Source of the DNA: Weissella confusa
Lineage (GTDB): Bacteria; Bacillota; Bacilli; Lactobacillales; Lactobacillaceae
Assembly (NCBI GenBank): GCA_014332815.1
Contig: JACSZT010000009.1
Coordinates: 1 to 54,155, forward strand
Reading direction: 5' to 3'
DNA length: 54,155 nt
Shown here: one piece after another, positions 1-54,155 of the stretch
How positions within the stretch are numbered: the stretch's first letter is position 1
Layout of the letters: each line of letters opens with the position of its first letter
Translations under genes and position numbers: made by a program
Notes under the pieces: generated by a model
Databases searched by the model: none
What the model saw: only the letters and a program-made list of their open reading frames with translations
Told to the model about the DNA's origin: nothing

Positions 1-2376
1 AGTTGACTAAGACGAAGGCTGATTTGCAAACAATTGCCAATGAATTTGCAAAGCAAGGCTACAAGATTGTTTCAGTCGGCGATGTGCCAGGCGTATTTGA
101 CAACGATGATAAGACTGACCAAGCCGTAGACATCCACTTGACGCACCGCGTGGACACAGTTGATCCAAAGACACCTGGTGTGCCAGATCAACCAATTTCA
201 AATGACATCCCAGGCTACACGTTTAGTTACGTTCATGGAGTCACTACTGGTGTGTACGGACCGGCAAACGAAACGACGTCAGTAATCTTTTATTACAAAG
301 CTGATCCACAAGCGGTAGAGTACAACGTTATTGATGACACTGATCACAAGAACTTGGTATCAAATGCATTGTTCGAGGAAGGTGTTACTGCTGGCGCCTC
401 TACTTTGGATACGTATGACGTAAACGGAAATAATCTAGCTAATTGGGGTGATAAGGATGTCACTACGACGCCTGATAAGCAAGACTACAACGGACAGGCG
501 CGATTGGTGGTGTCATTCCTTGATGATAAAGGCCATGTTTTGGCTCCTGATGATTCGAGCCTAGCCAAAAGTGGGGTTGGGTACACCAAGACATCTGATG
601 TGCTTAACAATGTTGAGTTCACAAAGTTTTTGAAAGATGGCAATAACCAAGGACTTCTGACCGATTCACAGCTTAACCAGTTGAAAACGAATATTGCACT
701 AGCATCTGCTGGCAAGGATTCAGTAGGTATCGGTGCTATTGCCCACATCTTTAATGTGAACTTTGCAAGTAACGACACGCCGAATGAAGTTCCCGACGTG
801 ACGTTGAATATTGGTAAAGAAATTCAAATTAATTTGGATGCTAACATTGACGGCCTCACTGCCATGGAGAGTGCCGTAGCTAAGTCATTGAAGAACAAGG
901 GCGTTGGTTCTTACGCTATTGTGCAACTTAAAGATGGTAGTTATATCGTTGCTTACAACATTGGGAACCCCTACACGGATTACTCAACCCGTGCCTTATA
1001 CAGTGGTGATACAAAGAGCGCGAAGAACGATGAGACGGGTTCATTTAACCAGGATATCGTTCAAATTCAACACATTGTCATTGAACAAGGTACCGTACGT
1101 TCAGTATCACTTGATCGTACGTACACGAGTTTATACGTTCCGATGACTGATAAGAATGGTAATATTGTTGCCAGTGCGGTTTCGGCCCCGCCCGTAGCAA
1201 GCTCAGCGATTTGGATGAACAAAAAAGGTTCTGCAACAATCACTTTTGGAAACGCAGCAATTAAGGGTAAGTTAGAATTTACGGTACAACCCAAGGCAAC
1301 AAATGGTGCATCAGCTACGCAAAAGTTGAATACTGCGAGTGATAAAATCGGTGTACAGAGTTCATTCCAAGACAACAATTACTTACCAGGTGAAATGTCT
1401 TCAGACGTTGCAGGTGTTGCAAAACAAAAGTTCGACGTTCGTGAAACCCAAGGCACGTTGATGAACGGCAATGTAGCGTTGGGAACGTATACCATCGCTG
1501 ATGGGTATTTCTCTATCAAGTTGACACAAGACTTGTTCGGAACTTCAATAAGCGGTTTAACTATCTCAGGTACAAGTGGTAGTACTGACGTTCAAACAAC
1601 GGTCGAGGCAGAGATTACTGGTGCAGTAAATGCTAATGGTGAAGTCATTGCGAACGGTGGTAACTTCACACAATCTGATCAATGGAGCACAGCTCGTGTA
1701 GATAATGGCTATTCTGTAACGGTAACCATTCATAACGAAAGTGGTAAGTATAAGAATGGTGATACGATTCGGATTCCAATTCCTACGACACCTGTTGCAG
1801 CTACAACAGAAGTTTCTACGGATAAAGCAGTGACGGATAAGCCTGCAGTTCAACCACAAGCTACAACTCAAGCACCAGCGCAATCAACAACAGCGCCGGT
1901 AGCTGATACTACGCAAGATAATGGACAACAAGCTACGACCGACACAAATACGGCGCGTACTTGGGATTATGCGACTGATTATCAAGTGTCAGATGCACAA
2001 GTTGAACCAGCTAAAACAGCTGTGTCAACCCAACCAGACCCAAGTGCAGCAACTGGGGCAGTTGTGACGCCAACTTCTGCAACGTTGACCACCACAGATG
2101 CAACGACGACAGAAAACGCTGACCAAGAAGCAGCTGCTAAGCCGGTATCAACCCCGGCAGCTACGACGCCTGTTGCACCCTAACATTACCTTTATATTGC
2201 GGGTTTAGACCCGTCGAGTGAAGGAAGAGGTAATGGGTTTATGAAACGAGTAGTTGTAAATATGGCAACGAGTCGAAAGGAACGCTTCAAGCTATACAAG
2301 GCAAAGAAGCGTTGGCTAATCGCCGGATTGGCATTTGCTGGGGTAGCAATGATGTCTGGTGGACAAGTGAGCGCGT
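1..2376 (+). CDS. Adhesin, N-terminal part, MucBP-like domains (runs off left edge)
   Basis: True start is ATG 2241, after a GGAAGAGG ribosome site; the gene then reads units 1981-2178, 1783-1980 and so on down to 1-198 and leaves the window. About 770 residues are visible. The N-terminus carries a KxYKxGKxW-type signal (KLYKAKKRW) and a hydrophobic stretch ending near VSA. Next comes a Thr/Pro/Ala-rich linker, then beta-rich adhesion domains (a TVTIHNESGKYKNGD segment), then MucBP-like repeats (YNVIDDTDHKNLV, AKQGYKIVSVGDVPG). Inferred role: secreted, cell-wall adhesin binding mucus or matrix. The C-terminal anchor is not in the window. In window order positions 3-2183 form one open frame, but that frame is a reversed chimera of this gene. 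Confidence 0.85.
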
Positions 2377-2772
2377 CAGTGCTAGTAGGTGTATTTATGA
2401 AAATGGGGTATTGCGATAGCCTATTGAAAGCCAGTTGTGGTGCCGATTAAGCCAGTTTATACCTGATGTTTTTACTGATAGAATGCGATTTTTTGTCGCA
2501 TTCTATTTTTTTATGCGTTCGATAATATGTTCATTTCGGCCCCAAAAGACTGTGCTCAAATTGGCCCGTTCGATAGTTGGCTTGTGCTGGTGGTTAGATG
2601 CCAAGCTTGGTTGGTCAAGAAAGCTGTTGCAGGCAAAGAAATAGCAGAATTCGAAAAAATAAAAAATATTGTGTTAGGTCTGCGATTTATGCAATGAAAT
2701 TGCAGGCTAAGAAAATGTTTTAGTGATTTGGTATTTGTTTTTCGGACTATCACCTGTATTTGCGTTTGAAAA
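2377..2772 (+). ncRNA. Possible structured RNA between PAP2-like gene and adhesin
   Basis: In natural order about 230 nt lie between the PAP2-like stop (2642-2644) and the terminator at 2478: 2645-2771, then 2377-2477. I find no convincing gene there. It can form a stem CTGCGATTT / AAATTGCAG (2682-2710) and pairing between GGACTATC (2745-2752) and GATAGCC (2415-2421), which meets only after the lattice is undone. A terminator follows. It may be a small RNA or leader; I do not recognise a family. Confidence 0.25.
2478..2512 (+). terminator. Rho-independent terminator upstream of the left adhesin
   Basis: Stem ATAGAATGCGA / TCGCATTCTAT followed by seven T, wholly inside one unit. In natural order it lies between the PAP2-like gene and the adhesin start at 2241. 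Confidence 0.85.
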
Positions 2773-3564
2773 ATCTGTGAATGTGTTTGGATCATTCCCA
2801 AGTTATCACAATACTTGGGCAGCCTTAGCCGTCTTTTTCGGTGTTGTTGCGCTTCGTGAACACCGATCTGTTTTGGGGGTTATCTGTGTGGTATTTGGCT
2901 TGTTGATTACGTTAAGTACGTTCCTGTTGCACCAACACGCTGTTTTGGACGCCGTCTTCACCTACGCGCGAGTTATGGCTTGGTTTGCAGGCCGAGAACG
3001 ATTGTTTTGGCAGTACTTCACGGTGAGTTCGCTGGTTTACGTGATTTCGACAGTGATTTATGCCGTGATGCCAACGGTGACGATTCCGCACGACTTTTTG
3101 GTCGGTCCAATTCAAGTGTTGTCAAAGGACAGTGCATTTTATAGTCAAATTGCAGTGCTTGATTCATGAATTGTGGGACTGTTTTTGTTTGTATGGGCGA
3201 TTGAATCGTTTAGCTACTTTGTTGTGGCAACTTGGGCTGGTGGCGTGCACGGTGGTGTCGCTTCAGCCGTAAATTTGCAGTTAGGCATTGACCGCGTCAT
3301 ACCATGGTTCACGCCGATTTTTGCACTGTATATGCCTTTGCCATTTATTTGGATTATTTTGTGGCAACTTCCTAGAATTGGACGTTAAGTCAAACTAATC
3401 ATTAATTAATATGAAAGCCAGGCAATTTCTTGCCTGGCTTTTTTGCATATAAAAGCACCATTCGATAATTGTTCACAATGCCGTGATAACCTGTGTTTGA
3501 TGAAGATGATAGGGGGAAATATCATGACGAGTTTTAAACAGGTTTGGCATGCGAAATGGCCAAT
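2575..3564 (+). CDS. PAP2-like (Aur1/PAP2_3 type) membrane phosphatase family protein
   Basis: Start ATG 3524 with AGGGGGAAA ribosome site; units 3169-3366, 2971-3168 and 2773-2970 follow; stop TAG 2642-2644. The total is 705 nt, 234 residues, in frame. Several membrane segments are visible (IVGLFLFVWAIESF; FIWIILW; GVICVVFGLLITL). The pair FPSYHNTW and LHQHAVLDAV resembles the PSxH and H..D motifs of PAP2 phosphatases, so it probably acts on a lipid phosphate or transfers a phospho-head group at the membrane. Substrate unknown. It follows glyS after a strong terminator, so it is likely transcribed separately. Confidence 0.75.
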
Positions 3565-5742
3565 AAAAGGCTTTGTTCGAAGCTGTTTCACCAGTTGCTG
3601 AAGTTGCAGAAACGGATGCTAAGTTGGTTGCTTTGTTGAACTTGCAACCAGCCGTTGCCGCTTACTTCGACGAGACAATGGTCATGGTCGAAGACGAAGC
3701 AGTTAAGAACAACCGTTTGGCTACGTTGCACGCTGTTGCTAACGAAGCTACTAAGGTTGCTCGTGACATCATCAACGCCGTAACAAAGAACGACTTTGCT
3801 GATACGACACAAATGTTCGAATCAGCGCAAGTTTTGGCAGCTCACGTGGCTGACGATAACTTCCGTGAAGGCGTTGAAGCGTTGACGCGTGTCATGCGCT
3901 TGACGACGAAGAACGCAACTGACGCTGTTGTTGATGTAACGTTGTTCGAGAACGATGCTGTAAACATCTTGGCCGACAACAAGTGGGAGTTGGACATTGA
4001 CGGTATCTTGTCAGACTTGATTGATGACATCAACGCTGATGCTGCAAAGTTTGGTTTGCCAGAAGACGTTATGGCTGAGTTGCAAAACAATGTGGCTGCT
4101 GTTGTGAACTTCTTGACTGACCGTGTTGTGAAGGCGTTGCAAGATGATGGCGTTCGTCAAGATGCTGCCGTGGCCCAAGCAATCCGCGAACACTACATGC
4201 CAATCTCAGCTGATGGTGAATTGCCAGCATCAGATTTGGGTAAGGTTTTGGCTTTGGCTGACAAGTTGGATAGCTTGTTGTCATTCTTCGCCGGTGGTAT
4301 GGTACCATCAGGTTCAACCGACCCATACGCTTTGCGTCGTGCCGCTTCAGGTGTTCGATCAGTTGCTGCACACACGCGCCGTGCCAAGGCTTTGGCTGCC
4401 ATTATCGCCGGTCGTTTGAACTTCTCAGCTGACCAACAAACAAAGTTGGCTCGCGCTGGTGAGATTTACAAGTTCGACTTGATGACTGGTATGGTCGGTG
4501 AGTTCGACGAATTGCAAGGTATCATGGGTGAGAAGTACGCCAACTTGTTTGGTCCTAACGGTGCTTTGTTGCCACACTTCATCTCAGTTCGTAACGGAAA
4601 CGCTGAACACATCGACAACGTGATTGCCGGTAACGAGAAGGTGTTGGTTGCTCGTTTGGAAGACGCTAAGTTCTTCTACCACGAGGATCAAAAGCACGAT
4701 ATCGACTTCTACAACAACAAGTTGGAAGTTGTTTCATTCCACGCTAAGTTGCGTGCACAAGTGCGCCAAATCGCTGCTGACAACAACTGGCAAGTGGTTG
4801 TTGACGATGATTTGCTTGAAGAAGTTAACAACATCGTTGAATACCCAACGGCCTTTGCTGGTGGCTTCGACGAAGGTTACTTGGAAGTTCCTGACGAAGT
4901 ATTGATTACGTCAATGAAGGAGCACCAACGTTTCTTCCACGTGGTTGATGGTCCAATTCGTTGGATGGTTGCATTGTTGGATGATCAAGTTGTGCCATTT
5001 GATATTTTGGGTGTTGCAACTGGTCGTTCATCACGTGGACACCGCTTCTTGGGTCACGATGTTGAAATCGCATCTGCTGACAAGTACGAAGAAGCTTTGA
5101 CGTCTGTTTTCGTGCAAGCTGATGCTGAAGCACGTAAGGAAAACATCGAAGGGTTCGTACGTGGTCAAGGTATGACGACAGACGACATCACGTTCAAGGA
5201 ATTTAACGGTAACGAATACGTTTATGTGACGAAGTTCGAAGCTGGACAACCAGCAGCTGCTGTTTTGGCAGGCTTCAAGTCAGTTGTTGAGGCAATGACG
5301 TTCTCAACGACGATGAAGTGGGGTCGTCACACATTCGAATACGTTGAATTGGTTGAGCGTGCCGAAAACTTTATGAAGGATGAGCGTTTGGCTTACGAGT
5401 CAATCAAGCCATTCTCAACGCCACGTCGTTTGGCAGTTTTGATTTCAGGTGTGGCTGAAAAGGCTGAAGACTTCACTGAAGAAGTAAAGGGACCTGCTAA
5501 GAAGGCTGCTTTGGACGCTGAAGGTAACTACTCAAAGGCTGCCGTATCCGTAACATGGCCCGTTCAGTTGCGCGTGCCTTCATTGATGAGCGTAAGAAGC
5601 TTGGTTTCCCATTGTTGAAGGACGAAGCTTTGCGTGCGAAGTACTTGCCTGCAGATGAGGAGGAGAACTAAGATGGCTAACTTTTTGCTAGAAATTGGTT
5701 TGGAAGAAGTTCCTGCCCACTTGGTTACGCCCGCAATTAACC
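3367..5742 (+). CDS. glyS: Glycyl-tRNA synthetase beta subunit
   Basis: Charges tRNA-Gly with glycine as an alpha2beta2 enzyme with GlyQ in the cytoplasm. True start ATG 5673, one base after the glyQ stop; ten full units 5347-5544 down to 3565-3762 follow; stop TAA 3396-3398. That gives 2082 nt, 693 residues, normal for the family. N-terminus [15 protein letters not shown], then [37 protein letters not shown], the HD-like [20 protein letters not shown], and C-terminal [12 protein letters not shown]. Seam residues match the family only when the 198th base is taken as unflipped (R in VRPIRW, G in KLGSV, E in FGEDAAV). In window order 3573-5618 reads as one open frame, but backwards by blocks. 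Confidence 0.95.
3414..3444 (+). terminator. Terminator after glyS
   Basis: AAAGCCAGGCAA / TTGCCTGGCTTTTTT hairpin, 15 nt after the glyS stop (3396-3398), inside one unit. Confidence 0.9.
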
Positions 5743-6732
5743 AGTTTACTCATTCGAAGAGTCAGACCAAGAAATGTTGTTGCGTCACTTTAACGAGTAC
5801 GAAGCTGAAGCCAAGAAGGCCTTGGAAAAGGGCTTGGTTCACCCAGCTTACGACTACATTTTGAAGTCATCACACACGTTTAACTTGTTGGACGCGCGTG
5901 GAACGGTTTCAGTTACTGAACGTGCAAAGTACCTTTCACGGGACGGTATGGAAGTGACGCAATTTACGTACTTCCAACAAGTTGGTGGAATCCAAGTTGA
6001 TGCCGTAACATCAGAAATCACGTATGGTTTGGAGCGTTTGGCTTCATACATCCAAGACGTGCCAACGGTTTATGATTTGGAATGGGGTAACGGCGTTTTG
6101 TACGGTGACATCTTTAAGGAGCCAGAGTACGAGCACTAGGATAACCCAAACCGTTTGTACCAACACCACCAATTCCAAGTGGTTATGAAGCCATCACCTG
6201 ACAACATCCAAGAATTGTACTTGGATTCTTTGAAGGCCTTGGGTATTGATCCTTTGGAACACGATATCCGTTTCGTTGAAGATAACTGGGAAAACCCTTC
6301 AATGGGTGCCGCTGGTATCGGTTGGGAAATCTGGTCAAAAATGAGTGTGCAAGACATTATTTTGACGTTGCAAAAGTTCTGGGCTGATCAAGGCGCAATG
6401 CTAATGGAAGCCTACGATACAGAAAAGGGTGCCGGTACGATGAGCCCTTACACGTTCCTACGTGCCAATGGTCCTGAGCCATGGAACGCAGCTTACGTAG
6501 AGCCATCACGTCGTCCAGCCGATGGACGTTACGGTGTGAGGGTGATCTGAAAACACGCAAGGGGCACTGCCGGAGCACAATTTAATCCAATGAAGCTGCT
6601 AGGAGTTTTCCTAGAAGTAGGGTGGAACCGCGAATTATCGTCCCTACATCAATCATTTTTAAAGGTGATTGGTGTAGGGCTTTTTATTTGCTCGAAGCCA
6701 ACCACGAGAAAGGAATTTGTCAATATGAGTGT
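5545..6732 (+). CDS. glyQ: Glycyl-tRNA synthetase alpha subunit
   Basis: Catalytic subunit partner of GlyS. Start ATG 6725 after AAAGGAA; units 6337-6534, 6139-6336, 5941-6138 and 5743-5940; stop TAA 5669-5671; 927 nt, 308 residues. Visible motifs: [61 protein letters not shown]. If unit ends are joined naively, an in-frame TAA falls at 6138/5743; with the unflipped-base rule that codon is TCA and the gene is open. It overlaps nothing and is followed after 1 nt by glyS. It is preceded by a T-box leader, so it is controlled by uncharged tRNA-Gly. Confidence 0.95.
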
Positions 6733-6738
6733 ATGATA

Positions 6739-6770
6739 GACTGGCAACATTTTGTTGTCAGTCTTTTTTA
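6739..6770 (+). terminator. Terminator after pnuC
   Basis: GACTGGCAACA / TGTTGTCAGTC stem plus T6. In natural order it starts about 8 nt after the pnuC stop (7124-7126), once the seam 7128/6733 is joined. Confidence 0.88.
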
Positions 6771-6836
6771 ATCTGAAGGACGAAGCGGACCGTGGTAATA
6801 TGTGCACCAGCATTCATAATTAATCAGTCATGCGCG

Positions 6837-6864
6837 TTGACTTTTAAACGCTGAGTGATAAACT
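6837..6864 (+). promoter_or_regulatory. Promoter of glyQS leader
   Basis: TTGACT (6837-6842), 16-nt spacer, TAAACT (6859-6864), inside one unit and just upstream of the T-box leader. Confidence 0.75.
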
Positions 6865-6930
6865 TATTACATGTAATAAGCGATGAAAGCAGAAGAATTG
6901 CGTGAACTCAGTCCAGCAAGTCACCGGTGT

Positions 6931-7722
6931 ATTGGCAACGTACGGCTACTTGTCACAATGGATTGTGTGGCTGTTTGTTGACGCTGTGGGCTTGCTACTT
7001 TGGTGGAATCAAATTCAGGCAGGCGGTTCTGGTGCATTGGGGATGTTTGTCCTGATGATTGTGAAAACTTTCAACGCCTTCTACGGCATGTACTTGTGGT
7101 CAAAAACAACCGAATATCAAGATTAATAGGCGTGGTACAAGCAATTATCACAACAAACTGATCACAGCCAAATTCAAGCGAAGCGTATCGGTCCGAAAAT
7201 GATGGGCTGCCTAGTCGCAGGGGCAGTGGTTGTTTACGGTATTGTGTTGACGGTTGCGAAGACGGCCCACGGTAATCAAGTTTACCTCGACTCATCTCAA
7301 CTACCGCTTGGGATGCTGGCCCAAAGATCATCTGGATGGACGAGTTTGATTACCGGCCTTGTCTTGGCATTCTATTTGATTATGTTGGCCAGCGGTCGTT
7401 TGACGAACTTCTTCTGGGGATTGTTGACGAACGGTATTTGGCTATTAATGTCGATTCACAATCACTTGGTTGGTGATATTTTGAACCAAGGATTCTTCTT
7501 TGTGATGCAATTCGTGGGGATGGGATGTGGTAATCTATTTCTTAGTGTTTTAGTTTTAGGGAGTAGTAGAAAGATGCAGAATTTGAAGCGAGCTTTGCGT
7601 GAGGCGACGTCGCCAACTAACATCAGACGCGACTTGGCATTGATGAATCGATTCCAACGTGTGTACATGGTTGTTATCATGGCGGTGACGGTTTGGGCGT
7701 TTGTTTATACGGGTGATTATTT
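6931..7722 (+). CDS. pnuC: PnuC-like nicotinamide riboside transporter
   Basis: Start ATG 7574; units 7327-7524 and 7129-7326; then 6931 to stop TAA 7124-7126; 741 nt, 246 residues. Multi-pass membrane protein: WAFVYTGDY, WTSLITGLVLAFYLIMLASG, WGLLTNGIWLLMS, then WYKQLSQ, GAVVVYGIVLTVAK, and a last part with LLLWWNQIQAG and a NAFYGMYLWSK tail typical of PnuC transporters, which take up ribosylated nicotinamide for NAD synthesis. Seam 7325/6931 needs the complement of base 7128 to give ATA and stay in frame. Own terminator; likely a single-gene unit upstream of glyQS. Confidence 0.85.
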
Positions 7723-8118
7723 GGCGAGTTGCTTGGCGACAAGGCTGACATGCTTGATAACGTTGATTTGGATGACGTTAAGGACAAGCTATCAGGATTG
7801 CTTGGAAAAGATTAAACAACAGTTAATGGACGACATGCTCGATTGGGTATGTCGTCTTTTTTCGCATCCCGAACACTAACGAGTTACAGTCCTGTGACAT
7901 TATGCACACACGATTAGTTGGCAGGCACGCTTAGCAACGCGTGGACAGGCCGAGTCAAATAACGAGACATCCGAAGACTAATCACTTATAATAAATGTGT
8001 AGAAAGAAAACGTTTTCAGATAGGAGATGGTTCTATGGACATTAATTTGGATGATTTGAAGGACAAGGCAGCTGACGTACTTGAAGGGGCTGACTTGAAC
8101 GATTTGAAGGATAAGGCC
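7723..8118 (+). CDS. Small acidic amphipathic repeat protein
   Basis: Start ATG 8035 with TAGGAGA ribosome site; reads to 8117, then 7723 to stop TAA 7813-7815; 58 residues. Not a family I recognise. The protein is built of short repeats: [16 protein letters not shown] and LDDVKDKL, separated by leucine- and glycine-containing linkers such as GELLGDK. It should form amphipathic, charged helices and has no signal peptide or membrane segment. A TATAAT box at 7987-7992 lies just upstream, with a weak GAGACA 17 nt earlier inside the recO tail, suggesting its own promoter. CsbD-like stress proteins are a loose analogy only. Confidence 0.75.
7828..7863 (+). terminator. Terminator after small acidic repeat protein
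   Basis: GACGACAT / ATGTCGTC hairpin with T6, about 13 nt after the stop at 7813-7815, inside one unit. Confidence 0.85.
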
Positions 8119-8910
8119 CGAAAATCGTATGAACGCAAATCCACGCTCAGTTCGTATCTTGTCACAACTTGCGAAGGTTGATTTGAAGCAACTGGGCACG
8201 TTAAGTTTAAAAGACGAAACAAAACAAGATATGGCGCGCGTGATGGACAAGCTATATGATGATCAAGTTGGTGTTCATTTGCGTGCAAAATCATTTATCC
8301 AACAGTTATCAGGCTTGGCCAAGCTGGCACTGGAAAAGTTGGAGGAAGGGCTTGATCCACAAGGCTTAGCGAACTACTTTGAAGTGCAACTGCTACCGGC
8401 GTTTGGATTAAATCCAACTTGGGGTGAATGCGCCGTTTGTGGTCGTCGAGATTTGCCACTTGATTTTTCTGAAAAGCTAAACGGCACGATTTGCCAGATT
8501 CACTGGGACCAAGCTGTTCAACCGATGACGATTGCAACTTTCGAAGGCACGCTAAATCAAACGGGATTGAGTTTCATCAATTCGGTTAAAGAGAGTCACC
8601 ATTCGCGTGAGTTGATGATGGATGTTGAAAAGAATGCCTACATGACATACATTCTGGGATTGATTGACGCAGCGTTTGTTGATAATCAACCAATCGAAAA
8701 ATGGTTCAACTTTTTAATGATGTGAAAGAGAGACTGATTGGTCTCTTTTTTATTAGGAGGCGGCATGGCGGAAGTATTTGAAGCGATTGTCATGTATCAA
8801 CGTGACCACAAAGAGAAAGACTTGATGGTTAAAATGCTGACTAAAACGGCCGGCAAACGCATGTTTTACATCAAAAATGGTAAGTCTAAGCGCTACCAGT
8901 TTGCTGCAGT
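7921..8910 (+). CDS. recO: DNA repair protein RecO
   Basis: RecO loads RecA by displacing SSB in the RecFOR recombinational repair pathway. Start ATG 8765 with TAGGAGG ribosome site; units 8515-8712, 8317-8514 and 8119-8316; stop TAA 7979-7981; 801 nt, 266 residues. N-terminal OB-fold segment ([16 protein letters not shown]), then a helical domain with the zinc-binding CAVCGR and C..H part (ICQIHW) near the middle. It follows era after a small terminator, the usual order in this group. Every seam is in frame. Confidence 0.9.
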
Positions 8911-9900
8911 TTGAGCGTCCAACGCAAAAGAACATCGTTATCGGTAAGCAAGGTGCAATGATCAAGGAAATTGGTGTTCGTGCTCGTAAGGATATCGAAC
9001 GCTTGCTTGGTGACAAGATTTTCTTGGAGACGTGGGTTAAGGTTGAAGAACGTTGGCGTGATAAGCCACAAGCCTTGCAAACGTACGGTTACAAGGAAGA
9101 TTCAGATCACAAGATGGAAGAAGGACCACAATACTACCCAGCTGACCAAATCACGGACCACCCAGAGCGTTTCATCATGAGTGAGTTGATTCGTGAGAAG
9201 GTGCTACAATTGACGCGTCAAGAAGTGCCACACTCAGTTGCCGTTGTGATCGACAAGATTGAACGTCAAGATGAGAACCACTTGCACGTGCAAGCAACGA
9301 TTGTTCGTGATGACTTCATCATCAACCGTTTGAAGGACACAAACACACCAGTTTACTTGATCATCAACAAGATTGATTTGGTAAACCCATCAGACTTGTT
9401 GGCAATCATTGCTGATTACAGCCAACAAATGGAATTTGCGGAAATCTTCCCAATTTCAGCTTTGAAGGGTGACGGTGTGCCAGAGTTGTTGGACTTCGCC
9501 ATGCCAAAGGCGCAAACGACACGAAACAAGATCCAAGGAATTTACACGACAGATGAAGGTCAAATCGTGTTCATGGACACACCAGGAATTCACAAGCCAC
9601 ACAACTCATTGGGTGACTTCATGGTGAAGACGGCGATGTCAGCTTTGCGTGAAGCCGACATGGTTTGGTTCTTGGTTAACGCCGACGAGCCACGTGGTGC
9701 TGCATTTTGCCAAATTTGCAGATGATTATTAAATAAGTTAGTTGTACGCGCGATGCGTGGATTATAGAAAGAATAGAGAATAATATACATGAGTGAACAA
9801 GGATTTAAGTCAGGTTTCGTTGCCCTAGTTGGTCGTCCAAACGTTGGTAAGTCAACGCTTTTGAACAAGATGATTGGTGAAAAGATTGCCATCATGTCAT
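8713..9900 (+). CDS. era: GTPase Era
   Basis: Essential GTPase that binds the 3' end of 16S rRNA in 30S assembly. Start ATG 9789; units 9505-9702, 9307-9504, 9109-9306 and 8911-9108; stop TAA 8715-8717; 909 nt, 302 residues. G1 GRPNVGKST, switch [13 protein letters not shown]3 [11 protein letters not shown]4 INKID, then the C-terminal KH domain with [12 protein letters not shown]. The stop codon appears only after joining 9107 to 8713. Sits between dgkA and recO as in related genomes. Confidence 0.95.
8725..8752 (+). terminator. Short terminator between era and recO
   Basis: AGAGAC / GTCTCT stem with T6, directly after the era stop at 8715-8717 and just before the recO ribosome site; may attenuate rather than stop recO. 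Confidence 0.7.
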
Positions 9901-10296
9901 TTGGTTGTGGATTTCAGTCGCCGTCTTTACGGTTATCATGGCTGAGTTCGTGAATACCATGGTTGAAGCCATCGTTGATTTGATTGTGGGTGAACAATAT
10001 CACCCGCTAGCCAAGGTTGCTAAGGACGTGGCGTCTGGTGCTGTGTTGGCAGCGGTGGCATTTGCCATTGTGATTGGTGTTTTGATTTTCCAACCATTTA
10101 TGGACTTACACGATAAGAAAAAGGCTGCTACACAAGAGCCACAAATTGAGAAAAATACGCACTTCATCCAAGCCCTTGGTCATGCCTTAGAAGGTATCGG
10201 TCAACTTTTGGTTCGTGAACGAAACATGCGTTTTCATATTGTTGCGGCGATTGTAGTCTTACTTGTCGGCATCTATGTTAAACTAGGACGTTCAGA
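9703..10296 (+). CDS. dgkA: Diacylglycerol kinase / undecaprenol kinase
   Basis: Small membrane kinase recycling diacylglycerol or undecaprenol. Start ATG 10100, overlapping the end of ybeY; unit 9901-10098; stop TAA 9734-9736; 429 nt, 142 residues. Family motif [13 protein letters not shown] is clear, with three membrane segments ([41 protein letters not shown]). The long charged N-terminal extension before RNMRFH is a little unusual. Confidence 0.92.
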
Positions 10297-10890
10297 TTGG
10301 CGAAGAACATTGGTGACATTATCGTTTCTGTCGATAAGATTGGTGAACAAGCGGAATACTTGGAACACTCATATGAGCGCGAACTAGGATTCTTGGTTGT
10401 GCACGGTTTCTTGCACTTGAATGGTTACGACCACATGCGCAGTGATGAAGACGAAAAGATTATGTTTGATTTGCAACGTGAGATTTTAGATAGAGTTTTG
10501 GACTATGCTGGTGAGTATATGAAGTTGCCAGCAGACACTGAGATGTCAGTAACATTCGTTAACAATGACGAAATTCAACGTTACAACCGCGAATACCGTG
10601 GATTGGACAAGCCAACTGACGTCATCTCATTTGCCATTGAAGAAGATGGTGATGATTTGCCATTGATGATGGATGAAGAGATGGCCGAGGACAGTTCGCA
10701 GCGGATGACGTTGTGCGTCACCCAGTTGTTGGAGCAATTATTAATGCATACGACGCCTTTGATGCAGCCCAAGAAAAGGCAAAAGAAGCAAAAGAAGCAA
10801 AAGAGAAGAAGGATTAAGATTATGGATTTGGCAATTATTGACCAATCAAAGCCTGGCGTTCCTGCCGAGCAAATTGACCTTGTTGAAAAC
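10099..10890 (+). CDS. ybeY: Endoribonuclease YbeY (16S rRNA maturation)
   Basis: Single-strand endoribonuclease for 16S 3' maturation. Start ATG 10822, 4 nt after the phoH stop; units 10495-10692 and 10297-10494; stop TAA 10114-10116, overlapping dgkA. 483 nt, 160 residues. Zinc motif [11 protein letters not shown] and the [12 protein letters not shown] segment are visible. Seam 10691/10297 gives EDLAKNIGD in frame. Confidence 0.95.
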
Positions 10891-11880
10891 ATAATGCCTT
10901 TATCATTTTGGATGAAGCGCAAAACACGACGCCACAACAAATGAAGATGTTCCTAACTCGTTTGGGGTTCGGTTCGCACATGGTTGTAAACGGAGACGTT
11001 TCACAAATCGATTTGCCAAGCAAGGTGCGTTCAGGCTTGATTCAAGCTCGCCGTGTTTTGGTAAATGTGTCACACATCGAATTCATTCTCATCACGCGTC
11101 CTGCAGTTGAAGCTGGTGAAAGCCTTGGTTTCTTGCCAGGTGATTTGAAGGAAAAGGTTGATCCTTACCTACGACCAATTTACGATGCGTTGCACGCTAT
11201 TTTGGGCGCTGAGCATACGGAACGTTTGATGGATCGTGGTACGATTGAAATTGCGCCATTGGCCTACATGCGTGGTCGTACGTTGTACATGTACACGGAG
11301 ACGTTGATTCGTGATGCCAAGGGACACCCAGTTCGTGTTAAGAACTATGGTCAACGCCGTTATATTCAAGCGATTCGCAATAACGACATTACGTTTGGTA
11401 TTGGTCCGGCTGGAACTGGAAAGACGTATTTGGCTGTTGTAATGGCCGTGGCTGCTTTGAAGCGCGGTGATGTGGAGAAAATTCTTGAAGAAGGCATGCA
11501 TGTTGCATTGTCTGTGTTTGGGGACCAACTTACGATTAAGGGTGAAGCTGACGCAGTTGATGCTGCTGAAGCAATCGTCGCTGAATTGGCCGCTTTGATT
11601 AAAAAAGGTGTGAAGCTAAACGCAACTGATATCGTCTCAGCGATGAAGATGTCAGAACGTGGGACGTTGGAATACTTTGGTTGGGCTAATCTTAGTCGAA
11701 CTCTGATGCGGGGGATGCCCCCGATACATATCTATTTGCGGTATAATAGTAACCGTAAGAGAATAATTCGAATTAGAGGGATTACATTTTTGGCAGCACA
11801 AGTTGAAAAAGTTTATCGTTTTGAAAATGCTGAGCAAGAAATTGGTTTGGTCGGCGCACAAGACAGTAATTTGAAGTTAA
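10693..11880 (+). CDS. phoH: PhoH family ATPase
   Basis: Cytoplasmic ATPase of the PhoH/PhoL family, linked to RNA metabolism. Start TTG 11790 after AGAGGG; units 11485-11682, 11287-11484, 11089-11286 and 10891-11088; stop TAA 10815-10817; 1008 nt, 335 residues. Walker [12 protein letters not shown], Walker [21 protein letters not shown], and a lysine/glutamate-rich tail. A TATAAT (11742-11747) lies upstream, with no clear -35. First gene of the phoH-ybeY-dgkA-era set. Confidence 0.95.
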
Positions 11881-12474
11881 AGGTCAAATCGACGTTTTGA
11901 AGCGTTACATGCCTGAGCAAATGTCAGAAGAAGAAGTCGTTGCCGTTGTTAAGGAAACGATTGCTGAAGTTGGTGCATCATCAAAGGCTGACTTGGGTAA
12001 GGTTATGGGTGCTTTGATGCCTAAGGTTAAGGGTAAGGCCGACGGTAAGTTGGTTAACCAAACTGTACAATCATTGTTAATGAAGGCTAAGGACAAGGTT
12101 ACTTTGGGCGTTGTTCGTATGGTAAAGTCTTCAGTTTCTAACGAGCAAATCAAGTTGGGTCACGACTTGACTGCTGACGAAGAATTGGCTGTTTTGTCAC
12201 GTGAAATGAAGCAACGTGTCGAAGAGTTGGAATCATACAAGGATGCTGATCGTGAAGATTTGGCTGAAGAAATCCGATCAAGCCATCAGTACAACGTAAG
12301 TTGAAGGCTGAGGCCGCTCGTAAGCGCAAGAACAAGAAGAGCCGTTAATTCGACTCTTGCCGGGCTACCTGCTGGTGGTCCGGTTTTGTTTTATACTCAG
12401 AAATTATTCAAAAACAAAAAGGAGATAATGACTATGAGTTTGTTGGAACAATTGACTAACGACATGAAGGAAGG
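11683..12474 (+). CDS. yqeY: GatB/YqeY domain protein
   Basis: Start ATG 12434 after AAGGAGA; units 12079-12276 and 11881-12078; stop TAA 11687-11689; 444 nt, 147 residues. Helical YqeY protein ([17 protein letters not shown], then [18 protein letters not shown]) with the tail domain that GatB uses to contact tRNA; function of the stand-alone form is not settled. Lies between rpsU and phoH, the common order in Firmicutes. Confidence 0.92.
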
Positions 12475-12672
12475 CAATTCTGGTAAACTATTAAAGAACA
12501 AAAGTGTGCGACATATATAAAAGTTGGAAACTTCACACGGGAAGGGAGGGTAAACATTATGGCAAAGACTGTTGTTCGTAAGAATGAGTCTCTTGATGAT
12601 GCTCTCCGTCGCTTCAAGCGTGGTGTATCAAAGGATGGTACCTTGCAAGAGTACCGTAAGCGTGAGTTCTAA
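12277..12672 (+). CDS. rpsU: 30S ribosomal protein S21
   Basis: Start ATG 12559 with AAGGGAGGG ribosome site; reads to 12671, then the complement of 12474, then 12277 to stop TAA 12346-12348; 61 residues. Sequence shows [17 protein letters not shown], then REFY joined to IKPSVQRK, and a basic tail [10 protein letters not shown]. In the window the coding region appears cut after REF by a false stop at the seam. Confidence 0.95.
12360..12392 (+). terminator. Terminator after rpsU
   Basis: CCGGGCTACC / GGTGGTCCGG stem (with G-U pairs) and TTTTGTTTT, 11 nt after the rpsU stop, before the yqeY ribosome site. Confidence 0.75.
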
Positions 12673-12870
12673 GCCATTTATGAGGTTGATCCACAGGCCT
12701 GGGCATCACTTTGGCGCATCGACCGCACGTTCGGTCGTTTCTACGAACCAAAGTTGTAAGCTAACGGTTTGTTAGGTACAAAAAGCTTAGGGACAAACAT
12801 TTTAGGTGTGACTAGGTGAAGAGTGATAACAAATCGTCAGCAGTTTTGTATAAAGCGTTGACAACAGGTA
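12475..12870 (+). promoter_or_regulatory. rpsU promoter split by a seam
   Basis: -35 TTGACA at 12858-12863 and -10 TAAACT at 12484-12489. They are about 370 nt apart and in the wrong order in the window. Joining 12869 to the complement of 12672 and then 12475 gives a 16-nt spacer, right before rpsU. Confidence 0.7.
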
Positions 12871-13860
12871 GATTTGGTTTATACGCGTCAACAAAAGATG
12901 CAAGTGATGATTGTGACGGAAAAGCCTAATTTGGTTATCGAAGCCATTCAACGTGATATCCGCCGTGGTATTACCATCGTGCACCACGCTGAAGGTGGAT
13001 ATAACCACCACCACAAGGAAGTCTTGTTCACGGTTATCTCAATGTATGAGCAATATGACCTACGTGAAGGGTTGGCACTTCGTAACGGACTCTCAACTGG
13101 TGGGTTGGATATTATCGGTATCCTGGTACGTCGTAAGACTGGCATGAAGATGGGAGCAGTGAACTTAACGTTTAACTTCTTCATCTTGTTGGCCTCAGGG
13201 TTCTTGTTTGGTCCACAATATGCGTTGTACACCGGTATCGGGCTGGTTATCAACGCGCGCGTGATCGTCTTGTTGGTGCTGATTAACGTGCCCCTAATGA
13301 TTACTGCGTACCGTGCAATTGGTAAGCGATTTGCGATGTTTACGGCGTTGGCTTTGTTGCTGGCCGCGATTGCCATGCGTTTGGTTTCGCAACCAGAACA
13401 ATTATGGACGCACGATCCGCTTGTAATGGCCATCTTTGGTGGTGCTGTCAATGGATTCGGAACAGACCAGATAGAACAGTATTTTAATCGACACCAGTAC
13501 TCAAGTCGCATTGGTAGTGCGATGGTATATGCAGTTGCTTCAGCGATTGCATTGAACTTTTTTTGGACACCCGGACACATTTATTCTTCTGGATTTACAG
13601 GGCTAGCCCAGCTGCTAAACACATTGCTTGAACGCTTTGTGGGGTGGCATGTGCCAGTTGGCCAATGGTTGCAGGTGCAATTCTAGGATTCCTATTCGCA
13701 TTCTTCCGTCGTCGCAAGGAAGATGAGCGTGATGAAGAAAACGAAGCATAATAGTTAAAGTATGACGAAAACTTACGGGCATTGGTCCGTAAGTTTTTTA
13801 TTTATATCGGCATTTTCGTGCTAAAATCATAAAGTACAAATTGAAAGAAGCGAGAAAATT
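12673..13860 (+). CDS. YitT family membrane protein (DUF161/DUF2179)
   Basis: The start codon is itself split: A 13858, T 13859 plus the complement of base 13662 gives ATG, after GAAGCGAG. Units 13465-13662, 13267-13464, 13069-13266 and 12871-13068; stop TAA 12757-12759; 882 nt, 293 residues. Several membrane helices (MVYAVASAIALNFF; IVLLVLINVPLMIT; FFILLASGFLFG), GLSTGGLDIIG, and the cytosolic DUF2179 domain with GITIVHHAEGGYN. The family is widespread in Firmicutes; function unknown, transport suspected. Confidence 0.9.
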
Positions 13861-15246
13861 ATGCAGCGATGTTGTATGGTAATAATGCGACAGCAAGTCA
13901 ACAAACGTTGAACCTAGACTCATCAAACGGCAACCGAACTCGTCTTGGGGGTTCAAATACCGGTCGTGATTTGATTCATGACATGATTGTGTCTGATGAT
14001 GCCAAGCGTTCTAATGCGTTGAAGATGGAACAAGCTGGCGTTGGTTCTGAATGGATCCATTCAAACGTAACAGGTCCAGACGAACCAACTGCTGACAACC
14101 AAAACAACTCAAATGACTCAAACGGGTCAAATGGTGTAACCACGTCACCAGTTGCTACGCCGGATGGTGCACAAACTGATTCCGTGACAAACGGGACACT
14201 AGGATTGGTTTCAGCGGGTGTTAACCCAATTGCACGCGCTGCGGTGTTCGGCAATCAAAAGCAAGACACGCAACCAGCAGACGCATTGCAGAAGCAAGAC
14301 ACCCAACCAGCTGATGCACTGCAGAAGCCGGATTATGGGGCTGTTCCGGCGCCAAGCACGCCTGACCACGGTCAACAAACGATTGACGGCAATACAGAAG
14401 GTGGTAGGCCTGATACGGGTTACATCGCAGCGCCAAGCATTTCTGGTGACGGCGACGGGCAACGACCAAGCGGGCCTGAAGAACCGATTATACCTAAGCC
14501 AGATGTACCAACAGAAGATATAACAATGTGGCCAATTGATGCGCCTGATTTTTCTGATTGGGATACGTTACCAGCTTTTGCCTTACAAACGCCGGATACG
14601 CTACCGGCAGACCCGTTGCAAAAGCAAGACACGCAGCCAGCGGATGCATTACCCATTAACGGACAAGCGTTCGATGGATATTTGACGTTTAAAGATAGCC
14701 GTCTTGCAAATGTTGGCTCAACGGCTCGTGTTGCAGTGAAATTTAACAGTGTTTACTCAATTCAATTTCAAATTTTTTATGAAGTTAGCGCCAATCCTAG
14801 TCATTCCGAAACTTGGTATGGTTCGTCTGGGACTAATTTTACGATTGCATTAACTGATAACACACACACGGAAATGGCTAACCTGGGAAATGGCTACACT
14901 GTAACTTGGCATACGCCACTTTACACAGAGAGCAGAGAGGCTTTGGATAAAAAAATATCACAACCTGATGTGCGACTCGAAATTATTCGTGAAGCTGGGT
15001 TTACGATTAATAACAGGCCCGCCATGGATTGGCATCCGGTTCAGAGTTACATTTTGTTCATAAATCATCTTTATACTTTTTGTTAGTGATAAAGATAAGT
15101 AAGTATCTTTTGTTAGAAAAAAGTAGATTGGAAGAATTTGGGGAATTGAAGCATGTAGAACTGGCGAAAATTTAGCGTTTCCCTGCCCGTAGTTCTAGGG
15201 ATGACGTTGCTGGCGGGAAAAGCATATGGATCCGATGATGTTTTTG
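13663..15246 (+). CDS. Secreted surface protein with membrane anchor; stop at codon 2
   Basis: ATG 15153 follows GGGGAATTGAAGC, but the second codon is TAG (15156-15158). The rest is in the same frame: 15159-15245, six full units 14851-15048 to 13861-14058, then 13663 to stop TAA 13749-13751, 457 codons in all. The frame encodes a signal peptide (WRKFSVSLPVVLGMTLLAG), a beta-rich domain (GYTVTWHTPLYTE; FQIFYEVSANPS), a Pro/Asp/Gln linker with QKQDTQPADAL repeats, an Asn/Ser-rich stalk, and a C-terminal membrane helix AILGFLFAFF with a charged tail. No LPxTG motif is seen. Codon 2 was probably AAG; an in-frame ATG at 15201 might restart but would cut the signal peptide. Probably inactive, or a sequence error. 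Confidence 0.7.
13768..13799 (+). terminator. Terminator of the surface protein gene
   Basis: AAAACTTACGG / CCGTAAGTTTTTT hairpin, 17 nt after the stop at 13749-13751. Confidence 0.9.
14267..14652 (+). repeat. QKQDTQPADAL linker repeats
   Basis: The peptide KQDTQPADAL occurs twice in tandem at about 14267-14327 and again at about 14622-14652, with a variant (TPDTLPADPL) just before the last copy. In natural order 14653 -> 14455-14652 -> 14257-14454, so the copies become adjacent and form a stalk in the surface protein. Confidence 0.75.
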
Positions 15247-17226
15247 ATTGTTGACGACTTGGGCTTGACGGCGCCTGTATACGCCGACATTGAAGCACCA
15301 AACATGTCAGAAGAATAATTAGATAATTAAAGCGCACGTTTGCACTATTTTGCGAACGTGCGCTTTTTTATTTGTCAATCGAAATTCCTATTAATAGTAA
15401 GTATATGTGTTTCGAAAATAGCACACCCGAGATTGTCGTATTTTGCGCACGACGCATTTGGCTTCTTGCTTGAAGGTATGGAATACGGCTTCCCACCAAT
15501 GGGTGGAATCGCCCTAGGATTGGATCGTTTGGCTATGTTGTTGGCCGGACGTGACAACATCCGTGAGGTGATTGCGTTCCCTAAGAACTCAAAGGCAACT
15601 GAGCCAATGACGGAAGCGCCAACGCCTGTTGCGAAGGCACAAGCTGCGCACCACCCATTCACAATGCCAAATGAAGAAGATTTGCCATTGTTGGAGACGA
15701 CGGAAGGTGCTCACCAAGCACACGCCCAATCATACGACCTTGTTTTGAACGGATACGAGTTGGGTTCAGGTTCAATCCGTATTCACCGTATGGACATCCA
15801 AGAGAAGATGTTGTCAGCTCTTGGCTTCACTAAGGAAGCATTGGCCCAAACTGAAGCTAAGGCTGGCGACTTGATTTTGTTTGCTGCTGATTCAGAAGGT
15901 GTTGTGTCAGCAACGTTGGATGCTTTGCGTCGTATGACAGCCAAGGAAATGGACTTGATTGACAACAGCAAGTGGGCTTTCGCTTGGGTTGTTAACTGGC
16001 CATTGTTCGAGCACCAAGCTGAAGAAGATCGTTGGATCAACGCGGTAAAGAACGGTGGCCAAGTAAAGGCTATCGTTGTACCTGGTGGTGCTGATCACTA
16101 CTCACGTAAGGACATTGATAAGATGGCCCAATACATCGAACGTTTCGGTGCCAAGGGATTGGCTTGGTTGAAGGTGACTGATGAAGGTATCACTGGACCA
16201 ATCGCCAAGTTCTTGACGACGAAGGGTGACGATTTAATGGCATTGGTTAACGAATGGGTTGCCGCTATCATGAAGAAGACGGTTGACGTTGATTTGGATA
16301 CGGCCCAAATTCCAGTATTGGATTACGCTGATTCAATCAAGCGTTTCGGAACTGACAAGCCTGACATGCGTTTCGGCATGGAATTGCAAGATTTGTCAGA
16401 GTTGATGGCTGATTCAGAATTTGGTGTCTTTGCGCCATCACGTGTTTACCCTGGTTCATTCTACGCATTGCCACAATCACCACAATTGTTTAAGCAATTG
16501 TTGATGGGTGCCGGCTTTGACCGTTACTACCAAGTTGCCCGTGCCTTCCGTGACGAGGATTTGCGTGGTGACCGTCAACCAGAATTTACGCAATTGGACG
16601 TTGAGACGTCATTCATGACGCAAGACGAAATTGATATCAACGTTTCAGACGAATTGCGTTTGAAGTACCGTTACTTGGATTTGCGTCGTCCTGAGATGCA
16701 AAAGAACTTGCGTATCCGTTCAAAGATTACGGCTGCAACGCACGAATTCTTGGATGCCAACGGTTTCATCGACATCGAGACGCCATACTTGGCCAAGTCA
16801 ACGCCAGAAGGAGCTCGTGACTACCTAGTGTCAGAAGAATTTGGTGCGGATGCTTTGTCAGTTGCTGAAAAGATGCGTTCAGAATTCGTTATCGAGGTTG
16901 AAGGTGTCGTTCGTTCACGTGCAGAAGGTGCGGTTAACGACAACTTGAAGTCAGGTAAGATCGAAGTGCAGGTGGCTAAGGCAACGATTTTGTCAGAAGC
17001 TAAGACGACGCCATTCTATATTGAAGAGCCCAGAGTTTATTGAAGTTGAAGAAGACGTAGAAGAGGAAAACTAATTATGAAGCGTACTAACTATGCTGGC
17101 TTGATTGATGAAGCCTACCTTGATCAAACTGTCACGCTACAAGGATGGGTGCAAAAGCGCCGTGACTTGGGTGGTTTGATTTTCGTTGATTTGCGTGACC
17201 GTGAAGGTATCGTTCAATTGGCCTTA
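15247..17226 (+). CDS. aspS: Aspartyl-tRNA synthetase
   Basis: Start ATG 17077, 2 nt after the hisS stop; eight full units 16831-17028 down to 15445-15642; stop TAA 15316-15318; 1806 nt, 601 residues. OB-fold anticodon domain ([20 protein letters not shown]), class II motifs [44 protein letters not shown] insert domain, and C-terminal [11 protein letters not shown]. Seam 16829/16435 reads LVPSRV exactly. In window order 15340-17043 is an open frame, but C-terminus first. Confidence 0.95.
15329..15369 (+). terminator. Terminator after aspS
   Basis: AAAGCGCACGTTTGCA / TGCGAACGTGCGCTTTTTT hairpin, 11 nt after the aspS stop (15316-15318). Confidence 0.92.
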
Positions 17227-18612
17227 CCGTTCATTTGGTTACAGCGCAGAACGCGATTACCAAGATCGTAAGCTAAAGGCACAATTTAAGACGGCCGACA
17301 AGCTTGGCGCACGTTTCATCATCACGATTGGTGAGCGCGAATTGGCTGAGCAAACGGCGAACTTGAAGAACATGACAACTGGTGAAGAAATCACGGTGAA
17401 GTTGGCTGAACTTTACACGGGTCATGGTCGTTACAACGGTTTGGTTGAAGAGTTCGGCGGACCTGAAATGCCAGGTGTTGGATTTGGTATCGGACTTGAG
17501 CGTTTGATGTTGTTGCTTGAAGCTGAGGGTGCAACGTTGCCTGAACAAGCACCATTGGATGTTTACGTTGCAAACATGGGTGAAGGTACTGATGTTGCGG
17601 CTATGCAAATGGTCCAAGCAGCGCCATCAATCTTGGATTACTTGACGGAAGATGCTCAAGCACACTGGGAAAAGGTGCAAGCCTACCTTGAAGCAATGGG
17701 AATCGATTACGAAGTTGATGCCAACGTTGTCCGTGGTTTGGACTACTACAACCACACGATTTTCGAGGTTATGACACAATCAGCTGCGCTAGGTCATGGT
17801 TGGACGACAATCACTGGTGGGGGTGTGACAAACTTGAAGGTTAAGATCAACTCTTTGGGTGACAAGGAATCACGTGAAAACTACCGTAATGCCTTGATTG
17901 ACTTCTTGAAGCCACACTTTGATGAGTTGTCTGCTGACTCACAAACGCGTTTGGAGAAGAACCCATTGCGTGTCTTGGATTCAAAGGATGAAAAGGATCA
18001 AGCAATTGTTGCTGATGATGTTGAAAACAAGTTGTTTGGACCTGAGCACCAAAAGCCATACAAGATGTTCTACATCGGACCAATGTTCCGTTACGAGCGT
18101 CCACAAGCTGGCCGTATGCGTCAATTCCACCAAATCGGTGTTGAAGCATTGGGTTCAGATTCACCTGCTTTGGATGCTGAAGTTATCGCAATGGCAGTTG
18201 ATTTGTTCCAAACGTAAGAGACGGCGCGCCTTTTGTTCGGCGACTACCAATACTCAGAAGTGCGTACGCCGATTTTTGAAAGCTTTGATGTTTTTGCCCG
18301 TTCTGCTGGTGATACATCAGACGTTGTGACAAAGGAAATGTATGACTTCAAGGACAAGGGTGACCGTCACGTTGCTTTGCGTCCAGAAGGTACTGCCGGT
18401 GTTGTTCGTGCGTTGGCATGAGACCAAATTCAAGGTGGTACCGCGCTAAAAGGCGCCCTTGACGATACATGAAGTGTCGTTGAGGGCGCCTTTTCGTTTT
18501 GCACCATCGGAAACATGAGAGGAATTTTAAACATGGCTAAGCAATCATTCCAAAAGCCAAAGGGAACTGCTGATTTGCTCCCTGGTGAATCATTGAAGTG
18601 GCACTACGTTGG
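17029..18612 (+). CDS. hisS: Histidyl-tRNA synthetase
   Basis: Start ATG 18533; units 18217-18414, 18019-18216, 17821-18018, 17623-17820, 17425-17622 and 17227-17424; stop TAA 17072-17074; 1314 nt, 437 residues. Motif 2 [69 protein letters not shown], and C-terminal anticodon domain ([14 protein letters not shown]). With naive joining a TAG appears at 18216/17821; the unflipped-base rule gives TTG, leucine. Cotranscribed with aspS, behind a T-box leader. Confidence 0.95.
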
Positions 18613-18810
18613 GTTTAATGTGCTACACGGTGGCACCATAGACCTTGACGCAATTTACTTTCTATTGGATAATAAATCCCATAGATAAACCGATGAGAAA
18701 GCAAACTTGTGGTTGGTAGAAGAAAGCGAGCAGGGTCTGGTGTAAGCCTGTGGTTACTGAAGCAAGGGGACACTTTTTAGGTCGCAGCAATGCGCGTGTT
18801 GCCACGTTAG
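18415..18810 (+). promoter_or_regulatory. T-box leader of hisS-aspS
   Basis: Natural order 18642-18809 then 18415-18532. T-box core AAGGTGGTACCGCG at 18432-18445, terminator pair AAAAGGCGCCC / GGGCGCCTTTT at 18448-18494, then hisS. The upstream half carries the conserved AGAAAGCGAGCAGGG-like stem I region (18729-18736 area). Position implies control by uncharged tRNA-His. Confidence 0.88.
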
Positions 18811-19206
18811 CCTTGGGTGACTTGGGCATTCAATTGCGTAATTTTGTAGACGCTGAAGTTGGTCAGACGCAAGAACATAGTTTGGCCACGTTGAAAAATC
18901 AAATTAACGACATGAGTGCGGCCTTCTTGCAATTCGATAACGCAGCCGACTGGCAAGCCGTTTCGGCGGTTTCAAACCGAGTTACCGAAATGGAACGTTT
19001 ATACGCTCAGGAATTTCGATACCATTTCTTTGATGGGGAATGTGTTTAGAAACGAGGCATTTAATATGACAGCGATTAATACTGATAAGAAGTGGCAATG
19101 GAAGTCATGCGCCTGGCAGGCGTTGTCGATGAAATTGCTTATCATCTAACGAATGTGATGTTTGGGGATGAACCAGTCAATTTCGACAAGGCGGCTGTGA
19201 CGGCGC
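18613..19206 (+). CDS. Hypothetical protein, about 111 residues
   Basis: Frame from ATG 19098 to 19205, unit 18811-19008, then 18613 to stop TAG 18639-18641; 336 nt. Helix-rich (MRLAGVVDEIAYHLTNV; NRVTEMERLYARL), no signal peptide or membrane segment; I do not recognise it. The start is uncertain: an upstream ATG 19066 has the better ribosome site (CGAGG) but is out of frame and would give only 27 codons, so a 1-nt error or frameshift between 19090 and 19100 is possible. Lies between the amidase and the hisS leader, same direction. Confidence 0.6.
18645..18673 (+). promoter_or_regulatory. Promoter of the hisS leader
   Basis: TTGACG (18645-18650), 17-nt spacer, GATAAT (18668-18673), within one unit, immediately after the stop of the preceding small gene. 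Confidence 0.85.
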
Positions 19207-20196
19207 ATCGATAACAAGGTGCCAGCTACTTTGTTGGAAAATGGTTACATCAACTCAGATCGAGACTTTAAACAAATTAAGAGCCCAGCTTACCGAAAGT
19301 TGATTGCCAAAGACGTTGCCCAAGGATTGGAAACGTATTTTGACAATCGGGTAAAAACCGTTAATTAGTCACAGATTGTTAGGGGTTATTGATAGTATTA
19401 TTCCGAGAATGCAAACGCAGATGCATTTATTTCTTTCCACTTCGATTCAGTGGACGAAGCGAATACCGCGAGTGGCTTTACTGCATATTATTATCACAAA
19501 GACAATGGTTCTAAGGACCTAGCGCAAGCAATTAATGATGCGATGAATCCGAACATGCCTTTGGAGAATCGCGGGATTGACCGGGCTGAATATGTGGTGT
19601 TAGAAGCAACGATTGTTTTAGACCCTGGACACGGTGGTAACGATCCTGGTGCCAAGTCCAATAGTGGCAAAATGGAAAAGACGTATACATTGTTGTTGGC
19701 GCAACGAGTGGCAAAAACGCTACGGGCAACAGGCGCTCGGGTCATTATGACGCGTAATAGTGATAAACTTGTTTATCTTTCACAAATCCCAAAGGTGGCC
19801 ATCCCCAACTTAACGCTTCGTGAAAATCGAGGTGTGACGAGCACACCGATTTCAGTGCTAAAGCAGGGTGAGCACTTACAGATTTTGCAAGAAAACGATG
19901 GTTGGTACCAGGTACGTCGTGAAGATGAATCGACGGGGTGGGTAGCTAGCTGGTTGCTAGAACGTACAAAGCCGTTAGATAAAGTTACGCCGTTGTCTCG
20001 TTTTTTGCTCGAAATAAGGTACACTGTTCTAAGATATTATTTAGAGAAAGGACATGACAACATGCAAAAACTAGGCCGGTTAATGTTGGCATGGATTACA
20101 AAATTCTGGATGCCGTTGGCGATTACCGTTGGTATGTTAGCTGTGGCGGTTTCTGTCACGACGGTGATGCTGTATAAGCAACAAATAACGGTGCAG
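19207..20196 (+). CDS. N-acetylmuramoyl-L-alanine amidase (Amidase_3) with SH3 domain
   Basis: Start ATG 20062 after AGAAAGGAC; units 19801-19998, 19603-19800 and 19405-19602; stop TAG 19366-19368; 891 nt, 296 residues. N-terminal membrane anchor or signal (FWMPLAITVGMLAVAVSVTT), a bacterial SH3 domain (LRENRGVTSTPI ... DGWYQVR ... GWVASWLL), then the zinc amidase: DPGHGGNDPGA, FISFHFDS, LLENGYI with the catalytic Glu. Cleaves the amide between MurNAc and the stem peptide in peptidoglycan turnover. Order and length fit LytC-type amidases. Confidence 0.9.
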
Positions 20197-20394
20197 ATCT
20201 TGGTGAAGGAAAAGGAAGGTGGCATCAACTTGATGATGTCAGTGCCAGCTCACGCCTTTATCACGGATGTTGCGGATGTTGCAACGTACGACTTTGATGC
20301 ATTGCCATCAAACGAATGGGAAGGTAAGACTTTCTAATTCTGGTTTTACGTAAAAGAAGACCTAACATAAACGGTACTCACAAAAAGTGGGTGA
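19999..20394 (+). terminator. Terminator of the deoxyribosyltransferase gene, split by a seam
   Basis: Left arm AACGGTACTCAC and GTGGGTG lie at 20369-20393; the closing CCGTTTTTT is formed by the complement of 20196 and 19999-20005. Joined, it is a 12-bp stem with T6. Confidence 0.8.
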
Positions 20395-20790
20395 TTCTTC
20401 AGTCCACGTACTGAGCAACACGACGAATTCGAGTTTGGTTCAAAGGAATGGGCAAAGGCAATCTACAAGGGTGATAAGGATCACTTGGATCCAGCCGAAG
20501 TTGTGATTGCTGTAATTGACTATGAGGGTGAACACGTTGATCCAGGTACTGCCTGGGAGATTGGTTACTCAGAAGCAACGAAGAAGCCAGTTGATGTGCC
20601 ATTTATGTAGGTGTTGCTTGTTCGCTATTCGTCGGGTAAAATTATTAGGTAAGACTAATTAATAAAAGTTAGATGAAGAGGGAATTTTATGAAGCGCGTC
20701 TACCTAGCCGGTCCATTTTTTGATGATGACCAAATTGATCGTATTGAACGTATGGAAAAGGCTCTAGCAGCCAACCCAACGGTGTCAGAC
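20197..20790 (+). CDS. Nucleoside 2-deoxyribosyltransferase
   Basis: Start ATG 20689 with AGAGGGAA ribosome site; unit 20395-20592; stop TAA 20335-20337; 441 nt, 146 residues. Family start motif RVYLAGPFF, then GTAWEIGYSEA holding the catalytic glutamate, and the C-terminal INLMMSVPAHAFIT. Exchanges bases between 2'-deoxynucleosides for purine and pyrimidine salvage, as in lactobacilli. It follows a small gene (20593-21186) and ends in a terminator. Confidence 0.92.
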
Positions 20791-21186
20791 CAAGTTGGCG
20801 ACCTGGCCCATTGCGATGAAGCAAAGGGCATTGACCGCCCGTTCATTGGGAAGGTCGTACGCTGTGAGGGGCAGACGTACGATATGGAAGTGGTATACAT
20901 TCCGGATTTGACGCATGCGAATGCATCGTTGTTGCACACTCAGGTTCAGGTGGCCAAAACAGCTTCAGCACCATTTGCCAATAAGGCTTCAGAGGATCGT
21001 GAGTTTGATATCTCAGCTGATCCAGCTAAGTTTGTGTTGGCTGGTTTGAAGGATCAACAACGCCAATACGTGGCACACTAACTCCGAGAAAAAATCAATA
21101 ATTATGCGTGGCTTCATCAAACGCGCTGGGTACACTAATCGCAAAGACTAGTACAGGGGGAAGTGCCTATGCAAGATTATGAGTTA
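20593..21186 (+). CDS. Small hypothetical protein, 77 residues (DUF2187-like?)
   Basis: Start ATG 21169 after AGGGGGAAG; unit 20791-20988; stop TAG 20608-20610; 234 nt. The core IDRPFIGKVVRCEG resembles small SH3-like DUF2187 proteins that carry a RPFxGKV segment, but this is a resemblance only. No signal peptide or membrane helix. Lies between mvaS and the deoxyribosyltransferase, same direction. Confidence 0.65.
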
Positions 21187-22374
21187 TCTGAAGACCTAGC
21201 TGCGGGTGACCGTTTGGGAATCTTCTCATATGGATCAGGTGCTGAAGGGGAGTTCTACTCAGCTATTTTGCAACCAAACTTCCGTGATGGTTTGATTGCT
21301 GGTCAAATGGACGCTTTGTTTGAGAAGCGTGAGTATTTGACGATTCCAGCTTATGAGGAAGTGTTTATGGCTGGTTTGCACGGGGACTTTAAGGCCTACG
21401 CATTCCACTTGCCATTCACAAAGATGGGCTTGAAGGCCTTGCGTGACATTTTGCCTGAGGCTGATGAAGCTAAGCAAGCGGACTTGTTGAATGAATTTGA
21501 AGCAAGTCGTGTTTACAACAAGCGCATTGGTAACTTGTACACAGGTTCAGTTTACTTGAGCTTGTACTCATTGTTGGCCAAAATGTTGGTTACTGAAAGC
21601 CCACGCATTCTTGAATTGAACCGCGACAACCAATTCATGTCACGTGATGTGATGGATTTCTGGCGTCCAGTTTATGCTGAAGAAGCGTTGGTTGACGGTA
21701 AGTACTCAGCTGAAGTTTACCGTGAGTTCTTCCGCGATTTGTGGTCACGTTACAAGGAGAAGACAGGTCGTTCAATCAATCGCTTGTTGGGTTTGAATGA
21801 ATATGCACGCACAATCGAAATGAAGCAAGCTTGCTATGCTGGAACGTACGGTTTGATGCAAGCACGTGACTACGTTGCCTTGCACCCAGGTTCAAAGGTG
21901 TTGGTCATGGCATCTGATATTGCCCGTTACGGTTTGCACACACCAGGTGAAGTGACGCAAGGTGCCGGTGCAGTGGCTGAAGAACCAGATAAGTACTTGA
22001 TTGGTATTGGTGAAACAGAACAAGCTGTTGTGCCACCTACCCAAGATGTTGTCACAATGGCAGCTAATGCAGCTGATCAATTATTGACAGCTGAAGAACG
22101 CGCGGAAATTGACACGATTATTTTTGCCACTGAATCAGGTATTGATAACTCAAAGTCAGCTGCCGTTTATGTACAGGTAACGTTGCTGCAACGAAATGCT
22201 GCGCCAGAAAAGTTGCCACTCCAATCTAAGCTAGCGTTGGCCCGTGATATTATGAATCGCATTGCATCACAAGTGGAAGGAAAATAAGAAATGGCAGTTA
22301 TTGGAATTGATAAGATGAGCTTTTTCTCACCACACCAATATATTGATATGGTGGATTTGGCAAACGCTCGAAAC
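20989..22374 (+). CDS. mvaS: Hydroxymethylglutaryl-CoA synthase
   Basis: Second enzyme of the mevalonate route: acetyl-CoA plus acetoacetyl-CoA to HMG-CoA. Start ATG 22291, 3 nt after coaBC; units 21979-22176 down to 21187-21384; stop TAA 21079-21081; 1167 nt, 388 residues. Shows [27 protein letters not shown], the catalytic cysteine in [19 protein letters not shown], and [15 protein letters not shown]. Lactic acid bacteria use mevalonate for isoprenoids, which fits. Confidence 0.95.
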
Positions 22375-23562
22375 ATTGATTTAGTTGAAAATCCAGACAT
22401 CTTAGCGACTTTGGGTCAGCAAAAGACCACCCAATATTTAGTTGGGTTTGCGGCTGAAACGCAAGATTTGTTGACGTATGCGCAAAATAAACTAGAAAAG
22501 AAAAATGCGGATATGCTAGTTGCGAATGATGTGTCAAAGGCTCAAGTTGGATTTGGACATGACACAAATGACGTATCATCATCTGAGTTGCCAGCACCAG
22601 TTGGCGTTACGATGGTGCCGGTTCAATCAGCGCGTGAATTGTTGGCAGCGATGACGGAGCGTTTTGACGATACCGATGTGGCTATCATGGCTGCGGCTGT
22701 GTCTGATTACCGTGTTGCGACACCGGCAGATCAAAAGATGAAGAAGAACGCTGATCACGCTGGCTTGACACCAGATGAAATTTTGGCACTTGCCGATTTG
22801 AAACTCCGTCAACAGACTGGTCGCTTGGCCGGCAAGAAGGTGGTTGTTTCCGCAGGTGGTACGGTTGAGCCAATTGATCCAGTTCGATTCATTACGAATC
22901 GTTCATCAGGTAAGATGGGATATGCATTAGCACAAGCAGCAGCGGAGCAAGGCGCCGATGTGACACTTGGGGATGACGCGGCGTCATCAGTCTTGTTGGC
23001 TCGTCACACGCCAGTCATTGTTGCACCGGCTATGAATGTGAATATGTACGAAAACCCAGCGACGCAACGCAATCTAAAGACGTTACGTGAAGATGGCGTT
23101 ATCATCATTGAACCAGCTGAAGGCATGCTTGCGGAAGGCTATGCTGGTAAGGGACGTTTGCCTGAAGTTGTTATGACCCAGGCTGCAACAGAATTTGTAA
23201 CCCCAAAAACATTTGAGGCACTAACGCAACACCCGGTTGTGACCGATTTATTTGATGCCCACAATGAAAGTATGATTGCGCACGTCAGTCTAGCTGATTG
23301 GGCAGACTATATTTTCGTTGTGCCGGCAACTGCCAACATTTTGGCGAAGATGGCAGCTGGCATCAATCAGAGATATCACTCTCTTTTTATTTGTGGTCGC
23401 GCTTCATGGTAAACTTAAATCAGATGAATTTTTAACTAGATGCAAAGGAGTGTCGAAATGTTTACTGATAAAAACATTGTGCTCATCGTCAGTGGGGGCG
23501 TTGCAGCATATAAGTCAGCCATTTTTGCCCGCTTGTTGATGAAGCAAGGTGCAAACGTCAAT
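22177..23562 (+). CDS. coaBC: Bifunctional phosphopantothenoylcysteine synthetase/decarboxylase
   Basis: Two steps of coenzyme A synthesis. Start ATG 23458 with AAAGGAG; units 23167-23364, 22969-23166, 22771-22968, 22573-22770 and 22375-22572; stop TAA 22285-22287; 1206 nt, 401 residues. CoaC half: [36 protein letters not shown]. CoaB half: [36 protein letters not shown]. Likely one operon with mvaS. Confidence 0.95.
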
Positions 23563-23760
23563 CGTATTGTCGACCGAATTAGCCAACTAGACGATCGAGA
23601 AATCAGTCGTGCAGGCCTTGATACGGCGATTGCACATGAAAATAGGTGGTTGCCACTTGGTATCTTCCTATTCTCATCAATCTTGTTGCTACTTATCGCT
23701 AAGCGTCGTAAGCAAGACGACAAGTAGGATATAAATTGTAGGAGAGTGATGTTTCTGAAA
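23365..23760 (+). terminator. Terminator of the second giant adhesin, split by a seam
   Basis: GAGAGTGATGTTTCTGA (23741-23757) pairs with TCAGAGATATCACTCTC (23368-23384), followed by T5. The arms meet only when 23759 is joined to 23365. It closes the adhesin and lies before coaBC. Confidence 0.85.
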
Positions 23761-26700
23761 GAGACACCGGCAGTCGTGACGCAAGCGCTTTACGGTACGA
23801 CGCCAATCTATCAAAGTGGTGGTTATCCAGTCATCGTGCCTGGTGTTCTCCCATACACGGGCTATGAGTCAGGCGCATGGGTATCGCCAGTATTAGCGCA
23901 GTCTTGGCCATATCAAGCAACGGCGCCACGTACACTAGCTGGTGAGACGAATGGTCGAGAAAGCAGTTCGGTCAGTGACGATCCGGCTGTTCAAGCAGCC
24001 ATGCAACGTTTGCAAGAGATTATTGTGGCAGCGGCCTTGGATGATCCAGATAATCTAACGGCGGATATTTTGGCAGCGATGCAGGCTTTGCAATCAGCTG
24101 TTGCGAAAGCAGAGGCTGAACAAGCTGCGACGGTTAGTGTGACAACACAAACAAGGATTGCTGATGCCAAGCCAGTTTCAAATGAAAAGAGTGTCGCTGA
24201 TGCCATTAAGCAGCTACAAACAGTGCTTAATGATCCAAATGCGACACGAACAGCGATTGAACAGGCGATGACTAAGCTTCAAAATGCGACTGAATCGGCG
24301 AAGGAAAGCCGTGAGAATGCCAATAGTCAAGCACAGCAAGCCATTCAAGCTGCTCTTGACCAAGCGGCACAATCAGATTTGGCAAATGATCCAACTGTGG
24401 TTGCGGCCATGGACACATTGCGTAACGCAATGACGACCGCCGCAACGGACACGAGCGATGCGTTGACAGCCGATATTAAGGCCGCCATGCAAGCGTTACA
24501 GGATGCTATGACTGCGCTTGTTGATGATGCACGTGAGCAAGCACAACAAGCCGCAGCGGATGCTTTGACCAAGACGGCACCTGTTAGTCATGAACCAGCC
24601 ACGGCAGCTGCAATCGATGCGTTGAACGCTTTGGTTAATGATCCGAATGCCAATTATGCGGATATCAAGCAAGCGACAGAAGATTTGTTGAATCAAGTTG
24701 CAACAGATACACAAGAACGTGATGCAACGACTACTGATGGAAATGCGTTGAGACGATTGCCAATGTGCCGGCTGAGGTGGCGAGCGAGCCACAAGTTGCG
24801 GAAGCGGTCGCTAATTTGCAACGTTTGATGGACGAAGCCGCTAATGATTCTAGTGGCGCTTTGACGAAGGATATTGCCGCGGCAACTTGAGGCCTTAACA
24901 AAGGCGCAAGATGATGTGGTTGGCTATCGTGAACAAGCTCGCGATGCCACAATGCTGCAGCTGCGATGGATGCAACGGCGCCGGTTTCAAATGAAACAGC
25001 TGTGGCCACGGCGAAGAATGCATTGGAAGCAGTTTTGGATGACCCGAAGTCAACGGCTGAAGAAATTTCAGATGCTGTGAAGGCTTTGACCGATGCGACA
25101 ACAGCCGAAAAGGAGAACCGTGACACTGCGAACACAACGGCTAACCCCGCTAATGAAGCTGCCACAAGCGCCGCAAATAGCGACCAAAGCCAATCACAAG
25201 CTGTTCAAGATGCAATCACTGCTTTGCAACAAGCGCAAGCTGATGCTGCAAATGACGAAGGCACTAGTGAAGCGATTGCGACCGCCACGAAGCAACTGCA
25301 AGATGCGGTCGCTCAGGAAGCAGCTAACCAAGCAACTGAACTTCAAGCAGCTGAACTGGCGGATCAAGTGAAGGGTCAAACGGCCCCAGTGTCACAAGAA
25401 CCTGGCGTACAACAGGCAGTCAGCGACTTAGACACATTGCTAAATGATTCAACGGCAACCGCGGCCCAAATTAATGATGCAATTAAGGCGTTGCAGGATG
25501 CCGTTGCTGAGGCAAATGATGAGCGTGACGCGGTTAATCAAGCATCGGCAACGGATGCCATTACGTCAGCTCAGGGTAGTGATTTATCAGCTGATCAAGG
25601 TGTGCAAGATGCGATTAAGGCGTTGGAAGACGTCATGAATCAAGCTGATGCCGACAGTCCTGACGCTTTGACGAGTGATATTCAAGACGCTATGAAGGCA
25701 TTGCAAGATGCGCAGCTCGCAGCGGTTGAATCGCGTAACAGTGACGAAGCATCGGCATTGGTACAAGATAATAGCCAGACAAGTCCGGTTACAAATGAAC
25801 CAGCGATTACGGATGCAAAGTCAGCTTTGCAAGATGTTATTGATGATCCAAACGCGACAGCGGCTGACTTAGAGGATGCCAAGGCAGCCTACCAAGATGT
25901 GATTGATCAAACTAAGACACAACGTGATAATACGAAGGCAGCGGCCCAATCGTCAACGGTTGCGACTGATGAATCAGTATTGACGGCTATTCAGAATTTG
26001 AAGGATGCACAAACCAAGGCAGCTAACGAAACGGTTGATGATGCTGGTCACGCTTGGGTATCTCAAGATATCGTTGATGCGATGCGCGCTTTGCAAGAGG
26101 CGGTCAGCGTTGCCGAACAAGCACAAGACACAGCTAAAAATGCGTTGAGTCAAACAAAGCCAGTTTCAAACGAATCGGCGACGGCCAAAGCAATTTCTGA
26201 TTTGCAAGCCTTGTTAGCCGATGAAAATTCAACTGCTGAAGCGGTTCGTGATGCAACCAAGGCTTTGACTGCAGCAACTGCGAGCGATACGACCGAACGT
26301 AATGCGACGAATACTGAAGCAGCTGATGCCATTCTTTCGAATGCGCAAGGTACGCCACAAATTAACGAGCCTGCTGTACAAGAGGCGGTTGAGAAGTTAC
26401 AAGAGTTGCAAAAGAATGCGGCAAATGATTCATCTTCTGCTTTGACACAAGATATTTTGGATGCCATCCAAGAGCTTTCAGATACAGTTGCCGAAGCGGC
26501 TCGGGATAAGCAAGAAGCTGTTCTAGCAGCTTATGCGGCTGGTCAAGTTGAGACGGCACCAGTTTCAAATGAATCAGGTGTTAAGGATGCGCAATCCGCA
26601 TTGGATAAGGTGCTCAATGATCCTAGTGCAACGGTCGAGGAAATTAACGATGCAACGACGGCACTGGAAAACGCAGTAGATACGGCTAACGCAGCCCGTG

Positions 26701-29700
26701 ATTCTGCGAATAGCAATGCTGACACAGCCCATAGTGTCATCGATGATGCACAAACTGGTGACCAAGCTGGTGAGCCGGGCGTGCAAGATGCAATTGCTAA
26801 ACTGCAAGACCTTCAAACCAAGGCGGCGGCCGATAATGCTGATGCGTTGACGGCTGACATTGAAGCAGCAACCAAGGCGGTGACGCAAGCTATCGCAGAC
26901 GCTAAGGCCGCTCAGGATGCAGCCCGACCAGCTCGTGATGCGGCTGGACAAGTTGAGACGGCGCCCGTTTCTAACGAACAAGGTGTTCAGGATGCGCAAC
27001 AAGCGTTGAATAATGTCCTTGATGACCCGGCATCGACGGTAGCAGAGATTGAAGCTGCCCAACAAGCGCTTGAGGATGCTGTGAAGACAGCGCAAGATAA
27101 CCGTGATGCCGCGAATAGTGCGGCTCAAGCGGCTGACCAAGCGGTGACAGCTGCTGAAGCAACAAACCAAGCTGACGAGCAAAGTGTGCAAGATGCGATT
27201 CAAGCGTTGCGTGATTTGCAAGATGCAGCTAGTCAAGATGATGAAAATGCATTAACGGCTGACATTGAAGCAGCAACTAAGGCCATTGCTGATGCTGTCG
27301 AACAGGCGGCAGCGGCACAAGATCCCATCGATGACGCCGAAGCTGTGGTGACGTCACCAGTTAGTCATGAAACGGAAGTTGTTAACGCACAAAAGGCATT
27401 GGATGATTTGATTGCTTCAGCCGAATCCGGTGGGGATGTCTCAATTGCAGACATTAATGACGCTGCCCAGGCACTTCAAGAAGCAGTTGATGCTGCTTCT
27501 GAGCAGCGTGATACTGCTAACCATGATGAAGCGACGACTGCGGTAACGAATGCTCAGAATTCGGATTATGCTGATGAACAGGGCGTGCAGGATGCGATTG
27601 CTGCCTTGAAGGAAGCCCAAGACAATGCGGCGAAAGATACCGGAACGACTGCTGAAATTACCGACGCAATGACAGCGTTACAAGATGCGTTGGATGCGGC
27701 TAAGTCTGATCAGCAAAAGTGCGAAGATGCAGTGACGGCAGCGCAAGATGCGATGAGCGACACGGCGCCGGTTTCATTGGAACCTGATACAGCAACGGCT
27801 AAGGAAACGCTACAAAAGGTGCTAGATGATCCGAAGGCAACGGCAACCGACATTGAAGAAGCGATGCAAGACTTCAAGGAGGCCATTGACACTGTGCGTG
27901 AGGAACGAACAGCAGTCGACGCTGCCATCACGAATGCCCAAGCAGGCGATAACGCTAATAATGAAGGCGTTCAGGCAGCGATTGAAAATCTACAAAATGT
28001 CATTGCCAATGCAACGGATGAAAAGTCGGACAGTGACGGTAACGTACCGCTAACGGACGACATTGAAGCGGCAAAGCAAGCCCTTGCCCAAGCAATTTCT
28101 GATGCCGCGTCAGCCCGGGCAGCCGCTGCAGCAGCGATTGCAGCGATGACGCCAGTTTCTAATGAAGCGAATATCTTGGCCGCGTCAAAGTCACTTCAAG
28201 ATATTTTGGATAATCAAAATGCAACCGCTGACCAAATTACCAATGCGACAACTGCTTTGACAAATGCGACGGCGACTGAAAAGGACACTCGTAGCGATGC
28301 GGTATCAGCTGCGGATGGTGCTGATACAGCAATTTCGAACGCTTCACAATCGACGGCAGCGCTTGATTCAGATGTCATTGCCGCACAAAAGGCATTGCAA
28401 GAGGCCGTTGATAACGCTAATGCTGACACGGGTACGACGGATGCAGTGACAAAGGCGACAGAAGCCTTGAACAAGGCGATTTCTGATGCTCAAGCCGACC
28501 AAGAAGCTGCCTACCGCGCAGTAGCAGTTGCTTCGGCAAAGGCTGTGGCAACCAACCCGGTTAGTCAAGAGACGGCTGTTGCATCAGCTAAGGATAATTT
28601 GGATAAGGTATTGGCTGATTCAGCGTCGACAACCGACCAAATTATCGCGGCCCGTGATGCATTGAAGGATGCGGTGGCAGATGCACTTGAAGCACGTAAT
28701 AACGCTTTGCACGCAATTGTAGCAGCCAAGAGTGACCGTGAAACGGCTAAGACAAACGCGGAAACTGCTGAGACAAACGCAACTGACCAAGGCGTCGCTG
28801 GCGATAGTACAGTTGTTGCAGCCCAAAAGGCGCTGGATGATGCGGTTGCGGCAGCTGATAATAATACCGGAACAACGCAAGCGATTGTCGATGCAACAAA
28901 TGCATTACGAACGTATACGGTAACGTTGACGGCAACTGATGCAACTGGTTTGAAGACGACGAAAACAATTACAGTCGTTGTGACAGAAACGTCACCATAC
29001 GACCAAGAATCGGCCGTCTCATCAGCAGCCTCAAACTTGGAAACGATTTCTAATGATCCAACAAAGACGACGGCTGATGTGCAGGCAGCCCAAAAGGCAC
29101 TTGATCAAGTATTCACAGTGAACTATACGGATACGCAAGCGCCTACTATTTCAACGGGTAAGGATAGTTATCAGGTGACGACCGGTGCGGGGGCGACGGC
29201 TGACAGTTTCTTGAAGGCAATTAATGCGCAAGCAACCGATAATCAAATGGACGGTAGCACAACGCTGGCATCTAATTATGCTGATGTTGTGAAGGATGAA
29301 CCGGCAGATGTGGAGTCAGTAACAGGTGGCACTGATAGTAAAATTGCGTTTACAGCAACTGATAGTACCTTGGCTAAGACAGGTTATACCTACAATGTCA
29401 CTGGCGCAGATGGTAAGACATATGACACACTATCAGCGGCTTTGGCAGCGACACCAAATTACGATAATACAAGTAATGATGGCGACACTGACGCGACTGC
29501 CACACCAAGCGGTTATCGTTTGGACAGTGCAAGTACGACATTGGCGTCGGGCATTTCGATGACTTATGCTACAACGATGCGTAGTGCCACAATCACCGGT
29601 AAATTCGATGCAGATACAGCAACTGATCAGAACTCAACGATTGTTTTGAAGGCTGATAAGCAAACGGCGACATTGAAGCAGGTTGTGAATGCTAAAACGC

Positions 29701-31482
29701 GTTCGAATGGTGTCTATGACAGCACAACTAATAGTTCGGGTGCTTCGGATGCAGCGGTACAAAGTTTTGGTGTTTCTTACTCAGCTTTGTCGCAAAAGGC
29801 CAACTTTACTTATTCAGGTGGTACACCACTTTCCGGTGCGCCAACCGTTACTTCAGGTGTAACGGATGATGCGTTGCCAGGTTCGTTATTTGTTTATCCG
29901 CAACAAGCTACGGTCAATCGAACTGGGTTGAATGCGGCAAATGCGGTTAAAAACGGAACTACCGTCGCTGCGAGCGGTGTGACAAGTGGGGCGATTGCCA
30001 TTGCGGATGCTAGTTTGGCGGTTGCTGGCTATAGCTATGTCGTCACTGCACCGGATGGTAAGCAGTACAGTACGATGAGCGAAGCGCTGGCAGCTGTGTT
30101 GACTAGCACAAAGTTGGACGTTGGTGACGGACAGTCAGTTGGAATCAACGGCGCTTCACCTAAGGCGTCGAGTGATACGTTTAGTTATGATGCGCCGGTT
30201 GTGCCTGGTTACTACATTAAATCTGCGAATGATATTTCAGTTAAGGTTGGTTCGGGAACGACACCTTCATTGGATTTGGTGTACGAAAAGTCAACATTGA
30301 CGTTTAGTTTGGGAGGTAAAGTTACCAAGAGTATGACGATTAATACGACGACGATGCCGTATTTGTCATTTGCCCTAATCGGTTCGGCCGGAGATAACAC
30401 AACTGAAATGACGTCGTCAATTCAGTCAGTATCAGGAACCAAGGCCTCAATGACGGTGCCAGTGACGTACAAAGACACGGCTGGTAATACGTACAAAGAT
30501 GCCAGTGGCACGTACCCGATGGTTGGTATCCGTACCACGGACTCAAGTGGTAATCTGACACAAGCATCAGTGGATAGTTCATTGACGTCAGGAAGTGGTG
30601 TTTCAAGTTTGCCAGCTAGTAATAAGCCTGACGGTATTAACGCTGGAACTGGTGCCGCTTGGTCAGTAAAGTATACCGCCTCAACTAAAACGAAGAACGA
30701 TTTTACTGCCAGTGGATCGTTTTATGTTGGTAATTATGCGGCGAACGCGGCGGATTATAACGGTATTCTGCTGTCATCAATTTTGCCTGATACGCTTGGA
30801 AGCGGAACCGGTGGTGGTGGTCTTGGGATTCAAGGAATTAAAAACGCCATTTCGTTTGGTATGGACATGTACTCAAATGGATCTACCTTTGCGAACACGA
30901 CAATCGATAAGGCGACCGCAGTGCCTAGTCGTTCAACGACGTCAACTGGAAAAGAAACCAGCGACTATCTTGTTAAGGGAAGTGCAAAGTATCAAGATAC
31001 GAACAGTAATAATAATTATTCGTGGTATAGCTTGTCTAATGGCAAACAGCAAACGGGGTTGGTTGTTTATAATACGGCGCTGGATCAATATGATGATGAG
31101 GTGCCACTGTTTAAAGCAGGCAGTGAAGGCACTCAAAAGAAGTGGTTGGTTAAAGGAATCGCAACCTTAGCCATGCTCGGGGGAATTGCGGCGGCGAGCG
31201 ATGCCAGCGGTGTTGCAGATAAAGTTGATGACATGTTCGAGGCTGCTATTCATATGGCGTTGGAGCCGGCATCGGCGGCAACGTAATAGTAGGTATTATC
31301 GGTCGGGACAACGAGTGTCTCGGCCGATTTTTTGTTCACACAAATGAAATATTTACCGTATTCTGTTCAGAATTTTCGTACTGTTTTGGCGCTGTTTTAT
31401 TGCGGTGACATCATATTCGTTTTTTATACTGGCGGTATCACAAGAAATTAGAGTATTAGCGAGGGGTTAATGATGAAATCAT
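23563..31482 (+). CDS. Giant LPYTG adhesin 2 with lectin-like and Ala-rich repeats; frameshifted
   Basis: Start ATG 31470 after GCGAGGGG; 38 full units 31087-31284 down to 23761-23958; stop TAG 23725-23727. The total is 7702 nt, one base over a multiple of three; about 2566 residues if corrected. Order: KxYKxGKxW-like signal (LFKAGSEGTQKKW), L-type-lectin-like domain (GGGGLGIQGIKNAISFG), beta modules (GYTYNVTGADGKTYDTLS), then about a dozen alanine-rich helical repeats of roughly 130 residues (PVSNE ... LTADIEAATKA), LPYTG, and a C-terminal helix IFLFSSILLLLIA with KRRKQ. One extra A at 24884-24885 breaks the frame (consensus DIAAALEALTKA). The uninterrupted frame 24966-31286 in the window is a block-reversed chimera. 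Confidence 0.85.
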
Positions 31483-32472
31483 TGGTAACGGATGTTAAGA
31501 CGAATCAAGGTAAGTGGCATTTTAACGATAGCTTGACCGTGACAGCAAAGCAACGAGTCAGTGGGGCAGTTGCAGAAGCGACACGGATGCCAATTTGGTT
31601 AAAGATTATGTTGGGCATTATTGGGATATTGCTCATGATAATTGTTTGGCTAATCATTTTGATGCGACGTCGTAAGCAACCTGGTGAAAATATGCTGCAA
31701 ACGATGCTTGTGAATCCGATGCCTGCATTTCAACATGACATGCAGGTGCGGACGCGATTGTATCAAGGTGATCAGTTGATTTTTGACAAAATGCAAGAAG
31801 GTTTGCGGTTTGCACCAGATAGCCAGTATTCACATCTGACAAAGCTTGATCAGTCGTTAGCAGCCGGTCGGTATCGTCATATGCCAGCAAACCAATTTGA
31901 TGGGATAAAAGCAGGGGGCTTAACATTTTCTGAGCGCAAGTCGCCAAGTGATTCTAAGGAATCGGGCGTGCAAATAAAGCAGTCGTATGCGTATACGGTG
32001 GCGGTCTTAGTTCGCAATCACGAGGGGGATGTGCCGGCTAAGATGCGCTCTGCGGGGGCACAACTTAAAACGGTTGAGGAAGTTCAAGTTTTATTGACGA
32101 ACGACACGGAGAAGCCACTTACGGTTGATATCAAATCAGCGCAGGCGACGACCAATCGTAACGGCGTCGTTGATTATGAAACGGCGCAGTCAACAGCTTG
32201 GCGAAATCTGGTTTCGGTGCCCAAAAACATTACACTACCACCGCATGGTCAAGAATTGGTCACGAGTACCATTTAAGCTCCTTGCAGCACCGACAGGAGC
32301 GTAAAAGAGATGAAATTGGTTTGGGGACTAGTTGTAATGATGTTGGCGGTATTGTTCGGGGGAACAGCATCGGCAAACGAAATGCCATTCAGCGTACGAG
32401 TGATGCAAGCAACTGAGCAACGTTCGGAAACGACAGGATATTTCGATTTAGTTTTGGCGCCTGATCAAGTGA
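31285..32472 (+). CDS. WxL-interacting protein (DUF916/DUF3324)
   Basis: Start ATG 32310, 5 nt after the upstream WxL gene; units 32077-32274, 31879-32076, 31681-31878 and 31483-31680; stop TAG 31287-31289; 960 nt, 319 residues. Signal peptide (VMMLAVLFGGTASA), DUF916 (MPFSVRVMQATEQRSETTGYF; SAQATTNRNGVVDYE; SGVQIKQSYAYTVAVL), DUF3324 (AFQHDMQVRTRLYQGDQLI), and a C-terminal helix LGIIGILLMIIVWLIILM with RRRKQK. Known role of the family: membrane-held partner of WxL proteins in surface complexes. Third gene of the WxL operon. Confidence 0.9.
31298..31333 (+). terminator. Terminator of the WxL operon
   Basis: ATCGGTCGGGACA / TGTCTCGGCCGAT stem plus T6, 8 nt after the stop at 31287-31289, inside one unit; upstream of adhesin 2. 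Confidence 0.9.
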
Positions 32473-33264
32473 GTGAAGTCAGCTATTGAAGGTACTTTAG
32501 TGATGCCATCAAAGAGCGCAATCACGCTAAACGGTGACTTCGCTCGCTTAGCCAGTGCTAAAGCTGGCGATGGCTATGGCACGTCATCTTTATCGATGGC
32601 GGATGTTAAGTTAACAGTACCGGGTCAAGTGAAAAAATTGGCCGGTAATTATTCAAGTGAGGTAGTTTAAAAAGTGAGTTTGATGGATCGAACTTATTCG
32701 GCTGAGCGCGATGTGTTTGCTGGAAATCCAGTTGCTAATCACGTACAGGTGACTGACCAACGCGAAAAGTTAGATGGTTGGGAATTGCAAATTCGCCAAG
32801 CAACCCCGTTCAAGCATGCAACTGGCACTGAATTAAAAGGGGCCAAGCTACACGTGGGTGAAATGTCTATTTTTTCAGCTGAGAAGGATCCAACGACAAC
32901 CGTGCCAGCGACGGTTAGCTTTGCAGGGGTTGAAGACCCAATTGCGATTGATCGGGTAAATCCGACTGATGCAAAGACCAAGGACCCAGCTGCACCGGCA
33001 AATATGCGTAAGGCGGGGATGCCGTTGACGATTGATTATGCCTCACCTTGGCGTTTTGACACGCATAAACGCATGAAACGCGTTTTGAGATGCAAATCGG
33101 AGACCACGAGGTTGTACCGCTCGGCGACTATGAAGCTGAGCTTGAGATTAAATTGGTCGCGGGACCATAGAGATAAAATGGGGGAATTATAGATGATGGT
33201 GTTTAAGTGCCGGGCTACCTTGGCAGTCTTGACGGTTGGATTAACAATGCTGACGGGTGGATCG
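32275..33264 (+). CDS. WxL domain surface protein, short
   Basis: Start ATG 33193 after GGGGGAAT; units 32869-33066, 32671-32868 and 32473-32670; stop TAA 32302-32304; 696 nt, 231 residues. Signal peptide (ATLAVLTVGLTMLTGG), typical WxL features: FSAEKDPTTT, VTDQREKLDGWELQI with a canonical W-x-L, and the C-terminal SSEVVYKLLAAP replacing the usual second W-x-L. Binds peptidoglycan non-covalently in this family. Between the long WxL protein and the WxL-interacting protein; gaps of 22 and 5 nt indicate one operon. Confidence 0.9.
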
Positions 33265-34848
33265 CAACTCGAACAGCTGCACTACCTGGAACAGGTATTT
33301 TGACAGTACAGGGGAGTATTTTGAAATCCTGGGCAGTGCACCTACGACTGGCCCGACCGTTTACCAATCGGGTAACCGGACAAGTCATTTCACCGCAATT
33401 GATTGCGAATCAACAAAGCATAACGGAATCGTTTCAAGAGATATTGAGTGGTCAAGAGGCAACTGAAGAATTTTCAATCCAATCATTACGCGTGAAAGGA
33501 CGTGGCAACGGACAAACCGTGAGTGATTTGCCATACGCTGCTTCAACTTGGTTGGACAGCTTAAATAAGCTAACGGCCCGACCGCTACAAATTGAACGGC
33601 CGATGACGCTGGCGATGACACCAGTCTCATTTGGCAGTGTGTCAAAGTCATACGGTCAGTAAGATGGCCGATTATTCGTCCGAGGTCGTACCACCACTGC
33701 TTTGATTGAATTTTGCCAGCCAACGGTATTTAAAATCGTTGCACCAGCTGAATTGGAGCTGGTCAATACGCAGGAGAGGGGACTTGTGTATCGACGAAAT
33801 CGTGGCACTTTTGAACTACAACAGCTTATCGCACACAGCACAACGCCTAATTCAGATGGCTTTGATCAAGTCGTTCTGCAAGATGGGTCGCGAGTGGATA
33901 TTGCGAGCGTCCAGCCAGCCTTATTCTGGCAGAAAACGGATGCCGCAATGGTGACAGTTGAATCAGGTGGCCAATTACAATTGACCGGGTTGCAACAACA
34001 AGCCGTCGTTTATAAAGATCAAAACGGTGTGAGCGGTGGCGGATTACAGGTGAAACACGGATCGCACGGTGACATGATTACCGCACCAAATATTCAGGTT
34101 GGGCCAGATGGATTTGTAGAAGCCTTTGGTCAAACTGGCGGTCACGTTTTTGCAACGGATAACGGTGGCCAGTTGACAATTGCAACGGGTGGTCACGTTT
34201 CGATTTCCGTATTACAGCAAAGCGATGGCCCAATAGTAAGTCCAATTGACATGGAGCAACCGGTTAGTCTGACCAGTTCGGGAGAGATTAAATTAACGGG
34301 GGAATTGTGGTTGTCAGGTGCCGACGAAGCACCTTTAATTAACGCACGGCGGGTCCAGACATTGCCCGACAGTAATGTGTCCATGAGCCCTGGCTATCAG
34401 GGCCGCATGTTAGTGGCTGACGAAGTCATTATCAATGGTCAATTAGTATTATATGATTTGTACGCTTCTGAGCATCGGGTGGAAACGATGCGTGAATTCG
34501 AGCAAGCTTGGCATTTAGACGAACCGGATCAAACAATTCGGTTGGAAGCGGATATTGTTGACGACATTGCGACAGGATTAGCACCACGGACACAAGATGT
34601 CACATTGATTGGCGATGGTTATGAATTAGCATTTGCACCTGAACAGAACGTTAGTATTTTCAGTACCTTACAAAGAAAAAGTAGATTTTTTTGAAAAAAA
34701 CAGAAAAAAACGACGTGGTGAAGTTTGTTGCCATTCGATAAAGTTAAGCACGTAAACGATTCCTATTTGTTGAACGGGAGGAGTGAGATGAGAATTGGAA
34801 GACTGATTTTCGGCGTTATGCTGGGTGTCATAAGTATGTGGTTTAGTA
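33067..34848 (+). CDS. WxL domain surface protein, long, with N-terminal beta-repeat domain
   Basis: Start ATG 34788 with GGGAGGAG ribosome site; units 34453-34650 down to 33265-33462; stop TAG 33168-33170; 1551 nt, 516 residues. Signal peptide (LIFGVMLGVISMWFS), a right-handed-helix-like repeat domain (GGHVFATDNGGQLTIATGGHV), then a divergent WxL domain: PVSFGSVS, LKSWAVHLRL and C-terminal GDYEAELEIKLVAGP, where neither motif is a strict W-x-L. First gene of the WxL operon, behind the Mga-type regulator. The assignment rests on the C-terminal pattern and the neighbours. Confidence 0.82.
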
Positions 34849-36432
34849 TTAACGTGATTGTGGCACATGAATTTCGTCCAGATACCGATTTTTACATATC
34901 AGATGTTGAAATTTCGCAATTTGGTGTAACACCAGGCTTCATTTGGACGCGCTATCCGGATGAAACGATGTTTGCACAGTTCATTGAGCAAGCCGTATTG
35001 CTTACAAAAGACAGATTTAAAGGTCAGTGATTATTCACTGGCCTTTTGCTACATCATCTTGCTGAGAAAATAGGGTTTGACGAGCAGGTGCTGGTTAATT
35101 CATTATTTGAAGAGTACTTAGATGCTATGATTCGCAATTTATCAAAGCACGCCATCTTACCGGCGGTTGTCGTCGTGATTGATATGACAAATTTACCGGC
35201 ACTTGAAGAATTGATTCAAGACCGGCTGAAACGATCACCAATGCTTAAAACGATTGTTAAGACGGAGTATCAAGCGCTATTTAGTCAGGAACTTTCGGAA
35301 CGCATTCTGAATCGTGTGACATCGCAACTATCAGCAACTAACATGCGTACAGCGTACTTTAGTGTTTACGGTTACCGACCAACGCCTGATTTAGAAATCG
35401 CGCACCGTGATTTTCCGATTCATACGGCGTTTGTGTTGCGGAATTCGGCAAAGTGGGATGCTGAACATCAGGCAACCCGCGCTGGACTAATTGAGTTAAT
35501 GGGTTCATTTGTGTCTTTGCCTAAAGCTGTTGTGGAACGTGAAGCTGATTTTGCCATCGCTAGTCTGTACTCTACGGGGTTCGCTTCGAGTGTACCGGTC
35601 TCGCTGTTGACTGAAGTGGCTCAGAAAAAATTGGCCCGGCATGGTAATCATGAGATTCCATTTCCGCCTGAAATGCGCGAACGAACGGAACAAGCCGTAC
35701 TAGCAATTGCAAATCTATTTAATATTCCATTGCGCGAGACGACGAAGCAGGCAATGCGAATGCAATTTACGATTTGGTATTACCGTCTCATTAATGATCA
35801 TCATCTTTTACCGGAAGAAATCCCGACATTATTAACGATCATTTTTACCGGGACGTTTGAATCCTATGAACAATTTGCAGAAACGTTCCATACCAGTGTA
35901 CCGATTGCGCGAACTGCCAAAAGTAAAATTGCTACGGTGCTGAAACAAGCCAATATAAAATTGACCTTGCATAATGGCCTGGTTAGAAACGAAACGACCA
36001 TTCGCATCTTTTTCTTTGGCTTAATGCGTCAAGCGCGCTGGTCACGTTATCGCACATTGTCGACAATTACGATGTTGCTTGATGATTTAGAGACATATTT
36101 TCCAAATGAACCAACAGCGTATGCGTATGATGAAAAACAAAAAGCAGTCACGGTAAATCGTGCTGTATTGGTGGATGTCAAAACAGTTGCGTTTGATTAT
36201 CGGCAAAAGTCAGTTATCTGGCAGTTACTGGGCCGACTTTTCTTCAAAAAGTGTCTCCCCTTGCACTAAATTCGTGTGTTCCGTACACTAAAGTCAACGA
36301 TTGGGGGCGTGGGGATGGATGAATTAGCGTGGGTGTTAGAAAAGAAAGAACAAGACAAATTAACGTTGCTGAACTATTTAACGACGCGATCAGATAGTTT
36401 TTTTCCAATTAAACGTATTCTGACTTCGTTAG
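34849..36432 (+). CDS. Mga-type transcriptional regulator
   Basis: Start ATG 36315 after GGGGGCGTGGGG; units 36037-36234 down to 35047-35244; stop TGA 35028-35030; 1686 nt, 561 residues. N-terminal helix-turn-helix region, then the Mga domain with SVPIARTAKSKIATVLKQAN and RNETTIRIFFFGLMRQARW, a PRD-like helical middle (AVLAIANLFNIPL), and an EIIB-like end. In streptococci such proteins activate surface and virulence genes in response to sugar state. Its place next to the WxL operon and adhesins suggests it controls them (inference). Usual length about 500. Confidence 0.85.
35018..35047 (+). terminator. Terminator of the Mga-type regulator
   Basis: AAAGGTCAGTGA / TCACTGGCCTTT hairpin overlapping the stop codon, with the T run crossing the seam at 35046. 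Confidence 0.8.
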
Positions 36433-36465
36433 GAAATTGTTTGATGATTACTTCGCTAGAAGTAA

Positions 36466-36537
36466 TAGCCCATCAGGGAGTCGAACCCTGGATGCCGGTG
36501 TGAAAAACCGGAGTCTTAACCGCTTGACCAATGGGCC
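36466..36537 (-). tRNA. tRNA-Glu (UUC), copy 1
   Basis: Read on the minus strand: GGCCCAT acceptor, anticodon loop TTTTCAC with TTC in positions 34-36, GGTTCGACTCC T arm, ATGGGCT closing strand with A as discriminator. 72 nt, wholly inside unit 36433-36630. A G1-U72 wobble closes the acceptor stem. Confidence 0.95.
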
Positions 36538-36580
36538 ATGAAACTTTGTTAATTGCTTACCGCTCTTAACAACAGATAAT

Positions 36581-36609
36581 AATATACCAGATGGATATTT
36601 ATCATGCAA
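36581..36609 (-). promoter_or_regulatory. Promoter of the tRNA cluster
   Basis: On the minus strand TTGCAT (36609-36604), 17-nt spacer, TATATT (36586-36581), upstream of tRNA-Glu copy 1, inside one unit. Confidence 0.65.
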
Positions 36610-36648
36610 CACCTAATTTCAAAAAAAGTAACTGGATGTCTAACATGA

Positions 36649-36720
36649 TAGCCCATCAGGGAGTCGAACCCTGGATGCCGGTGTGAAAAACCGGAGTCTT
36701 AACCGCTTGACCAATGGGCC
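36649..36720 (-). tRNA. tRNA-Glu (UUC), copy 2
   Basis: Same sequence as copy 1 over its 72 nt as far as I can read it; inside unit 36631-36828. In restored order on the transcribed strand it is third in the cluster: Glu-1, Glu-3, Glu-2, Ser. Confidence 0.95.
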
Positions 36721-36754
36721 ATGAAAATGTTGAATGCCTAATCGACAAAGGCAA

Positions 36755-36826
36755 TAGCTCATCAGGGAGTCGAACCCTGGATGCCGGTGTGAAAAACCGG
36801 AGTCTTAACCGCTTGACCAATGAGCC
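36755..36826 (-). tRNA. tRNA-Glu (UUC), copy 3 with compensated acceptor stem
   Basis: 72 nt on the minus strand. Acceptor strands are GGCTCAT / ATGAGCT instead of GGCCCAT / ATGGGCT: the C4-G69 pair is changed to U4-A69 on both sides, so pairing is kept. Anticodon TTC. Confidence 0.95.
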
Positions 36827-36859
36827 ATAGTACGTTCTACAATGTACTACTTAAAGAGA

Positions 36860-36948
36860 AGGAGCCAACGGGATTTGAACCCGTGCGCCGGCTCAACACC
36901 GGTTCGGCGGATTTCGAGTCCGCTGCATTACCACTCTGCCATAGCTCC
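36860..36948 (-). tRNA. tRNA-Ser (CGA)
   Basis: 89 nt on the minus strand: GGAGCTA acceptor with TTGGCTCC, anticodon stem GCGGA / TCCGC with loop CTCGAAA (anticodon CGA), long class II variable arm, GGTTCAAATCC T arm. Inside unit 36829-37026. Confidence 0.94.
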
Positions 36949-37026
36949 ATAACAATATTTAATATTATAAACATGATTATTGATTGTTTCAAGGTGATTA
37001 AATGAAACAAAAAAGACACCCAGCAA

Positions 37027-40000
37027 AGGCGTTTTGCCTTACACGGGTTACCATGACGATTGGTATTTGATGGCACTCGGAATCTTCATGTTCTCGGCAA
37101 ACTTGTTGTTTGTAGCAACAAAGCGCCGCAAGAAGGATGAAGAAGTAGAGTAGGAAATAAAAAAAGAGGCTTTGAGACGAATTTGTCTCAAAGCCTCTTT
37201 TGATGTGTCGCAAAATAAAAAAGGGTCAAACGACAGTGCAACCGACTTAACGGCGGATATTTTGAAGGCGATGCAGGAATTGCAAGATGCTGTACAGTCA
37301 GCTGAAAGTCGGGCAGCAGTAGTGGTGCAACCGACGTCATCTGTACCACCAGTTAATGGTGTACTTGCATACACAGCAAATCCAACAACTCGTTTGTTGG
37401 CTGGTAGCACGGTAACACGATGTGATCCATCAGCAACGAGGGACCAAATCCAGCAAGCGATGGACGACTTGCAGAATGCGACGGCGACGGCTAAGACTGA
37501 ACGTGAAGCGGCTAATCAATCAGCCCATGATGCGATTGCCGCGGCTAACCAGTCGGCAGTATCTGGTGACCCAGCCGTACAAGAAGCGTTGGCAAAGTTG
37601 CAAGCAATCATGTTGGCAGTAGCTGCCCAAGACAGCGCATCTGATTTGACGGCCGATATCGCGTCTGCCATGACCGCATTGCAAAACGCGATGCAAGATG
37701 CGAATAACGCTTTGGATGCCTTGCGTCAAGATGCTTCGGATTTGATTTCCCAAGCTAAGCCGGTTTCACATGAGGCTGATGTCGCGCCAAAGGTAGCGGC
37801 TTTGCAAAAGTTGTTGGGGGATGACCCAAATGCCATCACAACGGCGATTGAAAATGCAACGGCTGCATTGCAGGCTGCCCTTCAAAAGGATGGGGCTAGT
37901 CGTCAGTCAACGAACACGGCTGCCGATAAGCTTGTGGCTGAGGCAAAGAATCCAGCGATTGCCAATAATGAAGCAGTTGCGCAAGCGATGCAACATTTGC
38001 AGGCGGTGCAAGCAGAACAGGCAGCAGCTGATAATCCAAATAGTTTGACAGCTGATATTAATGCGGCAACGAAGGCGTTGGCTGATGCGATTAAGGCAGC
38101 CGAGGCTAATCGTAATGCGGCTCGTGATGCTGCAAGCAGTTTGCTGGGTAAGACGGCGCCGTTGTCGAATGAGGCAGCGGTAGGTACGGCTAAGGTTGCC
38201 TTGCAAAAGTTACTTTTGTTGGCTAACCCAACATCAACGGCAGCTCAGATTGCAGATGCCACCCAAGCAGTTCGTAATGCGGTGAGCCAGGCGCAACCAG
38301 ACCGTGATGCTGCGAACACGGCAGCTGATGATGCGATTGCGCAAGTACCAAGCGATTTGGCGGATGAGCCGTCAGTTAGTGCTGCGGTTGCTAATTTGAA
38401 AAAGATTCAAGTGATGTCAACGGCAGCAACCGATACGGCAGATGCCTTATCACAAGATATTTTGGATGCTATCCAAACCTTGGCTGATGCGCGTGATGTG
38501 GCGGCTGCAAAGCAAGACACTGCCCGTCAAGACGCTGCTGATGCGTTAGCACAAACGGCACCGCTTTCAAATGAAAAGCCGGTGGCTGATGCAGTGCGTG
38601 AGTTGAAGAATGCAGTGCTCGCAAATCCTGATGCAACAGCATCGGAAATTGCAGCAGCTACCGCAGCTCTTAATACGGCGGCGACAGCTGATAAGAGCGA
38701 CCGTGATGATGCGAATGCAGCCGGAACACAAGCGATTGCTGATGCCCAGGGCTCTGATCAAGTGAACGAACCAGCGGTGAAGTCAGCATTGCAAGAGTTG
38801 CAATTAGTAGTGATGTCAGATGCAGCTAATGATTCACCGGATGCGCTAACAGCCGATATCGATGCTGCTCGTAAGGCACTTGATAATGCCTTGGCAACGG
38901 CTCAAGCTGCTCAAGAGCAAGCCCGCAAGGATGCAGCATCTGCAGTTGCGCAAGCTAGTCCGGTTTCACACGAGTTGGCCACTGCACAGGCGATTAATGC
39001 GTTAATTGAAAAGGTGTTAGCAAACGACACCGCAACAGCTCAGGAGATTACGGACGCGACGCAAAAGTTGTTGAATGAGACGGCGGATGCGAAGGCTGAC
39101 CGTTCATCTGCTGAAACGGATGCGCAAAATACAATCACCAAGGCGATGAACAGTGAACAAAGTGAAGAGCCGGCCGTGCAGGAAGCAATTGATCATTTGA
39201 ACCAAGAAATGCAGGCAGAAGCAGCGACCGATTCATCGGCTGCTTTGACGGCCGATATCGCCGAGAAGTTGGCAGAATTGAAAACAGCCGTTAATCAGGC
39301 AGCAACTGCTCAAGAGGCGGCCAAAGATAAGGCAAACGAAGCGCTTAATGATTTGCAACCAGTATCCAATGAACCAGGTGTTGAAACAGCGAAGGCTGCG
39401 CTGTTAGATAAGTTGTTGGCTGATCCAGCAGCTTCAACCCAAGACGTTCAGAATGCAACCAAGGCTTTGACTGAGGCAACGACGGCTGAGAAGGATAAGC
39501 GTGATGCGATTAATACCGAAGCTGACAGCTATATCACGGATGTGCAAAATTCGGCACAAGCTAGTGAGCCAACGGTTGTGAGTGCTTTGAATGCCTTGCG
39601 GCAAGATTTGCAGGCTAAGGCGGCGACTGATGATGCCGATGCCTTGACGGCCGATATCGAACAAGCGATTGCTGATTTGGCGACTGCGCAAGAAACAGCG
39701 GCAGGTAACCAAGAAACGGCGCGTGATGCGGCTAAGGCGGCGATTGCCGAAACTGAGCCGGTGTCATATGAAGATACTGTTTCTACGGCGCGCAAGGAAA
39801 TTTGCAAACTGTTTTGGCAAATGAGAATGCAACGACCGCTGAAATTCAGGAGGCAACGCAAGCAGTAACGGCTGCGTCTAAGGCTGATAAGACCGACCGT
39901 GATGCCATGGATACAAAGGCTAATGATGCTGTGACAGCTGCGCAAACGGGAAACCAAGCAACTGAACCAGGTGTCATTGATGCGTTTTAAGAATTGCTGC

Positions 40001-43000
40001 AAGACCTAGTTGACCAGGCGAAGACCAACACGGAAGACGCGTTGACGGCTGATATTCGTGATGCGATTAAGAATTTGCAGGATGCTATCAGTCAGGCGGC
40101 ATCTGATCAGGATGACGCACGTGATGCTGCCCAAGATGCGATTACAGCCGCAGCGCCAGTATCAAATGAAGCGGCCACCAAGGCAGCTTTGGACGATGCC
40201 CTGAATGATTTGTTGGCTAATGAAACAGCAACGGCTGATCAAATTAATGACGCAACCGCAGCATTGACGTCGGCTGTTAACACTGCAACCACGCAGCGTA
40301 CATCAGCTAACGATGATGCAGCGACCGCCATTTCACAGGCACAGAGTTCAAATCAATCTGAAGAGCCAACTGTTCAAGCAGCCGAAAAGGCAAAGTTGCA
40401 AGATTTGTTGGACAAGGCAGCCACTGGGGATGCTGATGCCTTGACGGCTGATATTGAACAAGCGACGCAAGATTTGGCTGATGCGGTGGCAGCGGCTGGT
40501 GGTGCGCAAGATGCGGCACGTACAGCGGCTGATGAAGCGTTGACCAAGACGGCGCCAGTGACTTACGAGCCAAATTTGCAAGAGAAGATAAAGGATAATT
40601 TGCAAGATGTTTTGGATAATGCAGAAAGCACACCACAAGAAATTGTTGATGCGACAAATGCTTATAACGAGGCAGTCGCTGATGCAAAAACTGCGCGTGA
40701 TGACGCCACCAAGGCAGCTGAAGATCAAATTACAACGACGAATAATTCAAATCAAGTGAACGATGCGTCGGTAATTGATGCGAAGAAGGATAGTCAAGAT
40801 GATGCCGTTAAACAAGCGGTGGCTGATTTAACGGCTGTGCAGGATGCGGCCGCAAATGACGACGCAACAACGGCCGATATTGAACAAGCAGTTCAAAAGG
40901 TTGTTGATGCCGTGAAGGATGCAGCCCAAACCGCACTGGATCAAGATGCATCTCCGGTTCAAAATGAATCAACTGTTAGTCGTGCAGTTGATACGGCACC
41001 GGTTTCGCAAGAAGACGCTGTTATGCAAGCACAATCTGATTTGGATGATGTGTTGGATAATCCTGATGCAACAACGGCCGAGGTGGATGCAGCCAAGCAA
41101 GCCCTTGAAGACGCCGTTGCGCAAGCCAAGTCTGACCGTACGGATGCGAATACGACAGCCGATGATACCAAGACACAAGTGGCGGAGGCGAAGGATGCTG
41201 CCCAGGCGGCATCAACGTCAGATGAAACCCAAGCCGTAGCTGATGATCCAGGTGTTGTTGAGGCACAACAAGCTTTGCAAGATGCTATTGATAATGCCGA
41301 TGCTGATACGGGCACAACCCAAGCGATTACTGATGCCACGGCTGCCCTTGAAAATGCAGTCGCCCGTGCGGAAGCTGGTTCAGCAACGGGTAATACCACC
41401 ACTAAGACAGTGATGTTGACGGTGGTTGATACGGCGCCAGTCTCACAAGAAGCTGATGTGCAAACGGCACAGAAGAACTTGGATGATTTGGTGAGTGATC
41501 CGAATGCGAGTGATGCAGACGTTGCAACAGCTAAGGAAACGCTTGAACAGGCTGTCCAGGATGCGCAAACGCAACGTGAAACGACGACTAAGACAGAACT
41601 GGTTTCCTCAAAGGATGGTTTGCCAGCTGATGAAGCGGCCTTCTTGTCAGCAGTTGGTTATGCGACAACGGATAACCAACAATACGGTGACTCAACGGTT
41701 TCAACCGATTACGACAGTGTGATGAACGATGTGAAGGCTGACGGCAAGGCTCGTGAAGTGACGATTACGGTTAAGGACGGCAAGAACGGACACGCGCTAG
41801 AAGGTAAGACCAACGAAGCGGTTGATTATGATGACGCATCGTTGGCAGCCGACAAGGTTATCGATGGCTATACCATTACATCTGACACGACGGATACGGC
41901 AACTAATTATGATGACGATACATCGGTTGCTCAGGATGTCACCTTCGTTTACCGTGATACGCAAGCGCCAACTGTAGCGGCTGATAATCTATCAGCAACC
42001 TACACAATTACGTATGACACGATTACTGAAGAAGCGCCAGCGACTCGGGCAATGCTCCGGGCGGCAACCGATGGCACGGTGAGTCAAGAATCAGTGGTGA
42101 CGTACGGTCCGTTGGATCAAACAGTCAATGTGACTTTTAAGGATGAAGTTGGACGTATATTGACGTCTGATACAGTCACATACACGGCTCAGAATCAAAC
42201 GGTTAAAATTTTGCAACAGTACGCAGATGGAACGACGAATGGACCAGCGTACCCACAATCTGATCCAACGTTGAATGGTAAAACTGATCAACAAGTTACA
42301 GGCACGATTACGGCGCCAACTGGTTATGAAATCGTGGATATTACCGAAGTTGATGGCGTAACGTGGGAAATTGAAGGTAAAACCGGCGAGGCGATTACAG
42401 CACCGACTGGCTATACGGATGCGGAATTAGCTAAGGATGGTTATACGTACTTAGTCAAGGGACCAGATGGGACGATTTACGACACAATGGCTGAAGCGTT
42501 GGTCGCCAATGCAACTTTCGATGATAGTAACAATGGATCAGGTAGCGATATTGAGACCCAAACCTTTGAAACGGCGTCAATTAGTGCGGACGGCACGACG
42601 GTAACGTTGACCGGTACTTACGATAATTCAAAGGATTTGGATGAAGCTGGTACAGATAGTGCCGTCCAAAATACCGCTATTACCTTGACCCAAGCAACCC
42701 AATTAGCCGAGTTTAAGGTGGTCGTACCATCGTGGGCGAAGACCGTTTCGGCTAAGCTGAACACGATCGATACTACGCCACAAAACTTGCTGGTCGTCTT
42801 GGCACCAAACAATCAAACTGCAACGGTGACTGAGGTAATGCCAACGGGCTCAAGCAGTGTGGTTGATACCCAAAATGACCGGACGGCCGATTCTTACAGT
42901 TACACCTATACAGCACCGGCAGGATATTACATTGCCAGTGATGGTGTGACACCTGCTTCGGGCGTATCGCCAACGGTGCCAGATGCCGTCCCAATCGCCG

Positions 43001-46000
43001 GGGTGACAGGTGATACAAAGTCCGGCACGATTACAGCGCCAGACGGTTACTACATTGTCTCAGTGACGGGTGATCAATATTCAGTGGTTTACACAGATGA
43101 AACCCATCAAGAGGCAACGTACTCAGTTATTTTGGATGACACTAACAACGGTAATGAGACATCGGGGTATTACTTCGTTGCTTCAGGTCAACCAAGCGGC
43201 GTCAGTGTGGCCGCAGATGGTCGCACGGCGACGTTGACGTTTAACTATGACAATACGACCAATTTAAGTGGAACGGATAGCTCGGCACAAACCTTTAATG
43301 TATTGATGGCTGAGGCAAGTCAATCTGGTGAGATTAGCTACTCATATTCAAACGCAGTTGGAGTTTCAAGTTACGACAGTACAATCAACGGTAGTGGATC
43401 AACTGATTCGAGTGCCCAAGCCTTTGAAGTCAGCTACAAGGCCGATTACCAATCAGCTAATGTGAACTTTACGACGGCTGACGGTGATAAGCCGATGCCA
43501 TCAATTGCAACCGCGGGTGTTACGAGCGGCGCTTATACGTCAACTTACACAGCGGCTGAGACATTGACGGTGACGAGTGAGTCGCCAATTTCAGCAGGTA
43601 CGGCCATTGAAACGGCTAGTGGTGTGACTGATGGCAAATTGAGTTTTGCAATGACGGATGCAAGTCTGGCGCTTTCAGGATACACGTACACCGTGACAGT
43701 CGTGAATGCGGACGGCACGCGCGATACGTACAATACGTTGTCAGCGGCGGTTTCGGCAAACATGGAGATGACGCATGGTTATACCTACACAGTAACTGTT
43801 CAAAATGCGGATGGCACGATGGTTGTCGATGCGGATGGTAATCCAGTGCACTACGCAACGTTGGCAGATGCGGTGGCTGCAAATGATTTCTTTGATGCGG
43901 TTAATACTGGTATCAAGAAGTTTATCTTGAACCCCGTCGCGTCATATCAAGAGAGATTGTATGACAATACAACGAATGCTGGGACTTCAGATGCCACACC
44001 GCAGACCTTTACGGTTGTGTATGCAGCAATTACACAAACGGCTGAAGTGGTTGTTGGTGAAACCAGCGATATTTACTCAGGCCAGGTGTTGGCTAAGGTG
44101 ACAGGTGATACTGGGGCAGCTTTGGGACTAACGTTGACCGATGCCGACTTGGCGGCCAACTTGGTGATTGGTGGCGATACTCAAATTAGCAGTGGCGTGA
44201 CACTTGATTCGGCCGCCGGTGTGACGAGTGGCCGTGTGTCATTCGCCACGACAGATTCAGCATTGGCATTGAGTGGTTATACGTACACGATTCAGACACC
44301 AAATGGCACTGTCTTTGACACGTTGTCAGCGGCTGTCGCGGGATCACAAGGTAGTTTCACGCACAACGACAGTTCTTTGAGTCGCAGTGGCTATAGCTAT
44401 GTGGTTTACATGGGTTCTGACAGTGGGACGACATACAGTACGTTGTCGGCGGCTATGGCAGCGAACAGTTTGTATAACAACACCAATACGACGGATTCAG
44501 ATGCCGATCCACAAGTGTTTACGGTCTCTTATGTGGCTAACTATCAATCAACGCTAGCTGAAGCACAAAGTGACAATACGAAGTTTGATAACACGAGCAA
44601 TGCCGGTGATTCGGATGCTGAGACACAAATGTTCTTGGTTAGCTACACGGCAATGAGTCAAGCTGCCACGATTGTTGGGGCAGCGGATTCACCGATTAGT
44701 GCGGGCATGGCCATCGAAAGTGCAGCTGGTGTCACGAGTGAGAAGATGTTCACGGTGACTTACACGGCCGACACCCAATGGGCATCATTGGCCGTGACGG
44801 ATGATTCACCAATCAACGCCGGCTCAGTGATTGGCTCATTGTCCGGTAAGACTGCTACGAACATCCCGTTTGATGGGTCAGATGCAGCGTTAGTTGTGTC
44901 AGGTTACACCTACCAGGTTCAAGGACCAAACAGTGAGTGGTATGAGACGTCAGCGGCCGGTGCCACTAGTGAAGCAATTGCGTTTGCGGATACGGCTGAC
45001 AGTGATTTGTACGTGCAAGGTTACCACTACACGGTGACGGGACCAGATGGTTCGGTTTACAGTGATTTGGCAACGGCGATTGCCGCAAATAGCTTGTATG
45101 ACAACACGACTAACACAGGCACAACGGATGCGAGCGCACAAAACTGGGGTAAGTATGCGACGAGTTCATATGCAACCCTAAGTTCAGCCCTCGCAGCTGA
45201 AAGCCACTTTGACAATACCCCGAATGGGTCAGCAACTTCAGATAGTCGCGCTCAACAATTTGTGGTGATTTACACAGCGGATTCACAAACAGCAAATATC
45301 GTTGTCGACACAACCTCACCAATTAGCGCTGGGCAAACCGTAGGATCAAGTGACACGGCTATTCAAAGCTTCTTGGTGTCATATAAGGCTGATTATCAGA
45401 CAGCTGAAGTTGTACTTGGCGAGTCAGGACCGTACGCCTCAGATTCAGTCTTTGCGACGACTTCCGGGGTCACATCAGGTTCACTTTCGTTCAGTATCAC
45501 TGACGCTGATTTGGCACTGTCAGGTTATCACTATGTGGTACCAGTGGCGTCAGGCTCGATTGCTGATTCAGCTTCAGGTCTTACGTCAGGTAGTTTGGCG
45601 TTTACGATGACCGATTCAGGACTGGCCAAGCGTGGGTACACGTACACGGTAACCGGACCGGATGGTAGTGTTTACAGTAATTTGAGCGCCGCTGTGGCAG
45701 CTAATTCGTTGTTTGATAACACGAATAATCCAGTTTCCAAGTCGGGGTACACCTACACGGTCAAGTACGGCAGTGATGCAACGGCGTACACAACGTTGTC
45801 ATCAGCGTTGGCGGCTCACAATAAGTACAACAGCAATAACACAACATCAGGCACAAGCGATGCTAATCCAGATGTCTTTACCGTGAGTTACAAGGCGGAC
45901 TCACAAACCGCTATTTTGGCTGTGACGAGCAATTCAAACACTGGTACAACGGATACGAAGGCACAGTTCTTCTACGTCTCATATGCACCGATGAGTCAGG

Positions 46001-49000
46001 CCGCGACAGTCGCCGTGACGAGTGACTCGCCAATCAGTGCAGGTTCAACGGTTCTTTCAGCCGCTGGATCGACTGGGTCAGCAATTTCGTTTGCATCAAA
46101 TGCGTCTTATGCGACGTTGGATTCACAATTGGCGCCAATTAGTGGCGGTGCTGCACTGGATGCCATTACTGGTGTCACGAGTGGTGCGATGTCCTTCAAG
46201 GTGAATGACACGACGTTGCCAGTATCTGGATACACATATCGCGTCGGAGTTGGCTATGATACGTCAAATATCACGTGGTACGCGACGTTGTCAGAGGCCC
46301 TATCTGCGAATGCAATTTTTGACAACACTGATGCGAAAACAGGGTACACCTACACGATTATCGGACCAACTGGTAGTTCTTATGCTAATTTGACGGCTGC
46401 TTTGGCTTCTAATGCCTTGTATGACAACACGACAAACGGATCCGCTACGACTGATTCATCAGCCCAAGCCTTCCGCGTGCTTTATAAGGCGAATGTGCAA
46501 TCGGCCCAAATTACGGTCCAAGAAGGCTCCGATACTGCTATTTCAGATACGGACAATGTTTACGATGCAGATCACACATCAACGGTTACCTACGTTTATC
46601 GTGCAAACCACCAAGAAGCCACATTGGCGGTGGATAGTGCATCCCCAACCGCTGCAAACTCAGCAATTGCATCAGCAAGTGGTGTAACAAGTGGCAGCAT
46701 TTCGTTTAACGTAACGGACGCGCAACTCAACGCAACGGCGGCAACGGTTGATGCACAACGTCAATTGTTTGAGGTTGTATATTCGCCAGACTCAGCAACC
46801 GTGACGTATCACTATGTTGATGAAAATGGGACAAAACTTATCGAACCAGTCAGCTCATCAGGTGTGGTTGGGGCGAAGATTGATGATCGTTCGATGGTCA
46901 TCCCCGGTTACACCCTAATCGGACCTGTTTTGAGTTATTCAGCGGTGAGTGAATCGGCAAATGGTCCGGCAAGTAGTGCGATTTCATTTAGTACGACTGA
47001 TTCACAATTGACGCGTCAAGGGTATACGTACGTTGTGCGCGTGTTTGATGCACTAGGCAGTCTGCTTGGATCATACACGACATTGACGTCAGCATTGGCT
47101 GCGCAAAAGTATGACAATACGTCTTATACGTATACGGTGACCTATCCAGGTGATAGCGTTTCGTATGCAACTTTGTCAGCTGCGTTGGCGACACATGGTA
47201 AGTATGATGACACGGCAAATAGTGGTTCAACGGATGCAAGTGGGCAAGTGTTCACAGTCAATTACAAGACCAACCAGTATGCTGACTTGCGGACGAGTGC
47301 GATGGACACGTCGAGTCACTCAGCAACACAAAATGGTTCGGGGGCGGATACTTCGGCCCAAGTATTCACGGTAAGTTATGTACCGCAATATCAGGCAGCT
47401 CAAATTCGCTATGCAGATGGTGGACCAATTAGTGCTGGTTCAGTATTGGCATCGGCTGCTGGTACGACGAATGGGACGATTAGTTTTGCAGTGACCGATA
47501 ATAATTTGGCACGTGTGGGGTTGGTCGTGGATGCTAATTCACCAATTAGAGCGGCATCCGTGTTGGCAACGTCAGCGGGGTATACGGACGCCACGTTGGC
47601 TCTGCCATACACGGATGCATCGTTGTCTGCCCAATGCTATTCGTATGTAGTTAACGGACCAAATGGTTCGCAATACACCACCTTGTCGGCTGCTTTATCA
47701 GCTAATGCCATTTATGAATTTACGACAACAGATGCAACAATTGCGGCCAAATCAGGTTATCGTTATGTTATTTACGGACCGGACAATAAGTCATACAGCA
47801 CCTTGAGTGAGGCGCAAGCAGCTTACAAGTTCGATAGCACGACAAATACGACGTCTTCTGATGCTGCGCCACAAACTTTCTGGTTGCAGTACTATCCAGC
47901 GGCACAACTAACAAGTAACGTCTGGGATGCGACGTCAAATGCAATTGGGGCATCAGACGGAACACCGCAGAATTGGACGGTTAGTTATGTGGCACAACCA
48001 CAACAAGCTAATTTGAATGTTCAAACGTTCTCGTATGTAAATGGTGCTTACTCTGCGTTTCCTGATACGCCTGTATATGCGTCAGCGGTTGGTACGACTG
48101 GCGGTGCCATTTCTAATACAGCACTCTGGAATGGGACATCGACGATTGCCTCATATACAACGAAGCAACAAGATATGCCACTGGGAAACTCAGGTAGTCT
48201 GGCGACAAGTATTACTGATGCTAGTTTGGCACGTTCAGGTTACAGTTATGCCGTTATAGCGCCAAATAGTTCAAGTTATCCGACAATGGCAGCGGCGTTC
48301 TCGGCGACAACAGTTGGAGATAAGGTTGGTATTACAACACTGTCATCTGATGCTTCAACGGCTGATTATACGTATGCTGCACCGACAATTAAGGGATATA
48401 CAGTTTCGAAGGCAACTAATTCGGTGAAGGTTTCTCAAACCGCGTCAAAGAACACGATTACCATCACTTATAACGATAAGCCAACCCAACAGTCGATTAT
48501 TCAAACGAAGGCTGTTGTGGCAGTTGCTAATCCTGGTGCGCTTTCAATCGCCGTGAATGCAACAAATGGTGGGCTGACAAAAAATGACAATTTTGCTTCC
48601 ATTGACACAGCTACGGGTACGCTTGCATCAGGTGTGACAACAGTTAATTACGTGGATCAAAATAATAACGCAATCGCCTCAATGCCGGCGACGACATTTA
48701 GAGCGAATGGAAATTTGATTGCAATGAATAAGTCGAACACCACTGATCAAAAGCTTTTTACCAACGGCATTAATATGACCACTTGGAACTCGGTTGTGAA
48801 ATACACAATCACGTGGAATCCGACCGGTAATAATGGGCAACCATCTATTTCAGGGCAACTTTCATCTACAAATAATGCTGGTTCGTGGAGTTTTGATACT
48901 GCATCGGATTGGGTAGGGCTAGTTCTCACACCGACTGATCCTAGCACAATGGCCAGTGATTATAAGTTTGACACATATGGTGGTGGTGGACTTGGAATTC

Positions 49001-49698
49001 AAGGGTTTAGCAATGCCGTTGCTTTGGGTTTGGACTTTTATGGTTCTAATTCTGGTGATCCGGCAGCTGGACCATTTGGATCTCTGCGTCGAACTGATGC
49101 TAGTTGGTCAGCAGAGGCATCAAGCGTCACCGACCCAGCTGGTCAAACGTATGCAAAGTTGACGGCCAATGTTAATAACACTAGTGGTTATTACTACCTA
49201 AATCGTCAGTTTGATACAAGTAAGTCGTTTACGATTACCGGTTATTTTAAGGCGTCTACTTCGACGTCTACTCAAAATCTACAACCAGATGGTAAGTGGT
49301 CAGTTGCCACGGTTGAACCTGAAATTTGGTATGAAATAGGTCATGAAATTCATGAGGTATTAGCCGCGCCTGTCGTATCAACGACCACGATTGATCAGGT
49401 GACGGATGTTAATGCGAACCGAACAGTTAATTGGGCTGCATCTGACGTGAAAACGCACGGTGAATACGCCGGCGCAGGTAAGTATGATTCAACAACCAAT
49501 TGGCTAGTAACCGTAAACGTCTATCTGACCTGGTATTCTGGCACTGGAAAGGGAGAATATTGCAAATTTGTGATGTTGTCTTGCTTAGAAAGTATTGTTT
49601 GGGGAATAACAATGGTAAAAACAAAAGATAGGAAGAAAATGTACAAAAGTGGCAAATTTTGGGTTGCCGCTGGGCTAACCGCAGCCACAGTAGGTGGT
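37027..49698 (+). CDS. Giant LPYTG adhesin 1: lectin, beta modules and Ala-rich repeats; frameshifted
   Basis: Start ATG 49612 after TTTGGGGAA; 62 full units 49303-49500 down to 37225-37422; stop TAG 37151-37153. The sum is 12490 nt, one base over a multiple of three; about 4162 residues if corrected. Order: KxYKxGKxW signal (MYKSGKFWVAAGLTAA), L-type-lectin-like domain (GGGGLGIQGFSNAVALGLD), a long array of modules with GYTYTVTGPDGSVYSNLSAA, then alanine-rich helical repeats (PVSNE ... DALTADI), the sorting signal GVLPYTGYHDDW, helix LGIFMFSANLLFVA and KRRKKDE tail. One extra T in the run at 39984-39987 shifts the frame (true DAFKNLQDL). Sortase-anchored fibrous adhesin by inference. The 3272-codon frame 39994-49812 in the window is a block-reversed chimera. 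Confidence 0.87.
37163..37201 (+). terminator. Terminator of giant adhesin 1
   Basis: AAAGAGGCTTTGAGAC / GTCTCAAAGCCTCTTTT hairpin, 9 nt after the stop at 37151-37153. Could work in both directions. Confidence 0.92.
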
Positions 49699-51480
49699 GT
49701 GGCCATTTGGTCAGTTGCTGTGCTGGTATTTGTTGGCTTAGTTTACCTTGGTATGCGTTGGGCAAAGCAGCCACAAGCTGCTGAAGTCAACGACGATATT
49801 GAAGAGAAGTAAATAGATGACAAAGCATGCTGATGACAGCATGCTTTTTTTGCCCGGTTGGTGAATTTAAGACAAAAATCATTCTAAAAATGCCCAACCG
49901 CAGCACCGGCTAAGCAAACGCCAGCCGCAGCTAATGCAACGTTGCACCACGGCGCAGCGAGTGATCCATTACATGGACCGCTTGAAGTCGATATGCCGGT
50001 GAAGTCAAAGACGACGGCGAAGGCACCAGCTAAGGACGCTAAACATGAGAATGCCTTCCTAAAGCGTGCAGCCGGCTTGAGTACCCAAGCTGTTGCGACT
50101 GGTGAATTGACTGTCCAAACAACGCCGGCACCAGCACCAAACAATGGTGGGGGAACCACACCAACGCCTGTGCCAAGTACACCAGTGACACCAGCAACTG
50201 TGACGCCGACGGCAACGCCTGTGACGCCAGCAGTGTCGAGGGCGGTTGTGGCATCAACGCCAGCAACGACAACTGCAGCCCCTCAAACGGCTAATACTAC
50301 CAAGTTGGCAGCTGAGAAGATTAACCCAACCGATTTGTACACCGCAGGTAATGGACAACCGGTGACGGTATCGATTAGTCAAAACGGGTCGGATTATACG
50401 ACCTTTAATGGTGGTGAGCTGGCAGCTGGTCAATATAGTGTGAAGGTTAGCCAACCTGCAAATGTTGACAAGGGCGTGTTTGGTGGCGACTTGTCAGGCG
50501 ATTTGGACAAGATAATTGGGGCGACATCATGGCGTGTCGATTATGATCAAAACGATACGGACTGGAGCGATGCGGCAAATTACAGCACTCGCCCATTGTC
50601 ATTGAAGGGACCAAATGGTGAGACGGCAACTCGTATCGAGGTTTCAAGTGTGCCGTTAGCGTTTAAAGCAAATAATTTGGCGGTTGTAGGCATGGCTAGC
50701 GAGATGCAACTTGAAGGAGATTTTGCTAAGCCAGTGACCTTGACACATAAGGATGGTAGCAAGGCTGTGCCAACTATCACGCTTGGAAAAGATGATGCGA
50801 CCCGTTTGAATCAATTGATTTTGGCAGGCAAGTCGACGGATAGCGTTGTTGGTGGGGATACCATTATTTACAACCCAGAACGTGTTGCTGGTGTAACGTT
50901 GAATCCAAATGGCGATGGGGCGTCAATTGTTTCAACTGGCAATCAACAAACGCACCTTTACTTCCAAGGTGAAAAGCCTTCAGTGGTAAAGGGTGCGTTG
51001 CAAGGAATCACGACGGTAACTGGGGCTGCCAGTTTGTTGGGTGGGTCTCGTGACGCATTGGCTGTCTACGCAGAGGACACGCCCGCAATGTTAGCGACTG
51101 TAATCGTACCCTTTGCCGGTCTACTTACATTACCGACAGCACAAAGCGTTTCGGCGGCAGATTATGGGGTGAAAATCTCTAACGGAACGCAGGTGCTATC
51201 AAACATTGATGGCACGGTGACCTTTGCAGGGGGAACTGTTAAGCAAACGAAAACAGCCGATGGCCAGGTGAATTTGTATTTCACAGATCACTTCCGGTCT
51301 GTGGTGGTCGTCTTTTTGTATACTTTCGACTATTCCGTGAATTGTGTGAACGTTTTATGAATTTAAGGGTTGTCACGTGAAATACAGAGCAAATGGCATT
51401 ATTCTATTGTTACAAATTAGTTACGGATACTTTTAGAAGAGGTGGGGACAATGGAAAAAGTGACTAGGTTATTTAGAGGG
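49699..51480 (+). CDS. Surface protein with Thr/Pro stalk and C-terminal membrane anchor
   Basis: Start ATG 51451 after GAGGTGGGGA; seven units 51085-51282 down to 49897-50094; stop TAA 49810-49812; 1530 nt, 509 residues. Signal peptide (ATVIVPFAGLLTLPTAQSVSA), beta-rich extracellular part (LSNIDGTVTFAGG; VTVSISQNGSDYTTFNGG), then a stalk of TPxPVTP type repeats, KAPAKDAKH, and one helix SVAVLVFVGLVYLGM with an acidic tail. No LPxTG. Family not recognised; possibly part of the WxL-type surface system. Position in the window 49942-51360 is open but in reverse order. Confidence 0.8.
49822..49851 (+). terminator. Terminator of the anchored surface protein
   Basis: AAAGCATGCTG / CAGCATGCTTTTTTT hairpin, 9 nt after the stop at 49810-49812. 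Confidence 0.92.
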
Positions 51481-51678
51481 TTGAACCAAGTATTGGCTTT
51501 GTGGGCTTGTACGAGTTGATGATTGCGTTTGCGATTATTGCCTTGGTTTGGTACTTCTTGGTACACAGGCGCCACGTTAAACGATAAATACTATTAAAAC
51601 ATTAGCGAAAACTTGAAAAATCTGCTACATTAGATACAGATAAGATTCGAGTTTATAACGACAAAAAAGACGACCACT
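51283..51678 (+). terminator. MFS-gene terminator split by a seam; perfect once restored
   Basis: Left arm AAAAAAGACGACCAC ends at 51677; the next natural base is the complement of 51480 (C), then ACAG from 51283. This pairs without mismatch to CTGTGGTGGTCGTCTTTTT at about 51300-51318. If base 51678 (T) is used instead, a mismatch appears, so this hairpin independently supports the unflipped-base rule. Confidence 0.92.
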
Positions 51679-52866
51679 TATTGAGCCATGTCACAAACGT
51701 TTGGGTATTCGTATTAGCTGCGATTTTCATCGGTGTTGGGTTCGGGAACTTCCAATCTGCTGCCCAAGCAACGATTGCAAAAATTGTGCCACCTGAGCGC
51801 ATGTCATATGCCACATCAACGTACTTCATCTTCTTTGATTTGGCATTTGGTGTCGGACCATACTTGCTTGGTTTGATGACGTATTCAGCCATCCAAAGTT
51901 ACTTGAGCTTCTTTATGAAGGCGCAACACATGGCCTCAGTGACCGAGTACTTCTTCTTGATTTATGCGGCAGTAATCTTCATTAGTCGCCCATTTACGGG
52001 GCGTTTGGCTGATGAAAAGAACGAAAACTACATCATTTATCCAGGTTTGATTTTGCTTGCCATTGGGTTTGTGAGCTATGGTTTCTTGTTTAACATTGAA
52101 ACCGTGATTGCTGTGTTGGCCTTTTTAGCAACCATTTTGATTCACAAAGAAGCCGTTGATATTAAGGCACATACAGTTAAAAAGGTTGAAACAGCTGATA
52201 AACCAACTGGTCTTAAGAAGTTTTTGGAGCCTAAGGCGGTGCCGTTGGCAATTGCACTGTTTATTGCCACGCCAACGTCAATGATTTCATTATTGGTACT
52301 ACGTTTTGTCCAAGGAATGATGATTGGGCTAATCGGAACGGTTACAAATACGGCAGTCGTGTTTGTTGTACCGGAAGAGCGTCGCAGTGAAGGAATTTCA
52401 TATTTCTCATTGAGTACAGTTATCGCCACTGCAATGGGGCCATTCTTAGGATTGGCCTTGAGCAAGATTCTTGTTGCCGTCGGTCCATATGCGGTAGATG
52501 TTCTTCATCTATCAACAGCAAGCAGTGGGTTGCTAGTTGGTATCGTGGTTATTGGCTCACTTGTCATGCGTATGATGTCAGGTGCGGTGCTAGCACGCTT
52601 TTCAACCAAGACGATGATGATGGTCGGTGCCTTTGTATTGATTCCTAGTATGCTGGCTTATCATGTTTCCTAAAAATAAGCGTAAAGTAGATAAGTCGTC
52701 TTTCTAAGGCGACGCTTTTTGTTAATCACAACAAAAAGGGCACTTATTTGTTTAATTTTGAAAGTAGAGGTTTTTATGAATTCCGGAAAAACCAAGATCT
52801 TTAACCAGTCATTTCTTGAAATTGCGCTGATTAACTTCCTAGTTTTGATGACGTTTTACAGTTTGA
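51481..52866 (+). CDS. Major facilitator superfamily transporter
   Basis: Start ATG 52776 after GTAGAGG; units 52471-52668, 52273-52470, 52075-52272, 51877-52074 and 51679-51876; stop TAA 51585-51587; 1188 nt, 395 residues. About twelve membrane helices; visible parts FLEIALINFLVLMTFYSL, SGLLVGIVVIGSLVMR, FVQGMMIGLIGTVTNTA, VPEERRSEGISYF, SRPFTGRLADEKNE, and a final helix FAIIALVWYFLVHRR. Length and pattern fit drug or sugar efflux (DHA1-like) carriers; substrate unknown. Transcribed away from the NTF2-like gene, with a perfect terminator. Confidence 0.9.
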
Positions 52867-53460
52867 TGAAGCAACATCAGAGACAATGGCGTCTGGCGCA
52901 AATAGGGAGACATAGCTCCCGTCCAAATCATTCAGATAACTGATGACTTGGTACATAGGTGTAGATGCTGACATGAAGGTGCTTCTTTCTAATTAGACTG
53001 TAAATTCATTATCTGCTTATAAAATGTGGGCGTCAAACGGAATGACCACTAAAATTTGCCACTAAGTAGTGGCCAATTCGATGGTTGCATCAACGTTGCC
53101 GTCGGATGCAAAACTGTCGGAAAAATCACCGTGGAAGGTGACATGAGCTAGGACTTCGTCGTTTAAAGGTTCGACGGAGTGAATACTCGTTTGGACATTA
53201 TGCGCAAAGAAGTATTGCTTAAAATAGCTTTGAATGTCAGGCAACCCGACACTGATTTGCTGGATCCTTCTTGAATGCGTCGTACTTCACGCGGTTCTTT
53301 TGCTTGTTTGGGTAATCAACACCCCACAACTTTACGATGTCGAGGATGTCTGTCAAATTATACGTGGCCATGTGTTTGCTCACTCTCTATTCATTAGTAA
53401 CCTAAGCATACCACATTAGGCAGCGTCTAGTTTGATAATCATCTTATGAATCTTGTGACT
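52867..53460 (-). CDS. NTF2-like/SnoaL-like small protein
   Basis: Read on the minus strand, opposite to most genes. Start ATG 52974-52972, on through 52867, unit 53262-53065, then 53460 to stop 53418-53416; 351 nt, 116 residues. Pieces STPMYQVISYLNDLDG, LPDIQSYFKQYFFAHN and HVTFHGDFSDSF resemble the cone-fold NTF2 superfamily used for small-ligand binding or isomerases. Function unknown. Has its own promoter and diverges from the MFS gene. Confidence 0.7.
53008..53036 (-). promoter_or_regulatory. Promoter of the NTF2-like gene
   Basis: On the minus strand TTGACG (53036-53031), 17-nt spacer, GATAAT (53013-53008), 34 nt before the ATG, inside one unit. Confidence 0.85.
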
Positions 53461-53856
53461 AAGCTTCTTGGCGAGCACTGTGCTTAATCACCCAAACTAA
53501 GAAAAGGGGTTGTTCGAATAGCCAAACGATGTGACGAGCTGAGTAAGTGGTCGTTTGACCAGTTACTGGGTTTGGCTTAACCGGTGCGGCTAGTTCTGGC
53601 GTGACAGCTGCCAAAGTATCAGCCTCAGTATCGAATGTTTCCTCAATCTTCTTGCGGTTGACGGAGACCGGTGCTGATTCATTCACGCACTCATCAAAGG
53701 AATTGCGTATTATCGATTAAACAAAATAGGATGGTACCTTGATTTTTTCAAGATACCATCCTATTTTTTAGTGCCAGTTATTAATGATTGCTTCGGCGTT
53801 TTCTTCAGTATCGGCAACTTCAGAACGTGTCTTTTCAGCCTTCAACAAAGGTAGCT
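53263..53856 (-). CDS. Hypothetical protein, 131 residues
   Basis: Minus strand. Start ATG 53371-53369 (45 nt after the NTF2-like stop), to 53263, unit 53658-53461, then 53856 to stop 53770-53768; 396 nt. Contains [19 protein letters not shown] near the start, a mid-part with [20 protein letters not shown] and an acidic end [12 protein letters not shown]. Not recognised. Naive joining at 53856/53461 gives an in-frame TAG; the unflipped-base rule gives TTG, which supports the rule on this strand too. Converges with pepQ on a shared terminator. Confidence 0.7.
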
Positions 53857-54155
53857 GTGATATTATTACAAAGGCTGGCTACGGCGAGTACTTCGTGCAC
53901 CGTCTTGGTCACGGTATCGGCTCATCAGTCCACGAATCAATTCAAATTGCTACAGGTAATGATTTGATTTTGCAACCAGGTATGGCGTTCTCAATTGAGC
54001 CAGGTATTTACATTCCTGGTGACTTGGGTATTCGTATTGAAGACTCAGTTGTCGTGAAGGCTGGCGATTTGGCGTTGTTCGACTTGGGAACGATTTACGA
54101 CGGTTACGTTTCAGACGCCACCCGTACAGTTGCCTACAAGTCAGTTTCAGATCAC
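53659..54155 (+). CDS. pepQ: Xaa-Pro dipeptidase, C-terminal part
   Basis: Metallopeptidase that splits X-Pro dipeptides. Visible in natural order: 54055-54155, a gap of 96 nt lying beyond the window, unit 53857-54054, then 53659 to stop TAA 53718-53720. Metal ligands are seen in [18 protein letters not shown] (two Asp), HRLGHGIG (His), EPGIYIP and IRIEDS (Glu). The missing 32 codons equal exactly the part of the last 197-nt unit that is cut off, so the lattice continues past the right edge. The N-terminal domain is outside. Confidence 0.92.
53723..53769. terminator. Bidirectional terminator between pepQ and the minus-strand gene
   Basis: AAAATAGGATGGTACCTTGA / TCAAGATACCATCCTATTTT long hairpin with A and T runs at both ends, between two converging stop codons. 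Confidence 0.92.

Follow-up and report, generated by a model that had tools for sequence, protein, structure and literature searches.

A 198-base lattice of in-place flips in a Weissella confusa genome assembly, probably left by a blockwise reverse-complement error

The window analysed here, a whole stretch of 54,155 nucleotides from a Weissella confusa assembly, follows a lattice with a period of 198: in tile-by-tile alignment to relatives, 197 bases are reverse-complemented in place and base 198k is unchanged. We hold it very likely that the assembly piece to which the window belongs is such a lattice, nearly wherever this can be checked, and that software reverse-complemented the piece block by block while leaving the order of the blocks unreversed. 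Since the flips are likely to have come from a program that reversed assembly pieces blockwise, they are probably a data-processing error and not biology, and the cellular DNA is predicted to be collinear with that of ordinary Weissella confusa.

Geometry of the lattice

The layout can be stated in one line:

1..54155, no strand: lattice of 198-base tiles, 273 full tiles plus the leading 101 bases of the following tile; the homology basis excludes 1-2574

The reference for the first base-level comparison was 82 kb of a genome of the same genus (G003), searched by blastn with the window as query. This yielded 201 matches, every one on a single strand; 179 of them measure 180-219 nt, their starts lie mostly at or near 198k+1, and the position in G003 of successive window tiles decreases by 198 per tile. 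Across 181 tiles, positions 1-7 and 190-197 of the tile have identities of 0.82-0.94, whereas the positions listed outside 1-197 have 0.23-0.32 (0.24 at position 0, 0.28 at position 198); an identity of about 0.9 inside the tile thus gives way to chance level at 0 and 198. Exactly one base bridges neighbouring tiles in 155 of 172 adjacent pairs, and at 130 of these 155 usable seams base 198k is the complement of the bridging base, the 17 other pairs having been dropped. The closer relative W. confusa DSM 20196 (record JQAY01) gives a sharper picture: among 93 tiles, position 1 matches in 89 and position 197 in all 93, position 0 in 22 and position 198 in 21, and at 87 of 89 seams the kept base is the one expected (2 of 91 pairs were dropped). 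When alternative settings were ranked by bit score, period 198 with one base kept and phase 0 came out on top both among 28 near settings (9897; runner-up 9756) and among 81 coarse ones; 16 of the latter produced a slightly longer longest alignment but fewer bits. From the position identities and the kept-base seam counts it therefore follows that each tile consists of 197 flipped bases and a single kept one. This is the geometry that the initial annotation had proposed from the letters alone (197 bases flipped, the 198th kept, period 198), and seam counts, edge identities and bit-score ranking all bear it out. A uniform flip of 198 bases with no kept base is ruled out by the seam counts in G003 and DSM 20196 together with the ranking of the settings.

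The order of the tiles was followed along the window by a tile-by-tile count, in whose references 219 of 274 tiles are matched. These provide 215 adjacent matched pairs: 209 stand in anti-order at 198, four fit both orders, two fit neither, and no pair is purely collinear; that all blocks are turned with their order unchanged thus holds for 209 of the 215 (tiles 0-12 lie outside this comparison). Counting by match instead of by tile, 184 neighbours are anti-ordered against 1 collinear. Most unmatched tiles fall within 36001-50000. Between tiles 206 and 249, most of them do match the DSM 20196 record, in reverse order: about 31 reach 92% or more, about 6 stand at 71-78%, and a few find no counterpart there. 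An insertion of 12.6 kb at 37.0-49.7 kb was considered for this region and rejected: only the G003 stretch lacks it, and DSM 20196 matches most of it, likewise flipped. Matches that cross seams are few: two of 524 and 533 nt, at 71% identity and both at 26533-27283, in the comparison with G003, and one of 544 bases at 74%, within 36001-50000, in that with the DSM 20196 record. They sit in very long open frames, where there may be internal repeats. The claim that the entire window is tiled accordingly stands nearly everywhere that relatives allow comparison; the records searched contain no nucleotide relative of tiles 0-12 (1-2574), and the lattice there falls outside the homology comparison.

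Across the compared part of the window, block length and phase are constant and independent of gene content. The tile ends carry no inverted repeats: 12-base arms are 24.5% identical, against 23.7-25.5% on shifted lattices, and none of 273 tiles has at least 9 of 12 pairs. DNA is also inverted in place in phase-variable inversion by site-specific recombinases, but that process acts on segments with inverted repeats at both ends and leaves essential genes readable. Here, in contrast, inverted repeats are missing, the block length is fixed and essential genes are destroyed, glyS being broken into seven reversed pieces.

Broken genes and their restoration

The consequences for coding sequence are seen in the following features:

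3573..5618, + strand: glyS (glycyl-tRNA synthetase beta), seven profile pieces in strictly reversed order within one open frame
5774..6550, + strand: glyQ (glycyl-tRNA synthetase alpha), in pieces, later parts ahead of earlier ones
8129..8725, + strand: recO, three matched stretches
8877..9725, + strand: Era-like GTPase, KH domain preceding the GTPase pieces
10297..10944, + strand: ybeY, two matched stretches, model positions 80-141 of 146 coming first
10908..11900, + strand: phoH, in pieces
15340..17043, + strand: aspS-like gene, class II synthetase core in five stretches, and a GAD domain
17186..18217, + strand: hisS, anticodon-binding domain ahead of the catalytic core
21163..22287, + strand: HMG-CoA synthase, C-terminal family match ahead of the N-terminal one
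22291..23412, + strand: coaBC-like gene (DFP, flavoprotein domains), in pieces, the best DFP piece foremost
36465..36948, - strand: four tRNA genes (Glu x3, Ser), intact; tile edges at 36630, 36828 and 37026

Read from low to high window coordinate, the glyS pieces cover profile positions 411-480, 352-410, 286-350, 218-285, 154-220, 85-152 and 22-90. For Era, HisS, HMG-CoA synthase and CoaBC, the reversal of parts is judged against the normal domain order of these proteins; the KH domain, for instance, is normally C-terminal in Era. The phoH frame was compared with 12 relatives of the same genus, and in each of the 11 that matched (11/11) the order of the pieces is opposite to that in the window. 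The four tRNA genes are intact because each fits within one tile, and the frames of the broken genes stay open since 198, the block length, is divisible by three.

glyS offers the clearest measure of how exceptional this arrangement is. A profile search found no second glyS match elsewhere in the assembly. The same profile matched 199 of 201 Lactobacillaceae genomes, 197 with one match, one with two and one with seven, the last being the present assembly; among the matches listed, those in the survey span at least 532 of the 536 profile positions. These results bear directly on the reading in which the sequence is real and the cell carries 1000 or more phase-exact inversions of 197 bases. Beyond the fact that the sequence is recorded as such, nothing invites that reading, and we give it practically no chance. 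glyS is essential, and a broken copy with no second match in the assembly would set this cell apart from the 198 other genomes; the tile ends show no inverted repeats, a single phase is found at both sampled ends of a 228-kb piece, and elsewhere the same genome has normal parts. In-cell inversions were rejected on the breakage of glyS, the 201-genome survey and the missing inverted repeats.

Flipping the tiles back was carried out on a housekeeping stretch of about 15 kb (3367-18414). As given, this stretch has 73 matches, the longest of 212 nt; with the tiles flipped, it has two collinear matches, one of 11,124 nt at 98.7% and one of 3,369 nt at 96.9%. The expectation, voiced in the initial annotation, that restored genes would align collinearly with relatives was thus confirmed for this stretch. 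The reference contains 21 open frames of at least 150 residues, 15 of which are matched in the restored stretch: ten are equal in length, two differ by 3 residues and three disagree (51 versus 272, 410 versus 457 and 454 versus 486 residues). In the sequence as given, the longest aligned run for the same 15 frames is 118 residues.

Scrambled and intact pieces of the assembly

The window comprises bases 1-54155 of a 260,369-base contig (C24). In the regions of C24 that were sampled past the window, the lattice stays in phase, both as far as base 60,000 and over 227,501-228,756, where the piece apparently ends. Two short features belong to this wider context:

54055..54155, + strand: first 101 bases of a flipped tile, complete in the contig at 54055-54251 and cut by the window end
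164..197, + strand: 34-base exact repeat, recurring after the apparent end of the scrambled piece, at contig position 228757

The partial tile reflects the window edge only, because the contig runs to 260,369. That it might be a tile truncated at the contig end was considered and rejected: the contig continues, with a further match beyond base 228,000.

Elsewhere, the assembly proved to be a mosaic. The sample covered 1,158,463 non-N bases, about half of the 24-contig assembly. Scrambled sequence occurs at the start and end of C12, in C15, C18 and C19 and in part of C20, and C11 and C14, with few matches, are consistent with the same pattern. Collinearity with the relative is seen in parts of C12, C13, C20, C21, C22 and C23, in single matches of up to 10-14 kb. 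C8 has one longer match of 871 bases, and C1, C9, C10, C16 and C17 have too few matches for judgement. In this sampled half, tile-sized matches sum to 422,887 bases and matches longer than 400 bases to 132,835, the remaining bases having neither kind of match in the partial reference. Some longer matches cross seams in C18, near 76.6-79.5 kb. Mean identity to G003 is much the same for tile-sized matches (91.7%, n=2044) and for matches longer than 1000 bases (90.9%, n=19), as expected if both come from one genome. Hence the scramble first described for the window is present there but is not confined to it, since other contigs are also affected, and a scramble of the whole genome is rejected because parts of the assembly are intact.

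The ends of the scrambled pieces are informative. The first piece of C18 measures 60,472 bases (305x198+82), and all 82 final bases match when flipped in their own length; the piece in C24 measures 228,756 bases (1155x198+66), and the 54 comparable bases of its last 66 likewise match flipped in their own length. No base is kept in either of these short final blocks. Within C18, the lattice restarts at an internal piece boundary that is free of any N. The out-of-phase parts follow a different course: in the second scrambled part of C12, in C19 and in C20 the lattice is out of phase with the contig start, which requires either that a correct reversal followed or that pieces had been joined earlier. 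The second part of C12 has its lattice anchored at the far end, and there the scrambled piece may later have been turned correctly when it was set into the contig.

Three junctions can be read, in C12, C18 and C24. In C12, the scrambled piece starts, in true order, near position 20207 of G003 contig 14, and the intact piece that follows starts near 20152 and runs in the opposite direction; two piece starts adjoin, which means that a reverse complement of the scrambled piece was called for before the two were joined. In C18, where two scrambled pieces are consecutive, the first starts near position 11681 of G003 contig 3 and the second ends near 11731, which fits what would be expected had both been meant for turning. 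In C24, the 34-base repeat fits the true start of the piece (its last bases, had the piece been turned) adjoining the next piece. At each of these junctions, the affected pieces are those that needed turning to fit their neighbours, and in all three the blocks are turned with their order unchanged.

The initial annotation had named a chunk-wise reverse-complement error or a deliberate scramble as the likely cause, and the first of these gains support from the mosaic of scrambled and intact pieces, the restart in C18, the last blocks flipped in their own length and the three junctions. Most likely, an orientation step that was meant to turn a whole piece instead turned each block, leaving the sequence of blocks alone. 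A loop stepping by 198 and turning bases i to i+196, with an inclusive end used as an exclusive one, would fit this and the short last blocks, and the flips probably arose before the pieces were joined into contigs. Reverse-complementing a sequence line by line or block by block is a general programming slip, and the present case resembles it in that blocks are turned in place, their order stays and a short last block is turned in its own length; it differs in that a plain line-wise slip flips every base of a line, whereas here one base of every 198 is passed over. Inversion errors that assemblies make at repeats share with it the real sequence in the wrong orientation, but they amount to one or a few large inversions between repeats; here tile-sized matches number about two thousand (2044 in the half of the assembly sampled), and the tile ends in the window lack repeats. 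No tool that works in 198-base blocks is known to us, and a literature search, at the level of listings, returned no described artefact of this kind that fits.

The great regularity of the lattice, with a period equal to 66 codons, might also suggest that fixed blocks were flipped deliberately in order to hide, mark or test the sequence. This seems to us quite improbable and fits worse than a reverse-complement error. The flips are confined to certain pieces of the assembly, with long pieces left intact; the lattice restarts at an internal junction of C18 that has no N; and at the three junctions read the flips follow the pieces that needed turning. The borders of such pieces would be invisible to someone scrambling finished contigs. 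A further reading places the scramble in the preparation of the data set, so that the public record would be free of it. The sequence read here is indeed the data-set copy, yet we attach very little probability to this: many contigs are affected, the flips respect piece borders inside contigs, and a completeness of 66.51%, if that figure is public metadata, fits a record with many broken marker genes.

Consequences and relatives

If blockwise reversal is the cause, the finding is of value as data hygiene and has no meaning as biology. In the scrambled pieces, annotation of a gene of more than 66 codons would yield a long, plausible-looking protein whose domains are shuffled, and such proteins may reach protein databases as apparent new architectures. 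A scrambled genome can enter a species collection (here with a completeness of 66.5%) and may be counted as a separate species. That the scramble is the cause of the separate species status of this genome is a conjecture. It is tempting to extend it and to imagine that one faulty orientation step scrambled both this genome and other public ones, each turned into a ghost species by the broken genome comparison; we entertain this broader idea only tentatively and think it rather doubtful.

The assembly amounts to 2.29 Mb in 24 contigs, with the stated completeness of 66.51%. Over tiles 17-117, the highest identity among the four records compared is to W. confusa DSM 20196 (JQAY01), in which 93 of 101 tiles match at 98.25%. 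The other record titled DSM 20196 (JAAOED01) matches 94 of the 101 at 93.46%, W. confusa VTT E-062653 matches 91 at 92.91% and W. cibaria SP7 matches 85 at 83.85%. The present genome stands as its own species in a one-genome-per-species collection (GTDB release 232); the named records are from release 220.

Long frames and order of the tiles

Two very long open frames and one protein start, the latter read from the sequence, bear on the order of the tiles (198-base units of the window lattice):

window 24966-31286, very long open frame, 2106 aa
window 39994-49812, very long open frame, 3272 aa
window 2241-2400, protein start with a KxYKxGKxW-type signal

Because relatives match the 2106-aa and 3272-aa frames for the most part as reversed tiles, both are likely to be shuffled long genes rather than new giant proteins. 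A Pfam scan of the 2106-aa frame gave no match. In tiles 0-12, this start with its KxYKxGKxW-type signal sits downstream of a 726-aa frame (3-2183) that looks like the body of the same protein. Such a start downstream of its apparent body is an intrinsic sign, within the sequence itself, of reversed order in these tiles.

Starts of scrambled pieces in other contigs

Scrambled pieces begin at the following sites in two other contigs of the assembly:

L105 and L111, starts of the scrambled pieces in C12 and C18

About 147 bases of the first tile of C12 recur at several other assembly sites, some of them contig ends; this tile looks like a mobile-element end where the assembly broke.

Observations on reference records

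The records L002 and L003 (the latter JQAY01) share the title Weissella confusa DSM 20196 yet differ in their sequence match to the window tiles (98.25% identity for L003, 93.46% for L002); therefore, one of them may be mislabelled. Among the Lactobacillaceae genomes compared for glyS, the single-contig G048 (contamination 4) has two full matches, near both contig ends, possibly reflecting an untrimmed circular overlap.
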